A stretch of DNA of 64,000 bases from positions 1 through 64,000 of the forward strand of contig NZ_WRPM01000095.1 in assembly GCF_009758175.1 (NCBI RefSeq). The letters run 5' to 3'. This document shows, piece by piece, positions 1-64,000 of the stretch (position 1 is the first letter of the stretch; every line of letters starts with the position of its first letter). Made by a program: the position numbers and the translations under genes. Below the pieces are notes generated by a model. It did not search any database and was not told where the DNA came from. It saw only the letters and a list, made by a program, of their open reading frames with translations. This DNA is from Nesterenkonia alkaliphila. Lineage in GTDB: Bacteria; Actinomycetota; Actinomycetes; Actinomycetales; Micrococcaceae.

Positions 1-158
1 AGCGGGGTTTCCCCGCCGCCGGGACCAGCCTTCAGGCGTGAAGGCCGCGGCAACGCGGCCGAGACGGACCCCTGACGTTGGGGTCCCGTGCAACCGGGGA
101 CCGGTTGTGCGGGCCACGTCAGGGAGCGAGCGGGGTTTCCCCGCCGCCGGGACCAGCT
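1..158. repeat. Dispersed GC-rich intergenic repeat, copy 1
   Basis: A 28-bp segment at 1-28 recurs exactly at 129-156. Positions 62-158 reappear almost unchanged as an inverted copy at 7131-7226. The core resembles CCCCTGACGTCAGGGG. No protein is convincing here. The element touches the 3' end of the LacI-type gene. Confidence 0.8.
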
Positions 159-1201
159 CAGCCGCGCGGGGCTGCGGTGGAGTCCCGGACCACCAGCTTG
201 GGAGCGATGGTGATGTGCTTATCGTCAGTGCGCCCGGCGATCCGTTCGCGGAGCATCTCAAGGGCCAGCTCCCCCATCCGGGCCCGGGGCTGATCCACGG
301 TGGTCAGCTGGGGCCGCAGCATCTGGCAGACGCTGGAGTTGTCGTAGCCCACAATGCTCAGCTGCTCGGGCAGGTTGAGTCCGGCATCAAGGCAGGCGCC
401 TACCAGATCGGCGGCCACCCGGTCATTCTGGGTGAACACGGCTGTGGGGGCGCCCTTCTCCTGCTGGATCTGGAACACCAGGTATTTGATGGCGGCCTCC
501 AGCTGCTCCGGGCCCTCCACCTGGGGGTCCACATCCGGGAACGTTCTGCGCATTACCTCGCTGAAGGCGCCCCGCCGGTGCATGGCCGCCGGCCGGGCGG
601 AACCGGTAAGGTGCGCGATCCGGGTGTGTCCCAATCCGATCAGATGCTCCACTGCCTGTTTGGCACCCTCCTCATCGCGGTTGGCCACAGTGTCCACACC
701 GGGCACCCGGTGCGGCAGCCGGCCCACGACCACCAGCGGCACCCGTCTGCCGATCCGCTCCAGGTACTGCGGAGGAACCCAGGAGGAGACGATCACCACG
801 CCCTCCACACCCAGGGCGAGCAGGGAATCCAACTCCCCCTGCAGCCGCTTGGCGTCGCGGCGTCCATGCCCGATGACCAGGCGAAGGTCGTTGGCCACTG
901 CAGCATCCTCCACCCCCGCGGTGACGTCCCGGTGGTAGCTGTTGCCCAGATCCTGCAGCAGAATGCCGATCAGCCCGGTGCGCCCCTGCACCAGGGAGCG
1001 GGCCCAGACATTGGACCGGTAGCCCAACTCCTGCGCCACCTGCAGGATGTGCTCCCTGGTGGCCTCGGAGACTCCGCGCTGATTGCGGATAGCCAGGCTC
1101 ACTGCTGATTTGGAGACTCCTGCAGCCTCGGCGACGTCATGAATAGTGGGTCTGCGCCCGGCACGGCGGCGCTGCGCAACAGAGGTCGTAAGGCTGGCCA
1201 T
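158..1201 (-). CDS. LacI-family transcriptional regulator
   Basis: A sugar-responsive DNA-binding repressor is likely. Residues 15-70 form the LacI helix-turn-helix and hinge, with TIHDVAEAAGVSKSAVSLAI as the recognition module. The rest is a periplasmic-binding-protein-like effector domain with the usual VGYDNS segment near the end. I chose the ATG at 1201 (347 residues), because longer in-frame reading adds 37 unconserved residues that overlap the operator region. The gene diverges from a tandem HAD phosphatase at 1372, and a perfect 20-bp palindrome lies between them, which suggests autoregulation and control of the neighbour. The effector cannot be read from the sequence; a sugar or sugar phosphate is family-based inference. 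Confidence 0.9.
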   Translation of the reverse strand: MASLTTSVAQRRRAGRRPTIHDVAEAAGVSKSAVSLAIRNQRGVSEATREHILQVAQELGYRSNVWARSLVQGRTGLIGILLQDLGNSYHRDVTAGVEDAAVANDLRLVIGHGRRDAKRLQGELDSLLALGVEGVVIVSSWVPPQYLERIGRRVPLVVVGRLPHRVPGVDTVANRDEEGAKQAVEHLIGLGHTRIAHLTGSARPAAMHRRGAFSEVMRRTFPDVDPQVEGPEQLEAAIKYLVFQIQQEKGAPTAVFTQNDRVAADLVGACLDAGLNLPEQLSIVGYDNSSVCQMLRPQLTTVDQPRARMGELALEMLRERIAGRTDDKHITIAPKLVVRDSTAAPRG

Positions 1202-1263
1202 GAGGGCCAGATTAGGCGGCGAAAGTAGCGAAATCGGACCAAACTGTTGCGTTCCAGCAGATT

Positions 1264-1283
1264 GTTGTGGAACGTTCCACAAC
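1264..1283. promoter_or_regulatory. Perfect 20-bp palindrome, candidate LacI-family operator
   Basis: The sequence GTTGTGGAACGTTCCACAAC is its own reverse complement. It has the CG-centred symmetry typical of LacI/GalR operators and lies 63 bp upstream of the regulator start. GTTCCAG half-site-like matches occur near 1250 and 1352, so the divergent HAD gene may also be controlled. Confidence 0.7.
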
Positions 1284-1371
1284 TGTTTACCTACCGTCCG
1301 CTCAACCGTCACCGCGCATTCGTAATTTCGCCCTCGTTGTGCTTCTGAACCGTTCCAGCTGAAAGGCTCCT

Positions 1372-3060
1372 ATGACCTCCACCGCGCCCTCCGCACCGCC
1401 CGCCGCGAGGCCGGAACCAGCCCTCTGCTCTCGTGTAGCAGCAGACCGGCTGGCCCGCCGCCCCAAGGCGCTGCTGCTGGACTTCGGCGGGGTGATCATT
1501 CTTACCGCCAAGCGCCCAGAAGGGCGCGCCCAGTTCGCTGAAGCACTCAGGCATCGCCTGGCCGCCGCGGGACTGCAGCTCCCCGCTGCCCAGCTGGAGG
1601 CCGCATTGGAGGCCGGCGCCACGGCGCTGAAGCACTGGAAGCACTCCTCTTCCCGCCGGCTTGCTCCGCAGGAGCTGACTGTGGCCGAGATTATGGAGTT
1701 CTACTTCGCCGAGCTGCCGGATCCGGCCCGGGCGGTGCTCACCGGCGAGGGCGCGGAGGTGCTGGACCAGATGGCCACCGTGCTCACCGATCACAACATC
1801 CGCCCCGGGGCGCGCGAGCTCATCACCTATGCCCAGCAGCAGGGCATATCCCTGGGGATCGTCTCCAATGCGCACTCTGGTCGCAGCCACCGCCGTATTC
1901 TGGCCGACCTGGGGATCCATGACGCCTTCGGCGTGCAGATCTACTCCGATGAGGCCGGGATCCGCAAGCCGCACCCGGATATGCTCCGTCGTGCCGCCGC
2001 GGCCCTGGGGGCTGATCTGACTGACTGCTGGTATGTGGGCGACACTCTGGACCGCGATCTGGTGGCAGGGCGGCGCGCCGGGGTGGGGGCGGTGGTGCTG
2101 ACCCGCTCCCAGCACACCGATGAGCCGCCCCTCCCGGTGCACGACACACCGGAGGCCACCGTGGAGGATCCTGCTGAACTGCTTCAGCTGCTGCAGGCCG
2201 CCACAGACTACGACGACGCCCCCCTCGCCTCCCCTGCCGAAAGCCCCACCCCGGTGCCGGCAGCCACTGCCAGCCCGGCGGCGTCGTACCTGACCCTGCC
2301 TAAGGTGCAGAACCAGGCCGTTCTGCTGGACCACGGTGGGGTGGTCTCGCACTCGGTGAAGCCGCAGGCTCCCTTCACCGCTGCCGCAGCTGCACTGGAG
2401 TCGGTGCTGAGCCGGGCCGGGACCCCCGTGGCACCGGGCCGTGGGCTGGAGATCGTCCAGGCCGCCCACGAGCAGTACAAGGTGTATAAGGACTCCCGGG
2501 ATGAGGATGCCAGCTACCGGGAGATCACGCCTCGGCAGTACTGGGGCGAGTTCACCGAAGGGCTGGTCTCCCCGCGGCAGCGACAGGCCCTGCTGGCTGA
2601 GGCCGAGCAGCTGCAGATGGCGCTGTACGGCTCCAAGTCGGTGAAGACCGAGCGGGAAGGCACCCGCGAGCTGCTTCAGTTCTGCTCGCAGACTGCCCGG
2701 CGTGTGGTCGTGGTCTCCAACACCATCTGCGGAGCCGGGGTGCGGAGCATCATCCGCGGCTACGGGCTGGGCGAGCACATTGCCGGCTGGGTGTGCTCGG
2801 ACGAGTTCGGCCTGAAGAAGCCCCATCCGGCGATCTTCACCTATGCCCTGCAGATGGCCGGGGTGGCGCCGGAGCATGCAGTAATGGTGGGCGATAAGCC
2901 CTTCAACGATGCCTACGGAGCCCAGCAGGTGGGGATCGGCCGGCGGATCATCACCCGGGGCGGCTCCGGGGAGGATGCGGAGATCGCCCAGGGGCTCAAC
3001 GCCGGCTGGATCACCGATGTAGTGGACCATCCCGGTCAGATCCCCGCCCTGCTGCGCTAG
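1372..3060 (+). CDS. Tandem-domain HAD-superfamily hydrolase
   Basis: Two complete HAD phosphatase modules lie in one 562-residue chain. Module 1 has motif I DFGGV (Asp37), VSN near 165, RKPHPD near 199 and GDT near 223. Module 2 has DHGGV (Asp320), a VSN, KKPHP and GDKPFND. An Ala/Pro-rich linker at about 280-305 joins them. Both lack the second Asp of the classical DxD motif I, as in YihX-type sugar-phosphate phosphatases, so the general acid may differ. The start ATG has a GAAAGG Shine-Dalgarno about 8 nt upstream. Divergence from a LacI regulator suggests a sugar-phosphate substrate. Single-domain relatives are common; the duplication is the unusual point. Confidence 0.85.
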   Translation: MTSTAPSAPPAARPEPALCSRVAADRLARRPKALLLDFGGVIILTAKRPEGRAQFAEALRHRLAAAGLQLPAAQLEAALEAGATALKHWKHSSSRRLAPQELTVAEIMEFYFAELPDPARAVLTGEGAEVLDQMATVLTDHNIRPGARELITYAQQQGISLGIVSNAHSGRSHRRILADLGIHDAFGVQIYSDEAGIRKPHPDMLRRAAAALGADLTDCWYVGDTLDRDLVAGRRAGVGAVVLTRSQHTDEPPLPVHDTPEATVEDPAELLQLLQAATDYDDAPLASPAESPTPVPAATASPAASYLTLPKVQNQAVLLDHGGVVSHSVKPQAPFTAAAAALESVLSRAGTPVAPGRGLEIVQAAHEQYKVYKDSRDEDASYREITPRQYWGEFTEGLVSPRQRQALLAEAEQLQMALYGSKSVKTEREGTRELLQFCSQTARRVVVVSNTICGAGVRSIIRGYGLGEHIAGWVCSDEFGLKKPHPAIFTYALQMAGVAPEHAVMVGDKPFNDAYGAQQVGIGRRIITRGGSGEDAEIAQGLNAGWITDVVDHPGQIPALLR

Positions 3061-3093
3061 TTTCGGCGGCAGTTCCCAGCGGATCCTGCCAGC

Positions 3094-3762
3094 TCACACG
3101 ATCCGGCGCTGTTCGGCCCACCGGGTGAGCTCGTGCCGGGAGCTCAGCTGCAGTTTGCGCAGCACCTTGGACACATGGGTCTCCACCGTCTTGATCGAGA
3201 TGAACAGTTCCGAGGCGATCTCCCGGTAGGTGTAGCCGCGGGCGATCAGCCGCATCACCTCCACCTCTCTGGCCGAAAGCCGGTCCAGCTCCTCGTCGCG
3301 GACATCCTCGACCAGCCCGGAGGTGCCGAAGGCATCCAGCACAAAGCCCGCCAGCCGAGGTGAGAAGACGGCGTCGCCTGCTGCCACCGCGTCGATGGCG
3401 CCGATCAGCTCCTCGGTGCTGATGGTTTTGGTGACATAGCCCCTGGCCCCGGCTCGGATCACCGAGACCACGTCGGTGGCTTCATCGGAGACGCTGATCG
3501 CTAGGAACCGGACCTCCTCCAGCAGGTCGCGGCAGAGCTTGACCACCTCGGCCCCGCCTCCGCCGGTGCCGCCGGGCAGGTGCACATCCAGCAGCACCAC
3601 CTCGGGCAGGGACTCACGGATCACCTGCGCGGCCTCATCCACTGTGGGTGCCTCACCGATCACCTCTACGGCATCACCGAGCTCGGCCTTCAGCCCGGAC
3701 CGGAAGATGCCGTGGTCATCGACGATCACCACGCGGCGCCGCCCTGGGTGGTTCTCACTCAT
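3094..3762 (-). CDS. NarL/LuxR-type response regulator of a PspC two-component system
   Basis: The receiver domain (residues 10-130) has VVIVDDHGIF with the acidic pair and the phospho-acceptor in LLDVHLPG near residue 59. The C-terminal LuxR helix-turn-helix shows LSAREVEVMRLIARGYTYREIA. I chose the ATG at 3762; a GTG two codons upstream is also possible. The start overlaps the stop of the upstream sensor kinase, so the two are translationally coupled. It should be phosphorylated by that kinase and act on cell-envelope genes, probably including the divergent PspC gene; the target set is inferred from context. Confidence 0.93.
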   Translation of the reverse strand: MSENHPGRRRVVIVDDHGIFRSGLKAELGDAVEVIGEAPTVDEAAQVIRESLPEVVLLDVHLPGGTGGGGAEVVKLCRDLLEEVRFLAISVSDEATDVVSVIRAGARGYVTKTISTEELIGAIDAVAAGDAVFSPRLAGFVLDAFGTSGLVEDVRDEELDRLSAREVEVMRLIARGYTYREIASELFISIKTVETHVSKVLRKLQLSSRHELTRWAEQRRIV

Positions 3763-5107
3763 GTTCACTCACTTTCTGCGCGGGGCCGCCGGAGGCGGCT
3801 GATCCGTTATTGCCGTTGGTCTTCGGCTGGGCGTCCACCGGCAGGAACAGCTGGACCTCGGTGCCGCTGCCGGTAGAACGGATCCGGGCCCTTCCCCCGG
3901 CCCGGTGCATGCGCCCGATGATGGACTCCCGGACTCCCATCCGGTCTCCGGCAATGGTCTCCAGGTCGAATCCGTCCCCGCGGTCGCGGACGAACACGGC
4001 GTCCTCCTGTTCAGTGGACTCGATGTACACCGAGGCCGGCCCAGCGTGTTTGATGGCGTTGAGGATGGCTTCCCGGGCTGCGGCGACGAGTGGGGCGTGC
4101 TGGCTGCGGCGGGACTCCCCCACCGCGACCACATCCACAGGCACCGAATGCAGCTCCTCCAGCTCAGCGGCCACCGCCAGGATTTGATCCTTCAGGCTGC
4201 CGGTGGCCTGCGCGTTCTGCCGGTAGAGCCAAGACCGCAGCTGGCGCTCCTGGCCGCGGGCCAGCCGCTCCACTGCGGCGGGGTCGGCCTTCTGCTTCTG
4301 GATCATCGCCAGAGTCTGAAGCACTGAGTCGTGCAAGTGGGCCGCGATATCGGCCCGTTCCGCCTCTGCGGCCGCGCGCTCGCGCTCAACCTGGGAGGTG
4401 CGGTAGAGCCTGATGAACCAGGGCGCCAGCACCAGAGCCAGGCCGCCCAGCAGCATCGCACCTACGATGATCCCGGTGATCAGCTGACCGGTCCCGACCA
4501 GTCCGCCGGCGATGACCAGCACGGCCACCATCACCAGGCCAGCGCCGATGCCCACCTGCCACAGGGCGGCGCTGCGGTGAGCCGGGTCGGCACCCTCTGC
4601 CTGGGTGCGGTCGATCTGCGACCAGGCCAGGATCACCCCGGAGAGAATCACCGCCGGGGCCAGCACCAGGCGCCAGTCGATGTGGAACCCCAGCAGCTGG
4701 ACCATGAAGACTGCTCCCAGGCCCAGCAGCACCCCGCCCAGCAGCACCTCGGGGGAGGAGGTCAGGCTGTCCAGGCCGCGCTGCACCTTTGCGCTGCGGC
4801 CAGCTGCGCCGGTGCCGCTACTCGGAGCCGGCTGATCCGTCTGCTCCAGCGCCGGTCCGCTCAGACCGCGCCGGGCGGCCTCCGGGGTGGGCTCCTCCTG
4901 GGTGGGTACAAAGATCCACAGCCAGCAGTAGAGCAGCAGGCCCACTCCGGCCAGAGCCAGCACGATGAACACCACCCGCACCAGGGGCACAGAGAGCCCC
5001 AGATGGCGGGCTACACCCAGGCACACCCCTGCCACCGGGGTGTCCAGGGCGCGGCGCAGCGGTGGCCGCTGGGGCAGCTGGCCCTCCGGCGTCGTCGTGG
5101 TCTCCAC
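3755..5107 (-). CDS. Sensor histidine kinase with N-terminal PspC domain
   Basis: A 450-residue membrane kinase. Residues 15-70 are a PspC domain (DTPVAGVCLGVARHLGL followed by a hydrophobic helix). Four further membrane helices lie between about 120 and 235. Next come a HisKA_3 dimerisation helix with phospho-accepting His259 (AAHLHDSVLQT) and a HATPase domain with the N box REAILNAIKHAG and G box DRGDGFD. The organisation matches actinobacterial envelope-stress kinases related to LiaS. It forms one unit with the downstream response regulator and is divergent from another PspC protein at 5234, so kinase and putative accessory protein share the same sensing domain. Confidence 0.93.
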   Translation of the reverse strand: METTTTPEGQLPQRPPLRRALDTPVAGVCLGVARHLGLSVPLVRVVFIVLALAGVGLLLYCWLWIFVPTQEEPTPEAARRGLSGPALEQTDQPAPSSGTGAAGRSAKVQRGLDSLTSSPEVLLGGVLLGLGAVFMVQLLGFHIDWRLVLAPAVILSGVILAWSQIDRTQAEGADPAHRSAALWQVGIGAGLVMVAVLVIAGGLVGTGQLITGIIVGAMLLGGLALVLAPWFIRLYRTSQVERERAAAEAERADIAAHLHDSVLQTLAMIQKQKADPAAVERLARGQERQLRSWLYRQNAQATGSLKDQILAVAAELEELHSVPVDVVAVGESRRSQHAPLVAAAREAILNAIKHAGPASVYIESTEQEDAVFVRDRGDGFDLETIAGDRMGVRESIIGRMHRAGGRARIRSTGSGTEVQLFLPVDAQPKTNGNNGSAASGGPAQKVSEHE

Positions 5108-5233
5108 AGTCCCATAGTGTCACGCCCTGAGCCCGTCACGCCGGGCCGGCAGGGGATTTCGGGGTGGGGATCAGGGTTGGATCAGGGCGGTCCCGCATAG
5201 CGGCCTGGGTGCCCCGGACGGGAGACTTGAGCC

Positions 5234-6679
5234 ATGAGCACATCAGAGCAGGACCGCCGTGAAGCCGGCCATCAGATTTTCGACTGGACACGCTCCCTGG
5301 GCGTGCACCGTCCCGACGGCTCCTGGGCAGGCGGCGTATTTGCCGCACTGGCCACTCGGCTGGGCTGGGATGCCGCACTTGTGCGCGGACTGGGCGTCAT
5401 CGCATTCTTCATCTTCTTCTCACCGATGGCCCTGTTCTACGGACTGGCCTGGATGTTCCTGCCCGATGCCCAGGGCCGCATCCACGCTCAGCAGGCGCTG
5501 CGCGGCTCCTACCCCAGCGGGTTCTGGGGAGCGGCGATCCTGGGCGGTATCGGCGCGATCAACGTTTTCACCCCGAATATTGTGGGACCGTTCGCGATCC
5601 TGCTGAATCTGGTCATCATCGGCCTGGTCGCTTGGCTGCTGTGGGCGATCTTCAAGGGGTACCAGAAGGACGGCGGGTCACGGCATCAGGGAGCCTCCCC
5701 AAAAGCACGGACCTCTGAGCACGCCGGGCGCCCGCGGCCAGAGGGGGAGCAAAGCCGCAGGACCGGCGCAGAGCACAGCGAATCGGGGCAGCAGAGCCCC
5801 GCACGCCGCGCGGACGGCAAGCCCGCCTGGTACCCCAAGGAGGGGCCGGATCAACCGGAGCAGCACGTTCCACACGCCAGCAGCTACCGCTCGGAGGGCA
5901 GCTTCGGCCAGACCGGTGCTGCCGCCAGGGTGCAGGCTGCGCCCAAGGCCAAGCCCCAGGAGGACCCGCGGGTGCGGGAGGAGAAGCGTCGCCGCCGGTT
6001 GGTGAGCTTCGGCCTGCTGCTGCTGGCGATCCCGATGATCGCCGCGGCCATGTGGTTCGCCACCACTATCGGCCTGGCCGCCAGCAACGCGGTGCTGCTG
6101 GGGCTGGCCGCAGTGGTGATCCTGCTCGCTCTGATGCACCTGTTCTCAGCAGTCCGGGGCAAGAAGGGCCGCGGCGGACTGCTCGGGGTATTCACAGCCC
6201 TGATGCTGGTGGTCTTTCTGCTGGCACCATCGAGCATGCAGGACAGCTCACATCATGTCTTCGGCAACTACACCACGCAGTCCAGCACAGTGAACACGGC
6301 CTTCGCCAACACCACAGTTGATCTGCGGGGTATGAGTCTTCCAGACAGCGCCGCAGTGGATATGAGTGACCCCGAGAATACCTGGCTCAATGACGGTGGG
6401 CCTTTCGACCACCGGGCGGAGATCAACAATGCCTTCGGGAACACTACGGTGATCCTGCCCGATGACGTCTATGTGGAGATCGAGCCGGGCACCTTCCTGG
6501 GCAACGTCAATGTCCGCATGCAGGACTGGCACGACTCTGAGTCCGGCATCAGCACCAATATGCGCGGCGGGGGTCCGGGTGAGGCACGGGGCACGGTGGA
6601 GCTGAGCTTCACCAATGCTTTCGGCAATATCACCGTCTACGACGAGACCACCTATGAGCAGGAGGAGTCAGACCGATGA
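5234..6679 (+). CDS. PspC-domain membrane protein with LiaF-like C-terminus
   Basis: The 481-residue protein starts with a PspC domain (residues 15-85). Two membrane helices follow at about 95-140. A Pro/Ser/charged cytoplasmic stretch spans about 145-240, and three more helices about 250-335. The C-terminal region contains three repeats of the type NAFGNTTV, the beta-helical pattern of LiaF/DUF2154. LiaF proteins inhibit LiaS-type kinases in Firmicutes; a similar role toward the divergent kinase is inference. The gene overlaps the next one by ATGA. Confidence 0.85.
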   Translation: MSTSEQDRREAGHQIFDWTRSLGVHRPDGSWAGGVFAALATRLGWDAALVRGLGVIAFFIFFSPMALFYGLAWMFLPDAQGRIHAQQALRGSYPSGFWGAAILGGIGAINVFTPNIVGPFAILLNLVIIGLVAWLLWAIFKGYQKDGGSRHQGASPKARTSEHAGRPRPEGEQSRRTGAEHSESGQQSPARRADGKPAWYPKEGPDQPEQHVPHASSYRSEGSFGQTGAAARVQAAPKAKPQEDPRVREEKRRRRLVSFGLLLLAIPMIAAAMWFATTIGLAASNAVLLGLAAVVILLALMHLFSAVRGKKGRGGLLGVFTALMLVVFLLAPSSMQDSSHHVFGNYTTQSSTVNTAFANTTVDLRGMSLPDSAAVDMSDPENTWLNDGGPFDHRAEINNAFGNTTVILPDDVYVEIEPGTFLGNVNVRMQDWHDSESGISTNMRGGGPGEARGTVELSFTNAFGNITVYDETTYEQEESDR

Positions 6680-7131
6680 CGTACAGAAATCACGACGACG
6701 AGACCACCCAGCAGGTGCCCCGCGGCCATCAGCCGACCACTCCACTGCCTCCAGAGCCTGAGGATGTGGACGCGCTGCTGGCAGAGTCCTTGAAGGCTCA
6801 GTCCGAGGCCGACTTCACCTGGAAGGAGCCCGAGCGCAAGCCCCGCTGGTGGGAGCGCGCCGAGGCGCAGGCTCCGAGGTCGCAGGCAGTGAGCCCAGGG
6901 TACAGCGGTGAGGTGGCAGCATCCTCCTCACCGGCGGGCCAGGGGCAGGGCATCCGGTTGGGATCAGTGATCTTTGGCCTGGTGGCCCTGGTGCTGGCCG
7001 GCTGGGTGGTGGCCTCAGTGGTCTTCGGCTTCAGCGTGGATCCGCTGGTGGTGGGCTTGGTGATCTGCTCCCTGGCCGGAATCAGCCTGGTAGCTGCAGG
7101 CCTGCGACCCAAACCCGGCACTCGCATCTGA
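6676..7131 (+). CDS. Small membrane protein downstream of the PspC protein
   Basis: No family is recognised. The 151-residue product has an acidic/Pro-rich cytoplasmic N-terminus (1-85), a WKEPERKPRWWERAEAQ segment reminiscent of membrane-proximal amphipathic stretches, and two predicted membrane helices at about 95-118 and 122-142. Its start overlaps the stop of the PspC gene by 4 bp, so it is co-translated and probably belongs to the same envelope-stress module. The stop lies directly against a copy of the dispersed intergenic repeat. Confidence 0.75.
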   Translation: MTYRNHDDETTQQVPRGHQPTTPLPPEPEDVDALLAESLKAQSEADFTWKEPERKPRWWERAEAQAPRSQAVSPGYSGEVAASSSPAGQGQGIRLGSVIFGLVALVLAGWVVASVVFGFSVDPLVVGLVICSLAGISLVAAGLRPKPGTRI

Positions 7132-7250
7132 GCTGGTCCCGGCGGCGGGGAAACCCCGCTCGCTCCCTGACGTGGCCCGCACAACCGCCCCACGGTTGCA
7201 CGGGACCCCGACGTCAGGGGTCCGCCTCGTCGCCGTTGCCGGCGACTTCA
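7131..7250. repeat. Dispersed GC-rich intergenic repeat, copy 2 (inverted relative to copy 1)
   Basis: Positions 7131-7226 are the near-identical reverse complement of 62-158, including GGCGGCGGGGAAACCCCGCT and CCCGACGTCAGGGGTCCG. With copy 1 it flanks a 7-kb gene block in inverted orientation. Confidence 0.85.
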
Positions 7251-7296
7251 CACCATAAAGTGGCGGAGCGCGAGCACTCCGCTCATCGAGAATGGA

Positions 7297-7328
7297 AAAG
7301 GACCCCCGGAGAGATCCGGGGGTCCTTT
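7297..7328 (-). terminator. Intrinsic terminator of the rplJ-rplL unit
   Basis: A perfect 14-bp stem (AAAGGACCCCCGGA with its complement) and a 4-nt loop lie just downstream of rplL on the minus strand. The transcript would end in a short U tract (CCTTTTCC). Confidence 0.9.
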
Positions 7329-7350
7329 CGCGTAAGCGATCAGGAGATCA

Positions 7351-7737
7351 TCACTTGAGGGTGACGGTGGCGCCAGCGCCCTCCAGGGCCTCCTTGGCCT
7401 TCTCGGCAGCTTCCTTGTCCACGCCCTCCAGGACAGCCTTGGGTGCGCTGTCGACCAGCTCCTTGGCCTCCTTCAGGCCGAGGGAGGTCAGACCGCGCAC
7501 CTCCTTGATGACGCCGATCTTCTTGTCGCCAGCGGCCTCCAGGACCACGTCGAACTCGGTCTGCTCCTCAGCAGCAGCGGCCTCGCCGCCGCCTGCCGGG
7601 GCAGCACCTGCTACTGCCACGGGGGCAGCAGCGGTGACGTCGAAGGTGTCCTCGAACAGCTTCACGAACTCGGAGAGCTCGATCAGGCTCATCTCTTTGA
7701 ACTGCTCAATCAGTTCGTCATTGCTCAGCTTAGCCAT
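7351..7737 (-). CDS. rplL: 50S ribosomal protein L7/L12
   Basis: The 128-residue stalk protein recruits translation factors to the ribosome. An N-terminal dimerisation domain ([18 protein letters not shown]) is followed by an Ala/Gly/Pro-rich hinge at about 45-62. The C-terminal factor-binding domain ends in [11 protein letters not shown]. Length is normal. It lies 64 bp after rplJ with an AAGGAGCC Shine-Dalgarno and is followed by a strong terminator. Confidence 0.98.
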
Positions 7738-7801
7738 GGGATTGGCTCCTTACTTCTGTTGCTTGATGCGGATCTTGATGTTTACGTTGCGCTGACAAGT
7801 G

Positions 7802-8323
7802 TCAGGCAGCTTCTTCCTGCTTTGCGCGCAGGGCTTCCACGGTCCGCACGATCTTGGAGATCGGGGCCTGGAAGGTGCCGGCTGCCTTGGACTGGGCACC
7901 GATGAAGGCGCCAGCCAGCTTGCCGAGCAGAACCTCACGGGATTCAAGATCCGCGAGCTTCTTGACCTCATCCTCGTTCAGGGGCTTGCCATCCATGTAG
8001 CCGCCCTTGACGATGAGCTGAGGGTTGTCCTTGGCGAAGTCACGCAGCGCCTTGGCCACGTCCACGGGGTCCCCGTGCACGAAGGCGATCGCAGAAGGGC
8101 CTTCCATCTTGCCTGCGAAGGCGTCGATGCCGACTTCCTTGGCTGCGATCTCAGTGAGCGTGTTCTTCACCACGGCGTAGTTTGCGTTCTCCCGCACGGA
8201 CCGGCGCAGAGTCTGCAGCTGGCCCACGGAGAGGCCGCGGTACTCCGTGAGCACGGCAGCGTTGGACTCGTTGAACAGCTCCTTGAGCTCTTCAACGGCT
8301 GCTGCCTTCTCAGGATTCGCCAT
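7802..8323 (-). CDS. rplJ: 50S ribosomal protein L10
   Basis: L10 anchors the L7/L12 stalk. The start is MANPEKAAAVEELKELF at 8323 (173 residues), with a GGAAGGAG Shine-Dalgarno; a longer reading would run into the regulatory leader. Conserved features include LTEYRGLSVGQLQTLR and KNTLTEIAAKE. It is co-transcribed with rplL. A leader with a terminator-like hairpin precedes it, as expected for L10 autoregulation. Confidence 0.97.
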   Translation of the reverse strand: MANPEKAAAVEELKELFNESNAAVLTEYRGLSVGQLQTLRRSVRENANYAVVKNTLTEIAAKEVGIDAFAGKMEGPSAIAFVHGDPVDVAKALRDFAKDNPQLIVKGGYMDGKPLNEDEVKKLADLESREVLLGKLAGAFIGAQSKAAGTFQAPISKIVRTVEALRAKQEEAA

Positions 8324-8560
8324 GGCACTCCTTCCGATTACTGTGCCGGTCAGAGTCACAGGCGCCTGGCGCATAAAAAATGCCCCGCTGCGCAGGGCAG
8401 ACAGGGCTCCATCGGCAGTATTGGGCTGCCCATACGGGCTGGCACTGTACTGCTTCAGCTGGCTCTTATCTCACCTGCGCAGGACGACCCGTGAGGGTTC
8501 TTTACAGTTCTGCCGTACTCCAGATGTTCTCTCTGGTGACCGAATCTCCAGCGCCAACTG
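8324..8560 (-). promoter_or_regulatory. rplJ-rplL leader (L10 leader-like) with attenuator
   Basis: The long untranslated leader contains a stem beginning TGCCC and closing GGGGCA, followed by six T residues, at 8375-8399 on the minus strand. It sits about 50 nt before the rplJ start. L10 leaders in Gram-positive bacteria bind L10-L12 and control transcription or translation; assignment here rests on position and this hairpin. The remaining DNA to 8718 shows no gene. Confidence 0.65.
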
Positions 8561-8718
8561 GATATTCACGGCATGAACGACCGGCGGTCTTTGGTCAATT
8601 GACTACTGTACACGCGCAGCGGCGGCGAGACCAAATCCCTATGAGGATCCGGCCCCGCCGCCGTGCTGCTGTCAGGCTGCGGCGCGGTCAGTGCGCGCCT
8701 GGTGCTTCAGCGTCCCGT

Positions 8719-10640
8719 TCAGGCGGCGCCGTTTCGGCGAGCCCATTTTCCTCGGTAGCCGAATGCTGTCAGTGCCCCGCCCAGGGCCAGCAGCAGGCCG
8801 CCGAGAAGCCCGGCCTCTGTGCCGCTGAGACCGGTCTGGGCCAGCTCATCATCGGAGCCGTCGTCAGCAGCTCCGCCATCATCCTCAGCGCCTGGACCCT
8901 CACCGGCAGGGCCGGTCGGAGCGACCACGGTGACTTCACCTACGGCAATCAGACCCGAGTCCTGCCCCGTGGCAGTGATCTCGTAGACCGTGCCCACCGG
9001 GGCATCCTCGCTGATGTAGAGCTCCTCCTCGATGCCTCCGCTGGCGTCCGCGGTGACTGTGGCGATGGGATTGTACTCGAGTACGACGTCCTCGCCGGGC
9101 TCAAATCCGCTGGCGGAGACTACAAAGCTGCCACCCGGCGCCACCTCGTCGGGCTCCACGATGAGGGCGGTGTACTCGACAGCGTCCTCATCGTCATCGC
9201 CCTCGTCGTCATCCTCATCCTCGTCGCCGGGAGGAGTCTCGTCATCCTCGTCGTCGTCATCCTCATCGTCATCGCCGGGAGGAGTCTCATCGTCCTCGTC
9301 GTCGTCATCCTCATCGTCGTCGCCGGGAGGAGTCTCATCGTCCTCGTCGTCGTCATCCTCATCGTCGTCACCGGGAGGAGTCTCATCGTCCTCGTCGTCG
9401 TCGCCGGGAGGAGTCTCGTCGTCATCCTCATCGTCTTCGTCCTCGACGGCGCCGACTGGGATGAAGGCGGTGTTGCCGTCTTCATCAATGAGAACCTCGA
9501 TCCAGTCCTCGCCCGCCTCTACGACGATCAGTTCAGCGCCGGGGTCGAACTCGCGGATGACCTCGCTGTTGGCATCTGCCTCCGCGTAGCCCAGAGCGCC
9601 GTCCTCGCCGATGGTGATGGTCTGGTCGTCCTCACCGGGCTCGGGGGCCTCTTCCTCCACCGCACTGGCGGGTACAAATCCGATCACTCCGGCATAGGGA
9701 TCGCGGATGATCCAGAAGTCGAGATCCTCCAGGTACCCCACGGGGTTGGCGTTGGAATCGAAGCCTGGCGGTGGGAAGTTCGGGTCAGGATCGGTCAGCG
9801 GTCCCAACGCAGTGGAGTCGAGGCTGGGCTCGGCGTAGACCTGAGCATCGGGGCTGTACTCGAAGCGGCCGCCGATCGCTTCGCTGTCCGGCGGAATGGA
9901 GGCGTCGATGTAGTTCTGCACCCAGCCTGCCAGGCCGCTGCTCTCTACCAGGTCCTCCGGGGCCTCGTACCACCAGTAGTCCTGCTCATTCTCTGGCGGG
10001 GCCTCGCGGACCTCGAAGCTGATTCCGCCGTAGAACGTCAGATCAGGGTGTTCCAGATTCAGTGTGTACCGCCCCGCCGAGAGACCATCGAGGTCGAAGG
10101 TAAAGGTGGCGTGACCGTTCTCGTCAATGGCAACGGTGCCGATTGAGGCCTCGTCGATGAATACCTCAGCCTCAGTGTTGGCCGGGAAGTTCTCAATGGT
10201 CAGCTCAATGGTCTGTCCCCACCAGTAGGTGCCTTGATTCAGGTTGTAGGAGGGGTTGCCGCTCTCCTGGAAAGTCTCAACGCTCGTCCCATCCTCGGCA
10301 GGATCGGCATCCTCCTCATCGGCAGGCTCATCATCTTCGTCGTCAAGATCCTCCTCATCCAGGTTCTCACCGGGACCCCCGAGATCGGAGGGGTTCACTG
10401 AGTCATCCTGAGTGTCAGGGGCCGATGCTGCCTGGCCATCCTCGCCCCCGGCACCGCCTTCGGCCTCGGGATCAGTCTCGGCCTCGGACTGGTTCTCGGC
10501 AAGGTCTCCGGCCGGAGGCTGATCGGCCTGCTCATCGGCCAATACGGGTGCCATACCGGCGCCCAGGAATCCAACGGTGACTGCCGGGCCGGCAATCAGT
10601 GCGGTGGCAAGGCGCCCCGGCGCTTGAGTTCTTCGGTCAT
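8719..10640 (-). CDS. Acidic repeat-rich LAQTG surface protein, signal peptide out of frame
   Basis: The uninterrupted frame covers 8719-10554 (611 residues) and extends upstream without a start. Its C-terminus has LAQTG, a hydrophobic helix and a basic tail, the sorting signal used by actinobacterial class E sortases. Inside are an Ig-like N-terminal module, two SH3b-like modules ending in IGFVPAS and TAFIPVG, an acidic ETPPG repeat tract and another Ig-like domain. The best start is the ATG at 10640, with AAAGGA 8 nt before it. It begins MTEELKRR but hits a stop after 14 codons. The neighbouring frame continues as APGRLATALIAGPAVTVGFL, a clear signal peptide. One missing base near 10616-10624 (CGCCCGGGG reduced to CGCCGGGG) would reconcile them. 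Either the gene is inactivated or the sequence has an error. It probably encodes a wall-anchored adhesin or hydrolase-associated protein. Confidence 0.75.
9225..9425 (-). repeat. 48-bp coding minisatellite (ETPPG-acidic repeat)
   Basis: The marker GGAGTCTC recurs at 9233, 9281, 9329, 9377 and 9410, giving periods of 48, 48, 48 and 33 bp. Each unit encodes ETPPG followed by Asp/Glu. All periods are multiples of three, so copy number can change without breaking the frame. Confidence 0.95.
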
Positions 10641-11008
10641 AGTCGTTCCTTTGCTTCCCGTCATAGGTGATCCGATGTGAGGCGATCGCTCAGAAGACGC
10701 GGTCCGCCATCCGCAGGTTAGAGAGTTATCACCGACATTCTCAACTGCCGGTCAGAACCTGTGTCACAGAAGTGGGCGACGCCGCCTAGGGGTCAGCCGG
10801 AAACAACCTGAACATCAGCCCAATCCTCCATGTCAGGTGGCGTAGTTCACATTTGAAGCAAATCAGTGGAACGCTCAAGCAGCCAGCAGGGTGCAGCGTA
10901 ATAATCGGCCCGGAATTTCATGGCGAGTTCCCAGGCTTTTACAAGCAAATTGCCCTGTGCCTCCCAGGCGCCCCTCGGGGCCGCCCACAGACACTCCCCG
11001 CACAGCAG
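10641..11008. other. Intergenic stretch without a gene
   Basis: The stretch lies between the surface-protein gene and the rplA terminator. No credible coding frame was found on either strand. It must hold the promoter of the surface-protein gene; the segment TTGAGA at about 10736-10741 on the minus strand is a possible -35 box but is weak. Confidence 0.5.
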
Positions 11009-11041
11009 AAGGCCCGGCTCCCGCAGTGGGAACCGGGCCTT
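11009..11041 (-). terminator. Terminator downstream of rplA
   Basis: A 14-bp stem with one mismatch (AAGGCCCGGCTCCC against GGGAACCGGGCCTT) lies about 50 bp past the rplA stop. The following T content is modest (TTCTGCTGT). Confidence 0.7.
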
Positions 11042-11093
11042 CCGGGACGCGACCTGAGCAGCTGCTCAGCCTGACGTCACGGTCCTCAGCAAA

Positions 11094-11795
11094 TCAGAGG
11101 ACAACCTTGGTGACGTTGGGGTCAACCTGAATACCGGGGCCGAAGGTGGTGGACACCGTGGCCTTCTGGATGTAGCGGCCCTTGGAAGCCGAGGGCTTCA
11201 GGCGCAGGATCTCCTCCAGAGCGGCGGCGTAGTTCTCGGCCAGCTGCTTGGGCTCGAAGCTGGTCTTGCCGATGATGAAGTGCAGGTTGGAGTGCTTGTC
11301 CACGCGGAAGTCGATCTTTCCGCCCTTGATCTCACTCACAGCCTTGGCCACATCGGGGGTCACGGTGCCCGTCTTGGGATTGGGCATCAGGTTGCGGGGG
11401 CCCAGCACCTTGCCGAGCCGGCCGACCTTGCCCATCATGTCCGGGGATGCCACGGCGGCGTCGAAGTCGGTCCAACCGTCAGCGACCTTGGCGATCAGCT
11501 CGTCACCGCCCACGTGGTCGGCTCCTGCCTCCTCGGCCTTGGCCACATTGTCACCCTGGGTGAAGACCACCACGCGGGCGGTCTTACCGGTGCCGTGCGG
11601 CAGGTTCACAGTGCCGCGGACCATCTGGTCGGCCTTGCGGGGGTCTACCGAGAGCCGGAAGGCCACCTCCACGGTGGCATCAGACTTCGACGGGTTGGTC
11701 TCCTTGGCCAGGGCGACTGCCTCAGCCGGGGAGTAGACCCTGTCCTCGCCGATCTTCTCGGCTGCTGCCTTATATGCTTTGCTGCGCTTTGCCAT
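11094..11795 (-). CDS. rplA: 50S ribosomal protein L1
   Basis: L1 binds 23S rRNA at the mobile stalk. The start is [15 protein letters not shown] at 11795 (233 residues), with AAGGAGAT 9 nt upstream; the longer reading adds unrelated residues. The conserved signature [15 protein letters not shown] is present near residue 125-140. It follows rplK by about 170 bp and probably shares its transcript. Confidence 0.98.
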
Positions 11796-11967
11796 CTGCT
11801 TTATCTCCTTAGCAGTTGTGGTACCCGGGCCGCGCTCGGCCCTTCCCACGTGTCCGGATTCCCGGACTTTTTTATTTATTGTTCATTGAGTGCGCACGTT
11901 GTGCATCAGTTCTGAGGGAATCAGCCCGCAGATGCTGCACAAACTGCGCAGTGGATGATCCTTAGGA

Positions 11968-12399
11968 TCAGCCTTCGACGGTGATGCCCATGGACCGGGC
12001 GGTGCCGGCCACAATCTTGGAGGCGGCCTCGACGTCGTTGGCGTTCAGATCGTCCATCTTGGTCTGGGCGATCTCCTGGACCTGGGCCATGGTGAGCTTG
12101 CCGACCTTATCGGTGTGCGGCACGCCCGAACCCTTCTTGACTCCGGCGGCCTTCTTGATCAGCTCGGCGGCCGGCGGGGTCTTGGTGACGAAGGTGAAGG
12201 AGCGGTCCTCGTAGACCGTGATCTCCACAGGGACCACATTGCCGCGCTGGGACTCAGTCGCGGCGTTGTAGGCCTTGCAGAACTCCATAATGTTGACGCC
12301 GTGCTGACCGAGCGCAGGGCCGATGGGCGGTGCGGGGTTTGCCGCACCAGCCTGGATCTGCAGCTTGATCAGACCGGTGACCTTTTTCTTGGGGGCCAT
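11968..12399 (-). CDS. rplK: 50S ribosomal protein L11
   Basis: The 143-residue protein has the N-terminal GTPase-centre domain ([20 protein letters not shown]) and the C-terminal rRNA-binding domain ending [11 protein letters not shown]11 contacts the thiostrepton region and RelA. An AAGGACAG Shine-Dalgarno precedes the ATG. Confidence 0.98.
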
Positions 12400-12482
12400 A
12401 ATCTGTCCTTACTTATTCGTGCGTCCAGCGGCCACAGGAGCGTGGGCACTGGGGTGGGCGGACCTGGCCGGGCCGCCCTTCA

Positions 12483-12521
12483 GCGGCGTCGTGGGTTCAA
12501 AGCAATAAACTACGACGCCGC
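12483..12521. repeat. 10-bp inverted repeat between nusG and rplK
   Basis: GCGGCGTCGT at 12483-12492 and its complement at 12512-12521 could form a hairpin with a 19-nt loop in the nusG-rplK intergenic RNA. No T tract follows, so it is more likely a processing or leader structure than a terminator. Confidence 0.5.
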
Positions 12522-12570
12522 AAGCTTCAGTTGTCTGCCACAGCACCACCGGGCGCCGCAGGAACCTTTG

Positions 12571-13269
12571 TCAGTAGATCTTCTCAACCTGGTTGAAGTT
12601 GAGCGTGACCGGGGTCTCGCGCTCGAAGATCGAGACCAGCACCACCAGGGTGCGGGAGTCGGCGTTGATCTCCGAGATGGAGGCCGGCAGGGTGGCGAAG
12701 GGGCCGTCGGTAACGGTGACCGACTCGCCCACCTCGAAGTCGACCTTGACCTGCTCGGCCGGTGCGGCGGCGGGAGCGCCCTCGCCTTCGAGGACCTCGA
12801 CCTTCTTCTCGCCGGGCTTGCCCAGACGGTGCTCTGCCAGCATGGTGAAGACCTCATCGGTGCTCAGCGGCTGCGGATCATGGGCATTGCCCACGAACCC
12901 GGTGACGCCGGGAGTGTGGCGCACCACGCCCCAGGACTCATCGGTGAGCTCCATGCGGACCAGCACATATCCGGGGATGCGGACCCGGTTGACCACTTTG
13001 CGCTGGGTGTTCTTGATCTCCACGACCTCTTCCATCGGGACCTCGATCTCGTAGATCTCGTCCTCCAGGTCCTGGGTCTGGATGCGGGTCTCCAGATTGG
13101 ACTTCACCGACTTCTCGTACCCGGCGTAGGTGTGGATCACGTACCAGTCACCGAGGTCGCGGCGCAGCTTAGACTTCAGCTCCTCGGCGCGCTCCTCGTA
13201 GGACTTCTCCTCCGCGGGGGCCTCGGCAGTCTCAGCTGCGGGGTCCTGCGTCAGTTCCTGATCAGACAC
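12571..13269 (-). CDS. nusG: Transcription termination/antitermination factor NusG
   Basis: NusG binds RNA polymerase and couples it to Rho or ribosomes. I chose the GTG at 13269, with an AGGAG Shine-Dalgarno 5 nt away (VSDQELTQ, 232 residues); an in-frame extension is non-homologous. A Glu-rich N-terminal extension of about 35 residues, common in actinobacteria, precedes the NGN domain ([32 protein letters not shown]). The KOW domain near the end has [18 protein letters not shown]. It sits between secE and rplK, the standard order. Confidence 0.97.
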
Positions 13270-13345
13270 GTTTCTCCTAAGTCGGTGTGGTGCGTAGGCC
13301 GGCGAGCCGGCGCCCTCGTCCTGTGGTTCTGCCCTGAGGCCTCGG

Positions 13346-13612
13346 TCAGCCGCCCGCGCCGCCGCCGAAGACCAGCTCCGAGAGGTGGCCCAGCACCCAG
13401 TCAAGGCCGGTGACAATACCGATGACGATCAGCACGAACACCAGGACAACCACCGTGTAGTTCAGCAGCTCCCGACGGGTGGGGACGATGACCTTGCGCA
13501 GCTCGTCGAAAACCTGCTTGAGGAACAACCACGTCCTGCTGAAGGGGTTCTTCGGGCCCGAGCCGCCGGAGGAGGTACCACCGGCGTCGTCGGTCACGGG
13601 TGTCTGAGACAC
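13346..13612 (-). CDS. secE: Preprotein translocase subunit SecE
   Basis: SecE stabilises SecY in the translocon. The GTG at 13612 has GGAG about 9 nt upstream and gives 88 residues ([12 protein letters not shown]). The conserved cytoplasmic helix [19 protein letters not shown] precedes one membrane helix ([16 protein letters not shown]). It lies directly after tRNA-Trp and before nusG. Confidence 0.96.
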
Positions 13613-13676
13613 GAAGACTCCATCTGTTTGCGGGCTGCGGGCTGCTCCCTGGGCCGGTTGCGGCACGGGGAGGTCG

Positions 13677-13749
13677 CAGGGCAGACAGGACTTGAACCTG
13701 CAACCTACGGTTTTGGAGACCGTTGCGCTACCAATTGCGCCACTGCCCT
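13677..13749 (-). tRNA. tRNA-Trp (anticodon CCA)
   Basis: The acceptor stem AGGGCAG pairs with CTGCCCT. The anticodon loop CTCCAAA gives CCA, and the T loop is TTCAAGT. The 3' CCA is not encoded. It is the usual neighbour of secE-nusG. Confidence 0.97.
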
Positions 13750-13813
13750 ATGGCCGCGCTCAGCACAAGTGCTCGGGCACGGCCAGTAGAGGTGTTCTGG
13801 ACACCGGCAGACC

Positions 13814-13843
13814 AGTCTACGCCTCCGCCCGGATTAACTCCAA
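13814..13843 (-). promoter_or_regulatory. Promoter of tRNA-Trp/secE/nusG
   Basis: On the minus strand TTGGAG and TAGACT are separated by 18 bp, about 65 bp before the tRNA. Confidence 0.65.
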
Positions 13844-13943
13844 CTGCAGCTGCAGATCAGGTGGTGACGGGTGCAGCGGCACCCCGATAGGGTTGTGGGC
13901 GAAGAAGTCCGGTTGTGCCCGCCCTCAGAAAGGACGCCCCATC

Positions 13944-15149
13944 ATGACCCTTCCCGCTCGCCGAGTCTCCGCCCGCATCGGTTCGATCGCCGAGTCGGCA
14001 ACTATGAAGGTCGACGCCAAGGCCAAGGCGCTGAAGGGCGCCGGGGAGGATGTGATCGGTTTCGGAGCAGGGGAACCCGACTTCCCCACCCCGGAGCATA
14101 TTGTCGAGGCCGCTGTGGCTGCGGCAAAGGACCCCAAGAACCACAAGTACACCCCGGCTGCCGGGCTGCCGGAGCTGCGCGAGGCGATCGCTGAGAAGAC
14201 CAGCCGGGACTCCCAGTATCCGGTGGAGGCTGCCCAGGTGCTGGTGACCAATGGCGGCAAGCAGGCTGTCTACGCCTCCTTGGCCGCCTTGGTGGACCCC
14301 GGCGACGAGGTGCTCCTGCCGGCCCCCTACTGGACCACCTACCCGGAGGCGATCAAGCTGGCCGGTGGCTCCACTGTAGAGGTTTTCGCCGGCCCGGAGC
14401 AGCAGTACAAGGTCACCGTGGAGCAGCTGGAGGCCGCGGTGACCGGGCGGACCAAGGCACTGATATTCGTCAGCCCCTCCAATCCCACCGGGGCGGTCTA
14501 CTCCCCGGAGGAGACCCGCGCAATCGGCCGGTGGGCCGCCGAACGGGGACTCTGGGTGATCACCGATGAGATCTACGAGAAGCTCACCTATGACGGGGTC
14601 CCCTTCACCTCCATCGCCTCAGTGCCGGAGCTGGCGGATCAGGTGGTTATCCTCTCCGGGGTGGCCAAGACCTTCGCGATGACGGGTTGGCGCGTGGGCT
14701 GGATGGTGGGGCCCAGCGATGTGATCAAGGCCGCCACCACGCTGCAGACCCATCTGACCTCCAATGTGGCCAATGTGTCCCAGCGGGCCGCGCTGGCTGC
14801 GGTCACTGGCCCCGTGGAGCCGATTGAGGCAATGCGCGAGGCCTTCGACCGCCGCCGGAAACTCATCGTGGAGAGGCTCAACCGGGTGGCCGGGTTCCAG
14901 ACCCCGGTGCCGCAGGGCGCCTTCTACGCCTATGTGGACGCCCGCGGGGCACTGAACAAGGAGTACGACGGCGCCACACCCACCACATCTGCCGAACTGG
15001 CAGAGTTGATCCTGGAACAGGCCAAAGTGGCGGTGGTACCGGGTGAGGCCTTCGGCCCCTCCGGCTACCTGCGGCTCTCCTACGCGTTGGGTGATGAGGA
15101 CCTGGTGGAGGGCATCTCCCGAATCGAAACCCTGTTGGGCAGCAAATAG
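13944..15149 (+). CDS. aspC: Aspartate aminotransferase, class I PLP-dependent
   Basis: The enzyme interconverts aspartate/2-oxoglutarate and oxaloacetate/glutamate. The start [18 protein letters not shown] at 13944 (401 residues) has AGAAAGGA upstream. The PLP lysine lies in [16 protein letters not shown], the substrate-carboxylate Arg in the C-terminal LRLSYAL, and NPTGAVY is conserved. The sequence is of the Ib subgroup. Substrate range (aspartate, prephenate or tyrosine) cannot be settled by eye. It diverges from tRNA-Trp-secE-nusG, a frequent arrangement in actinobacteria. Confidence 0.92.
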
Positions 15150-15292
15150 TCCCGTGCGGTCACTGCGCAGCCGGCGGCGTCGCTCTTTTCGGCCCGGGCG
15201 ATAGCGGGTAATAGACTTGGCCCGTAACTCTCCTGGCGAGGACGCCAGGGGCTGACTACCCATCGCAACCGCGAGAAGGAAGTGACCTGAGA

Positions 15293-16324
15293 ATGCGCAT
15301 CGGACTGCTGACCTCCGGCGGGGACTGCCCCGGCCTCAACGCTGTGATTCGCTCGACCGTGCTGCACGGCGTGAAGTCCTACGGTGACGAGTTCCTGGGC
15401 CTACGCGGCGGCTGGCGCGGCCTGATCGAGGCTGACTACACCGAGCTGACCAGGCACGACGTTCGCGGCATCGCCCGCGAGGGCGGCACCATTCTGGGCA
15501 CCTCGCGCACCCACCCCTACAACCACCCCGGCGGCGGCCCGGAGGGGATCGCCAGGCAGATGAAACGCCACGGCATCGACGCGGTGATCGCCATCGGCGG
15601 CGAGGGCACCCTGGCCGGAGCCAAGAGGCTGGCCGATGACGGGTTGCCGATCGTTGGGGTGCCCAAGACCATCGACAACGACCTGAAGGCCACCGACTAC
15701 ACCTTCGGATTCGACACTGCCATCTCCATCGCCACCGATGCCATGGACCGGCTGCGCACCACCGGGGAGTCCCACCACCGCTGCATGGTGGCCGAGGTGA
15801 TGGGCCGCCATGTGGGGTGGATCGCCCTGCATTCGGGCATGGCCGCCGGTGCGCATGCGATCCTGATCCCCGAGCAGAAGGTGGATGTGGACCAAATCTG
15901 CGAGTGGGTGGATCAGGTCCACTCCCGGGGCCGGTCCCCGCTGGTGGTGGTGGCCGAGGGGTTCATTCCCGAGGGTGCCGAGGAGGCGCTGGCCGCCAAG
16001 GGCCAGGAGGCCGACGGTCGGCCACGGCTGGGTGGAATCGGTGAGTTCATCACGGCCCAGATCGAGGAGCGCACCGGGGTTGAGACCCGCAACACCACTC
16101 TGGGCCACATCCAGCGCGGGGGGAACCCCACCGGCTACGACAGGGTGCTGGCCACTCGCTTCGGCATGAAGGCCTTGGACTTAGCGCATGAGGCCGCCTG
16201 GGGGCATATGGCCTCGCTGCGCGGCACTGAGATCGTCAAGGTGGACCTCAGTGAGGCGATCGACGGGCTCAAGGAGGTCCCGGCCGAGCGGTACGAGGAG
16301 GCTAAGATCCTCTTCGGCCGCTGA
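15293..16324 (+). CDS. pfkA: 6-phosphofructokinase
   Basis: The glycolytic enzyme phosphorylates fructose 6-phosphate. The 343-residue chain has the phosphoryl-donor loop TSGGDCPGLNA, then GGEGTL near 100-105, the catalytic PKTIDNDL, and the fructose-6-phosphate site MGRHVGW and HIQRGG. Gly in GGEG fits ATP use, while Lys in PKTIDND is shared with PPi-dependent enzymes. This combination is typical of actinobacterial group III PFKs, whose donor varies. A GAGAAGGAAG Shine-Dalgarno precedes the ATG. It is a stand-alone gene. Confidence 0.95.
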   Translation: MRIGLLTSGGDCPGLNAVIRSTVLHGVKSYGDEFLGLRGGWRGLIEADYTELTRHDVRGIAREGGTILGTSRTHPYNHPGGGPEGIARQMKRHGIDAVIAIGGEGTLAGAKRLADDGLPIVGVPKTIDNDLKATDYTFGFDTAISIATDAMDRLRTTGESHHRCMVAEVMGRHVGWIALHSGMAAGAHAILIPEQKVDVDQICEWVDQVHSRGRSPLVVVAEGFIPEGAEEALAAKGQEADGRPRLGGIGEFITAQIEERTGVETRNTTLGHIQRGGNPTGYDRVLATRFGMKALDLAHEAAWGHMASLRGTEIVKVDLSEAIDGLKEVPAERYEEAKILFGR

Positions 16325-16525
16325 GGATGAGGCCACGGGTCCCGCTGAAGCCGGCCCGCTGCCGGTCGCAGCTCTGCCACCTCGAGCGCACTGGCTCATG
16401 GCGCACCGCCTCGTGGCGCACCGCGACCTCAGGGCGCAGAAGGTTTTGCGCACCGCATAGTGTTATTTCCCTACGCAGTGCGCAAAGGCCTACGCAGAAT
16501 GCCTGGGGCGGGCGGCCCAAGATCG

Positions 16526-17662
16526 CTAGCGTGGGCGTCCGCGCAGGAAATCGCCCTGCGGGCGGCCCACCGACTGCCCCGCATCAGGGCGGACGATGAC
16601 CTCCTGGGCCGCGGCGTAGAACTGGGGGGCGGCCTCGTTGGTGTCGGCCTCTGCGCTGGAATCACGCACCACCAGCTGGGCCTGGGGGTCCACCTTGCGC
16701 TTGACCAGGGCCAGGGCGATGGGCCCGGCCTCGTGGTGCCGTGCCACTGAGGTGACCACCCCGACTGCGCGCTCTGTGGCCAGCGCCTCCGGGTCCGCGC
16801 CCTCCTTGGGGGCCAAGACCTCAGAGCCCGGGGTGGGCAGCGTATGTTCGGAGCCGTCCAGGTGCAGGAACACCAGCCGGCGCGGCGGGTGCCCCAGATT
16901 ATGTACCCGGGCCACTGTCTCCTGGCCCTTATAGCAGCCCTTGGACAGGTGGACTGCGGTGCGGATCAGGTCCAGCTCATGCGGGATCGCCTTGGCATCC
17001 ACCTCTGTGGCCAGCCGGGGCCGCCAGGCGGCGATGCGCAGCGCCTCAGCAGCATGGACACCTGCCAGGGTCCAGCCCTGGGCCTCCAAATGGGCGACGG
17101 CGTCGCCGTATTTCTCGCGCTCCAACAGGGTGAGGTGCCAGCTGAAGTCCTGCCCCGGGTGCTCAGACTCGGTCACCGCAGCATAGGACTCTCCACCGGG
17201 GGCCACAGCCGGCCAGGGGTCGCTCCAGCGAGCCGGAGCGACCGCCGGGAGGTCCTCAGGAAGCGGGCGGGTGCTGCCGAGCACCGCGTACTGCTCTGTG
17301 CGGTCGGTGATCTCCACCCGGAGCATGAACTTCATGGAGTCCAGCCAATCGGCCAGCGCCGCCCCGTGGCTGGGTTCGGTGATCAGCCAGGCGGTCTCAC
17401 CGTCATCAGTGATGGCTGGGGCCTGCTCGATCCGGCCGGAGATATCCAGCAGCAGCAGCTCGGAGCAGTCCCCGGGCTTGAGGTCGGTGAGCTGCTGGGA
17501 GGAAAGTGTGCTGAGCCAGGAGAGTCTGTCCGGACCGGTCACTGTGACTACGCAACGGTGGGAGAGATCAGTGACGGCGCGGCCGCGCTCAAGCGCGCGC
17601 TGCTCCTGGACAGGATTCCCGTAGTGCGCGGGCACTCCGGCATCCGGCCCTGCGGCCTCCAC
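16526..17662 (-). CDS. ygfZ: Folate-binding protein YgfZ (GcvT-like)
   Basis: YgfZ supports iron-sulfur enzyme maintenance through tetrahydrofolate. The 378-residue form from the GTG at 17662 has the diagnostic motif KGCYKGQET near residue 240 and GcvT-fold segments (VTDLSHRCVVTVTGPDRLSWL). In-frame codons upstream of the GTG encode SPLLRRTGAV, which looks like the conserved family start. Translation may therefore begin at a CTG at 17710 overlapping the upstream stop (CTGA). It is the second gene of a pair with a 40-residue membrane protein. Confidence 0.9.
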   Translation of the reverse strand: MEAAGPDAGVPAHYGNPVQEQRALERGRAVTDLSHRCVVTVTGPDRLSWLSTLSSQQLTDLKPGDCSELLLLDISGRIEQAPAITDDGETAWLITEPSHGAALADWLDSMKFMLRVEITDRTEQYAVLGSTRPLPEDLPAVAPARWSDPWPAVAPGGESYAAVTESEHPGQDFSWHLTLLEREKYGDAVAHLEAQGWTLAGVHAAEALRIAAWRPRLATEVDAKAIPHELDLIRTAVHLSKGCYKGQETVARVHNLGHPPRRLVFLHLDGSEHTLPTPGSEVLAPKEGADPEALATERAVGVVTSVARHHEAGPIALALVKRKVDPQAQLVVRDSSAEADTNEAAPQFYAAAQEVIVRPDAGQSVGRPQGDFLRGRPR

Positions 17663-17706
17663 CGCGCCGGTGCGGCGGAGCAGGGGCGAGGTGCTGGTTC
17701 CGCTGC

Positions 17707-17829
17707 TCAGCGCTGACCCTTGAACAGGCGGGAGAGCACAACCACGCTGATCCAGCCGATCACCAGCACCGAGATGACCAGCAGACCAATGAAGAACACC
17801 TCAAGGGCAAGAATCTGTGCTTCGCTCAT
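17707..17829 (-). CDS. 40-residue single-pass membrane protein
   Basis: Translation from the ATG at 17829 gives MSEAQILALEVFFIGLLVIS followed by a further hydrophobic run and the basic end SRLFKGQR. The product is one long membrane helix with an acidic N-terminus and a positive C-terminus, suggesting N-out/C-in topology. Its stop overlaps the probable upstream start of ygfZ. No family is recognised. The hydrophobic pattern, position and overlap argue that it is real. Confidence 0.65.
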   Translation of the reverse strand: MSEAQILALEVFFIGLLVISVLVIGWISVVVLSRLFKGQR

Positions 17830-17859
17830 GTCTCTAAGACTACCTGAGAGACCAGGGGC

Positions 17860-18702
17860 TCATGCGAACAGCAGCCGCTCGGTGAAGTAGACGATGGCGC
17901 CCATGGCCGCCACAGGTGCTGCGCCCACCGCCAGACGCGAAAGCAGCTGCTCCGGGGCGCCCTGCAGGAAGAGGAATCTGCGAAAGCTGGCCAGCAGCAC
18001 ACCGGCCGCCAGCCCGACGGCGGCGGCGAAGAGCAGCGTCAGCTCGCCCCAGACCAGGGCGGTGACCACAGCCGCAGCCGCGGCGACTGCGATGGTCAGC
18101 GGCAGCACCAGTGCGTCCCGGGCCGGAATGCAAGCCGCAACAGTGCCGACCATCAGGGCAAAGGCGGCCAAAGCCACCACAGAGAGCTCACCACCAGGTC
18201 CGGTGACTCCCAGCACCCCCCAGTCCTCATAGGGGAAGAAGCCACGGACCCGCAGGCTGCCCAGGCCAATGCCGTTCTCCGCCTCGGCCAGGCCGGCGGG
18301 GTAACGCAGCCCTGCGACCCAACCGGCCGCAGTGGTGGTGATCACCACCCCGGCGCAGGCACCCAGGGTGGACTCCAGGCGATGCGGCCGCCCCGCGCCC
18401 CGGAGCACCTGGATGACAAAGACCACCATGACCCCGAAGGCCAGCGCCACTGAGGACCAGAAGAAAAGGGCCTCCACCTGTGTGACGACTGCTGCCCCCA
18501 CTGCTGCCACGACTCCGGCGGCCATGATGACAGCTGAGAGGGACTTGCGTGCGGTGACTCCCATCAGCTGCGGCCAGCCCAGTGCCACCACTGCGCACAG
18601 CGCGCAGACCACCAGGGTCAGCGGCGCGACCCCGAACCAGGAGGCGGCTGCGAGCGCGGCGGCACCGAGCAGGGCGGCCAGCGCTACGTGCAGGTAGTTC
18701 AC
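17860..18702 (-). CDS. Polytopic membrane protein of unknown function
   Basis: The 280-residue product is almost entirely hydrophobic, with roughly eight predicted membrane helices and few loops. It begins MNYLHVALAALLGAAALAAA, after a GGAGG Shine-Dalgarno. Integral membrane proteins of this type are common next to ygfZ/glnR in actinobacteria, but no activity is established. Its upstream region is shared with the divergent glnR-like gene. Confidence 0.8.
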   Translation of the reverse strand: MNYLHVALAALLGAAALAAASWFGVAPLTLVVCALCAVVALGWPQLMGVTARKSLSAVIMAAGVVAAVGAAVVTQVEALFFWSSVALAFGVMVVFVIQVLRGAGRPHRLESTLGACAGVVITTTAAGWVAGLRYPAGLAEAENGIGLGSLRVRGFFPYEDWGVLGVTGPGGELSVVALAAFALMVGTVAACIPARDALVLPLTIAVAAAAAVVTALVWGELTLLFAAAVGLAAGVLLASFRRFLFLQGAPEQLLSRLAVGAAPVAAMGAIVYFTERLLFA

Positions 18703-18881
18703 GCCTCCATCCTGCCAGAGCTCGGAACATGGATATACTCATCGCGTTCGCTCAAACGTTTTTCACAATGCGGAATGACAGCGCGATGTGACTCATCTCA
18801 CTGTGTTTTCTCGCATCGTGGGATCGGATGGAGTGTCAGACTTATTGACCAACGAGAAGCAACCTTAGGGAGGGTTCACGG

Positions 18882-19571
18882 ATGGCTCAGGTGCTTCTGC
18901 TCTCTGACGCCCCGGAAGACACCCTGCCGTCTCTGGAGCTGCTCAACCACCGGATCCGCAGCTTCCCTGCTGAGGCATCCTCCATTGTGCGCGCTCCCAA
19001 TGTGGACATCACCCTGATCGATGCCCGGACCAATCTGGCCCACGCCCGCTCGCTCTGCCAGCTGGTGAAGTCCTCCATGCTCTCCCCGGTGATCGTAGTG
19101 GTCAGTGAGACCGGGCTGCCTACGCTCAATGAGAATTGGCAGGCCGATGACTTCGTGCTCACTGAGGCCTCCCCCGGGGAGGTGGACGCCCGGATCCGGA
19201 TGGCCTCCGTGGAGGCCGAGGACGAGGCGCCGGCCGGCGAGATCAGGGCAGGAGCCATCGTGATCGATGAAACCACGTATATGGCCACCATCCACGGCAA
19301 GCTGCTGAACCTCACCTATAAGGAGTTCGAGCTGCTCAAGCACCTGGCCCTGCACCCCGGCCAGGTCTTCACCCGCGACCGGCTGCTGCACGATGTGTGG
19401 GGCTATGACTACTTCGGTGGCACCCGCACCGTGGACGTGCACATCCGGCGCCTGCGCTCCAAGCTCGGCCCGGAGCATGAGTCCCTGATCGGCACCGTCC
19501 GCAATGTCGGCTACCGGCTGCTGGTGGAAGGCTCGGCTCACCAGGAAGCAGCTGACGACGACGCCGCCTGA
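18882..19571 (+). CDS. glnR: GlnR-type orphan response regulator
   Basis: The OmpR/PhoB-fold protein (229 residues) has an atypical receiver domain. Asp47 in TLIDART corresponds to the usual acceptor, but the paired N-terminal acidic residues are not standard (LLLSDAPED). The C-terminal winged helix is complete (LTYKEFELLKHLALHPGQVF, VDVHIRRLRSKLG). No kinase gene adjoins it. In Mycobacterium tuberculosis the same pair, glnR-mshD, is adjacent. GlnR controls nitrogen assimilation genes; assignment here rests on domain form and synteny. Confidence 0.8.
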   Translation: MAQVLLLSDAPEDTLPSLELLNHRIRSFPAEASSIVRAPNVDITLIDARTNLAHARSLCQLVKSSMLSPVIVVVSETGLPTLNENWQADDFVLTEASPGEVDARIRMASVEAEDEAPAGEIRAGAIVIDETTYMATIHGKLLNLTYKEFELLKHLALHPGQVFTRDRLLHDVWGYDYFGGTRTVDVHIRRLRSKLGPEHESLIGTVRNVGYRLLVEGSAHQEAADDDAA

Positions 19572-19677
19572 GCAGGCACTGGGTGAACGGCGCAGCTGCA
19601 CTCAGCGTCATCCGAGATCTTCCACACCTGGCAGGACTGGGGTGGCCCGGGCTCGGCCTGGTAGCAGGCCGGTCCGA

Positions 19678-19683
19678 TAGGCT
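19678..19683 (+). promoter_or_regulatory. -10 hexamer for leaderless mshD
   Basis: TAGGCT lies 6 nt before the ATG, and no Shine-Dalgarno is seen. Confidence 0.7.
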
Positions 19684-19689
19684 CACCCC

Positions 19690-20766
19690 ATGAGCTTCGG
19701 TGTACAGGTTGAGCTGGTTCACTCCGCTCCCACTGCTGAGCAGCTGTCGGCGCTGCGGGAACTCGCCTCAGCGGCGCAGCGATCCGACCTCGCACCACCG
19801 TTCGGCGACCAGACCTGGGTGGAACTGACCCGCCAGGAGCCCGATACCGTGGCGGTGGCCTACGCCTGGGTGCAGGAGGAGAACGAGGCCGCCGGAACGC
19901 AGGCCGGCCCCGGTGCCGGGTCTGTGGCGGGGCATGAGGAGCCTGAGCAGGGCGAGGCGCAGGCTGACTCCCCCAATCCTGGCACATTGGCGGGGGCGGG
20001 CGTCGTCGTACTGGGGCATGCCGATGAGGCTGGCGAAGCGGCGGAGCCGAACCTCCTGGAGCTGGTGGTGCACCCGGATCTCCGGGAACGCGGAATCGGT
20101 TCCCAGCTGGCGGCTGTGCTCAACGATTCGGTGCTCTCCCCGCAGCCGGGCACCGCCCACCGGGCCTGGGCACATGGTGGCCACCCTGGTGCGCCCCGGT
20201 TAGCGGATCGGTTCGAGTGGGCACCGGTGCGTGAACTGTGGCAGATGCGGTTGGAGAACGATGTGCCGCTGCCGGGGACCGAGCTGCCCGCAGGCATCCG
20301 GCTGGGCAGCTTCCGGCCCGGCCAGGACGAACAGGCCTGGCTGGAGGTCAATGCCGCCGCGTTCGCTGATCACCCGGAGCAGGGCCGGCTCACCCTGGAG
20401 GACCTGCAGGCCCGAATGGCTGAGGACTGGTTCTCCGCCGAAGGCTTCCTGATGGCCTGGGACACTGCGGCAGCGGGCGAAGAGCTATTGGGCTTTCACT
20501 GGACCAAGACCCACCGCCAGGACGATGGTCCGGATATCGGGGAGGTCTATGTGGTGGGAGTCGCGCCCTCCGCCCAGGGGCGCAGGCTCGGCCGGGCCCT
20601 CACCACCGCTGGGATCGAGCATCTGCGTGCAGAGGGCGTGGCGGCGGTGATCCTCTACGTGGATGCGGAGAACACCGCGGCCACCAGGCTGTACCAAGGG
20701 CTGGGCTTCACTGTGGCTCACACTGACATTCAGTACGCCCCAATAGTGGAGACCCGATTGAGCTGA
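19690..20766 (+). CDS. mshD: Mycothiol synthase
   Basis: MshD acetylates the Cys-GlcN-Ins intermediate in the last step of mycothiol synthesis. Two GNAT domains are visible. The N-terminal one has VVHPDLRERGIGSQL (acetyl-CoA loop R-E-R-G-I-G). The C-terminal active one has VVGVAPSAQGRRLGRAL, then LYVDAENTAATRLYQGLGF. At 358 residues it is longer than the mycobacterial enzyme because of an inserted Glu/Gly-rich loop at about 60-100. It follows glnR, as in mycobacteria, and marks the genome as a mycothiol producer. Confidence 0.93.
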   Translation: MSFGVQVELVHSAPTAEQLSALRELASAAQRSDLAPPFGDQTWVELTRQEPDTVAVAYAWVQEENEAAGTQAGPGAGSVAGHEEPEQGEAQADSPNPGTLAGAGVVVLGHADEAGEAAEPNLLELVVHPDLRERGIGSQLAAVLNDSVLSPQPGTAHRAWAHGGHPGAPRLADRFEWAPVRELWQMRLENDVPLPGTELPAGIRLGSFRPGQDEQAWLEVNAAAFADHPEQGRLTLEDLQARMAEDWFSAEGFLMAWDTAAAGEELLGFHWTKTHRQDDGPDIGEVYVVGVAPSAQGRRLGRALTTAGIEHLRAEGVAAVILYVDAENTAATRLYQGLGFTVAHTDIQYAPIVETRLS

Positions 20767-20819
20767 GAGGGAACCTGAGCTTGCTCAGATGTTGCCCGAG
20801 GCGATTGAGGGTTGCCCGC

Positions 20820-20970
20820 TGTGCGGGCCGCCGGCAGCCGAGCCGGCCTGAGTCCCCGCAGGGCACAGCGCGGGGCCGACGGGCCCACGTCAGGAGTGAA
20901 GTTCCGCACAAGCGCAGCGAGAGCCGAGCGAGAGCGCCGGCGACATGCGCGCCGCCGGCGGGACCAACAC
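20820..20970. repeat. Dispersed GC-rich intergenic repeat, divergent copy 3
   Basis: The segment shares GGGCCCACGTCAGG-type sequence, the CTTCACTCC end (reverse strand) and a GCCGCCGGCGGGACC stretch with copies 1 and 2. It fills the mshD-mutT1 gap. Similarity is partial. Confidence 0.55.
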
Positions 20971-20973
20971 TGG

Positions 20974-20979
20974 TAAATT
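20974..20979 (+). promoter_or_regulatory. -10 hexamer for leaderless mutT1
   Basis: TAAATT lies 6 nt before the GTG at 20986, with no Shine-Dalgarno. Confidence 0.65.
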
Positions 20980-20985
20980 TTGGGC

Positions 20986-22002
20986 GTGACCACTCCTGAG
21001 GTGATGACTGAGGTTCCGCGCCGCCGCACCCCCTCTTTGTCTGATGACGGTACTGACGCCCAGGTCCTGGCCGCTGGAGCTCTGGTGTGGCGGCTGCACC
21101 GGGGAGCGCTGCATGTGCTGCTGATCCATCGCCCCCGGTATGACGACTGGTCCTTCCCCAAGGGGAAGCTGGACCCCGGGGAGACGCTTCCTGAGTGCGC
21201 AGTCCGGGAGGTGGCCGAGGAGATCGGGCTCAAGATTCGCCTGGGCATGCCGCTGCCGGTGACTCGCTATAGCGTCACCAAGAACTCCAAGTCCGGTCCG
21301 GCTGAGCAGACCAAAGAGGTGTGGTACTGGGCAGCCCAGAGCCTCGAAGGTAGGCCCCGGCCAGATGGCGAGGAGACCGACGACGTCGCATGGGTGGAGC
21401 CTGCCCGAGCCCGCCAGATGCTCACCAACCCGGGGGACATCGAACCGTTGGATGAGCTGGAGCGGCTGCATGAGCAGAATATCCTGCGAACTGTGCCCTT
21501 TGTGGTGCTGCGCCACGCCAAGGCGAAGCCACGCTCCTCCTGGTCCAAGGCCGAGTCTGAGCGGCCGCTTGCCGCCACCGGCAAGCGGCAGGCCAAAGCG
21601 GTGGAGCGCCTGCTGACCGCCTGGCGGCCCCGGCAGATCCATTCCAGCCCCTGGAAACGCTGTGCCGAGACCATTGCTCCCTATGTGAAGAAGCACCGGC
21701 ACCGGATCAGGTACCGCAAGACCCTGACCGAGAAGCGGGCCAAGCAGAACCCGGGCAAGGCCGCCTCCCGGGTGCGCAAATCCCTGGAATGGACCCAGCC
21801 GTCTCTGCTGTGCACGCACCGGCCGGTGCTGCCGATCGTGCTGGGCGAACTCAGCCGCTGGGCGGTGAGCCCGGAGGTGACCGGGGCACTTCCCCAGGAG
21901 GACCCGTATCTGAGCCCGGGCGGCGTCGTGGTTGCTCAGCAGGCGGTGGACCGCGGTGGCCGCATCGTCTCACTTGAGGTCTACGATCCGTTTGACGGCT
22001 GA
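20986..22002 (+). CDS. mutT1: MutT1-type Nudix hydrolase fused to histidine phosphatase
   Basis: The N-terminal Nudix domain (about 25-160) carries the full Nudix box, from GKLDPGET to REVAEEIG. The C-terminal half is a histidine-phosphatase domain beginning LRHAKAKPRSSW, with the second catalytic His in CTHRPVLP. The fusion equals mycobacterial MutT1, which removes 8-oxo-dGTP and diadenosine polyphosphates; those substrates are family knowledge. I chose the GTG at 20986 (VTTPEVMTE) because a -10 hexamer stops 6 nt before it; a TTG two codons upstream overlaps that region. Confidence 0.9.
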   Translation: MTTPEVMTEVPRRRTPSLSDDGTDAQVLAAGALVWRLHRGALHVLLIHRPRYDDWSFPKGKLDPGETLPECAVREVAEEIGLKIRLGMPLPVTRYSVTKNSKSGPAEQTKEVWYWAAQSLEGRPRPDGEETDDVAWVEPARARQMLTNPGDIEPLDELERLHEQNILRTVPFVVLRHAKAKPRSSWSKAESERPLAATGKRQAKAVERLLTAWRPRQIHSSPWKRCAETIAPYVKKHRHRIRYRKTLTEKRAKQNPGKAASRVRKSLEWTQPSLLCTHRPVLPIVLGELSRWAVSPEVTGALPQEDPYLSPGGVVVAQQAVDRGGRIVSLEVYDPFDG

Positions 22003-22051
22003 GCAGGTCCTGGCGGCATGCGGCTCAGTGACATAGGTTACGTTCCACGAC

Positions 22052-22057
22052 TACTCT
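22052..22057 (+). promoter_or_regulatory. -10 hexamer for leaderless acetyltransferase mRNA
   Basis: TACTCT lies 6 nt before the ATG at 22064. Confidence 0.65.
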
Positions 22058-22063
22058 TGTTCT

Positions 22064-22414
22064 ATGGGTAAGCACGCCGCACCGGAGCAGAAAAACGTTC
22101 ACCCCAGTGCCGAACTGGTGATCGACAGCGACCGCCGCCGGGCCGAACTATGGGATGAGATCGGCGGCAAACGCACCTTCATCGGGTTTGTAGGCTACGC
22201 CGAGGAGACCATCGGCGGGCAGCCGGTCTGGCTGCTGATGCACACTATCGTCAGCGAGCGCTTTGGACGGCAGGGCTACGCCCGGGCTCTGGTGACCCTG
22301 CTGCTGGACAGACTTGCCGCCGAGGGCAAGAGGTTCACCTCCGAGTGCACCTATATTGATCACTATCTGGCCCGCTACCAGGAGTACCGCAAGCATCAGG
22401 CACTGCTGGCCTGA
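22064..22414 (+). CDS. Small GNAT-like N-acetyltransferase (YjdJ/NATD1 type)
   Basis: The 116-residue protein shows the short GNAT form. It has beta strands around FIGFVGYAEE and LMHTIVSERFGRQGYARALV, where RFGRQGYA is the acetyl-CoA loop, and ends in CTYIDHYLARYQEYRKH. Such proteins are small cytosolic acetyltransferases of mostly unknown substrate. It lies alone between mutT1 and thyA with its own leaderless-type promoter. Confidence 0.85.
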   Translation: MGKHAAPEQKNVHPSAELVIDSDRRRAELWDEIGGKRTFIGFVGYAEETIGGQPVWLLMHTIVSERFGRQGYARALVTLLLDRLAAEGKRFTSECTYIDHYLARYQEYRKHQALLA

Positions 22415-22529
22415 ACCTATCCCGGCCGCGGCTACGCCACGAGGTGGCACGCCCAGGCGCTGCCGCGTTTTCGCGGGTCCCAGAGGTCGGGGCTCCGGGC
22501 CCGGGTGCTGCCTGAGGTGGTCCGCTCAA

Positions 22530-22605
22530 CCGTGACACCGTTGCACGCGCCCCTGACGTCAGGGGCCCGCCGCGCCCCGCGTACGCGGAGCTTCACCCCT
22601 GAAGA
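22530..22605. repeat. Dispersed GC-rich intergenic repeat, copy 4
   Basis: TTGCACG, CCCCTGACGTCAGGGGCCCG and GCTTCACCCCTGAA follow in the same order as in copies 1 and 2. It lies in the 236-bp gap before thyA. Confidence 0.7.
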
Positions 22606-22638
22606 ACTCGCCTTCGCTGTGCTCGGCTCGGGAGTCGA

Positions 22639-22644
22639 TAGACT
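22639..22644 (+). promoter_or_regulatory. -10 hexamer for leaderless thyA
   Basis: TAGACT lies 6 nt before the GTG start. Confidence 0.75.
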
Positions 22645-22650
22645 GAGGCG

Positions 22651-23457
22651 GTGAGTTCAATCCCCACTCCATATGAGGACCTGCTGGCCGATGTGCTGGA
22701 GTACGGCACGCAGAAGTCCGACCGCACCGGGACCGGAACCCGCAGCGTGTTCGGCCGACAGATCCGCTATGACCTGACTGAATCCTTCCCGCTGATCACC
22801 ACCAAGCGGGTGCACTTCAAAGCTGTGGCCCTGGAGCTGCTGTGGTTCTTGCGCGGCGACTCCAATGTGCGCTGGCTGCAGGAGCGCGGAGTGCGAATCT
22901 GGAACGAATGGGCCGATGAGAACGGGGACCTCGGTCCGGTATACGGGGTCCAATGGCGATCCTGGCCCACTCCGGAGGGCGGCTCCGTGGACCAGATCAG
23001 CCAGCTGGTCGAGCAGCTGCGCAGCAACCCGGACTCCCGGCGGCATGTGGTCACCGCCTGGAACCCCGGCCAGATCGCCGAGATGGCGCTGCCGCCCTGC
23101 CACATCCTCTTTCAGTTCTACGTGGCCGAGGGCCGGCTGAGCTGCCAGCTCTATCAGCGCAGCGCAGATATGTTCCTGGGGGTGCCGTTCAACATTGCCA
23201 GCTACTCGCTGCTCACGGTGATGCTGGCCCACCAGACGGGGCTTCAGCCGGGCGAATTCATCTGGACCGGCGGGGACTGTCACATCTACAGCAACCATGA
23301 GGAGCAGGTGCGCGAACAACTTTCGCGGGATCCCAAGCCCTATCCGCGCCTGCAGCTGGCTCGGCAGCCGGAGTCGATCTTCGACTATGAGTACGAGGAC
23401 TTCGAGGTGCTGGGCTATGATCCGCACCCGACGATCAAGGCCAAAGTTGCCGTCTGA
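22651..23457 (+). CDS. thyA: Thymidylate synthase
   Basis: ThyA methylates dUMP to dTMP using methylene-tetrahydrofolate. The 268-residue protein has the catalytic Cys in [10 protein letters not shown], the dUMP-binding [12 protein letters not shown] and the conserved end IKAKVAV. Length is that of the E. coli-type short form. The GTG start follows a -10 box by 6 nt. dfrA follows about 100 bp downstream, pairing the two enzymes of the thymidylate cycle. Confidence 0.98.
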
Positions 23458-23561
23458 GCACGTCGAGTGGTGAATTCTCCCCGCTATGACTGCTGAACCG
23501 GCGCGAATAACGGGGATATTTCACCAGTCAATGCAGGAGACCGGCACAGGTAGGAGAGCCG

Positions 23562-24332
23562 ATGAGCGCAGCTGAGGTAGGGATGATCTGGGCCCAGGCG
23601 CACAATGGCGTGATTGGGGCAGACAACACTATGCCCTGGCATCTGCCGGAGGATCTGGACTACTTCAAGGCCACCACCGCCGGCTGCCCGGTGATCATGG
23701 GGCGCAGGACCTGGGAGTCCCTGCCGACGCGATTCCGCCCGCTGCCGCAGCGGACCAATATCGTAGTCACCGGCGACGCCGCGGCCGCAGCTGAGCTGGA
23801 GAAGTCAGGGGCTGTGCCGGCCACTTCCCTGGAGGAGGCTCTGCTGCTGGCCCGGCCACAGGCAGCAGCCTCGGGGCGCATCTGGATCATGGGCGGCGGC
23901 CGGGTCTATGCCGAAGCACTGGAGAAGGACCTTGCTGATCTGGCCTCGGTGACCCTCATCGACCAAGAGATTCCCGGGGACACCTACGCCCCGGTGCTGG
24001 ACCCCGACCGCTGGGCCCGCACTGAGGCCGATCCGCAGCAGGGCTGGCATCAGTCCCGATCCGGGCTGAACTACCGGTTCGACACCTACCGCCGGCGTCC
24101 GCCCAAGAAGTCCGCTGCCGCCAAGATCTGGGGAACCCTGCTGCTGGTGGTGGGCGGGTTATTCGCCCTCGGCGTAGTGGGCAATGCTGCCAGCGGGCGA
24201 ACTGCCCAGATTCGCGCTGAGATGCCCGGGGATCTCGCCTATCAGCTGACCGTCACCGTCATGAACGTCCTGGTGCTCCTACTGCCGGTACTGGGTCTAT
24301 GGATCCTGCTGCGTAAGCCCAAACGCCGGTGA
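23562..24332 (+). CDS. folA: Dihydrofolate reductase with C-terminal membrane extension
   Basis: Residues 1-175 are a full [34 protein letters not shown], an IMGGG cofactor loop, and the C-terminal [10 protein letters not shown] further 80 residues follow. They contain a basic linker (PPKKSAAAK) and two hydrophobic segments, about 190-208 and 226-246, ending in KPKRR. Ordinary DHFR is soluble at about 160-190 residues, so this copy appears anchored to the membrane. A frame-preserving fusion with a lost membrane gene is an alternative explanation. A GTAGGAGA Shine-Dalgarno precedes the ATG. Confidence 0.93.
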
Positions 24333-24368
24333 GGCACACCAGCAGCTGACCCGTCCAGACGAACTCGT

Positions 24369-24374
24369 TAGGCT
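24369..24374 (+). promoter_or_regulatory. -10 hexamer for leaderless asd
   Basis: TAGGCT lies 7 nt before the ATG at 24382; no Shine-Dalgarno is seen. Confidence 0.7.
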
Positions 24375-24381
24375 AGTAGGC

Positions 24382-25584
24382 ATGACTTCTGCACCCGCTG
24401 ATACTGCTGCCCTGAGCTCCGCCCCCGGCCAGACGCTGTCCGTCGGCCTGATCGGTTGGCGCGGCATGGTCGGCTCGGTGCTGATGCAGCGCTTTGTGGA
24501 CGAGGGGGATTTTTCCCACTTCAACCCGGTGTTCTTCTCCACCTCGGCTGCTGGGAAGCCAGCTCCGGAGTTCCAGGGCGCCTCCCCGGAGACGGCCCAG
24601 CTGCAGGATGCCTACGACGTGGCGACCCTGGCCAAACTGCCCATCATCGTCACCATGCAGGGCGGGGAGTACACCCAGGAGGTCTACCCCAAGCTGCGGG
24701 CCGCCGGCTGGGACGGGATCTGGATCGACGCCGCCTCCGCACTGCGCATGGCGGAGAGCTCCATCATTGTGTTGGACCCGGTCAACCGGGATGTCATCGA
24801 TGCCGGGCTGGCCGCCGGAGTCAAGGAGTTCGTGGGCGGCAACTGCACTGTCTCCTGCATGCTGATGGGCCTGGGCGGGCTGTTCAAGCAGGACCTGGTG
24901 GAATGGGGCACTGCCATGACCTACCAGGCCGCCTCCGGCGGGGGCGCCAAGCATATGCGGGAACTGCTGAACCAGTTCGGGCACCTGCACGGGGAGGTGG
25001 CTGATGAGCTGGCGGATCCGGCCAGCGCAATCCTGGAAATTGACCGCAAGGTGCTGGCTGCCCAGCGCAGCGGGCTGGACGCCTCCCAGTTCGGGGTGCC
25101 GCTGGCCGGCTCGCTGATCCCATGGATCGACTCCGATCTCGGCAACGGCATGTCCAAGGAGGAGTGCAAGGGTTCCGAGGAGACCAATAAGATCCTGGGC
25201 CGCGGGCAGAACCTTGCCCCAGGGGTGCAGCGGCGCGGAGCTGCCATTCCCTTCGAGTCGCTGTGTGTGCGGGTCGGTGCGCTGCGAAGCCACTCCCAGG
25301 CGCTGACCCTGAAGCTGCGCAAGGACCTTCCGGTAGCCGAAATTGAGCAGATCATCGCCGAGGGCTCCGAGTGGGCCAAGGTGGTGCCCAATGAGAAGGA
25401 GGCGACCATGGAGCAGCTGACCCCCGTGGCCGCCACCGGGGGACTGACCATTCCGGTGGGCCGGATCCGCAAGCTGGAGATGGGTGGGGAGTACATCAGC
25501 GCCTTCACCATCGGTGACCAGCTGCTGTGGGGCGCGGCTGAGCCACTGCGCCGTATGCTGCTCATCGCCCTCGGAAAGCTCTGA
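24382..25584 (+). CDS. asd: Aspartate-semialdehyde dehydrogenase, E. coli type
   Basis: Asd reduces aspartyl phosphate to the semialdehyde, feeding methionine, threonine and lysine/diaminopimelate synthesis. The NADP loop is [12 protein letters not shown], the catalytic Cys lies in [10 protein letters not shown], and the His region is near [10 protein letters not shown]. It belongs to the proteobacterial subtype, unlike the shorter Corynebacterium-type enzyme. An N-terminal extension of about 18 residues precedes the dinucleotide fold. Confidence 0.95.
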
Positions 25585-25625
25585 ACCGCCTGCGGAGCTT
25601 CAGCTCTGCCGGTACTGTGGGCGCT

Positions 25626-26651
25626 TCATAGCTGCTGAGACAGCCTGCGGATGATCTCTCCAGCAGGGGCGGCGGCAGCCTTCCGGTAGCCGGTCCCAGC
25701 CCAGAGATGCAACCGCTGGGCGTCCCCAGCTTGCGCTGCGGCCTGACGCAGCGCCCTGGTGAGGTGGTGGACCTCCGGGTATCCGGTGGGGGCGGCGTCC
25801 TGGTGCCGGTCGATGAATCCATTGCGCAGGGCCCGGGCCGGGCGGCCGGTGAATGCCCGGGTGAGCACAGTCTCCTGGAACGCCGGGTCAGCCAGGGCGG
25901 CCCGGTGGGCAGGCGAAGTCCCGGCCTCATCGGCACGCAGCAGAAGGGTGCCCACAGCTGCGGCCTCGGCCCCGGCATCAAGGATGCGCCGGAGAGCTTC
26001 GGCACCGTCCACTCCCCCGGCCCCAATCAGGGGCAGGTCCACTGTGCCGCGGACCCGCTCTACCAGTTCCGCAGTCTCCACCGGCTCGGGGGTAGCGAAT
26101 GGGTCGTGAGTGGCACTGTGCCCGCCGGCACCGAACCCTTGGACCACCAGCCCGTCAGCGCCGGTTTCACTGGCAGCCACCGCCTCTGCCGGGGTGGTGA
26201 CGCTGATCAGCACTCTGCTGCCGGCCCGCTGCAGAGCCGCGACCTCGCCCGGGTCGGGGAGTCCGAAGGTGAACGAGACCACCGGAACCGGTTCGGAGAC
26301 CAGCAGCTCCAACTTCTGCGGCAGGTAGTCGTCATCTGACTTCGGCTGAGGGTCCAGCTGCAGGCCGTAGGCCTCAGCTTCTGCCTGAAGCCGCTCGGAG
26401 TAGCGGCGGAAGGACTGCCGGTCGACGGAGGGTCCGTTGAGAACGAAGAGGTTCACCCCGAAGTCCACCCCGAGACCGCGAACCGCTTCAATCTCGGCGC
26501 TGAGCACATCAGCCGGCTTGTTCCCACCGGCCAGGAAGGGGAACGCGCCCGCCTCTGCGACTGCACTGGCCAGCTCGGGGCTACTGGGCCCTCCAGCCAT
26601 CGGGGCAGCCACAATCGGCAGGGGTGAGTCCAGCACACGGTTCCTCGTCAT
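25626..26651 (-). CDS. Nitronate monooxygenase/NPD-like FMN oxidoreductase
   Basis: The 341-residue TIM-barrel enzyme starts MTRNRVLDSPLPIVAAPMAG at 26651, with GGAGGA upstream. Typical family segments are AGGNKPADVLSAEI, VVQGFGAGGHSATHDPF and LIGAGGVDGAEALRRIL. Relatives oxidise nitronates such as propionate 3-nitronate, or are enoyl-reductase-like. The GxGGH motif is retained. A longer in-frame extension to 26885 overlaps a remnant gene on the other strand and is not homologous. Confidence 0.88.
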   Translation of the reverse strand: MTRNRVLDSPLPIVAAPMAGGPSSPELASAVAEAGAFPFLAGGNKPADVLSAEIEAVRGLGVDFGVNLFVLNGPSVDRQSFRRYSERLQAEAEAYGLQLDPQPKSDDDYLPQKLELLVSEPVPVVSFTFGLPDPGEVAALQRAGSRVLISVTTPAEAVAASETGADGLVVQGFGAGGHSATHDPFATPEPVETAELVERVRGTVDLPLIGAGGVDGAEALRRILDAGAEAAAVGTLLLRADEAGTSPAHRAALADPAFQETVLTRAFTGRPARALRNGFIDRHQDAAPTGYPEVHHLTRALRQAAAQAGDAQRLHLWAGTGYRKAAAAPAGEIIRRLSQQL

Positions 26652-26768
26652 CGACAGTCCTCCAGTCCATCGCTCCCGCTGCCAGCCTACCGAGCCAGCT
26701 GCCAGCCTACGCCGCACAGGTGAGCGGCCACCGTCTGCTTCAGGAGCCATGTGGCGGCTTAGCCGAAC

Positions 26769-26774
26769 TACACT
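26769..26774 (+). promoter_or_regulatory. -10 hexamer of the DJ-1/PfpI remnant
   Basis: TACACT lies 6 nt before the ATG at 26781, the same architecture as the intact leaderless genes. Confidence 0.5.
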
Positions 26775-26780
26775 GGCAGC

Positions 26781-26915
26781 ATGGTCGCCCCGCTGCAGAT
26801 TGTTGCCCTGCTGTTCCCGAATGTCACGCAGCTGGATCTGATCGGTCCCGCAGGGCTGAGCCCGCAGCTCCTCTCCGGGCACCAACGCGGTTACCCGGGG
26901 TTCACCCGGACTGGA
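26781..26915 (+). pseudogene. DJ-1/PfpI (ThiJ) family remnant, N-terminal 25 residues
   Basis: The frame begins MVAPLQIVALLFPNVTQLDL and continues IGPAG, a clear match to the first strand and helix of DJ-1/PfpI-type amidase-like proteins (isonitrile hydratase, GATase1-like regulators). After that the sequence is unrelated and stops at 44 codons. The catalytic Cys elbow is absent. The start and promoter survive while the rest was deleted. The next gene begins 45 bp downstream. Confidence 0.65.
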
Positions 26916-26960
26916 TAGTGTGGGGAGCGACCCCGCAGAGGAACTCAGAAGGAGAGTCCG

Positions 26961-27290
26961 ATGATCTTTATTGTTGTGAAGTTCCCCGTCAAGCCGGAGC
27001 TGGCCGAGCAGTGGCCGGAGATCACCCGCGAGTTCACCGAAGCCACCCGGGCTGAGCCCAAGAACAAGTGGTTCGAGTGGTCACGCAGCGTGGAGGACCC
27101 CAATGAGTATGTGCTGGTGGAAGCCTTCGAGGACGACGGCGCCGAAGCGCATGTGAACTCCGAGCACTTCAAGATGGCCACCAGTGCTGAGGGCCCGATG
27201 GCTCAGGCCCTGACCGCCACCCCCAAGATCATCTCCCGCCAGATCGACGGTGATGACTGGGATGAGATGGGTGAGATGAAGATCGGCTGA
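26961..27290 (+). CDS. Antibiotic-biosynthesis-monooxygenase-fold protein (YgiN-like)
   Basis: The 109-residue ferredoxin-like alpha/beta protein has MIFIVVKFPVKPELAEQW, FEWSRSVEDPNEYVLVEAF and a HVNSEHFKMA helix, the ABM/quinol monooxygenase signature. Relatives oxidise quinols without cofactor or are dimeric stress proteins. A strong Shine-Dalgarno (AGAAGGAGA) precedes the ATG. The gene ends 6 bp from the convergent ABC operon. Confidence 0.87.
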   Translation: MIFIVVKFPVKPELAEQWPEITREFTEATRAEPKNKWFEWSRSVEDPNEYVLVEAFEDDGAEAHVNSEHFKMATSAEGPMAQALTATPKIISRQIDGDDWDEMGEMKIG

Positions 27291-27296
27291 GGCTAC

Positions 27297-28937
27297 TCAG
27301 ACCTGCTGGCGGACCCGGCTGCCCGGGATGGCGGCCACCAGCTCCCGGGTGTACTCATGCTCGGGCGCAGCGAAGACCTCCCGGGTGGCTCCCCGCTCGA
27401 CCACCTGGCCGTGGCGCATCACCACCACTTCAGTGCAGACCTGACGCACCACTGCCAGGTCATGGGAGATGAACAGGTAGGAAAGCCCCTCCGCCTCGCG
27501 CAGCTCAGCCAGCAGCCGCAGGATCTGGTCCTGGACCGAGACGTCCAGGGAGGAGACCGGCTCATCACATACCAGCACCTTGGGCCGCACAGCAAGGGCA
27601 CGGGCAATCGCGACCCGCTGCAGCTGCCCGCCGGAGAGCTCATAGGGCTTCCGGCCCGCCGCGGCGGAAGGCAGATGGACCTGCTCCAGCAGCTCGGTGA
27701 CCCGGCGCTGGCGTTCACTGCGGCTCAGCGTAGTCAGGGCCCGCAGCGGTTCCGCGATGCTGGTGGCCACCGAATGTGCCGGGTCCAGCGATGAGTAGGG
27801 GTCCTGGAATACCGGTCGGATCAGCCGGCGCAGCTCTTTGCGCCCGCTGCGTGAGCGGTAGTCCTGGTGGCCCAGCCCCGCCAGCGTCAGGGACCCCGCG
27901 TCCGGATCACTGAGCCCCAGAATCATCCTGGCCACAGTGGTCTTCCCGGAGCCGGACTCCCCCACCACGCCCAGGCTCTGGCCGGGTCGCAGGGTGAGGT
28001 CCACCGCATCGACTGCGGTGACGCTGCCTCCGCCGCTCACCGGGAAAGTCTTGGTCAGTCCCTGGGCGCGGACCAGAGGCTGGGCGGCGTCGTTCTCCTG
28101 GGTCTGAGGCAGCTGTGTGACCAGCGGTTCGGAGTCGATGGTCGGGGCCGCGGCGGCCAGCCGTTGTGAGTAGGGGTGCTCGGCGGAGTTCAGGAAGTCG
28201 GCGGCCGGAAGCTGCTCCACCACCTGGCCGTGCTGGAGGACGACGACGCGGTCGGCCCGGTCCGCGGCCACCCCCAGGTCGTGGGTGACCAGCAGCAGGG
28301 AGGTCCCGGACTGAGTGACCAGTTCTTCGATATGGTCCAGGATCCGCCGCTGGACGGTCACGTCCAGCGCGCTGGTGGGCTCATCGGCCACGATCAGGTC
28401 CGGCTCTGCCGCTAAGGCGATGCCGATGAGCACCCGCTGCCGCTGCCCCCCGGAGAGCTGGTGGGGGTAGGAGTAGTAGCGGTTGGCGGCGTCGTCGAGC
28501 CCTGCCCGTTCCAGGATCTGGACGGCCTGCCGGCGGGCTTCGGCCCCAGTGGCCAGCCCGTGGGTGCGCAGCGATTCGCTGACCTGCTCGCCGATCGGGT
28601 GCACCGGGTTGAGTCCGGCCAGCGGGTCCTGGGGGATCAGTGCGATCCGCCGGCCGCGCAGCCTGCGCAGCCCGGCCTCGGCGAGTCCCACCAGTTCGGT
28701 GCCGCTGAACCGGATGCTGCCGGTGATCTGGGCGTTGCGGTGGTGCAGTCCGAGCACGGCGCGGCCGATGGTGGTCTTGCCGGAGCCGGACTCACCCACC
28801 AGGGCCACCGTCTCACCGCGGGCCACCTGGAAGCTGACCCCGCGCACCGCCTGGGTGCTGCCGCCGGGGCGCCGGTAGTCCACGGTGAGGTCACGGATCT
28901 CCAGCAGGGGCTGATCTGTCTGAGCTGCTGCGCTCAT
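27297..28937 (-). CDS. Dipeptide-type ABC transporter, fused double ATPase (DppD-DppF), system 1
   Basis: Two complete ATPase modules lie in 546 residues. Module 1 has [18 protein letters not shown] and [12 protein letters not shown]; module 2 has [18 protein letters not shown] and [12 protein letters not shown]. The start [17 protein letters not shown] at 28937 overlaps the permease stop by ATGA. It powers a peptide/nickel/opine-class importer with the two permeases and the binding protein encoded upstream. As last gene of a four-gene operon next to methionine genes, it probably serves sulfur-compound or peptide uptake. Confidence 0.95.
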
Positions 28938-29815
28938 CGTTGTCTCATCCTCAGTCCTCGGCTGACCCGGTTGGAGGCCAGTACGGTCACCGCGATGACG
29001 GCGCCGGGGAAGGTGGTCAACCACCAGGCGGTGGCGATATGGGCCCGGCCCTCCGCAACCATGGATCCCCATTCGGGGGTGGGTGGGACCGCGCCGAAGC
29101 CCAGGAAACTCAGGGCGGCCACCGAGAGCACAGCTCCACCGAGCTCCAGGGCTGCCAGCACCATCACGGCCCCGGAGGCATTGGGCAGCACATGCTTGAT
29201 CAGGATGCCCAGGTGGCCGGTGCCGGAGGTGCGGGCGGCGTCGAAATATCCGCGGGAGAGGATGCGCAGGGTCTCAGCGCGGGTGATCCGGGCGAAGGCG
29301 GGGATGCCCGCAATGCCCACGGCGATGGCCACATTGATCACCCCGAAGCCCAGGATGGAGACCGCAGCCATGGACAGCAGCAGGCCCGGGATGGCGACCA
29401 TGACGTCCACAGTGCGCATCACCACTGCGTCCAGCCAGCCGCCCACATAGGCGGAGAGCATGCCCAGCAGGGAGCCGACCACCAGGGAGAGGGTCACCGC
29501 GATGACTCCGGCGAGCATTGAGAGTCTGGTGCCGTGGACCACCCGGCTGTAGACGTCGCGGCCCAGCAGGTCGGTGCCGAACCAGTGGCTGGCGCTGGGG
29601 GCGGCGAGCCTGGCGTTGGCGTCAAGGTCGGTGACCGGGTCATGGGTGGCGAACACCCCGGGGGCCACCGCCCAGGCGATCACGATGGCGAAGACGGCCA
29701 GGGAGAGCAGCAGGCCGGGTTGGGCCAGCAGATGGGCGGCCCGGCTCTTCAGGCCGTCTGCCCGGGCGGGGACGGTGCCTTCGGCCGGGGCCCCGGGCAG
29801 GACCATGCCGGTCAT
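28934..29815 (-). CDS. Dipeptide-type ABC permease (DppC-like), system 1
   Basis: The 293-residue protein starts MTGMVLPGAPAEG at 29815. It has six membrane helices and the DppC signature ASNHWFGTD-like segment (SASHWFGTDLLGRDVYSRV). The EAA-loop motif AARTSGTGHLGILIKHVLPN contacts the ATPase. Both ends overlap its neighbours by ATGA, showing tight translational coupling. Confidence 0.95.
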   Translation of the reverse strand: MTGMVLPGAPAEGTVPARADGLKSRAAHLLAQPGLLLSLAVFAIVIAWAVAPGVFATHDPVTDLDANARLAAPSASHWFGTDLLGRDVYSRVVHGTRLSMLAGVIAVTLSLVVGSLLGMLSAYVGGWLDAVVMRTVDVMVAIPGLLLSMAAVSILGFGVINVAIAVGIAGIPAFARITRAETLRILSRGYFDAARTSGTGHLGILIKHVLPNASGAVMVLAALELGGAVLSVAALSFLGFGAVPPTPEWGSMVAEGRAHIATAWWLTTFPGAVIAVTVLASNRVSRGLRMRQR

Positions 29816-30915
29816 CGGGTGCCTCCCTTCTCGGCGGCCTTCGTGGCGGTCGTCTTGGCGGTGCTGCGCTTCTTGGTGCTGCTGTGTTCCTGCGGGGCCA
29901 CCACCCGCGGGTCGATCCACCGGTAGGCGAGGTCCACGATCAGGGTGACGATCACGAAGAAGGCTCCGGAGAGGATCACCAGGGCCTGGATGAGTGGGAA
30001 GTCCTGGGCCTGGATGGCCTGGACGAAGTACATGCCGATGCCCTGGCGGCCGTAGATGGTCTCCACGATGGTGGTGCCGGAGAGGATGCCGCCGACCATC
30101 ATGCCCACCATGGTGAAGGCCGGCAGGGAGGCGTTGCGCAGGGCGTGGCGGAGCACCACCCGCAGTTCGCTGATCCCCTTGGCCCGGGCGGTATCCGCAT
30201 AGGACTCGGCCAGCGCCTCGTTGAGCCCGCGGGTCAGGATCTGGCCCAGGGTGCCTGCGGTGAGCAGGGCCAGGGTCAGTGAGGGCAGCACCAGCGCCTG
30301 CCAGGAGGCGGAGCCGAAGGCCGGGAACCAGCCCAGCTGGAAGGAGAAGAGCTGCAGCAGCAGGATGCCCACCCAGAAGGAGGGCATGGCGGTGCCCAGC
30401 AGTGAGGCGGACTGGAACCCTGAGCGCAGGGTCTGGGTGGGCAGCAGCACGCTGCCTAAGGCGAAGAGCAGAGCCAGCAGCACGGAGGCGATGATCGAGG
30501 CGATGCCCAGCTCAATGGTCACCGGCAGGGCAGTGGCGATGGCGCTGGAGACCGGCTGCCCGGTGGAGTAGGACATGCCGAAGTCGAAGGTGGCCGCCCG
30601 CCACAGGAAGTCGAAGTACTGGATGAGGATGGGCTGGTCCAGACCCAGCTGTTCGCGCAGCTGCGCCTCGGCTGCTGAGTCCAGCGCCGCGCCCTCGCCG
30701 CCCTCACCGCCTCCGGTCATGATCCGCACCGGATCCCCGGGGACCAGGTGGATGATGAGGAAGGACAGGGTCACCGCGCCCCAGAGCACCACCACTGCCT
30801 GGCCCAGGCGGCGCAGGATGTAGTGCAGGGTTCCGGAGGACCGGCGTACCCCGGGAGGGGCCGCCGGGTTCCCCGGCGACCCCTCTGAGACGGTCTCGGC
30901 TGCCGCTGCGGTCAT
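29812..30915 (-). CDS. Dipeptide-type ABC permease (DppB-like), system 1
   Basis: The 367-residue permease has the DppB N-terminus IHLVPGDPVRIM, six membrane helices and the EAA loop YADTARAKGISELRVVLRHA. A 30-residue disordered Pro/Gly N-terminal tail and a Lys/Thr-rich C-terminal tail are longer than usual. Its start overlaps the binding-protein stop by 4 bp. Confidence 0.95.
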   Translation of the reverse strand: MTAAAAETVSEGSPGNPAAPPGVRRSSGTLHYILRRLGQAVVVLWGAVTLSFLIIHLVPGDPVRIMTGGGEGGEGAALDSAAEAQLREQLGLDQPILIQYFDFLWRAATFDFGMSYSTGQPVSSAIATALPVTIELGIASIIASVLLALLFALGSVLLPTQTLRSGFQSASLLGTAMPSFWVGILLLQLFSFQLGWFPAFGSASWQALVLPSLTLALLTAGTLGQILTRGLNEALAESYADTARAKGISELRVVLRHALRNASLPAFTMVGMMVGGILSGTTIVETIYGRQGIGMYFVQAIQAQDFPLIQALVILSGAFFVIVTLIVDLAYRWIDPRVVAPQEHSSTKKRSTAKTTATKAAEKGGTR

Positions 30916-32588
30916 TCGTCCACGCGGTAGAAGTCGACGAATGCCGGCTTGCCCTCGAGATCGGCGGTGGTGCCGCCGATGCTCTGGTGATAAGCGGCGA
31001 ACTGGGTGAGGTCGAACAGCGGCACGGTGTAGCCGCGGTCGATGATCAGGCGCTGCACCTCCTCGGAGACAGCCAGCCGGTCATCCTCATCCGTGGTGGT
31101 CTGCAGCTCGCCCAGCAGATCATCGATCTCCTCATCCGGGTGCCCGTAGAGGAAGGACTGGCTCTCATAGAAGGAGGAGTAGACGGTGCGCAGCACATCC
31201 GGGTCTGCACGGGTCTGCGACCAGGTGGTCAGGTCGAACTCATAGTTGTGGATGGTGTAGTCGGAGAGATCGGAGACCGGGGTGAGCACAAAGTCGATGC
31301 CCACCTGGGCCCACTGCTGCTGCAGCAGCTGGAACATGGCCTCATAGCTGGTGCCGGTGTACTGGATCTCAATCTCCAGCCGGTCCCCGTCGGCGTTCTG
31401 GCGGATGCCGTCCTCGCCGATCTCGGTCCAGCCGGCCTCCTCCAGCAGCCGCTCAGCCTCCTCGGGGTCATAGCGGATCACATCGGAGAGGTCCGCGTAG
31501 CCGGGATTGGAGGGGGTCAGCACTCCAGTGGCCGGCTCGTAGAGGCCCTGGAAGACCGAATCCACGATGGCCTCCCGGTCGGTGGCGTAGTTCAGCGCTT
31601 TCCGGGCGTTCTCATCGGAGAAGACATCACTGTAGACCAGCGGCACGATCGGGATGGAGATGGCCGGCATCACGGTTGGGTGCAGCTCCGCCTGGGAACC
31701 TTCCAGACCGGGCACTGACTCTGCCGAGAGCCGGTAGGCGTAGTCAATCTGTCCGGAGGACACTGCGCCGGCGAGGGTGGTGGACTCCTCGATGAAGCTG
31801 ATCTCCACCTCGTCGAAATAAGCCCGGCCCTGGTTCTCGTAGAGCGGTGAGCCCCAGGCGTAGTCCTCGCGGACTGCCAGGCGGATGCCGTCATTGGGGT
31901 CGTAGGACTCCAGGGTGTAGGGCCCGGAGCCGATCACATTTCCGGCGGCGACCTCCTCAGGATCCAGCTCCAGGGTGGCCGGGGCCAGGATGCTCAGCGA
32001 CTGCACGGCGGTGGCCTGCAGGAACTGGGCGTTGGGCTCCTCGAAGCGCACCGTCACAGTGTGCTCGTCGATGACCTCGGACTCCTCATAGCCGCGCAGC
32101 AGACCGGCTGCCACAAAGGCCAGCGGGCCGATCTCGATGATCCGGTCAAAGTTTGCCTTGACCACCTCAGCATCCAGCGGGGTGCCGTCGGAGAAGGTGA
32201 CGTCATCGCGCAGGAAGAAGGTGAACTCGGTGGCGTCCTCGTTGATCTCCCAGTCCTCGGCGAGCCACGGCAGGATCTCACCGGTCTCCGGGTCCTGGTC
32301 AGTCAGTGTGTCGGCAATATTGCGCGATACTGCGCGTGCGGGCAGCTGAGGGCGCTGGTGCGGGTCATAGTTGTCCGGGTTGACGTCGAAGGCCACATTG
32401 AGGGTGCCGCCGTACTCGACGTCCTCGGGGGCGGCGTCGTCCCCGTTTCCCTCATCGGCCTCGTCGGAGCCTGCCGGCCGCAGGAAGACGGCCAGGGCGG
32501 CAATCAGCGCGATGACAGCCAGGACGCTGACCCCGATGAGCAGGCGCTTGCGGCGCCCGGCTGCCGGGTCAGCAGTGGTTTCAGACAT
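30912..32588 (-). CDS. Family 5 extracellular solute-binding protein, membrane-anchored, system 1
   Basis: The 558-residue SBP_bac_5 protein begins with basic RRKRLL and one hydrophobic helix (about 14-36) but no lipobox Cys, so it seems held by an uncleaved N-terminal anchor rather than lipidated. The mature part opens with YGGTLNVAFDVNPDNYDPHQ. It contains LAEDWEINEDATEFTFFLRD and DDVTFSDGTPLDAEVVKANF, typical of peptide, nickel or glutathione binders. It is the first gene of the operon. Ligand is unknown; the location beside metY-metB points to a sulfur-containing peptide or thioether. Confidence 0.92.
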   Translation of the reverse strand: MSETTADPAAGRRKRLLIGVSVLAVIALIAALAVFLRPAGSDEADEGNGDDAAPEDVEYGGTLNVAFDVNPDNYDPHQRPQLPARAVSRNIADTLTDQDPETGEILPWLAEDWEINEDATEFTFFLRDDVTFSDGTPLDAEVVKANFDRIIEIGPLAFVAAGLLRGYEESEVIDEHTVTVRFEEPNAQFLQATAVQSLSILAPATLELDPEEVAAGNVIGSGPYTLESYDPNDGIRLAVREDYAWGSPLYENQGRAYFDEVEISFIEESTTLAGAVSSGQIDYAYRLSAESVPGLEGSQAELHPTVMPAISIPIVPLVYSDVFSDENARKALNYATDREAIVDSVFQGLYEPATGVLTPSNPGYADLSDVIRYDPEEAERLLEEAGWTEIGEDGIRQNADGDRLEIEIQYTGTSYEAMFQLLQQQWAQVGIDFVLTPVSDLSDYTIHNYEFDLTTWSQTRADPDVLRTVYSSFYESQSFLYGHPDEEIDDLLGELQTTTDEDDRLAVSEEVQRLIIDRGYTVPLFDLTQFAAYHQSIGGTTADLEGKPAFVDFYRVDE

Positions 32589-32764
32589 GGGAGCTCCTCA
32601 TGCAGTAGGTGCGATGCGACCTCCCATGATCCACACACCACCGGGGCGAAAAAAGTTCACTGTCATATTCCGCAATAAATCCCGAGGGTGATCACCTGCC
32701 TGTTCCGGCTTCGCCACACCTCCTGGAGAGGACAATGAGGTCAGGATCAGCTAATATGTTCAAC

Positions 32765-32890
32765 AGGATCACGAGTACCGGTCACCTACGGCTCTGGCCG
32801 ACCGGTCGGCAACCCTTCCGCTGTGATGGGGTGCCCCAGATGACGATCCGGCCGCAGGCTATTTCACTGCCCGCCTGCCGGCAAGCACAG
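32765..32890 (+). promoter_or_regulatory. SAM-IV riboswitch upstream of metY-metB
   Basis: The element closely follows the SAM-IV consensus. P1 pairs GGATC with GATCC. CACGAG leads into a P2 stem CCGGTC/GACCGG. Next come CGGCAACCC, then GGGGTGCCCCAG, and a 3' pseudoknot-like GGCAAGC. The start ATG follows about 20 nt later with AAGGGGAA. A possible -10 TATGTT at 32755-32760 puts transcription initiation just before P1. High S-adenosylmethionine should reduce expression. Confidence 0.93.
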
Positions 32891-32908
32891 TGTCATAAGG
32901 GGAATTCC

Positions 32909-34303
32909 ATGCCCGCCACCGAGCCCGCAGCCGCCGACCCAGCCTGTTTCAGCACCCGCCAGATTCACGCCGGAACCACTCCGCCCACCGCGCATCCGGT
33001 CACTCCGCCGGTGCATCTCTCCGCAGCCTATGAGTTCAGCAGCCTGCGGGATGCTCGTGAGGCCTTCGCCCAGCGGGAGGCCGGGTTCACCTATGCCCGC
33101 ACCGGCAGTCCCACGGTGGCTCTGCTGGAGCAGCGCATCGCGCAGCTGGAGGGCGGCACCGGAGCAGTGGCCACCGCCTCAGGACAGGCCGCCATCGCCC
33201 TGACCCTGCTGGCCCTGGCCGGCAGCGCGGGCCAGCATCCGGACGGCCGGGCCTATCCGGAGGTGCGCGCCGGGCATGTGGTGGCCTCCTCGAGGATCTA
33301 CGGCGGCACCGCTGATCTGATCAACGATTCGCTGGCCGAGGCCGGCATCAGCTCCACCTGGGTGGATCCGCACTCCCCTGCTGCCTGGGAGGCGGCGATC
33401 ACCCCGCGCACCCGGGTGTTCCTGGTGGAGTCGATCGGCAACCCGCATGGCGACTTGCCGGATATCGGTGCCCTGGCGGAGATCGCTCACCGCCGCGGCG
33501 TCGTGCTGGTGGTGGACAACACCCTGGCCACCCCCTACCTGTTCCGACCCGGTGCCCACGGGGCAGATTTTGTGGTGCATTCAGCCACCAAATACCTCAC
33601 CGGCAACGGCACTGCCCTGGGCGGGGTGGTGGTGGACACCGGGAGCTTCCGGCCTGAGCACGACGCCGCCCGGTGGCCACAGTTCTCCGCAGCCACGCCT
33701 CGCTTCGGCCAGGTGCCGCTGGTGGAGCGCTACGGCTCAGGTGCGGTGCTGCACCTGATTCGGGCTAAGTTTCTGCATGATCTGGGCCCCTGTCTGGCTC
33801 CGTGGAATGCCCAGCAGATCCTGGCGGGCATTGAGACCTTGGATGTGCGGGTGGCCCGGCACTGTCAGGTAGCAGAGGCACTGGCTGAGCGACTGCTGGT
33901 GCACCCGGGGGTGTTGCAGGTGCGCCATCCCAGTGTGCCCGGGGATCCGAATGCCGCCCGGGCCGCCCGGGACTTCCCACAGGGCACCGGGGCGGTGCTC
34001 AGCTTCGAGCTGGAGGGGGATCTGACCGTGGTGGAACGGTTTGTGGACGCGCTGCGGCTGTTCAAGCTGGCGGCCAATATCGGCGACTCCCGCTCCATGG
34101 TGGCCCATCCGGCCTCGATGACCCACTGCCGGCTCTCCCCGCAGCTGCGTGCTGCCGGGGAGATCACCGAGCAGACCATCCGGCTGGCGGTGGGCCGGGA
34201 GGCCCCCGATGACCTCTGGGCGGATCTGGAGCAGGCCTTCGCCGCCGCGGGGCTGGCCGGGAACGACGCCGCCGACTCACGTCAGGAGGTGGAGGCGGCA
34301 TGA
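32909..34303 (+). CDS. metY: O-acetylhomoserine sulfhydrylase-like PLP enzyme
   Basis: MetY-type enzymes make homocysteine directly from O-acetylhomoserine and sulfide. The start MPATEPAAADPACFSTRQIH follows the riboswitch. The PLP lysine is in HSATKYLTGNGTALGG, and the SATKYLTGHG-type context is characteristic of MetY. RLAVG near the end binds carboxylate. Length (464) is slightly above the usual 430 because of an insertion around 110-125. It overlaps metB by ATGA, so both transsulfuration and direct sulfhydrylation steps are under one SAM-IV switch. Confidence 0.93.
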   Translation: MPATEPAAADPACFSTRQIHAGTTPPTAHPVTPPVHLSAAYEFSSLRDAREAFAQREAGFTYARTGSPTVALLEQRIAQLEGGTGAVATASGQAAIALTLLALAGSAGQHPDGRAYPEVRAGHVVASSRIYGGTADLINDSLAEAGISSTWVDPHSPAAWEAAITPRTRVFLVESIGNPHGDLPDIGALAEIAHRRGVVLVVDNTLATPYLFRPGAHGADFVVHSATKYLTGNGTALGGVVVDTGSFRPEHDAARWPQFSAATPRFGQVPLVERYGSGAVLHLIRAKFLHDLGPCLAPWNAQQILAGIETLDVRVARHCQVAEALAERLLVHPGVLQVRHPSVPGDPNAARAARDFPQGTGAVLSFELEGDLTVVERFVDALRLFKLAANIGDSRSMVAHPASMTHCRLSPQLRAAGEITEQTIRLAVGREAPDDLWADLEQAFAAAGLAGNDAADSRQEVEAA

Positions 34304-35544
34304 GCATCGACACCACCGAGCAGACCAGCTGGACCGACACTGCTGCCCCGGTGCGCAACGGAGTGCGGCAGGGGGCCCTGCGCCCGGGGTTCGCCACTGA
34401 TGCGGTACATGCCGGGCAGGCCCCGGACCCGCTGACCGGAGCAGTGATTCCACCGATCTACCAGACCTCCACCTTCACCCAGGACGGGGTGGAGACCCTG
34501 AAGAGCGGATACGAGTACTCTCGCGGGGGAAATCCCACCCGCAACGGGTTCGAGACCCAGCTGGCAGCTCTGGAGGGCGGTGCGGCCTGCTTTGCCTTCG
34601 CCTCCGGGATCGCCGCCGAGGACGCCCTGCTGCGCGCAGTGCTGCGCCCTGGGTACACGGTGGTGGCCGCCGCCGAGAGTTATGGCGGCACCCACCGGCT
34701 GCTGACCCAGATCTACGCCCGCTGGGGAGTGCGCACCGTGTTCGTGCACCCTGAGCGGCCCGAGGAGCTGGAGCAGGCCCTGGACTATGACCGCAGTGCC
34801 AAGCTGGTGTGGTTGGAGACCCCCACCAATCCGCTGCTGACCGTGGTGGACATTGCCCAGTGGGCGCAGATCGCCCATGCTCACGGCGCCCTGGTGGCGG
34901 TGGACAACACCTTTGCCTCCCCTGCCCTGCAGACTCCCCTGGCCCTGGGCGCTGATGCGGTGGTGCATTCGACCACCAAGTACATCGGCGGGCACTCAGA
35001 TGTGCTCGGCGGGGCCGTGGTGGTCGGGGATGCCGAATGGGAGGGCCAGCCGCTGAGTGCGCTGATCGGCTTCCAGCAGTTCGCCGCCGGGGCGGTGGCC
35101 GGGCCGCAGGACTCCTTTCTGGCCGCCCGCGGGCTGAAGACCCTGGGGGTGCGGATCCGGCAGCACTGCGCGAACGCCGCGGAGATCGCCGACTGGCTCA
35201 CCGAGCATCCGCAGGTGGATGAGGTGTTCTACCCGGGACTGCCGGACCACCGCACGCACCAGATCGCCGCAGAGCAGATGTCGGGGTTCGGCGGGCTGGT
35301 GACCTTCCGGCTGCGCGGCGGGGAGGCTGCTGCCCGGCGCACTGCGGAGTCCACTGAGCTGTTCGGCCTCTCGGTGAGCCTGGGCGGGGTCGAGTCTCTG
35401 ATCTCACATCCGGCCACGATGACCCATGGTTCCACCAAGGGCACACCGGAGGCCCCACCCGCCGATGTGCTGCGCCTGTCGGTGGGCATTGAGGATGTGG
35501 AGCAGCTGGTGGAGGATCTCGACCGTGCCCTGGCCGCATCCTGA
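34300..35544 (+). CDS. metB: Cystathionine gamma-synthase/lyase
   Basis: The Cys/Met-metabolism PLP enzyme (414 residues) has YSRGGNPTRNGFETQLAALE, the catalytic lysine in VHSTTKYIGGHSDVLGG, and SLGGVESLISHPATMTH. Gamma-synthase is favoured by co-transcription with metY under a SAM riboswitch; lyase activity cannot be excluded by sequence. An N-terminal extension of about 25 residues is present. It is the last gene of the unit and convergent with the DUF1684 gene. Confidence 0.92.
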   Translation: MSIDTTEQTSWTDTAAPVRNGVRQGALRPGFATDAVHAGQAPDPLTGAVIPPIYQTSTFTQDGVETLKSGYEYSRGGNPTRNGFETQLAALEGGAACFAFASGIAAEDALLRAVLRPGYTVVAAAESYGGTHRLLTQIYARWGVRTVFVHPERPEELEQALDYDRSAKLVWLETPTNPLLTVVDIAQWAQIAHAHGALVAVDNTFASPALQTPLALGADAVVHSTTKYIGGHSDVLGGAVVVGDAEWEGQPLSALIGFQQFAAGAVAGPQDSFLAARGLKTLGVRIRQHCANAAEIADWLTEHPQVDEVFYPGLPDHRTHQIAAEQMSGFGGLVTFRLRGGEAAARRTAESTELFGLSVSLGGVESLISHPATMTHGSTKGTPEAPPADVLRLSVGIEDVEQLVEDLDRALAAS

Positions 35545-35555
35545 GCACGGGCGCT

Positions 35556-36452
35556 TCAGGTGTGGACGATCAGGTCCCAGGTCACCCCGGGACCTTCAGC
35601 TGCGGCCTGCACCCGCTGGGTGGGCTTCTTCTCCCCGGCGGTCACCGGTGCCTCCACCCGGTTTCCCGCTGGGGGCAGCGGGCAGGTGGCCAGGTCGGTA
35701 TAGGCGCAGGGCAGGTTGGCAGCGTGGTTGAAGTCCAGCACGACCTCGCCCGCCCCGCCTCCTTCCGGCCCCGAGATCCGCAGTGCCCGCAGGGCATGGT
35801 AGGTGGAGTAGCCCGAGGTCTCATCGGTGAACAGCACCAGGTGCTCCCCCGCTGCAAATCCCTCGAAGACCAGCAGACTGTGCTCTGCTCCAGCAGCCTG
35901 GAACCGCACCCGGCCCGGGGCCTGGTAGACATGCTCCAGACCTTCCACTGCGGCCCCCACGGTGACCGGCTCGGGCTGATCGAAGGGTTCGAAGCTGCCG
36001 GTCACCCGCCAGGCCGGACTGTAGTCGAAGCGTTCAGTGCCGGCGTACTCGCCGAGGAAGGGGTGGGTCGCGCTCTTGGGACGCAGGATGAACTGCCCGC
36101 CCCGCTTGGCCACCTCCGCTGAGGTCACGCCGCGCTCCGGGGACTGCCCCTGAGGCACGGTGAGCAGCAGCCCGCCGCGTTCGGCGATATCGCTGAAGAC
36201 CTGCAGCCCGGTGAGCCGCTGCCCCTGGTGCTCCAGGGCGCCGTGATCACCCAGATCTACGGTGACGGCATTCTGCTCTGCCCTCCAGAGGCCGGGGATA
36301 CCAGGCACCTCGGTGGGCTCGCTGCTGAGCCAGTAGAGCCCGGTGACCGCGAAGAACCCGGTGGGTGAGCGGCGCCCGGCCTCACGTTCGGCGTGCTTGG
36401 CCTCCCACTCGTTGATCAGGTCGGTCTGCGTTGCGGTGGTCTGTGTGCTCAT
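35556..36452 (-). CDS. DUF1684 protein at the end of ABC operon 2
   Basis: The 298-residue cytosolic protein starts at MSTQTTATQTDLINEWEAKH. It shows the DUF1684 hallmarks FFAVTGLYWLS near the start and LDFNHAANLPCAYTDLATCP near the end, followed by PPAGNRVEAPVTAGEKK. The family has no established activity. It begins one base after the stop of the binding-protein gene, so it is co-expressed with importer 2. That makes a role in handling the imported compound plausible, but this is inference. Confidence 0.85.
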   Translation of the reverse strand: MSTQTTATQTDLINEWEAKHAEREAGRRSPTGFFAVTGLYWLSSEPTEVPGIPGLWRAEQNAVTVDLGDHGALEHQGQRLTGLQVFSDIAERGGLLLTVPQGQSPERGVTSAEVAKRGGQFILRPKSATHPFLGEYAGTERFDYSPAWRVTGSFEPFDQPEPVTVGAAVEGLEHVYQAPGRVRFQAAGAEHSLLVFEGFAAGEHLVLFTDETSGYSTYHALRALRISGPEGGGAGEVVLDFNHAANLPCAYTDLATCPLPPAGNRVEAPVTAGEKKPTQRVQAAAEGPGVTWDLIVHT

Positions 36453-36453
36453 C

Positions 36454-38085
36454 TCAGTCCTCGATCCATGCGGTGTAGAAGGTGGGCCACTGGGTGGGGC
36501 CGGTGGTGAAGCCGTGCACGTGGTCGGCATGGGCCAGCGTGTAGGCGGGCAGGAATCCGGGGAAGCCGTAGACCTCCTCGTTGATGAAGTCCTGCAGCTC
36601 ATAGTAGATCGCCTCGCGCTCCGCCTCGTCCTGCTCGGCCGCCCCGCGCAGCAGGAGATCGTCAATCTGATCAGACTGCACCCGGGAGCGGTTCTGGCCA
36701 GATGGCGGCAGATTCTCTGACCAGACGTTCATCTTCAGAATGTCCGGGTCGGTGCGGGAGAAGCTGGAGGCACGGATGTCATAGTCCCCGGAGACGTCGC
36801 GGTCGCTGATCGAGCCGGACTCCAGGAACTCGACCTCCACGTCGAAGCCAGCGGCTGCGGCGCTGTCCTGCACGGCCAACAGGTACTGGTCGCGCTGTTC
36901 CCGGTTGGTCTGCTCCTGGATGGCCACCACGGTGAGCCGCTCGCCCTCCTCATTGATCCGATAGCCCTCCTCATCGGTCTCATCCCAGCCGGCCTCGTCC
37001 AGCAGTGCGGCGGCATGTTCGGGATCATAGTCCCAGCTGCGCTCGAGATCTGCGTTGTAGTAGGTGGTGTTGGGGGTCAGCACCGACCAGCCGCGCTCGA
37101 TCACATCTCCGTAGAGGGTGGTGACGATGCTGTCCACATCCACGGAGGCACGGAAAGCCTCGCGCACCCGCTGGTCGCCGAAGGGTTCGCGCTCCACATT
37201 GAACCAGATGGTGTAGGGCACACCACCGGCCTGGGTGTTGACGATCTGATAGCCCTCAGCCTCCAGCCGTTCTGCGTCCAGGGCGGGGACTTCACCGATG
37301 GCGTCCACGGATCCGGACTGCAGAGCGCCGGTGCGGGTGCTGGACTCCCCGAGGGCGGAGATCACCACCTCTTCCAGGTTTGCCGGACCCTGCTGTTCGG
37401 AGGGTTCGGGGGCCCAGTCATAGTCCTCGCGGCGGGCCAGCCGAATCTCGGTGTCCGGGCTGTAGGACTCGATGGTGAAGGGCCCTGAGCCCACGATCTC
37501 GTAGCCGTAGCCCTCACCGGCGCTTTCAAAGGCTGCCGGTGACTGAATTCCCAGGTTGACCCCGCTGACTGCCTGCAGGAACGGAGCGGAGGGCTCAGAG
37601 AGCCGCACCACCACGGTATGCTCGTCCACCGCCTCGCTGGACTCATAGGGCTGGATCAGAGTGTTGGCGAACAGCGACTCCGTCTCCGGATCGATGATCC
37701 GGTCAAAGTTGGCCACCACTGCCTCCGCGTTGAACTCAGTGCCGTCGGAGAAGGTGACGTCATCGCGGAGGTAGAAGGTGTACTCGGTGCCGTCCTCTGA
37801 GATCTCCCAGTCCTCGGCCAACCAGGGATGGAACTGGCCATCCTCGTCTTCATAGACCAGGGAGTCCACCACCGGGCGGGCGATCTGCTGGGCTGCCAGG
37901 CTGGGTTCGACATGCGGGTCTGCCCCGTCTGGCGGCAGACTGGTCTGGGCGTAGCGCAGGGTGCCGCCCTCCTGGGCGTCGTCGTCGGTGCCGCCGGCCG
38001 GACCGGTGCCGGCATCGCCGCAGGAGGTGACCAGCAGTGCAGTGACGGCGGTCAGGGCAGCTGCGCTGCGGATTCGGATACTCAT
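36454..38085 (-). CDS. Family 5 solute-binding lipoprotein, system 2
   Basis: The signal peptide MSIRIRSAAALTAVTALLVT ends in the lipobox LVTSC, so Cys21 is the lipidated residue. The SBP_bac_5 body has GGTLRYAQTSLPPDGADPH, LAEDWEISEDGTEYTFYLRD and DDVTFSDGTEFNAEAVVANF. Unlike system 1 it is a classical lipoprotein. It is fourth in a five-gene operon (permease B, permease C, ATPase, binding protein, DUF1684), an order with the binding protein late. Confidence 0.94.
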   Translation of the reverse strand: MSIRIRSAAALTAVTALLVTSCGDAGTGPAGGTDDDAQEGGTLRYAQTSLPPDGADPHVEPSLAAQQIARPVVDSLVYEDEDGQFHPWLAEDWEISEDGTEYTFYLRDDVTFSDGTEFNAEAVVANFDRIIDPETESLFANTLIQPYESSEAVDEHTVVVRLSEPSAPFLQAVSGVNLGIQSPAAFESAGEGYGYEIVGSGPFTIESYSPDTEIRLARREDYDWAPEPSEQQGPANLEEVVISALGESSTRTGALQSGSVDAIGEVPALDAERLEAEGYQIVNTQAGGVPYTIWFNVEREPFGDQRVREAFRASVDVDSIVTTLYGDVIERGWSVLTPNTTYYNADLERSWDYDPEHAAALLDEAGWDETDEEGYRINEEGERLTVVAIQEQTNREQRDQYLLAVQDSAAAAGFDVEVEFLESGSISDRDVSGDYDIRASSFSRTDPDILKMNVWSENLPPSGQNRSRVQSDQIDDLLLRGAAEQDEAEREAIYYELQDFINEEVYGFPGFLPAYTLAHADHVHGFTTGPTQWPTFYTAWIED

Positions 38086-38094
38086 AGGGGCTCC

Positions 38095-39822
38095 TCAGAG
38101 AGTGATCAGTGATGACGGGGAGGGAAGCGGACTGGGCTGTTCGACGGTGTGGCGGATGTCAGCGTCGAGGTGATCCAGGGAGGTGCTGGTGGCTTCCAGC
38201 AGCAGCCTGGTGTAGTCATGGCCGGGGCTGGCGAAGATCTGCTCGGTGGGCCCGGACTCCACGATCGCCCCGTCCTTCATCACCAGCACCTCGTGGCTGA
38301 TGTGGCGGATCACGCCGAGATCGTGGGAGATGAACATATAGGCCACGCCTTTCTCAGCCTGCAGCCTGGCCAGCAGATCGAGGATCTGGGCCTGGACGGA
38401 GACGTCCAGGGCGGAGACCGCCTCATCGGCGATGATCACCTCTGGGCCGGTGGCCAGGGCCCGGGCGATGGCCACCCGCTGCCGCTCCCCGCCGGAGAGC
38501 CGGGCCGGGCGGCGCTTGCCGAACTTCCCGCTCAGGCCCACATCCTCCAACAGCTCCTCGGTGCGGGCCCGGTGGGTGCCGCGCGGTATCCCGGCGGCAG
38601 TCAGCGCCTGGGCGATGACTTCATCCACCGTGTAGCGGGGGTCGAAGGAGCTCAGCGGATCCTGCTGGACGAACCCGAGTCTGGGCCGGCGCGGCAGCCG
38701 CTGCCGGGAGCTGAGGGTCCCCCAGGGTTCGCCGAGGAACTCCACCTCTCCGGCGTCCAGGGACTCCAGGCCCAGCACCAGCCGGGCCAGGGTGGACTTC
38801 CCGGAGCCGGATTCGCCCACGATCCCCAAGGTGGTGCCGCGGCGCAGCGCGAAGGATGCCTCCTGCACCGCATGGCGGACGGTCTTGCGCGGCCCGTCGA
38901 AGGACTTCGAGACCGCGTGGGCAGAGAGCACCACAGTGCTGGTCCCGGTGGCGGGCGCATGTGTCGCACCTTCGGTGCTGTGCTCGCGCAGGACTCTGCC
39001 GGGCCGGGCGACCAGCAGCTTCTTGGTATAGCTGTGCTGGGGACTGCGCAGCACCTGGTCGGCGGGTCCGTACTCCTTCTGCTCACCCTGGTGCATCACC
39101 AGGATGTCATCGGCCAGGTCCGCGATCGCGGAGAGGTCATGGCTGATCACCAGCAGGGCGGTGCCGGCCTCCTTGAGCTCCTTCAGCAGCTCGATGATCT
39201 GCTTCTGCACGGTGGCGTCCAGTGCGGTGGTGGGCTCATCGGCGATCAGCAGCGGGGGCTGCTGCACGGTGGCCGAGGCAATCAGGGCGCGCTGGCGCAG
39301 ACCCCCGGAGAGCTCGTGCGGGTACTGGGGGTAGCGGATCTCGGGGTCCGGGATGCCCACCCGGGCCAGCTGCTCCAGGGCGCGGGCCCTGCGGGTCTTC
39401 TTGGGCAGCCGGGTGTGCAGCTTCAGTGCCTCCTCCACTGCCCGTCCTGCGGTGTGCATGGGGTTCAGCGAGACCAGGGCGTCCTGCAGCACAAACCCGA
39501 TGTCTCGGCCGCGCCGGGAGCGCCACTGCCGCTCGCTGAGGTCCAGCACGCTGGAGCCGCGGACGGCCAGCTTCTCCGCCTCCACCCGGGACCCGTCTCC
39601 GACCAGGCCCACCAGGGAGCGGGCGGTCAGTGATTTGCCGGAGCCGGATTCGCCCACGATGCCCAGTGCCTTGCCTGGCTCCAGGGTGAAGCTCACCCCG
39701 TGCACGATCTCGGCGTGCTCACGGGTGCGGGGGCTGGTGAACCCGATCCGGAGGTTCTGCGCCTCCACGGCAAGCGGGGCAGTACCGGGTGAGCCGGCGT
39801 CGTCGTGCTCTGTGGTGCTCAT
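38095..39822 (-). CDS. Dipeptide-type ABC transporter, fused double ATPase, system 2
   Basis: The 575-residue double ATPase starts MSTTEHDDAGSPGTAPLAVE at 39822. Module 1 has GESGSGKSL, LSGGLRQRA and LLIADEPTTALD. Module 2 has GESGSGKST, LSGGERQRV and VIIADEAVSALD. It overlaps the upstream permease gene by ATGA. The same fusion occurs in system 1, so the two importers share architecture but are clearly divergent paralogues. Confidence 0.95.
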   Translation of the reverse strand: MSTTEHDDAGSPGTAPLAVEAQNLRIGFTSPRTREHAEIVHGVSFTLEPGKALGIVGESGSGKSLTARSLVGLVGDGSRVEAEKLAVRGSSVLDLSERQWRSRRGRDIGFVLQDALVSLNPMHTAGRAVEEALKLHTRLPKKTRRARALEQLARVGIPDPEIRYPQYPHELSGGLRQRALIASATVQQPPLLIADEPTTALDATVQKQIIELLKELKEAGTALLVISHDLSAIADLADDILVMHQGEQKEYGPADQVLRSPQHSYTKKLLVARPGRVLREHSTEGATHAPATGTSTVVLSAHAVSKSFDGPRKTVRHAVQEASFALRRGTTLGIVGESGSGKSTLARLVLGLESLDAGEVEFLGEPWGTLSSRQRLPRRPRLGFVQQDPLSSFDPRYTVDEVIAQALTAAGIPRGTHRARTEELLEDVGLSGKFGKRRPARLSGGERQRVAIARALATGPEVIIADEAVSALDVSVQAQILDLLARLQAEKGVAYMFISHDLGVIRHISHEVLVMKDGAIVESGPTEQIFASPGHDYTRLLLEATSTSLDHLDADIRHTVEQPSPLPSPSSLITL

Positions 39823-40697
39823 GAGTCTCTCCCCTCGAACTTCTTCTGCAGCCACCGGCCCAGCACGGTGACGGCGATGACGGTCAGTGTGATGAACAGG
39901 CCGGGGAACACACCGACCCACCAGCCCAGGGCGAGGTCGTTCTGCCCCTGGGAGAGCATCGCGCCCCATTCAGGTGCTGGCTCCGGGGCGCCGAAGCCCA
40001 GGAAGCTCAGCGCTGCGGCGTCCACGATGGTGGTGCCGACCCCGATGGTGGCGATCACCAGCAGCGGGCCGATGGAGTTGGGCACCACAGTCTGCACGGC
40101 GATCTTCCAGCGCGGCACCCCGAGCACGGTGGCGGCCTCCACATAGGCGGAGCGGCGGACCTCCAGCGCTTTGGAGCGGACCAGCCGGGCGTAGGTGGGC
40201 ACGGTGGCGATGGCCAGGGCAATGATGATGTTGGTGGTCCCACCTCCGGCGATGGCCACCACCAGCAGGGCCATCAGGATGGTGGGGAAGGCCAGCAGCA
40301 CGTCCACGAACCGCATCAGCACCTCGTCCGCGTAGCGGCCGCCGAGCACGGCCAGCAGGGCGATGCCTGCCCCGATCACCACGGCGATCGCGGTGGAGAA
40401 CAGTCCCACGGTCAGCGACTGTTCGGCCCCGTAGATGATCCGGGTGAAGATGTCACGGCCCAGCCGGTCGGTGCCGAAGAAGTGCTCGGCGCTGGGCGGC
40501 TGCAGGGACTGGTCCAGCTGGTTGCTGATCGGGCTGCGGTCAGTGAACAGGGTGGGCCGCAGCGTGGCGGCGGCCAGGAGCACCAGGAAGATGATGGACA
40601 GCGCCACAGTGGGCGGGACCGGCAGCCGGCGGGCGGCCTTGGACTGGTACTCGGGGGTCTTCAGACCCTGGGCGGCGATGAGCTGTGGGTTGGTCAT
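39819..40697 (-). CDS. Dipeptide-type ABC permease (DppC-like), system 2
   Basis: The 292-residue permease has the DppC segment SAEHFFGTDRLGRDIFTRII, six membrane helices and the EAA loop VEAATVLGVPRWKIAVQTVVPN. It overlaps both neighbours by 4 bp. Confidence 0.95.
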   Translation of the reverse strand: MTNPQLIAAQGLKTPEYQSKAARRLPVPPTVALSIIFLVLLAAATLRPTLFTDRSPISNQLDQSLQPPSAEHFFGTDRLGRDIFTRIIYGAEQSLTVGLFSTAIAVVIGAGIALLAVLGGRYADEVLMRFVDVLLAFPTILMALLVVAIAGGGTTNIIIALAIATVPTYARLVRSKALEVRRSAYVEAATVLGVPRWKIAVQTVVPNSIGPLLVIATIGVGTTIVDAAALSFLGFGAPEPAPEWGAMLSQGQNDLALGWWVGVFPGLFITLTVIAVTVLGRWLQKKFEGRDS

Positions 40698-41632
40698 GCT
40701 GGGACTCGCAGTCGGGGGTCGATGAGCACATAGGCGATGTCGATGATGGTGTTGACCACCACGAAGGCCAGGGCGGCGAAGAGCAGCACCCCGACGACCA
40801 CCGGGATGTCGCGGCCCTCGATGGCCAGCAGCAGCACCCGGCCGATGCCGTCACGGTTGAAAACTGACTCCACGATCACTGAGCCGCCGATCAGTCCGCC
40901 GAAGATGGTGCCGCCCAGGGTGATGGCGGGCAGCAGGGCGTGGCGCAGCCCGTGGGCGATGCGCACATAGGTCTCATGTGCCCCGCGGGTGCGGGCGGCC
41001 AGCACAAAGGGTTGGTCCAGGGCGTCCTCCAGGCCCTTGCGCAGCACCTGGATCAACAGGGCCGCCACGGGCACTGCCAGGGTGACCGCCGGCAGCACCA
41101 GGGAGCGGAGGCCTTCGTTGCCGAAGACCGGGAACCAGCCCAGCTGGAAGGAGAAGACGATCAGCAGCAGGATGCCGATCCAGAAGGAGGGCACTGAGGC
41201 CGCGGTGAGCTCGGTGATAGACCCGATCGCTTTGCGCCAGCCTCGGGTGTTGGCGGTGAACACGGCCACCAGGAAGGCGATCAGGAAGGCGAGGATCAGT
41301 GCGGCGAAGGCCAGCTCCAGGGTGGGGGCCAGCCGTTCGCTGATCATCTGGCTGACCGGCAGCCCGGAGCGGAAGGAGCTGCCCAGGTTGAAGGTGAGCA
41401 CCTGGAGCACATAGGCGAAGAACTGCACCACCAGCGGCTGGTCCAGCCCGTAGCGGGCGGCGACCTGTTCGCGGGCCTCATCGGACATGGCGCCCTCCTG
41501 GCCCACCAGCAGCAGCACCGGATCACCGGGGGTGAGGTGAATGGCGAAGAAGCCCAGGGTGGCCGCACCGATCAGCACTGCCACCGCGCCGATGAGGCGG
41601 CGGCGCAGGATCTGCAGAAGTGTGCGTTGCAT
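40694..41632 (-). CDS. Dipeptide-type ABC permease (DppB-like), system 2
   Basis: The first gene of operon 2 encodes 312 residues with the DppB signature IHLTPGDPVLLLVG, six membrane helices and an EAA loop VLAARTRGAHETYVRIAHGL. The upstream region carries a perfect 10-bp inverted repeat at 41652-41694. Confidence 0.95.
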   Translation of the reverse strand: MQRTLLQILRRRLIGAVAVLIGAATLGFFAIHLTPGDPVLLLVGQEGAMSDEAREQVAARYGLDQPLVVQFFAYVLQVLTFNLGSSFRSGLPVSQMISERLAPTLELAFAALILAFLIAFLVAVFTANTRGWRKAIGSITELTAASVPSFWIGILLLIVFSFQLGWFPVFGNEGLRSLVLPAVTLAVPVAALLIQVLRKGLEDALDQPFVLAARTRGAHETYVRIAHGLRHALLPAITLGGTIFGGLIGGSVIVESVFNRDGIGRVLLLAIEGRDIPVVVGVLLFAALAFVVVNTIIDIAYVLIDPRLRVPA

Positions 41633-41651
41633 GGCTGAACGCTACGCCGAT

Positions 41652-41694
41652 TGAACATTACATTCTATGAAATGGAAATAGTTCGTAATGTTCA
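41652..41694. promoter_or_regulatory. Inverted repeat TGAACATTAC / GTAATGTTCA upstream of importer operon 2
   Basis: Two perfect 10-bp arms are separated by 23 bp, between the importer operon 2 start and the divergent gene at 41746. A possible -10 TAGAAT for the minus-strand operon lies between the arms. The arms contain the ATGTTCA sequence found at other sulfur-gene promoters in this window. Confidence 0.65.
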
Positions 41695-41732
41695 GACTCG
41701 TCTGCGTCATGTGACATCAGGCACTACACCGT

Positions 41733-41738
41733 TACACT
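41733..41738 (+). promoter_or_regulatory. -10 hexamer for leaderless gene at 41746
   Basis: TACACT lies 7 nt before the ATG. Confidence 0.65.
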
Positions 41739-41745
41739 GGCGCGC

Positions 41746-42900
41746 ATGAACGGAACGGACGGGCTGATCCGGCTGAGCAGGCTGCCGTCTGCCTGGTACC
41801 ACCCCGCCGACGGCAGCATCAGTCAGGGCCGGGCCCGGCTGCTGCCGCATCAGGTGCAGCAGGTGCAGATCCGGGTTGCGACCAGCGGGCTCTCCCTGAC
41901 TGAGCAGCTGCGCTTCATCGGCGCCGAGTCGGTCACGGTGACCATCCACCGCAGCATCCTGGTCACCCATAGCACCCAGCTCTCGGCTGAGGCGGCCCAG
42001 GCGCTGGATACCTTCCTGGCTGGGGTGGTGACCGCAGGCGCTTCGATACCCGCGGCACAGGGGCTCAACCCGGATCAGCAGCTGGTCGCCGCAGCCCGTA
42101 CGGCTGCCTACACCCGGCGTTGGCAGCCGGCTCATCCCGAGGCCGTGCGGCAGACCCTGAGCAAGTTCCATCGGCTGGACTCCCTGCTCCGGACCAGTGA
42201 CTCGGACCAGCCAGACCGGCACCCATACCAGGTGAAAGAAGACCAAAAAGCGGACGACGCCCGATTGAGCCGAGCGGAGGCCGCCGGCCACGGCGAGCAT
42301 CCCGAGGCGATTGAGGAGCGCCAGCGCAGCGACGCCGCCTCGGCGGCCGAGTTCCTGGCAGCTCACCCCAGCCGGCACGTAACCCTGGACAAAGCCCTGC
42401 GCTGGATGCTGCTGGTGTTCGCGACAGCCGGGGTGGGGTTCGCGACCGCTGTCCTGCGTACCGAGGAGGATCGCTGGACAGCCCTGGCGGTGGTCAGCTT
42501 GGCAGCAGCGGTTCTGGCCTACGGGAGCAGACAGCTGCTGGCAGATCAATGGATCCGCCGGCAGCGCCGGCTCGCCCACCAGTGGTTGGCCACCCGGGAT
42601 CCCGGGCAGCTTCAGCGCGGCCTGCCGCCGGTGTTCCTGGCGGCCTGGCAGCGCCCGCCCACCACTCTGCTGCGCGGCGGGGAGACCTGCGGCTGGGTGC
42701 TGGCCCCCTTCCTTCTCCTGGCCGGTATTGTCCTGTTCACCGAGACGGAGCGCTTCACTCTGATAGCGCCCCTGGTTCTGCTGCTAGTGGGGGCGGGGTC
42801 GGTGCTGTGGGCACTGCGCTGCGGGGCGCGGCGTCGTCAGCTGCAGCGGCAGACGATCACTGAGTTTGCCCGTCTCAGCGGCACTCGCACGGATCAGTGA
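41746..42900 (+). CDS. Membrane protein of unknown function
   Basis: No family is recognised in the 384-residue product. The N-terminal 200 residues look soluble and Gln/Ala-rich (LLPHQVQQVQIRVATSG), followed by a charged segment. Four hydrophobic helices are predicted at about 217-235, 245-262, 310-330 and 335-355, then a basic tail. It is divergent from importer operon 2, and its 3' end overlaps the convergent monooxygenase gene by 7 bp. Confidence 0.75.
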   Translation: MNGTDGLIRLSRLPSAWYHPADGSISQGRARLLPHQVQQVQIRVATSGLSLTEQLRFIGAESVTVTIHRSILVTHSTQLSAEAAQALDTFLAGVVTAGASIPAAQGLNPDQQLVAAARTAAYTRRWQPAHPEAVRQTLSKFHRLDSLLRTSDSDQPDRHPYQVKEDQKADDARLSRAEAAGHGEHPEAIEERQRSDAASAAEFLAAHPSRHVTLDKALRWMLLVFATAGVGFATAVLRTEEDRWTALAVVSLAAAVLAYGSRQLLADQWIRRQRRLAHQWLATRDPGQLQRGLPPVFLAAWQRPPTTLLRGGETCGWVLAPFLLLAGIVLFTETERFTLIAPLVLLLVGAGSVLWALRCGARRRQLQRQTITEFARLSGTRTDQ

Positions 42901-44258
42901 GACAGGGAAACCTGTGGGGACAGAGCCTGAGCACCTGTTTCGGCTCCGCCCCCACAGGGACTGCCTGGGACACCCAACCCAAGCAGGTCTCTGAGCAGCG
43001 CACCCTGGGGGTATTCGCTGCGCAGTGCACCGCGCTCCTGCAGCAGCGGCACCACCTTGTCCACAAAGGGGTCCAGTCCGGCAGGGGTGATGTGCGGGAC
43101 CAGGATGAACCCGTCGGAAACCCGGGTCTTCACGGCCTCGATAATCTGTTGGGCCACCGTGGCCGGGCTGCCGATCAGTGATTGACGGGCCTGGGTGGCG
43201 ATCACGGTCTGGCGCAGGTTCAGGCCCTGCTCCGCTGAGATCCGGCGCAGCGTGGCCACCTCGGCGTGGACATCATCGTGCTGCCGGGTGCGCCCGGCGA
43301 AGAGCTGCGGGCCGTCCGGGTCGGGGTCGATCTCTGGCAGCGGCCCCTCGGGGTCGTACCCGGAGAGGTCCCGGTTCCACAGCCGCTCCAGGATCAGGAT
43401 GGCGGTCTGGCCGCTGACCTGCTGGGCGCGCACCTCGGCGGCGATCTCCTCGGCCTCCTGGTCGGTGTCGCCGATGATGAAGCTGATTCCGGGCAGCACT
43501 TTGAGGCTGTCGGGATCACGGCCGTACCGTTCAGCCCGGGCTTTGACGTCCGCGTAGAACCTCCGGCCCTCCTCACCGGCGCTGTGCCGGGTGAAGATGG
43601 CATCGGCGTTGCGGGCTGCGAAGTCCCGGCCCTCGGCGGAGTCTCCGGCCTGGAAGATCACCGGGTGGCCCTGCGGGGGCCGGGGCAGGTTGAATCGCCC
43701 CTCGATGCTGAACTGGGTGCTGCGATACTCGAAGGGATCCGGCTCCTCCCCTGACCAGGAGTCCCAGATGGTCTTTGCTGCGCGGACGAACTCCTCGGCA
43801 CGCACATAACGCTGATCGTGGGGCAGGTAGCCCCCGCGCCGGAAGTTCTCCCCGGTGAAGGCATCCGAGCTGGTCACCACGTTCCAGGCGGCCCGGCCTG
43901 CGGAGAGGTGGTCCAGGCTGGCGAACTGCCGGGCCACCTCGTAGGGCTCGTTGTAGGTGGCGTTGATGGTCCCGGCCAGGCCCAGGTGCTCGGTGACTGC
44001 GGCCAGCCCGGCAAGCACCGGCAGGGTGTCAGGTCGGCCCACCACGTCCAGATCGTGGATCTGACCCTTCTGCTCGCGCAGCCGCAGCCCCTCGGCCAGG
44101 AACAGGAAGTCGAATCTGCCGCGCTCGGCCGCCTGGGCGAATCTGCGGAAGGAGTCGAACGCGATATGGCTGCCCGAGGCGGGATCTGACCATACGGTGG
44201 TGTTGTTGACCCCTGGGAAGTGGGCGCCGAGGATCACCTGACGTGGACTGGCACTCAT
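42894..44258 (-). CDS. LLM-class flavin monooxygenase, NtaA/SnaA/DszA type
   Basis: The 454-residue luciferase-like enzyme matches the FMN-dependent NtaA subgroup. Segments include FDFLFLAEGLRLRE, NEPYEVARQFASLDHLSAGR, AAWNVVTSSD, and HPVIFQAGDSAEGRDFAARN. This group needs FMNH2 from a separate reductase and attacks nitrilotriacetate, dibenzothiophene sulfone or organosulfur compounds. A C-terminal tail ending LSPQVSLSH is longer than usual. It is the second gene of a pair behind a SAM-IV riboswitch, which points to sulfur scavenging. Confidence 0.9.
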   Translation of the reverse strand: MSASPRQVILGAHFPGVNNTTVWSDPASGSHIAFDSFRRFAQAAERGRFDFLFLAEGLRLREQKGQIHDLDVVGRPDTLPVLAGLAAVTEHLGLAGTINATYNEPYEVARQFASLDHLSAGRAAWNVVTSSDAFTGENFRRGGYLPHDQRYVRAEEFVRAAKTIWDSWSGEEPDPFEYRSTQFSIEGRFNLPRPPQGHPVIFQAGDSAEGRDFAARNADAIFTRHSAGEEGRRFYADVKARAERYGRDPDSLKVLPGISFIIGDTDQEAEEIAAEVRAQQVSGQTAILILERLWNRDLSGYDPEGPLPEIDPDPDGPQLFAGRTRQHDDVHAEVATLRRISAEQGLNLRQTVIATQARQSLIGSPATVAQQIIEAVKTRVSDGFILVPHITPAGLDPFVDKVVPLLQERGALRSEYPQGALLRDLLGLGVPGSPCGGGAETGAQALSPQVSLSH

Positions 44259-45466
44259 GCGGCGTCTCCTACCAGTGCGGCGTCGTGATGCTTCTGCTCT
44301 GCCGAGTGCCTATTGGGGGCCTCACCCAGGCCGAGCCTGCGGCGCAGCTGCTGCGGCTCATCAACGGGGGTGAAGATCTCCCGGCGAGCGAGTTCTGGCA
44401 CCAGCAGCTCGGCGATCGAGCTCAGGTCCCGGGCGTGTTCGGCAGGCTTGAGCCGCACCCCGGCGAACCCTAGGTCCTGGTAGATGGCGACGACGTCTGC
44501 CACAGCAGCTGCCGAGCCGGCCACCAGTTCACCGGCGGGGCTCCAATCAGAGCCGTTGGCCTCCTCCAACCCGGCCCAGCGGAACTGGGCGTTCTCATCG
44601 GAGTCCTCCACCAGAACTGTGAGGTCCGCGTAGACCTGCAGGGGCGCACCGGAGCGTCCGAAGATCCGCTCGGTCTCCCGGACGGTCTTGAGCAGTTCCC
44701 CCGCCAGGCTGCGCTGCGGGGCTTCCACGAAGAGCAGGTCGGCGCTGGTAGCTGCGGCTTTGATCACCGGCTCCGAGGTGCCCTGGTAGCTGACCACCGG
44801 CTGGCCCTGGGGCGGACGCGGGGTGATCGAGGGCCCCTTTACGGAGAACCGGGAGCCCTGATAGTCGATGTAGTGCAGCTTCTCCCGGTCGACGAACCGG
44901 CCGGTGGCAGCATCACGGATCTCGGCGTCATCCTCCCAGGAGTCCCAGAGCCGGCGGACCACCTCCACCGCCTGCTCGGATTCGGCGTAGAGCTCGGCCA
45001 GCCAGGGCTCAGAGTCCTCCGGCAGCAGCTCGGCGGGCGGCCGGTCGCGGCCGAAGAGCCGGGACTCCGCCTCGGTGCGGGAGACTTCCACCTGCCAGCC
45101 GGCGCGGCCGGCGCTGATGTGGTCCAGGGTGGCCAGGTTCTTGGATACGTGGAAAGGCTCGGTATGGGTGGTGGTCAGGGTGGGGATCAGCCCGATTTTG
45201 CTGGTGCGGGCTCCCAACCAGGAGGCCACCAGGGAGGCATCCAGCTGGCCGTGGCGCTGCAGGCCCAGGGAGTCCTCGAAGGTGACGAAGTCCAGGCCGC
45301 CCGCCTCGGCGGCCAGTGCCAGATCTGCCCAGTACTGGGAGGTGAAGATCTCCTGGGCTCCGGGAATCCGGAACCAGGAGCCGGGGTGCCATCCGGTGTC
45401 CTGCAGGCCGATGCCCAGGTGGAAAGTCTGTGCCGGGGGGATGCCCTCGGCCTGTGCTGCTGACAT
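44255..45466 (-). CDS. LLM-class flavin-dependent oxidoreductase
   Basis: The 403-residue enzyme begins MSAAQAEGIPPAQTFHLGIG at 45466, where GGAGGA lies 6 nt upstream; an ATG 7 codons earlier falls before that Shine-Dalgarno. LLM-family segments are AAEAGGLDFVTFEDSLGLQR, TTHTEPFHVSKNLATLDHIS and RPPQGQPVVSYQGTSEP. It overlaps the next monooxygenase by ATGA. The pair lies under a SAM-IV riboswitch, so expression should rise when S-adenosylmethionine is scarce. Confidence 0.9.
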   Translation of the reverse strand: MSAAQAEGIPPAQTFHLGIGLQDTGWHPGSWFRIPGAQEIFTSQYWADLALAAEAGGLDFVTFEDSLGLQRHGQLDASLVASWLGARTSKIGLIPTLTTTHTEPFHVSKNLATLDHISAGRAGWQVEVSRTEAESRLFGRDRPPAELLPEDSEPWLAELYAESEQAVEVVRRLWDSWEDDAEIRDAATGRFVDREKLHYIDYQGSRFSVKGPSITPRPPQGQPVVSYQGTSEPVIKAAATSADLLFVEAPQRSLAGELLKTVRETERIFGRSGAPLQVYADLTVLVEDSDENAQFRWAGLEEANGSDWSPAGELVAGSAAAVADVVAIYQDLGFAGVRLKPAEHARDLSSIAELLVPELARREIFTPVDEPQQLRRRLGLGEAPNRHSAEQKHHDAALVGDAA

Positions 45467-45486
45467 GATGTCCTCCAAGAAGTTCA

Positions 45487-45612
45487 CACTTGCTGCCCGC
45501 CGGGCGGCGGACGCCTTGTCCTCACCTGGAGCACCCCACTGTGAGAGAGGGTTGCTGTCCGGCCAGCCAGGGCTGTCGGCGCTTGCGCGCCGGACCGGAA
45601 CTCGTGACGGGG
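45487..45612 (-). promoter_or_regulatory. SAM-IV riboswitch upstream of the monooxygenase pair
   Basis: Read on the minus strand, GTCACGAG is followed by a P2 stem TCCGG/CCGGA with an extended arm. Next come CAGCAACCC, then GGGGTGCTCCAGGTGAGGAC, and a 3' GGGCAGCAAG segment just before the Shine-Dalgarno. Order and spacing match the element at 32765. Confidence 0.85.
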
Positions 45613-45662
45613 TCTACGCTAACACCGTAATCTGAACATAAAAATCTGGTTGTAGTGTTTTG

Positions 45663-46814
45663 TCATAAACCCCATTCCTCGGCCAGCAGCTCGTAGCTGG
45701 CCAGCCGGTCTTCGGCCCGGTGGGCGCTGACCGAGATGAGCAGCTCATCGGCACCGGTGGCCTGCTGCAGGGTCTGCAGCTGTTCGGCGACCTGTGCCGC
45801 AGTGCCGGTGAAGCGGGTCTCCAGCCGGTCCCGGACCAGTTTCTGCTGCTCCGGGTTCAGCGGGCTCTGCGCAGCTGACTCGGGGCTGGGATACCGGATG
45901 GCACCCTGCCCGGTGCGGATGGAGTGCACCCATTCGGCGTAGCCGGCCGCCAGGCGGTCCACCTCCTGACGGGTGTCGGCCACCAGCACCTCTGCGGAGA
46001 CGATCACATAGGGAGACTCCAGCTCGCGGCGGGGCACAAAGCTCTGCCGATAGTGCTGCACCGCATCGGTGACATTGGAGGGTGCCACGTGGTAGTTGGC
46101 GCCGAAGCGCAGCCCGCGACTGCCGGCGATTTCGGCGGACTCCCCGGCGGAGCTGCCCAGCACCCACACCTCCGGCTTGCCTGCGGTAGGCGGGACCGCC
46201 CCGGGGAACGCAATCCCGTCCACCTCGGCGGTGTGGTCCAGCAGGGCGAGCAGCTGGTCGGTGAATTCCCCGTAGGGCGGCACCTCGGCCCCCTCGGCCA
46301 GCAGCAGCTGAGAAGCCGCAGCAGTCCTCGGGGATCCGAAGAGATGACTCAGGTCAGGGGCCGCAGGCAGCAGCAGGCCCTCCCGGGTGACTCGGTCTTC
46401 CTGGGCGGCAGGAATGGAGCGGGCCGGCGGGGTGGGGGCGGCGTCGTCGTTCTCTGCCTTTTTCCGCTGAGTGCGCCGGATGGCCGCCCGGCCGATACCC
46501 AGATCGATGCGGTCCCCGTAGGCAGCAGTGAGCAGGGCGAAGTCCTCCGCAATGTTCAGCGCGCTGCGCTGTCCGGCCAGCACCGCTCCGGAGCCCAGCC
46601 GCAAGGTAGTGGTCACCGCTCCGGCCAGGCTCATGAGCAGGGCAGGGTTATAGCCGATCACCCCGGGGTTGAGGTGGTGCTCGCCGTACCAGAGCCGGCG
46701 GTAGCCCAACTCCTCTGCACGGCGGGCCAGTTCCGCACTGGCGTGCAGCGCCTGGTCGGGGGGCTGCCCCTCGGCCAGCGGAACCAGGTCGAAGATGCTC
46801 AGTGGAACACTCAC
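45663..46814 (-). CDS. LLM-class flavin-dependent oxidoreductase (YhbW/luciferase-like)
   Basis: The 383-residue enzyme is a single luciferase-like barrel. It has FDLVPLAEGQPPDQALHASA, YRRLWYGEHHLNPG, LRLGSGAVLAGQRSALNIAE and WVLGSSAGESAEIAGSRGLR. It differs from the two NtaA-type enzymes upstream on the strand and is closer to YhbW-type monooxygenases. A residue stretch at 125-150 is Pro/Ala-rich and unconserved. Its promoter carries TATGTTCAAAC, shared with other sulfur units. Confidence 0.88.
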   Translation of the reverse strand: MSVPLSIFDLVPLAEGQPPDQALHASAELARRAEELGYRRLWYGEHHLNPGVIGYNPALLMSLAGAVTTTLRLGSGAVLAGQRSALNIAEDFALLTAAYGDRIDLGIGRAAIRRTQRKKAENDDAAPTPPARSIPAAQEDRVTREGLLLPAAPDLSHLFGSPRTAAASQLLLAEGAEVPPYGEFTDQLLALLDHTAEVDGIAFPGAVPPTAGKPEVWVLGSSAGESAEIAGSRGLRFGANYHVAPSNVTDAVQHYRQSFVPRRELESPYVIVSAEVLVADTRQEVDRLAAGYAEWVHSIRTGQGAIRYPSPESAAQSPLNPEQQKLVRDRLETRFTGTAAQVAEQLQTLQQATGADELLISVSAHRAEDRLASYELLAEEWGL

Positions 46815-46893
46815 TGTTTGAACATAACAACTGTCTGCTCGAATTTTTCAGGCGCCGTCATACGGGGTCATATCCGCAGGCTCACAATAACGG

Positions 46894-46899
46894 TACAGT
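46894..46899 (+). promoter_or_regulatory. -10 hexamer for leaderless sulfurtransferase mRNA
   Basis: TACAGT lies 8 nt before the ATG at 46908. Confidence 0.55.
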
Positions 46900-46907
46900 T
46901 CAGAGCT

Positions 46908-47750
46908 ATGGGGCATCTGATCTCACCTGAGGACCTGCACGAGCTGATCTCTGCCGAGAAGCCGGGGCTGCGGATTCTTGATGTGCGCTGGCGGCTGGAC
47001 CGGCCCGATGGCCGTCCCGACTACCTGGAGGGCCATCTTCCCGGGGCGGTCTATGTGGACCTGGACACTGAGCTGGCTGAGCACGGACTGCCGCTGACCC
47101 AGGGCCGGCACCCGCTGCCCAGCCGGGAGACCCTGCAGTCTGCGGCCCGCCGCTGGGGCCTGCATGACGGGGACACTGTGGTGGTCTATGACGATATGAA
47201 GAACACCTCCTCGGCCCGGGCCTGGTGGCTGCTGCGCCATGCCGGCGTGGCGGATGTCCGGGTGCTGGACGGTTCGCTGCGCGGCTGGGTGAGTGCCGGT
47301 TACCCGCTGGAGACCGGCGACGTAGTTCCCTCCCCCGGCAGCATCACGCTGGACTATGGACAGCTGGAGGCACTGAGCATCGACGAGGCCGCGGCCTTCC
47401 CCGAGCGCGGCACCCTACTGGACAGCCGGCTTGCGCAGCGCTACCGGGGCGAGGTGGAGCCGATGGACCCACGGCCCGGGCATATCCCGGGAGCACTCAA
47501 TGCTCCGACCGCGGAGAATGTGGATGGCCAGGGGCGGTTCCTCTCCCCTGAGCTGCTCCGGGAGCGCTTCCTGGCGCTGGGGGTGGATCCGCAGAGACCG
47601 GTGGCCAGCTATTGCGGCTCCGGGATCAACGGGGCCCACTCCTGCCTGGCCCTGGAGCTGGGCGGGTTCGAGGCCGTGCTCTATCCCGGGTCCTTCAGCG
47701 AGTGGTCGAACAACTATGACCGCCCGGTGGTCACCGGTGATACGCCGTAG
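46908..47750 (+). CDS. Two-domain thiosulfate/3-mercaptopyruvate sulfurtransferase
   Basis: Two rhodanese domains are present in 280 residues. The N-terminal one is catalytically silent (ILDVRWRLDRPDGRPDYLEG), and the C-terminal one has the active loop SYCGSGINGAH. CGSG(I/V) is the TST/MST loop. The protein transfers sulfane sulfur from thiosulfate or mercaptopyruvate. Location beside flavin monooxygenases and methionine genes fits recycling of released sulfur. The start is ATG 46908; the longer in-frame reading upstream crosses the divergent gene. Confidence 0.93.
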   Translation: MGHLISPEDLHELISAEKPGLRILDVRWRLDRPDGRPDYLEGHLPGAVYVDLDTELAEHGLPLTQGRHPLPSRETLQSAARRWGLHDGDTVVVYDDMKNTSSARAWWLLRHAGVADVRVLDGSLRGWVSAGYPLETGDVVPSPGSITLDYGQLEALSIDEAAAFPERGTLLDSRLAQRYRGEVEPMDPRPGHIPGALNAPTAENVDGQGRFLSPELLRERFLALGVDPQRPVASYCGSGINGAHSCLALELGGFEAVLYPGSFSEWSNNYDRPVVTGDTP

Positions 47751-48773
47751 TCAGCTGCGCGGCAGCAGGCCCTCGCGACCCCCGGAGACCCAGGTAGGGC
47801 TGAAGCTGCGGTCCCCGCACATCTGATCAGCCAGCTCATCCAGCGCACTGATCGCCTCAGCGGCCAGCCCAGCCTCCAACCCGGTGAGCAGCTCGTCCAG
47901 GTTCTGGGCATAGCGAGTGCCGGGAATCACGGAGATCTTCACCCCGAAGGCTGAGGCCTTAGCGTAGAGCCAGGCCAGGGCCAGACCGGCGGTGGGCAGT
48001 CCAGCCTCCGCTGCCAGTTCCCGGGCGTGGGCGGCGACGTCGTTGTTGTGCCCCAGGTTCTCCGGGAAGAACCAGGGGAACTTATGCCGGGTGTCCTTCT
48101 GGGCCAGCAGCTCCGGGCTGAACCGGTCGGTGAGCAGGCCGCGGGCCACTGGGGAGTAGGGCACAAACCCAATGCCCAGCTCAGCGCAGGTGGGGATCAC
48201 ATACCGCTCCACATCCCTGGCGAAGATGCTCCACTCTGACTGGACTGCGGTGATCGGGTGCACCGCATGGCCGCGGCGGATCTCCTCAGCGGTGTGCTCG
48301 GAGAGACCGATGGTGCGCACCTTTCCAGCAGTGACCAGATCCGCCAGTGCCCCTACGGACTCCTCCACCGGCACCTGGGGGTCCGGACGGTGCAGATAGT
48401 AGAGGTCCACATAGTCAGTGCCGAGCCTGCTCAGGGAGAGGTCGATCTGCTCCCGGATATGCTCCGGTCGGCCATTGGTGCCGCGCTGGCCCGCCTCGCC
48501 TTTGGGTTCGATACCGCATTTGGTGGCCAGGGTGAATTCAGCGCGCCGGCCTGCGAGGAATTTGCCCAGGATGGACTCGCTGAGCCCGAGTCCGTAGATA
48601 TTCGCAGTGTCGATGAAGGTCACACCACGGTCATAGATCTCATGAAGCAGATTCAGGGCGCCCTGCTCGTCGATGGGCCCGTAGGCTCCGGCAATGGACA
48701 TCGCCCCATAGCCCAGGGCCGTGGTGGTCAGGACGGAGCCTCGGGAGCCGAGGTCGACGGTGCGCAGTGTCAT
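47751..48773 (-). CDS. Aldo/keto reductase
   Basis: The 340-residue NADPH-dependent oxidoreductase begins MTLRTVDLGSRGSVLTTTAL. It has the AKR features ITAVQSEWSIFARDVE and FVPYSPVARGLLT, and the catalytic Asp/Tyr/Lys/His set can be placed at TFIDTANIYG, ATKCG and YYLHRPD. It resembles YhdN/IolS-type AKR13 proteins. It abuts the sulfurtransferase tail-to-tail with no spacer. Substrate unknown. Confidence 0.93.
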   Translation of the reverse strand: MTLRTVDLGSRGSVLTTTALGYGAMSIAGAYGPIDEQGALNLLHEIYDRGVTFIDTANIYGLGLSESILGKFLAGRRAEFTLATKCGIEPKGEAGQRGTNGRPEHIREQIDLSLSRLGTDYVDLYYLHRPDPQVPVEESVGALADLVTAGKVRTIGLSEHTAEEIRRGHAVHPITAVQSEWSIFARDVERYVIPTCAELGIGFVPYSPVARGLLTDRFSPELLAQKDTRHKFPWFFPENLGHNNDVAAHARELAAEAGLPTAGLALAWLYAKASAFGVKISVIPGTRYAQNLDELLTGLEAGLAAEAISALDELADQMCGDRSFSPTWVSGGREGLLPRS

Positions 48774-48795
48774 GGGACTATTCTGCCGTAGCCGC

Positions 48796-49947
48796 TCAGA
48801 GGCTGCAGCCGATGAGCACCGGTTCCGGGTGCAGGATGATGCCGAAGCGCTCGCGGACCTTGTCCCGGGCCGCACGGGCCACGGTGAGCAGATCCTCGGT
48901 GCTGGCCCCGCCCCGGTTGGTGACTGCCAGGGTGTGCTTGGTGGACAGTGAGGCCCGGCCTGCGGTGAGTTCGGCCCCGAAGCCCTTGCCGCAGCCGGCG
49001 TTCTCGATCAGCCATGCTGCGGAGAGCTTGACCAGAGCGCGCCCCTGGGGGTCCTTCCCGGCGGGGAAGCGAGGGGCGGATTCGGGGAGGGAGGGGGACG
49101 ACGCCGCCCCCTGACCCGGGTCCGGGATGATCGGGTTGGTGAAGAAGCTTCCGGTGGACCAGGTGTCCTGGTCGGCCCGGTCCAGGACCATGCCTTTGCC
49201 TGCGCGCAGCGCCAGGACCTTCTGGCGGACCTCAGTCAGCGGGGCGCGGCGGGAGTGCTCCTCGGCGGCGGGGTCCAGACCCAGGGAGCGGGCCAGTTCG
49301 GCATAGCGCACGGGTGCCGAGAGGGCCGGCCCGGCCTGGTGGGTGAGCCGGAACCGTACGGAGAGCACCACGTATCGCGGGGAGCCTGCGATAGTGGTGC
49401 GCTTCAGCGCGGAGTCCCGGTAGCCGAAGGCCAGGTCCTCGCTGCTGAGCACCAGGAGGTCTGCGGCAGCCCTGTCCCAGACCCGGATATCAAGGATGGT
49501 CTGAGCGACCTCGGCCCCGTAGGCGCCTACGTTTTGGACCGGCACCGCTCCGGCTGCCCCGGGTATCCCAGAGAGCGCCTCGAGCCCGGTGAGGCCGCGC
49601 TCCACGGTCCAAGCCACCACCGCGTCCCAACTGTGGCCGGCTGCCACAGTGACATCAATAGCATCAGCTGTAGTCGCCGCTGCGGGACTGACCGGCTCCG
49701 CGGTGATTCCGGTGAAGGCCAGCTGAAGCACGGTGCCGCTGAAGCCGGCGTCCGCTACCAGCAGGTTGGAACCGCCGCCGAGCACTAACAACGAGTCCTG
49801 CCCGGCGGCCCGAGCGGTCTCCTGAGGCAGCGGATGGGCCTGGAGCACCTCAAGTGCTTGGGCCTCGGTGTCCGCGGTGACCCACTCCGCTGCCGGGCCG
49901 CCGACCCGTGCAGTGGTGTGCTCGGCGAAAATCTTGGCTGTGCTCAC
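48796..49947 (-). CDS. murB: UDP-N-acetylmuramate dehydrogenase
   Basis: MurB reduces UDP-GlcNAc-enolpyruvate in peptidoglycan synthesis. The FAD site is VLGGGSNLLVADAGF, followed by SGIPGAAGAVPVQNVGAYG and the catalytic Ser in WSTGSFFTNP. KLSAAWLIENAG marks the type I enzyme. The GTG start follows a minus-strand TAGTCT by 6 nt. At 383 residues it carries small insertions relative to E. coli MurB. Confidence 0.96.
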   Translation of the reverse strand: MSTAKIFAEHTTARVGGPAAEWVTADTEAQALEVLQAHPLPQETARAAGQDSLLVLGGGSNLLVADAGFSGTVLQLAFTGITAEPVSPAAATTADAIDVTVAAGHSWDAVVAWTVERGLTGLEALSGIPGAAGAVPVQNVGAYGAEVAQTILDIRVWDRAAADLLVLSSEDLAFGYRDSALKRTTIAGSPRYVVLSVRFRLTHQAGPALSAPVRYAELARSLGLDPAAEEHSRRAPLTEVRQKVLALRAGKGMVLDRADQDTWSTGSFFTNPIIPDPGQGAASSPSLPESAPRFPAGKDPQGRALVKLSAAWLIENAGCGKGFGAELTAGRASLSTKHTLAVTNRGGASTEDLLTVARAARDKVRERFGIILHPEPVLIGCSL

Positions 49948-49953
49948 CGTCCA

Positions 49954-49959
49954 AGACTA
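49954..49959 (-). promoter_or_regulatory. -10 hexamer for leaderless murB
   Basis: TAGTCT on the minus strand ends 6 nt before the GTG at 49947. Confidence 0.7.
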
Positions 49960-49989
49960 TCCGGAGACCTGCACGGGCCGGGCACCGAT

Positions 49990-50841
49990 TCAGAAGGCGG
50001 GCAGGACAGCTCCGTCGGTCCAGGTCTCCTCGATGTACTCGCGCACCTCATCGCTGGTGAGCAGGTCCTGCAGGATCTGGACCGCCTCGTTGTCCTCATC
50101 CTCGGAGCGCACGGCCAAGAAGTTGGCGTAGGGGTTGTCCTCGCCGGACTCCACCAGCAGGCCGTCCTCTGTGGGAGACAGTCCGGCCTCCAGGGCGTTG
50201 TTGCCGTTGATCACCGCGGCGGCAACGTCGTCGAGGGTGCGGGCCAGGGCAGAGGCGTCAGCCTCGATGAATTCGAAGTTGTGCGGGTTGTCCTCGATGT
50301 CCAGGATGGTGGCGGACTGCCAGTCCGCGCTCAGGGTGATCAGCCCTGCCTCCTCCAGCAGCACCAGGCCGCGGGCTTGGTTGGACGGGTCGTTGTTCAG
50401 CGCGATGGTCGCTCCCTCCGGGAGGTCCTCGTAGCTCTCGTGCTGGGTGGAGTACAGAGCGAAGGGCTCAATGTGCACGCCCTCGAAGTGCGCCAGGTCG
50501 TATCCGTGCTCCTGCACCTCGGCGTTGAACCATGGCTCGTGCTGGAAGTAGTTGGCATCCAGCTCCCCGGCGTGCAGTGCTTCGTTGGGGATCACGTAGT
50601 CGGTGTACTCCTGGATGTCCAGGCTGATGCCGGCCTCCTCGGCGAGTTCATCATCGATGAACTGCAGGATCTGGGCGTGTGGCACCGGCGAGGCGCCCAC
50701 GCTGAGCTCCACGATGCCGTCCTCGCCCTCGGTGCCGGCGCCGTTGTCGGCCTCGTCATCTCCGTTGCCGCAGGCGGCCAGGAGCAGCGCGGCGGCCGCG
50801 GCCGCGGCGATCCCCAGTGAACGGTGTGTGCGGTGTGGCAT
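49990..50841 (-). CDS. metQ: Methionine-binding lipoprotein MetQ
   Basis: The signal peptide from MPHRTHRSLG ends in lipobox LLAACG. The NlpA-family body has VGASPVPHAQILQFI, DIQEYTDYVIPNEALHAGEL and ANYFQHEPWFNAE, the characteristic MetQ segments. The start ATG at 50841 has AAAGGAAT upstream. It is third in metN-metI-metQ and delivers methionine, or methionine derivatives, to the importer. Confidence 0.95.
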   Translation of the reverse strand: MPHRTHRSLGIAAAAAAALLLAACGNGDDEADNGAGTEGEDGIVELSVGASPVPHAQILQFIDDELAEEAGISLDIQEYTDYVIPNEALHAGELDANYFQHEPWFNAEVQEHGYDLAHFEGVHIEPFALYSTQHESYEDLPEGATIALNNDPSNQARGLVLLEEAGLITLSADWQSATILDIEDNPHNFEFIEADASALARTLDDVAAAVINGNNALEAGLSPTEDGLLVESGEDNPYANFLAVRSEDEDNEAVQILQDLLTSDEVREYIEETWTDGAVLPAF

Positions 50842-50898
50842 GATGCATATTCCTTTCATAGTGAGAGTGACCGGGCAGCCCAGCGCGGGCACCCGGGT

Positions 50899-51582
50899 TC
50901 AGCGATGATCGATGCGGCGGGCCACGTAGTTCCCCGTGTATTGCACGGCGGTGACGATGACCACCAGCAGAATCACGCAGATGAGCATGACGTCGCCCAT
51001 ATATCGGTGGTATCCGTAGTTGATGGCCAGCTGTCCCAATCCGCCTCCGCCCACGGCTCCGGCCATGGCGGTGAAGCTGATCAGGGTGACCACGGTGATG
51101 GTGAAGCCGCCCACGATGCCGGGCAGGCCCTCTCTGAGCAGTACGTTCCAGGTGATGTGCAGCTTGGAGGCTCCCATCATCTGAACTGCTTCCACCTTGC
51201 CCCAGGAGACCTCGCGGAGGGAGTTCTCCACCATCCGGGCGAAGAAGGGGATTGCACCTATGGTCAGCGGCACCACGGCCGCCTCCCAGCCGATCGCAGC
51301 CCCCACTACCAGCCGGGTGAACGGAATGATCCAGATCATCAGGATGATGAAGGGGACCGCCCGGGCGAAGTCAACCGCCACGCTCAGCACCCGGTAGAAC
51401 AGCTGCACCGGATACAGGCCCTTGGGCCCCAGGTTGAACAACAGGATGCCCAGCGGCAGGCCGAACAGCGCGGTGAAGAAGCCGGTGGCACTGGTCATGT
51501 AGATGGTTTCGAGGATCGCGTCGACCAGGAAGCGTTCGATGACCGGGTTGTCGAACCAGAGTTCGTCGGTGGCGCTGGGCAT
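50899..51582 (-). CDS. metI: Methionine ABC transporter permease MetI
   Basis: The 227-residue permease has five membrane helices and the EAA motif VEAVQMMGASKLHITWNVLL. The sequence AVGGGGLGQLAINYGYHRY is diagnostic of MetI. Start and metN stop share one base (TGATG), showing coupling. Confidence 0.96.
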   Translation of the reverse strand: MPSATDELWFDNPVIERFLVDAILETIYMTSATGFFTALFGLPLGILLFNLGPKGLYPVQLFYRVLSVAVDFARAVPFIILMIWIIPFTRLVVGAAIGWEAAVVPLTIGAIPFFARMVENSLREVSWGKVEAVQMMGASKLHITWNVLLREGLPGIVGGFTITVVTLISFTAMAGAVGGGGLGQLAINYGYHRYMGDVMLICVILLVVIVTAVQYTGNYVARRIDHR

Positions 51583-52646
51583 CAGCGGCCCCCTTCCCGT
51601 GGTGCCTCGGCCTCTTCTGCCGCGGCTTCCTCGGCCGCCACCTGCTCAGCGGTGGTCAGCTCCGCATGCAGACCGGCCGAGTGCAGCACCTGGAGGGTAC
51701 GCTGGGCGCTCTGCATGTCTTCGGGGCGCAGGTGAAGCCTGCCGACCTGCTTGCCCTGGATGGTCTCGATGGAACCCGCCTCTACCCGGGCCGGTACGGC
51801 CTGCTCGGCCAGCAGACTGAACAGGTCGCCGATGTTCTGCACGTGCTCGGATTCGGTGAGCAGCACTTCGACCAGCTGCTGCCCGGGCTTCAGGGCGCTG
51901 GTCGGCGGCAGGGAGATGAGTTCCTTGGACAGCGGGGAGGTGGTGTCGGAGATGACCTCCAGCAGCCGTCCGGTGCGGCTGACGCGCCCGTTCTCCAGCA
52001 GGGAGACCGAGTCGCAGATCTCACGCACCACTGACATCTCGTGGGTGATGATGATGACGGTGATGCCCAACCGGTCCCGGAGAGAGCGGATGAGCTGAAG
52101 GATCTGCCGGGTGGTCGTGGAGTCCAGCGCGGAGGTGGGTTCGTCGCAGAGCAGCACTCGGGGCTCAGCGGCCAGCGCACGGGCAATGCCCACCCGCTGC
52201 TTCTGCCCGCCGGAGAGCTGGGCCGGGTAGTTATCGGCCCGGTCGGCCAGCCCCACCAGTTCCAGCAGCTCGCTGACCCGGGCTCTGCGCTTGGCGCGGG
52301 GGACCCCTGCGATCTCCAGGGGATGGGCGATGTTCCTGGCCGCGGTGCGGGAGTCCAGAAGGTTCACGTGCTGGAAGACCATCCCGATGGCGCGGCGTGC
52401 CTTCATCAGCTCAGCCCCGGTGGCACGATCCATGCTCCTGCCGTCGATCCGGATGCTGCCAGAGCTGAGGTCCTCGAGCCCAGTCAGACACCGGATGAGG
52501 GTGGACTTCCCGGCTCCGGATCGGCCGACGATGCCATGGATGCTGCCCGGGCCGATACGGAGGCTGACCCCGTCCAAGGCGGTCACATTGCCGGGATAGA
52601 CCTTGCGGACATCCTGGAGTTCAATCACTGATGAGGCGCTCTCCAC
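51582..52646 (-). CDS. metN: Methionine ABC transporter ATPase MetN
   Basis: The 354-residue ATPase has [18 protein letters not shown] and [14 protein letters not shown]-terminal NIL/ACT-like domain from about 265 onward senses methionine in the E. coli protein. The gene starts about 30 bp after a SAM-IV-type leader and heads the metNIQ operon. Confidence 0.96.
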
Positions 52647-52649
52647 TGC

Positions 52650-52782
52650 TGCTCTTGCCCGCTCCGGGCAGTGACGCTCAAGGCGTCAGAAGCGGGCCGC
52701 ATCGTGATCCGAACCACCCGTGAACATGGGGTTGGTGTGCGGCCCAGGGAGGATCGTGACGGCCGCAGCTCGTGATGCAGAG
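52650..52782 (-). promoter_or_regulatory. SAM-IV-like riboswitch upstream of metNIQ (divergent)
   Basis: On the minus strand P1 pairs GCATC with GATGC, CACGAG follows, P2 pairs GCGGCC with GGCCGC, and P3 is ACCAACCC with GGGTGGT. A 3' GGGCAAGAG follows. P1, P2 and P3 all differ from the other two copies in base identity but keep pairing, which supports the fold. The G-C to C-G change beside AACCC is atypical. Confidence 0.65.
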
Positions 52783-52836
52783 CCCATCCTAACGCCCAGC
52801 GGCACCAGTGCTGTTGAGCACACGTCACAATCTGTC

Positions 52837-52864
52837 ACACTATGTTCAACACCACATTATTCAA
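52837..52864 (-). promoter_or_regulatory. Promoter of metNIQ
   Basis: On the minus strand TTGAAT and TAGTGT are 16 bp apart. The site TATGTTCAAC (plus strand 52841-52850) lies across the -10 region. Confidence 0.6.
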
Positions 52865-52907
52865 CCGCGCCGGGGACGGCTCAGAGGTGAGGGGGCGGCG
52901 TCCTCCG

Positions 52908-53666
52908 CTACTCCCCCAGTGGGTTGAGCACCCGGCGCAGGAAGTCCTGGGTGCGTGGCTGGGCGGGGGCGCCGATCACCTGCTGGGCGGGCCCCTCCTC
53001 CACCACCCGGCCCTGGTTCATGAACACCACCCGGTCGGCCACCTCGCGTGCGAAGCCCATCTCATGGGTCACCACGATCATGGTCATTCCGGCCTGGGCG
53101 AGATCGCGCATGATGGCCAGCACATCTCCCACCGTCTCCGGGTCCAGGGCGGAGGTGGGCTCGTCAAAGAGCATCAGGGAGGGTTTCATGGTCAGCGCCC
53201 GGGCGATCGCCACCCGCTGTTGCTGGCCGCCGGAGAGCTGAGCGGGGCGGCGGTGGGCCAGGTGCTGCAGTCCCACCAGCTCCAATTGGTGCATGGCCTC
53301 CGCCTCAGCCTCGGCGCGCGGCTGCTTGAGCACCCGGCGGGGGGTGATAGTGCAGTTCTCGAGGACGGAGAGGTGCGGGAACAGGTTGAACTGCTGGAAG
53401 ACCATGCCGATCTTCCGGCGCATCGCATCCAGGTTCACATCCGGGTCCGTGGCATCGAACTCGCCCACCAGGATCCGCCCGGAGTTGGGGTCCTCCAGAC
53501 GGTTCACGCAGCGCAGCAGAGTGGATTTGCCCGAGCCGGTGGCGCCGATCAGGCAGACCACCTCGCCGGGGTTGACGGTGATGCTGATGCCTTGGAGCAC
53601 CTCATTGTCACCATAGGACTTGTGCAGGTCCTCGATTGTGACGCCTGCTGGGACGGTATCGCTCAT
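52908..53666 (-). CDS. Polar amino acid ABC transporter ATPase (GlnQ-like)
   Basis: The 252-residue ATPase has [30 protein letters not shown] and the [15 protein letters not shown] switch segment typical of amino acid importers. It overlaps the permease gene by ATGA. The substrate is unknown; location beside metNIQ suggests cystine or another sulfur amino acid. Confidence 0.94.
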
Positions 53667-54508
53667 TTCACCCCTGCCGTGACCGGCGATTCAGTCGCCT
53701 TCTTCCTGGGCCGCCTGCGGGAGGACCGTCCGGGGCCGCGTTCCTCCATGCGCCGGGCCAACAGCGACAGCGGTACGGTGATCAGCAGGTAGCAAACTCC
53801 GGCCACCACCAGCGGGGTCATCCCGGCCCCGTACTGCAGGATGCCGTCGCGGCCGATCTTGGTCAGCTCCGCCGCGGAGCCGGCCATGCCGACTACGAAG
53901 ATCAGCGAGGAGTCCTTTGTCAGCAGGATCGCCTCATTGGTCAGCGGCGGCAGCACGATCCGGAAGGCCTGCGGGATCTGGATGCTCACCATGGCCCGCC
54001 AGGCCGGCATGCCGAGGGCGCGGGCGGCCTCCATCTGGCCCTTGGGCACAGCTTGGAGGCCGGCACGGATGGTCTCCGCGATATAGGCAGCTCCGACGAT
54101 GGCCAGCGCGGTGGAGGCGGTCTGCAGGGTGGAGAGGTTCAGATTGAACGCCAAGGAGGCGCCGAAGCCCAGGGCGATGAACACCAAGATCGCCGGTATC
54201 CCCCGGAAGAACTCAATATAGATCGCCGCGATCCACCGATAGACCGGGAAGCTGGCCAGCCGCATCAGAGCCAGCAGGGTACCGCCGAACAGGCCGAAGA
54301 GGAACCCGAAGAAGGTGTACTGGATGGTGTTCCACAGCCCCACGGTGATCACCCCGGGGAACATCCCTGAGACGCTCTCCAGATCGAAGAAGCTGTTCTG
54401 CACAGCGCCCCAGTCGACCAGCAGGATCAGGACTACGACGATCGCCGCAAAGATCCCGGCCTGGATCCCCAGGGAGAGCCGTGCCCGTTCACGGTTGGAG
54501 AGCGCCAT
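53663..54508 (-). CDS. Polar amino acid ABC permease
   Basis: The 281-residue HisM/GlnP-type permease has the start segment [38 protein letters not shown], and the EAA loop [21 protein letters not shown] basic C-terminal tail ([10 protein letters not shown]) is unusual. One permease gene implies a homodimer. Confidence 0.94.
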
Positions 54509-54551
54509 CAGAGGTTCACCGTCACTGCCTCAGACTCTGGGCAGGCGAGGC

Positions 54552-55466
54552 TCAGTTTTCGTCCTCAGCGCCGTCGTCGACATCCTCGTCACCCTCGTCC
54601 TCGGGGTCAGCACCCTCGTCCGGGGTCTCGGAGTGGAACCAGGCTTCCCGGATCTCCTCCAGGGTGCCTTCGGCATCAAGGGCGGCGAGCACCTCGTTGA
54701 CCGCCTCGATGAGCTCCTGGTTCTCCAGGTGCGCGGCGATGCCCAGCTGCTCGCCGGTGTCGATCTCCTCCACGAACTCATAGGCCGCATCGTCGCCGGT
54801 CTGGTAGCCGATGATCGAGATATTGCCGATCAGCGCCTCCACCTGACCAGCCTCCAGACCCTGCAGCAGCAGTCCGGAGTCCTCATACTCAGTGACGTCC
54901 AGGCCGAGCTCCTCGGCGGCGTAGGTGTGCCCGGTGGTGCCGTTCTGCACGCCCACCGGCACTCCGTCCAGGTCATCGGTGGAGGAGATGCCGGAGTCGG
55001 TGGTGGCCAGCAGCCCCAGGTTGTCATCCAGGTAGGGGTCGCTGAAGAGCATGTTCCCGGCCCGTTCCTCGGTGATGGACATACCTGAGATCACCAGGTC
55101 ACAGTTCTCAGATTCCAGGGCAAGCCCGGACTCCAGACCCTCCCAGGAGGATTCGATGAGCTCCAGCTCCAAGCCCAGCGCCCCGGCGATGGCGGCAGCG
55201 ATGTCGATGTCGTAACCCACCACATTGCCCTCGGTGTCGTAGTACTCGAACGGCGGGTAGGGCACATCGGCGCAGACCTGCAGCACGCCCTCCTCCAGGG
55301 TCTCAACCTCGGCGTCGATCTCCACATCGGTCTCCACCTCAGTCTCAGCCTCGGCATCACCGTTTTCCTCGTCATCGCCACAGGCGCTCAGTGCCAGTAC
55401 GGCCACAGAGGCTAGGGCCAGCGGCTTCAGCCACCGGTTTTCGGTCAGCTCGGTCATGCTCGGCAT
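54552..55466 (-). CDS. Family 3 solute-binding lipoprotein for amino acids
   Basis: The signal ends in lipobox ALSACG. An acidic spacer of Glu/Asp follows, then the SBP_bac_3 body with YPPFEYYDTEGNVVGYDIDI, the substrate-contact ISGMSITEERAGNMLFSDPY, and VGVQNGTTGHTYA. An acidic tail (EDEGDEDVDDGAEDEN) closes it. It precedes permease and ATPase genes and likely binds cystine, glutamine or a similar amino acid; the choice cannot be made from sequence alone. Confidence 0.93.
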   Translation of the reverse strand: MPSMTELTENRWLKPLALASVAVLALSACGDDEENGDAEAETEVETDVEIDAEVETLEEGVLQVCADVPYPPFEYYDTEGNVVGYDIDIAAAIAGALGLELELIESSWEGLESGLALESENCDLVISGMSITEERAGNMLFSDPYLDDNLGLLATTDSGISSTDDLDGVPVGVQNGTTGHTYAAEELGLDVTEYEDSGLLLQGLEAGQVEALIGNISIIGYQTGDDAAYEFVEEIDTGEQLGIAAHLENQELIEAVNEVLAALDAEGTLEEIREAWFHSETPDEGADPEDEGDEDVDDGAEDEN

Positions 55467-55539
55467 GTGGTTCTCCCGGTTCGAATGGTGCGTGCCGCTT
55501 CCAGGGCGGTGCGGTACATAGTGTGAGTAACGTCTGGTG

Positions 55540-55545
55540 ATTATA
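55540..55545 (-). promoter_or_regulatory. Consensus -10 (TATAAT) of the amino acid importer
   Basis: A perfect TATAAT lies on the minus strand about 75 nt before the binding-protein start; a clear -35 is not visible. Confidence 0.6.
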
Positions 55546-55576
55546 GACAGGCTGGGTGTTTCGGGTACATGTCACC

Positions 55577-56029
55577 CTATGAGAGGGCGACGAGCGCCTG
55601 GGACTTGGTGAGCACCTTGGCCCGCTCCTCACCGTCCACCAGTTCCACCGTGAGGTCGATCCGGGCGGTGCCGGCTGCCTCATCCAGCTTGCCCACCTTT
55701 GCGGTGATCTCCAGCTGTGCGGTGGGGGTATCGGGCGATCCTTGGGTGGGGTCAGGCACGGGGACCGGTTTGCTGAACCGGGTCTGGTAGTCGGTGACTG
55801 CTGCCGGATCACCGGCCCAGTCGCCCACCAGCCCCACGGCCGCTCCCATGGTGAGCATGCCGTGGGCGATCACGCCCGGCAGCCCGACCTGCTGGGCGAA
55901 GCGTTCGTTCCAGTGGATCGGGTTGTGGTCTCCGCTGGCGGCGGCGTAGCGGATCAGATCGGCACGGGAGAGCTGCACTGTGCGGGTCCCGATGATCTGG
56001 CCCTTCTCCAGGTCTGCGAGCTTCGGCAT
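55577..56029 (-). CDS. hadB: MaoC-like dehydratase, HadB type
   Basis: The 150-residue hot-dog protein carries the R-hydratase pattern IRYAAASGDHNPIHWNERFA with the catalytic Asp/His, then GVIAHGMLTMGAAV. In mycobacteria HadB dehydrates 3-hydroxyacyl-ACP. It follows the HadA-like gene, sharing TGATG. Confidence 0.9.
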   Translation of the reverse strand: MPKLADLEKGQIIGTRTVQLSRADLIRYAAASGDHNPIHWNERFAQQVGLPGVIAHGMLTMGAAVGLVGDWAGDPAAVTDYQTRFSKPVPVPDPTQGSPDTPTAQLEITAKVGKLDEAAGTARIDLTVELVDGEERAKVLTKSQALVALS

Positions 56030-56493
56030 CAGGCCTCTCCTTCTTCCTCACCACGGACCAGGAGGGTCGAGGTGACTGTGGCGCGTGGGGCGTCGTCGTA
56101 GGTTGTGATCTCAGTGACGGTGGTGACCATGGCACCGGTACCCATCACCCGGATCCGCTCCAACGTGGTGGCGGCGGTGAGGGTCTCCCCTGCGGTGATC
56201 GGGGCGTGGTGGCTGAAGCGCTCCTCGGCGTGGACCACCCGGGAGAAGTCGATGCCGGCCTCGGGATCGGTGACGGCGGCAGCCTCGGCACGCTGGGCGA
56301 TGACCACGGCGAATGTGGGCGGGGCGATCAGGTCCCGGTGGCCCAGCTGGACAGCCGCGTCGACACTGTGGTGCGCGGGGTGGTCGGCCTGCACGGCAGT
56401 GGCGAACTCGCGGATCGCCTCACGTCCCACCTGGTACTGCACGGGCGGGTAGCTGTGGCCCTCCCTCGCGGTGCTGATGCTCACGGTCTTCAC
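56029..56493 (-). CDS. hadA: MaoC-like dehydratase, HadA type
   Basis: The 154-residue hot-dog protein (PPVQYQVGREAIREFATAVQ, VVHAEERFSHHAPITAGETL) resembles HadA, the non-catalytic or substrate-binding partner of HadB. I chose the GTG at 56493 because it overlaps the upstream gene's stop as GTGA. An in-frame GTG three codons later is the alternative. Confidence 0.87.
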   Translation of the reverse strand: MKTVSISTAREGHSYPPVQYQVGREAIREFATAVQADHPAHHSVDAAVQLGHRDLIAPPTFAVVIAQRAEAAAVTDPEAGIDFSRVVHAEERFSHHAPITAGETLTAATTLERIRVMGTGAMVTTVTEITTYDDAPRATVTSTLLVRGEEEGEA

Positions 56494-56789
56494 TCGCTTC
56501 CTGCCGCACCCTGGCGGCTGCGCCGGGTCCCCGGCTGGTTCTCTTGGTTCTTTCTGTCCCGGAGGATCTGGGCGGCTTGTCGCCGGCGCAGTCCGATCCC
56601 GGTGAGGTGACTCAGTATTCCGGCCCCGATCAGGCCCATCCCGGCGTTCCTCAGGGCAGTGGATTCCGCTGGGGCAGCGGCGATGACCGCGATGATCCCC
56701 AGGAAGGTGGCGGCCATACCGACGATCAGCGCCACCCTGTAGGCACGGGTTCCGGAGGTCCACGGGTCAAAGGCGGGCTGCTGGCTCAT
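56490..56789 (-). CDS. Small two-helix membrane protein
   Basis: The 99-residue product has two hydrophobic segments, about 18-40 and 48-68. It begins MSQQPAFDPWTSGTRAYRVA and ends in a basic, Gln-rich tail. No function is known. Coupling to the HadA-like gene by GTGA suggests one operon. Confidence 0.75.
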   Translation of the reverse strand: MSQQPAFDPWTSGTRAYRVALIVGMAATFLGIIAVIAAAPAESTALRNAGMGLIGAGILSHLTGIGLRRRQAAQILRDRKNQENQPGTRRSRQGAAGSE

Positions 56790-56843
56790 AGCCCGTTCAT
56801 CCTACCGGCCGCGATGCTCCGCAGCCCGAGGGGAGGAGCTACT

Positions 56844-56849
56844 TAGACT
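56844..56849 (+). promoter_or_regulatory. -10 hexamer for leaderless ywaF-like gene
   Basis: TAGACT lies 6 nt before the GTG at 56856. Confidence 0.7.
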
Positions 56850-56855
56850 GAGCAC

Positions 56856-57647
56856 GTGACACCTGTGACGCTCTCAACCCAGCCCCCAGAGGTGTTCGGC
56901 GGGCTACACCTGGGCCTACTGGGGCTCACCGCGATGCTGAGCATCCTGGTGCTCTGGGCCGCCCGGCGGGCGCGGGGCAGTGATGCCCTGGACCGGGTGC
57001 TGAGGGCTTCGGGGTGGGTGCTGCTGGGCTGTTCAGTGCTCTACAGTGTTTGGCTGCTGTTGCCAGGGAACTGGCATGTGGCGGATTCGCTGCCGCTGCA
57101 CTATTCGGATGCGCTGCGGTTCGTCACGGCGGTGGCGCTGATCTGGCGGGTCAAATGGGCGGTGATGGTCTCCTACTTTTGGGGACTGACGTTGAATCCA
57201 CAGGCGGTGATCACCCCTCATCAGACCATGCTGAGCACTGATCCTGTGCAGTTCACCTTCTACTGGGGGCTGCACATTGCGGTGTGGCTGGCCCCGCTGG
57301 CCCTGGTATGGGGTGCGGGGCACCGGCCGGACTGGAGGGGCTTCGGCCTGGCCTATTCTGCCGCTTTCGCCTGGGCGATGCTGGTGATGCCCATCAATGC
57401 GCAGCTGGGCACCAACTACGCCTTTGTGAACCGCCCACCGGACGGCGCCTCCCTGGTGGACTTCCTGGGACCGTGGCCGGTGTACCTGGGGTGGATCGGG
57501 CTGATGATGGCCGCAGTGTGGGCTGCAATGACCTGGCCCTGGACCCGGACTCGCACCCGGCCTCGCCCTCGGACTCGCCCAGCGCGGGAAACGGATAAGG
57601 ACGACGCCGCCCCACACCAGGCATCATCTGCCCTCACTTCCCGCTGA
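56856..57647 (+). CDS. YwaF/TIGR02206-family membrane protein
   Basis: The 263-residue protein has six to seven membrane helices. The conserved family segments LPLHYSDALRFVTAVALIWR and YFWGLTLNPQAVITPH are present, with FVNRPPDGASLVDFLGPWPVY further on. The family is related to eukaryotic TMEM164, and its bacterial activity is not established. The C-terminal tail is rich in Arg/Thr/Pro. The GTG start follows a -10 hexamer by 6 nt. Confidence 0.88.
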   Translation: MTPVTLSTQPPEVFGGLHLGLLGLTAMLSILVLWAARRARGSDALDRVLRASGWVLLGCSVLYSVWLLLPGNWHVADSLPLHYSDALRFVTAVALIWRVKWAVMVSYFWGLTLNPQAVITPHQTMLSTDPVQFTFYWGLHIAVWLAPLALVWGAGHRPDWRGFGLAYSAAFAWAMLVMPINAQLGTNYAFVNRPPDGASLVDFLGPWPVYLGWIGLMMAAVWAAMTWPWTRTRTRPRPRTRPARETDKDDAAPHQASSALTSR

Positions 57648-57677
57648 GAGCCCTCAACTGGGGCCTGGAGCGGGGGT

Positions 57678-58697
57678 TCAGCCCAGGAGCCGGAGGGCTC
57701 GCGGCTGGAGAAGAACTTCTACTTGGCATTGACGGTCCGCTCCGGCGACCAGCTCATCACCGTCGGCATAGATCGGCACCTGTGGCGGGACATCGACGAG
57801 GACCCGCTGATGCTGGTCTGTTTTCAGGGGCCTGAGCATTGAATGGCCCCGCAGCATCAGCAGGGGGAACAGTGCCACCAGACCGGGGCGGGATAGGGGC
57901 TGCACCACTGAGAGATCCAGGAGGCCATCATCGGCGCGCGCACCAGGGGCCAACGGGATGCCGCCGCCGATGAACGGGCCGTTCTGGAGGCACACTAGAG
58001 CAGAGTCTCTGCGTTCGGCGTTCTCCCCGTCCACTGTGATGCTGAAGGGGATGGGTCGGAAGCTTGGGACTGTCTGAGCCAGGGCGGTGAGATAGCGCAG
58101 GGGCCCTGGGACAGCTCTGAGCTGGTTGGCGCGCTGGTTGACCCGGGCGTCGAAGCCGATGTTCACGGAATTGGCCGCCCAGCATTCCTGCGGCGGCTGG
58201 CCTGCCGCTGTGATCCGGACTCGCAGTGCATCGACTTCCGCAGTGGCCAGCTCCGGCTGCCCGAGATGGTGAAGCAGGTTTCTCAAGGTCTTGATGGTGG
58301 CGCGCCGAGCAATCCCGGCCCCTCGCGCGAAGTCGTTGCCCGTGCCGGTGGGCACCACACCCAGAGGAACCTGCGTTCCGGCCAGAAGCTGCACGGCGGC
58401 GTGCACCATGCCGTCGCCGCCGAAGATGACGACCGCATCCGCACCTGCTCCGATGATTTCGTGCGCCTGCCGCAGCTGTTCCTGGTGGTCAGTGGGGTCG
58501 GGCACGATCAGTTTGAGGTCGGGACTGGCGTACTCAGCGAGGTGGCGCTGGATCCGCGCAGCGTGTCGGCCCTGGCCCGCCGCAGGATTCAGAAGCACCA
58601 GAACCGTGCGGTGCTGGCCGGTGAAGCGGCCGCCCAAGGTCTCGGCTACGTTCACCGCTCCACCGAGCTGATGGTTCTTGCTGCGGTGAGGACCCAC
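57678..58697 (-). CDS. Diacylglycerol/sphingosine-type lipid kinase (DagK/YegS family)
   Basis: The DAGK catalytic domain has LLNPAAGQGRHAARIQRHL, VVIFGGDGMVHAAVQLL and GVVPTGTGNDFARGAGI, the P-loop-like glycine motifs binding ATP. The C-terminal domain includes ALVCLQNGPFIGGGIPLAP and ends with YADGDEL. It phosphorylates diacylglycerol or a related lipid. The first start codon (GTG 58697) gives 339 residues; a GTG at 58655 (VNVAETLGG) is closer to the usual family length. Confidence 0.92.
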   Translation of the reverse strand: MGPHRSKNHQLGGAVNVAETLGGRFTGQHRTVLVLLNPAAGQGRHAARIQRHLAEYASPDLKLIVPDPTDHQEQLRQAHEIIGAGADAVVIFGGDGMVHAAVQLLAGTQVPLGVVPTGTGNDFARGAGIARRATIKTLRNLLHHLGQPELATAEVDALRVRITAAGQPPQECWAANSVNIGFDARVNQRANQLRAVPGPLRYLTALAQTVPSFRPIPFSITVDGENAERRDSALVCLQNGPFIGGGIPLAPGARADDGLLDLSVVQPLSRPGLVALFPLLMLRGHSMLRPLKTDQHQRVLVDVPPQVPIYADGDELVAGADRQCQVEVLLQPRALRLLG

Positions 58698-58804
58698 ACC
58701 ATCTTGGGCTGTTCAGCGGATTCCATCTATGCCGTTTCCTCACTGCTCGGACCACTCTTGCCTGCACCAGGCATCTCGGAGTCGATCCTATCCGTGACCC
58801 TGCA

Positions 58805-58810
58805 TACAGT
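58805..58810 (+). promoter_or_regulatory. -10 hexamer of the methyltransferase remnant
   Basis: TACAGT lies 7 nt before the ATG at 58818, as in the intact leaderless genes. Confidence 0.5.
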
Positions 58811-58817
58811 TGACCCT

Positions 58818-59130
58818 ATGATTTATCAGGACCCGCTGGCTTATCTGGTCGGCCTCGAAGGTGTGGCGCTGCTCGACGGGTGGGCAGCGCCACCAGCTCG
58901 GCGAGTACCTGCGCCCGGCCTTGAACCTGGGCTTCCAGGTCAGGCGGTGTGAGGAGCCTCGCGTCAGCCATGCGACCGGACCGGAGCCCGAACCGACTGC
59001 GGATATTGGGGACTGGCAGAACTGGCCATGGTCGCTGATGGCTTATATGCCGGGAGCGACTCACGCCGCCAGCGGCCGACCCTCACTGATCCCCTGGCAT
59101 TTTCGACTCCCCGAGGAGCACCAGGGGTAG
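58818..59130 (+). pseudogene. SAM-dependent methyltransferase with internal deletion
   Basis: The ATG at 58818 begins MIYQDPLAYLVGLEGVALLD, the N-terminus of a common actinobacterial class I methyltransferase family. After GW the frame is lost and stops at 58952. In the next frame, from about 58880 to 59130, QLGEYLRPALNLGFQVRRCE and then DWQNWPWSLMAYMPGA and PWHFRL resemble the C-terminus of the same family. The SAM-binding core is missing. Between the two ends most of the gene has been deleted out of frame. Identification is by recall of the family and not searched. Confidence 0.65.
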
Positions 59131-59189
59131 GTGTTCCGATGTGATCGCCAGGCCCAGCTGGTGAGACAGGAACCCGCCGATGGGAAGCA

Positions 59190-60311
59190 CTACAACTTGC
59201 GCTGCCAGACACCTTCGACGCTGGCGACCTGGAACCCGATGCGCTTATTGATGGCGAGCATGTGGTGATTCTCATCTGCATTCCACGTGTGAATCCGCTG
59301 CACCTGAGGATGCTCGCGGACCAGGAAGTCCAAGTTCGCAGCCTTCACCCACAGGCCCAGGCGCTTACCGCGATGCTCACCATGGACTAAGGTCTCATGC
59401 TGGTAGGCAGCGATTCGACCCTGGGGCACATTGAGCTCAGTAAAGGCCACCAGCGCACCACTCGGCACATGCTCTACGGCACTGAGCAGGTAGCTGCGCC
59501 CAGACTTGGCGACCCGTTCGTCATTCTGGCGCACTCGGTCAGCGTCCCAAACTTCCTCCTCGAACTCCACCTCCCCGCTTGGCGTATCCACGCTCATTCG
59601 CTGGTACAGGGCAGCCATGGCATCCAACCGGCCCTCTGGCGTGCGGTTCGCCCACTGCAGCAGGCGATAGTCCGAGCCTGCCTTCATCTCAGCCTCCGCG
59701 ATCCAAGATGCCGTTGCGCCGGCCGAGACTGGGAGGAACAGGGTGGACTGCTGCTCCACCTGCTCCACGGTGAAGCCGTGTCTACTGGCGAAGCGGGTGA
59801 TGTGATCGGCAGCCACAGCGCCGGACTCCGTGGCTGGGATCATGCGATCCTCACCTTCGGCAGGTTCGCGGTGGATGGCATAGGCGATAACCGTGGCCCG
59901 TCCCGCCTCGCGGGTGACCTGCTCCGTCTCGAACCACAGTGCGGAACCGATCCCCTTGCCACGATGCGCGGCCCGCACCACGGGGTCAAACTCCACGAGA
60001 TGCTGGTTGTCTTTTAGCGGCATACCTAGAAAAGCAAGGCCCAGGTAGTCATTCGGATCGATGGGAAGTCCAGTCTCGTCGCACTTCTCCGCGGGCAGAT
60101 CAGCCGGAACTGCTGCCACATAGGATTTGCCCCACAGCCGTTGGTCTGTCAGGTTTGGCCAGGTGTTCACAGCTGGGGAGACCATATCGTCATGGTCGAA
60201 CGCCTCGAGGTGCCATTCCCGATTCAAGTCGGTCCATGCCCGATGCCACGCTGGAATCGGTCCGGTCGAATCCGGGGGGAGTTCGATGCGGACAACACGG
60301 TAGGCGCTCAT
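59190..60311 (-). CDS. Two-domain GNAT N-acetyltransferase
   Basis: The 373-residue protein has two GNAT folds. Domain 1 has an acetyl-CoA loop at RAAHRGKGIGSALW. Domain 2 has HRGKRLGLWVKAANLDFLVR and ends HTWNADENHHMLAINKRIGF. This arrangement resembles aminoglycoside- or mycothiol-type dual GNATs, but no specific substrate is indicated. A minus-strand TAGGGT 8 nt before the ATG suggests leaderless expression. Confidence 0.9.
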   Translation of the reverse strand: MSAYRVVRIELPPDSTGPIPAWHRAWTDLNREWHLEAFDHDDMVSPAVNTWPNLTDQRLWGKSYVAAVPADLPAEKCDETGLPIDPNDYLGLAFLGMPLKDNQHLVEFDPVVRAAHRGKGIGSALWFETEQVTREAGRATVIAYAIHREPAEGEDRMIPATESGAVAADHITRFASRHGFTVEQVEQQSTLFLPVSAGATASWIAEAEMKAGSDYRLLQWANRTPEGRLDAMAALYQRMSVDTPSGEVEFEEEVWDADRVRQNDERVAKSGRSYLLSAVEHVPSGALVAFTELNVPQGRIAAYQHETLVHGEHRGKRLGLWVKAANLDFLVREHPQVQRIHTWNADENHHMLAINKRIGFQVASVEGVWQRKL

Positions 60312-60398
60312 AGCTCATGACCCTATATCAGGGGCAGGAACCGCAGATCCAGCCGATGGGGCCCATCTTCGCCGACCTCGTAGGGGTTACCGGGCAGC

Positions 60399-60439
60399 GG
60401 TGGCGGGGCTCGATCCCGCGACCTCACGATTATGAGTGG
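60399..60439 (-). repeat. tRNA-Met-like 3' half, copy A (candidate attachment-site remnant)
   Basis: On the minus strand the segment reads from CCACTCATAATCGTG (CAT anticodon loop and 3' stem) through GCGGG-ATCGAGC-CCCGC (T arm with intact stem). The 5' half is absent. It matches copy B at 62310-62350 in 38 of 41 positions, in the same orientation. Confidence 0.7.
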
Positions 60440-60448
60440 GACAAGGAT

Positions 60449-61705
60449 CTACTCACCCAGGAGCGCCAGGGGAATCACAGCGATACCGTCTCGGGTGCGA
60501 TACGCTTCCTTGCCAGAATACAGCACCACCAGGTCCACCACTCGATCCGGCATCTGCTCACGCAACCACTTCAGATGCTTCAGGTGCTTCTCATCGACGT
60601 GGGCGGAAAGCTTTACCTCAATGCCCAAGACTGCACCGTCAAAACTCTCGACGATGAGATCGACCTCCTGCCGCCCACCCTTGGTTCTCAGGTGACCAAC
60701 TTTCGCCCAGGCAGCGCCTGCAGCGACGCGCACCGATAGCGTCGCCAGGCTCTCAAACAGTGGCCCTGCCATAGATGCCCCCCGAGAGTCGCTCAGACTC
60801 GAGGCTGACAGACCCAAGAGATGAGCGGCAATCCCCGGATCAGCCAGTTGATGCTTCTCAGAGAACTGCAACCATTTAAAAGGGTTGTTGAGAGCAGGCG
60901 CCCAAGCTGGAACAGGGTCAAGGAGCCACAGCTGCCTCAGATGGTCGCGGTAGGCGATAGTGGTGGTTTTCGCCGGTTGATGCCCATCACCGCTAGTGGT
61001 GGCGTCCAAGATGGTGGAGTATGTGGCAGTTGTGGAGGATGCAGCTGCGTAGGCTGCCATCCATCGCCGAAGAGTCTCCGGCCGCCGAACTGAGAATCCC
61101 TGCTCGGGCAGGTCTTGGTCAATGATCCGCTGAATATATGTCCCCACAGCTCGCGATGCCTGGCGCTCCGAGAGTCTCTGCAGATCCGGGAAACCGCTCT
61201 GCACGATGGCACGATAGTAATCGGCCGCCGTCACGGAGGAAGCCCCAGAGATCTTCCCGGCTTTCCCCTCAAGTAAAGCTCTCAAGCTCACCACTGGAGC
61301 AACGGCACCTCTCTCATACAAGGCCATAGGACGCATCCGCACTGAGTCAATACGGCCAGCACCCGAGTGTGTCCCCCGCCCAGTGTGAGGAGTTGCGCTC
61401 CCGGTGAGGAGGAAGCGGCCAGGTAATGCTCCTTCATCCACGCGGCGGCGCACGGAATCCCAGATCGGCTGATAGTGCTGCCACTCGTCAATGAGCAGCG
61501 TTCCGTCAGGAGCATCCTCGAACTGAGGGTCGGCCAAAAGCAGGGCGCGTTCCGCCTCGTCATCGAGCCGCCATGTCTTCACAGCTCGACGGCGCGCGGT
61601 CTCAGTCTTGCCCACCCCCTTGGGACCATCAAGCGCAATCGCCGGCTGGAACTGCATCAGCTCGTCCAGCTGGGTGTCTACCGTGCGTCGAAGATACTCT
61701 TGCAC
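60449..61705 (-). CDS. AAA_14 / DUF4143 ATPase
   Basis: The 418-residue protein has an AAA_14 ATPase domain with Walker A DGPKGVGKTET and Walker B TLLIDEWQHYQ. A C-terminal DUF4143 domain carries a nuclease-like EVDLIVESFDGAVLGIEVKL (D...ExK). Such proteins are widespread in prokaryotes, often orphan, and proposed to be defence- or toxin-like, though unproven. I chose the GTG at 61705, one codon after a TTG. Three 23-bp direct repeats lie just upstream. The gene ends 10 bp from tRNA-like copy A and looks like cargo of an inserted element. Confidence 0.9.
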   Translation of the reverse strand: MQEYLRRTVDTQLDELMQFQPAIALDGPKGVGKTETARRRAVKTWRLDDEAERALLLADPQFEDAPDGTLLIDEWQHYQPIWDSVRRRVDEGALPGRFLLTGSATPHTGRGTHSGAGRIDSVRMRPMALYERGAVAPVVSLRALLEGKAGKISGASSVTAADYYRAIVQSGFPDLQRLSERQASRAVGTYIQRIIDQDLPEQGFSVRRPETLRRWMAAYAAASSTTATYSTILDATTSGDGHQPAKTTTIAYRDHLRQLWLLDPVPAWAPALNNPFKWLQFSEKHQLADPGIAAHLLGLSASSLSDSRGASMAGPLFESLATLSVRVAAGAAWAKVGHLRTKGGRQEVDLIVESFDGAVLGIEVKLSAHVDEKHLKHLKWLREQMPDRVVDLVVLYSGKEAYRTRDGIAVIPLALLGE

Positions 61706-61722
61706 CAACCGTCCCTGCTTTC

Positions 61723-61791
61723 TACGCTACCTTTGGAACACCACTTACGATACCTCTAGAACACCACATACGCTACTTCTGGAACACAGTT
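61723..61791. repeat. Three 23-bp direct repeats (iterons) upstream of the DUF4143 ATPase
   Basis: Units start at 61723, 61746 and 61769 with exact 23-bp spacing. The consensus is TACGCTACCTCTGGAACACC, with 2-5 changes per unit. They begin 18 bp before the GTG start and probably bind a regulator. Confidence 0.9.
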
Positions 61792-61967
61792 CAAGCGATC
61801 CCGGATGCGGCACCCTCATCCAAGACCACCCCCGAGGAAGCGGCAGTCATCCACCACGGAGACTGGCACATGCCATTCCCGCCAACGGGCGGGCTATCGA
61901 GGCGACGGCTATCAACGCTGGGGCATCCAAACACCGCGTGGTCCCTCGACTCTCCTCTGTTGACGCA
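61792..61967. other. Gap without a supported gene
   Basis: The stretch between the iterons and the TetR remnant has no credible frame. It presumably holds the promoter of the ATPase gene. Confidence 0.4.
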
Positions 61968-62277
61968 TCAGTCTCTGAGGGAGGCGCCAAGAGCCTCCAG
62001 CACCAGAGCCTGCTCCCTGGAACCGAGCAGCGGAGCACCCGGGGCTCGGAACGCCGCCCCGGAGAGGATCACGCCGATGAGCAACTGGGCAGCCGCCTCG
62101 GCGTTAGGGGAATCTGCCAGCTCGCCGCGGTTCATGGCACGGCGGTAGATCTCGGCCAGTTGCCGGGCAGTGCCATCGAGGATGCTTGCCCGTAGCACCT
62201 CGGCCAGTTCGGCATCGTGAGCTGCTTCACCGCCGAGTGAGGCCAGCACAGCGACGGCATGAATGAAGCCCCCTACC
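61968..62277 (-). pseudogene. TetR-family regulator, C-terminal remnant
   Basis: The frame starting at GGFIHAVAVLASLGGEAAHD (about 62277) continues through ILDGTARQLAEIYRRAMNRG and AAQLLIGVILSGAAF, the C-terminal ligand-binding helices of TetR proteins. The N-terminal helix-turn-helix is missing, and no start codon with a Shine-Dalgarno is seen. The break lies next to tRNA-like copy B, so an insertion or deletion there removed the N-terminus. Confidence 0.7.
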
Positions 62278-62309
62278 TCCGCGTGATTCCGGGGAAGTAG
62301 AGGGCTTCT

Positions 62310-62350
62310 GGTGGTGGGTCTCGATCCCGCGACCCCACGATTATGAGTGG
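62310..62350 (-). repeat. tRNA-Met-like 3' half, copy B (candidate attachment-site remnant)
   Basis: On the minus strand it reads CCACTCATAATCGTG, then GCGGG-ATCGAGA-CCCAC and ACC(A), with one mismatch in the T stem. Its 5' part also supplies the last codons and stop of the adjoining PIN-domain frame. A 12-bp imperfect inverted repeat at 62265-62308 adjoins it. Confidence 0.7.
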
Positions 62351-62741
62351 TCGGAACTGCCGAGATTCAGCACAGCGACGCCTCGCTTTTTCGCACGTTG
62401 TTGCAGCCTCCGGTCGAACCTCGCTAACACTGCGTTCTGCGAATCGGCGGCGAAGAGGACACAGCTGTCAGGCATCTTCCGACCAGAGGACTCCCGCACT
62501 CTGGCTAAGGCCACTGCCTCACCATCTTCTTTCCGCAACTCCCGAATGTCGGCGTCCTGCAGCAGCTGACGCACCTCATCCACTTCGTCGTCCCGGATCG
62601 CGCCAACGAAGACTTCAGCAAGAGTCAGAGTATGGATGACGAGTTCATCGTCATGATCTCTACCGCCAGGTTGTGATGGGGGTGGGTCTCATCAAGGGTT
62701 GCGATGAGTACAGCGGCATCGAGGACAATCAATTGGGCCAC
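62341..62741 (-). pseudogene. PIN-domain toxin (VapC-like), frameshifted
   Basis: From the GTG at 62741 the frame reads VAQLIVLDAAVLIATLDETH, the PIN N-terminus with its catalytic Asp, and stops near 62625. In the next frame HTLTLAEVFVGAIRDDEVDE continues, then MPDSCVLFAADSQNAVLARF with further acidic residues. The total span (401 nt) is not a multiple of three, so a one-base indel separates the halves, near 62615-62640. The last residues DHS and stop come from the tRNA-like repeat. Either the toxin is dead or the base call is wrong. Confidence 0.75.
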
Positions 62742-62938
62742 TCTTCGCGAAGCTGCGATACATGATCCGAATCGTAGCGCCCTGTGAAGCGGCCGGACCA
62801 GAAGTTCTGCCCGAGATTGATCAGCCCACGTTGAGGCTGCCCGGTCGATTGGCGACTGTACGAGCCGAGTGAGATCGCCACCCTGGCGCGTTCCATGGGC
62901 CTAGAGACCGTGAAGGCATGTTGCCAATTCGACCCCAC
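62729..62938 (-). CDS. Putative antitoxin partner of the PIN protein
   Basis: The 69-residue frame overlaps the PIN start by 13 bp, the usual antitoxin-toxin arrangement. Its end, GRFTGRYDSDHVSQLREEWP, resembles VapB-type C-termini. The N-terminal part is not recognisable, and no Shine-Dalgarno is clear, so it may be a remnant. DNA from 62939 to 63072 holds nothing else I can support. Confidence 0.4.
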   Translation of the reverse strand: MGSNWQHAFTVSRPMERARVAISLGSYSRQSTGQPQRGLINLGQNFWSGRFTGRYDSDHVSQLREEWPN

Positions 62939-63072
62939 CTCAACGCCCAGTGAGGAAAGCTCCTCGTACCAAATAGCCTTTCAGTGTGGCCCATTGCCGA
63001 CTCCTCATGAACGCCTTCTAAGCGACCGAAGCATCCGGGTAAAGGGACCGAGAGCATCTCCGGGGGTCGGCC

Positions 63073-63078
63073 TATATT
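63073..63078 (+). promoter_or_regulatory. -10 hexamer for leaderless tnpB
   Basis: TATATT lies 6 nt before the ATG at 63085, with no Shine-Dalgarno. Confidence 0.65.
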
Positions 63079-63084
63079 CAAAGT

Positions 63085-64000
63085 ATGGCCACTAAGACTG
63101 TGCGGTATACGTTTCGGCTCCGAGCCTCAGCCCGGGCCGAGGCCGCTTTGATGCGCGAATATAGTCTCTGCCGTGCGGTGTGGAATCACATGGTCGCTGA
63201 ATCCCGGAACAGGCACCAGCATCGCAGGGCTTTCAAACAATCCGGATTGAGCACACGCTACGTGGACCAGCGGGGAATGCTCCGCGATTGCTTCGAGTTT
63301 GGCTACAACGAAGCTTCACGCTGGCTAACTATGTTGCGGCATGCCTTAGTAGATGAGGCTGGCCGGCAATGGCTGGCCGAAGGATCGGCGGTGGCCCAGC
63401 AACAGATGGTTCGGGCCTTCGCCTCCGCAAGGCGGAAAGCCCTGATGGACATAAAGAAGCGGGTCCCGGTGTCCCGACGCCGGGGCCTTCCTCGATTCAA
63501 GTCCCGGCGTACTTCATTTCCCAGTCTGAACTACTCCAAGGATGGGTTCAGGCTAGCCGAAAGTGATGGACGTACCCGATTACGACTGGCTGGCGGCATC
63601 GTTCTCTCCGTGGTCTGGTCCCGCCAGCTGCCCAGCCTGCCCCGGAGTGTCAGGGTCTACCAAGACTCCCTCGGCCACTGGTATGCCTGCTTCGTTGTTC
63701 TCCTAGAACTGGACGCTGAGCCCGGACCACCCAGTGCTGCTCTTGGCATCGACTGGGGCGTGGCCACAACGGCCACCACAGTCCACGTCGACACCAGCAC
63801 TGGGCAGAAGGACTTCAGCGACAGCTACGACCTGGCCCACCCCCAATTCGGCAAGGCTGCAGCTGCTGAACTGGCTCGTGCCCAGAAGCGGATGGCACGA
63901 CGCCGAGGCTCTAAGGGGCAGCCGAAATCTAAAGGATACGTTCGCGCCCGGCGCGAAGCAGCGAGAGTTTACAAGCGCGTGGCGAACCGACGCAGAGACA
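63085..64000 (+). CDS. TnpB-type RNA-guided nuclease / IS200-IS605 accessory protein, cut by window end
   Basis: The open frame runs off the window after 305 residues. It begins MATKTVRYTFRLRASARAEA and has the TnpB arrangement. First a helical N-terminus (CRAVWNHMVAES), then the wedge-like LPRFKSRRTSFPSLNYSKDG, and RuvC-I with catalytic Asp in LGIDWGVATT. A basic region (ARAQKRMARRRGSKGQPKSK) follows. The RuvC-II/III residues, zinc finger and right end with the omega-RNA lie beyond 64000. No TnpA transposase gene is seen upstream, so a TnpB-only or IS607-type element is possible. Confidence 0.9.
   Translation, partial: MATKTVRYTFRLRASARAEAALMREYSLCRAVWNHMVAESRNRHQHRRAFKQSGLSTRYVDQRGMLRDCFEFGYNEASRWLTMLRHALVDEAGRQWLAEGSAVAQQQMVRAFASARRKALMDIKKRVPVSRRRGLPRFKSRRTSFPSLNYSKDGFRLAESDGRTRLRLAGGIVLSVVWSRQLPSLPRSVRVYQDSLGHWYACFVVLLELDAEPGPPSAALGIDWGVATTATTVHVDTSTGQKDFSDSYDLAHPQFGKAAAAELARAQKRMARRRGSKGQPKSKGYVRARREAARVYKRVANRRRD

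Follow-up and report, generated by a model that had tools for sequence, protein, structure and literature searches.

A SAM-IV-linked gene island of Nesterenkonia alkaliphila with a possible role in the salvage of S-modified cysteines

We propose that the interval 27297..55466 of the window (the whole stretch of 64,000 nucleotides of Nesterenkonia alkaliphila DNA that was analysed) contains an island that salvages S-modified cysteines under repression by SAM and would work like the cmo pathway of B. subtilis; we give this reading a probability of about one half. Most of its parts come from known enzyme families, while the combination and some of the parts look new. The proposal offers a testable role for a widespread actinobacterial pair of LLM genes and for the DUF1684 protein, whose family is mentioned by one paper in the literature searched. 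It also points to a way in which Nesterenkonia-like bacteria lacking sulfate reduction could acquire reduced sulfur.

Gene content and riboswitches of the island

In a gene and profile check of 27297..55466 every gene that an earlier note on this DNA had named was located at its coordinates; murB (minus strand, 49947-48796) and an aldo-keto reductase gene (minus strand, 48773-47751), both inside the interval, had been missing from that list. Two importers with family 5 binding proteins and fused ATPases are encoded on the minus strand (32588-27297 and 41632-36454). According to the profile matches, importer 1 consists of a two-domain ATPase of the DppDF type (27297..28937, the start picked from the overlap with the upstream gene), permease C (28934..29815), permease B (29812..30915) and the binding protein (30912..32588), and importer 2 of the binding protein (36454..38085), the fused ATPase (38095..39822), permease C (39819..40697) and permease B (40694..41632). 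Both binding proteins have TIGR04028 (KPN_01854) as their best NCBIfam match, with 340 and 312 bits respectively, below the curated cut-off of 468.5. A further LLM protein, LLM4 of the relative G001, matches no NCBIfam family at E 1e-20 except TIGR04027, an LLM family (KPN_01858), and here too the score is under the curated cut-off. We know of no tested function for either family; from the locus numbers only, KPN_01854 and KPN_01858 of Klebsiella can be read as standing close together.

The interval also includes a MetY-like gene, metB, a DUF1684 gene, three LLM genes (of the 10 genomic sites with PF00296 matches, 11 matches in all, three are in the island), a two-domain rhodanese gene, the metNIQ methionine importer (minus strand, 49990..52646) and a family 3 amino acid importer recognised by profile match (minus strand, 52908..55466). 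Between importer 2 and LLM1-LLM2 there is a plus-strand open reading frame with coding-like GC3 (41746-42900), for which the Pfam search returned no match.

The presence of SAM-IV switches before three of the units, claimed previously, was borne out by three aptamers above the Rfam gathering score of RF00634 (38 bits). They precede metY2-metB (plus strand, 32767-32893, 82.7 bits), LLM1-LLM2 (minus strand, 45609-45481, 67.5 bits) and metNIQ (minus strand, 52777-52646, 52.1 bits), and their position suggests SAM-dependent switching of metY2, LLM1 and metN. The genome has four such aptamers in total, the fourth being on another contig before a second MetY-like gene; three of four within 20 kb has a frequency of 0.0005 for four randomly placed sites. 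In the Rfam scan of the window no riboswitch was found that belongs to the importer genes themselves. The motif ATGTTCA matches on the minus strand upstream of the LLM1 riboswitch (45633..45639) and directly before LLM3 (46819..46825), and by motif comparison a candidate operator, an inverted pair of GTAATGTTCA, is located upstream of importer 2 (41652..41694); through this common motif LLM3 and importer 2 may be linked with the units behind riboswitches.

The LLM proteins and their neighbours

LLM2 (minus strand, 42894..44258) belongs to the NtaA/DmoA family (TIGR03860, 374 bits, cut-off 279.7), and its closest relative among solved structures, which is not necessarily the nearest known one, is YtnJ/CmoJ with 262 bits and about 40% identity. 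It also strongly matches 3sdo, titled nitrilotriacetate monooxygenase, and EmoA (5dqp). The FMN-site residues R150, Y151, Q218, G225 and R226 are retained in 84 of 84 LLM2 proteins, and so are N126, V128, T129, G220 and S222. Judged from its homology and the kept FMN site, LLM2 is a candidate C-S cleaving enzyme of the CmoJ type and would be the counterpart by sequence of B. subtilis YtnJ/CmoJ, which dealkylates S-alkylcysteine.

Its neighbour LLM1 (minus strand, 44255..45466) has no lid and keeps only a minor part of the usual FMN site: the lid region (YtnJ 295-366) is filled to no more than 24% in all 81 LLM1 proteins. The LLM1 profile matches 3sdo best. These losses make LLM1 the probable second half of a heterodimer with LLM2, and this diverged protein does stand beside the FMN subunit in nearly all of the loci surveyed below. 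NtfO1 is also described as having no lid in the NtfO1-NtfO2 heterodimer (PMC8027225). The likeness to NtfO1-NtfO2 and StmO1-StmO2 (PDB 7E36) lies in an NtaA-family FMN subunit next to a diverged, lid-less partner; those pairs serve polyketide biosynthesis, whereas LLM1-LLM2 lie in a sulfur locus under putative SAM control. If the assignment is true, the class of C-S cleaving enzymes would gain a variant with a flavin-free partner subunit.

LLM3 (minus strand, 45663..46814) matches the MsnO8/TIGR03558 family with 270 bits (cut-off 166.95), and this family together with the context makes it a candidate sulfoxidase in the role of CmoO. The DUF1684 protein (minus strand, 35556..36452) passes the gathering score of PF07920, has a Cx7C motif and is commoner near the LLM module than in control stretches; speculatively, its cysteine pair may serve as a dithiol reductant of the sulfenic acid product.

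The gene noted earlier as metY (here metY2, plus strand, 32909..34303) is indeed MetY-like, but it encodes a divergent PLP enzyme with 404 bits against the TIGR01326 cut-off of 495.1, a score taken on the reading frame with an N-terminal extension, the start adopted here being 32909. The following metB (plus strand, 34300..35544) passes NF005871 with 551.5 bits (cut-off 513). The second MetY-like gene, preceded by its own SAM-IV, is 41% identical to metY2, and on our reading of its sequence it would be the canonical metY.

Conservation of the module

In the Nesterenkonia relatives G014 and G001 the order SAM-IV, LLM1, LLM2 and importer forms a single run, and in a third relative, G030, metY2-metB close the same gene run as the LLM genes. 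We surveyed 80 named loci, nearly all actinobacterial and 20 of them shorter than 19 kb, against 33 control stretches. LLM2 adjoins LLM1 in 77 of the 80 loci, LLM3 lies close to the module in 46 and an importer in 33 (47 have none by the thresholds used), and a GNAT acetyltransferase gene is found there in 28, a count favoured by three GNAT queries taken from such loci; none of these four features occurred in the controls. Of the 80 other loci 19 have a family 3 importer close to the module, and in several actinobacterial module loci such an importer and a GNAT gene occur together. M20 genes were near the module in only three loci (1/33 controls).

The SAM-IV model R1 matched in 14 of the 80 loci, one of them (L047, the G001 locus) having contributed its aptamer to the model, and in one of the 33 controls. 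The matches mostly read into importer or LLM genes, in L048 into LLM3 itself; by the thresholds used SAM-IV was not found in the other 66 loci, and neither G030 nor the plasmid loci L128 and L129 gave one.

These comparisons divide the earlier interpretation. Sulfur control and a functional link between LLM genes and importers are supported by SAM-IV standing at the head of the conserved gene run in G014 and G001, by its presence at module loci of other genera and by the controls. The comparison with the Bacillus ytm/ytn locus is strengthened by the closeness of LLM2 to YtnJ/CmoJ and by the family 3 importers and GNAT genes at several loci, and the suggested capture of sulfur by metY gains from G030. 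The idea that the whole gene set acts as one unit found no support: a rhodanese gene and metB/metY are each near the module in one of the 80 loci, and the stretches that were read on either side of it in G014, G001 and G030 gave no match to metN, rhodanese or murB. The rhodanese and metNIQ, the latter SAM-IV-led and outside the conserved module, look incidental to it.

Proposed salvage route and competing explanations

Neither PF01507 (PAPS/APS reductase) nor PF01077 (sulfite reductase) was detected in the genome, which is 99% complete, and the host seems unable to use sulfate; sulfur should therefore come off at thiol level, since only reactions yielding it there would feed such a host. PF01507 is absent in 6 of 7 genomes with close LLM1 orthologs versus 117 of 345 overall (p 0.007, with a threshold chosen post hoc and kinship not removed), but it is absent in just 4 of the next-best 36 genomes by LLM1, so that the link with missing sulfate reduction holds for the close orthologs and not for these 36.

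In the proposed route, low SAM would allow the SAM-IV switches to permit expression of LLM1-LLM2, metY2-metB and metNIQ, and the importers would take up S-alkylcysteines, their N-acetyl forms or small peptides containing them. LLM3 would oxidise the thioether to the sulfoxide as CmoO does, and LLM2 with its flavin-free partner LLM1 would cleave the C-S bond in a CmoJ-like manner to an aldehyde and cysteine sulfenic acid. A thiol protein, perhaps DUF1684, could reduce the sulfenic acid, after which cysteine-level sulfur might reach methionine via MetB, and sulfide or a small thiol via MetY2.

The island shares with the cmo operon a YtnJ/CmoJ-type LLM2, an LLM3 of a second family, amino acid importers nearby and sulfur control, whereas the GNAT likeness is seen in other module loci and not in the island itself. 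The B. subtilis operon has an acetyltransferase and an M20 deacetylase, and no gene of the interval was recognised as either, which counts against a cmo-type route. Further differences from Bacillus are the paired LLM1, the dipeptide-type importers, a DUF1684 protein with no recognised CmoI-like redoxin, and a SAM-IV riboswitch in the place of CymR and AscR.

The mercapturic acids (N-acetyl-S-alkylcysteines) that Mca releases from mycothiol S-conjugates belong to the class of substrates on which the CmoO and CmoJ steps act. Since these products are already N-acetylated, an acetyltransferase would be unnecessary in a loop recycling mycothiol sulfur, a rather doubtful extension of the cysteine salvage reading. 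Mercapturates would be re-imported or taken up by the island and cleaved by a new heterodimeric C-S monooxygenase made of LLM2 and the flavin-free, lid-less LLM1, DUF1684 with its Cx7C pair would be the dedicated reductant for N-acetylcysteine sulfenic acid, and SAM-IV would govern all steps in bacteria unable to reduce sulfate. Such a loop could be where the mercapturates excreted by mycothiol users end up.

Among the competing explanations, a DmoA-like action of LLM2-LLM1 on dimethyl sulfide or some other methyl thioether, releasing methanethiol that MetY2 would join to O-acetylhomoserine to form methionine, is unlikely. The family of LLM2, its match to DmoA (6ak1), the gene run of G030 and the divergence of MetY2 from the other MetY-like protein of the genome would suit this route, but LLM2 scores 169 bits with DmoA against 262 with YtnJ, peptide and amino acid importers and GNAT genes are ill-suited to a volatile, and metY/metB are rare near the module.

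Use of sulfonates or sulfonate esters (SsuD/SeuABC type) is improbable. LLM enzymes do occur with importers in sulfur regulons, and a Streptomyces plasmid locus of the module carries an SsuA-like binding protein (88 bits, cut-off 163.5) together with an aryl-sulfate sulfotransferase and a sulfatase; SsuD (TIGR03565, cut-off 518.2), however, gave 71.9 bits for LLM2 and 27.9 for LLM1, with LLM3 not listed among the matches, and the product sulfite would be a dead end in a host with no detectable sulfite reductase.

We consider improbable to the same degree a salvage of S-(2-succino)cysteine through ScmK, which we take to be YxeK. YxeK is described as a CmoJ homologue with N-acetyl-S-(2-succino)cysteine as substrate (PMC10863075), and among the proteins given as up in a Rhodococcus during growth on dibenzothiophene is one with the name ScmK (PMC8557817), but the LLM1-LLM2 pairing and the LLM3 partner would better match a two-step oxidation.

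Oxidation of aminopolycarboxylates or other C-N substrates (NtaA/EmoA type), with a coincidental riboswitch position, is very improbable despite the 3sdo and EmoA matches and the nickel-import binders in the family of the importer, as SAM-IV precedes the module in several genera against a single control stretch.

Layout and control of the island

The island is real and probably under sulfur control; its core is a conserved LLM1-LLM2(-LLM3) module, and its importers are exchangeable. The best reading is a salvage pathway, a variant form of the route known from Bacillus, for a substrate that we infer to be S-modified cysteine. All genes listed for it in the earlier note were found in the window. 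The leftmost unit is importer 1 (SBP5, two permeases and a fused ATPase), to the right of which stand a SAM-IV aptamer (the SAM-sensing class RF00634) with a MetY-like gene (metY2) and metB, and then importer 2, with a DUF1684 gene as its last member. An open reading frame on the opposite strand (41746-42900, +; 384 codons, coding-like GC3), for which a Pfam search gave no match, separates importer 2 from LLM2. LLM2 and LLM1 follow with a SAM-IV aptamer in front, then LLM3, of the MsnO8 family, and in that order rhodanese, aldo-keto reductase and murB; the right end is formed by metQIN, again preceded by a SAM-IV aptamer, and a family 3 importer.

SAM-IV switches had been proposed before three of the units, and all three aptamers scored above the Rfam threshold. 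The fourth aptamer of the genome lies on a second contig before another MetY-like gene, which we read as the canonical metY; its product shares 41% identity with the window's copy, and metY2 itself has diverged, reaching 404 bits on the extended ORF where the cut-off is 495. Three of the four SAM-IV aptamers lie within 20 kb and three of the ten LLM places within 4 kb, a clustering not expected by chance.

The window contains 12 ATGTTCA motifs where 2.8 would be expected, and none of 100 shuffles reached 12. Six sites (32756, 41652, 41688, 45633, 46819 and 52842) fall in promoter gaps: one each before metY2, LLM1, LLM3 and metNIQ, and two, forming an inverted pair, upstream of importer 2. In the Nesterenkonia relative G014 the motif precedes metY2, LLM1 and LLM3; it was not detected upstream of the LLM genes in G001 (Nesterenkonia) or G030 (sister genus). 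LLM3 and importer 2 of the window are without a riboswitch, and ATGTTCA may link them to the other units.

The LLM1-LLM2 pair

The best solved relative of LLM2 is YtnJ, that is CmoJ (262 bits), while NtfO2 (7e36 B), 3sdo (titled NtaA), DszA and DmoA scored lower. N-acetyl-S-alkylcysteine was shown to be dealkylated by CmoO, which makes the sulfoxide, together with CmoJ, whose cleavage of it gives an aldehyde plus a sulfenic acid (PMC10863075). YtnJ was compared with 84 LLM2 and 81 LLM1 sequences (77 and 76 from the 80 best loci of the LLM1 scan, the others from the window and its relatives, G001 being present twice), after removal of matches that scored low, covered little or contained a stop. 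With a constant BdsA-to-YtnJ offset of nine, which is our own motif match, the counterparts of the FMN contacts V137, S139, R159 and Y160 reported for BdsA (PMC5819316) are kept in 84/84 LLM2, except that S130 is T in four; a fifth matched contact, H147, is not conserved in LLM2.

Among the 81 LLM1, R150 is kept in 2, G225 in 3, R226 in 1 and N126 in 0, and S130 is S in 58. The lid stretch (corresponding to YtnJ 295-366) is at most 24% filled in any of them. As this set was collected with a lid-less query and as single aligned pieces, a lidded form may have been among the few dropped. Judging by the alignment, most of the FMN site is lost in LLM1. Since LLM1 has neither the lid nor most of this site, and the lid is likewise absent from NtfO1, which pairs with the FMN subunit NtfO2 in a heterodimer that has been crystallised (PMC8027225), we infer that LLM1 and LLM2 form a heterodimer with one flavin site.

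The module in close relatives and at distant loci

LLM1 and LLM2 stand in tandem in G001, G014 and G030. Both G014 and G001 have a co-directional run of LLM1, LLM2, SBP, permeases and fused ATPase that is opened by a SAM-IV aptamer and followed by LLM4, a fourth, full-length LLM gene; G014 also has SAM-IV-metY2-metB, convergent with the run, and in G001 a second aptamer stands ahead of two binding proteins and a DUF1684 gene (71% identity to the window's). On a single strand of G030, LLM3, LLM1, LLM2, importer, another LLM gene (not an ortholog of LLM4), metY2 and metB succeed one another, and no SAM-IV was found at this run. These arrangements suggest that in this lineage the importer, the LLMs, metY2-metB and DUF1684 are regulated as one set, although it is split up in the window. 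The window's own contig carries, outside the window, an LLM4-like match that consists of two segments flanking an unmatched central part (L140, G000:C100:81492).

Scanning GTDB genomes with the LLM1 alignment yielded at least 587 confirmed relatives. Only the 80 top-ranking loci were used; by their records nearly all of these are named actinobacteria, one has a Melainabacteria title, and 20 are shorter than 19 kb. Neighbours were counted by fixed bit thresholds (LLM3 and the others within about 10 kb of the module), and 33 segments of 20 kb taken from those genomes served as controls. The gene set of the earlier note recurred in part: LLM2 adjoins LLM1 in 77/80 loci (following LLM1 in 61 and preceding it in 16) and an importer lies near the module in 33 (dipeptide-type 17, family 3 19), whereas metB/metY and rhodanese were met in one locus each. 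LLM3 was near in 46 and a GNAT acetyltransferase in 28, a count biased upward by queries drawn from module loci (L075, L111 and the plasmid locus L128); DUF1684 (9), LLM4 (6) and M20 (3) were rarer. Every counted neighbour gene gave 0/33 in the controls except M20 (1/33).

Together the 80 loci span 1.55 Mb and contain nine DUF1684 genes. About 0.23 would be expected from the background density of 41 genes per 279.8 Mb, measured in 34 genomes that represent 35 of the loci; all nine DUF1684 loci were among these 35, which if anything raised the background. For the 34 genomes alone, a subset not drawn blind, 8 were observed against 0.1 expected.

SAM-IV matches were found in 14/80 loci, including L047, the G001 locus whose aptamer helped to build the model, and in 1/33 controls, a second control match at E 0.54 being left uncounted. 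Mostly they read straight into importer or LLM genes: into LLM1 in L047, L048 and L124, and in five Streptomyces loci into a family 3 importer followed by GNAT, LLM1 and LLM2. At L048 (9388-9697) two aptamers stand back-to-back, one reading into LLM3 and the other into LLM1-LLM2-importer. Those of L082 and L078 are directed away from the module, and none was found on the two module-bearing plasmid loci, L128 and L129. The organosulfur block of L128, a Streptomyces plasmid, contains an SsuA-like importer, an aryl-sulfate sulfotransferase, a family 3 importer, GNAT, four LLM genes and a sulfatase.

Sulfur supply of the host and candidate substrates

Sulfate and sulfite seem useless to the host, because neither PF01507 (PAPS/APS reductase and CysD) nor PF01077 (sulfite and nitrite reductase) had a match in its genome (estimated 99% complete); in 14 control genomes they matched in 14 and 11, respectively. 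In this host an LLM reaction freeing a thiol would help, and one ending in sulfite would not. PF01507 is also absent from 30/58 genomes of the relatives set, own genome included, and from 117 of the 345 family members that are at least 95% complete. Among these 345 it is missing in 6/7 genomes with a close LLM1 ortholog (E <=1e-80; p 0.007 before kinship correction, with the E threshold picked after the data were seen), and in just 4 of the 36 next-best LLM1 genomes; therefore a lack of sulfate reduction is not a general feature of the bacteria that have the module.

Published expression data from two other actinobacteria concern possible counterparts of LLM1-LLM3. In Gordonia NB4-1Y two genes annotated as nitrilotriacetate monooxygenases are reported to be on with fluorotelomer organosulfur and off with sulfate, one of them being silent also on the control compound OCT (PMC7661421). 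A table for Rhodococcus IGTS8, which opens with proteins raised when dibenzothiophene replaces sulfate, lists NtaA-type, ScmK, Tcy, MetQ/N and MetY proteins (PMC8557817). Mercapturic acids are plausible candidate substrates of the island, since the host carries Mca, which is reported to release them (PMC4267739).
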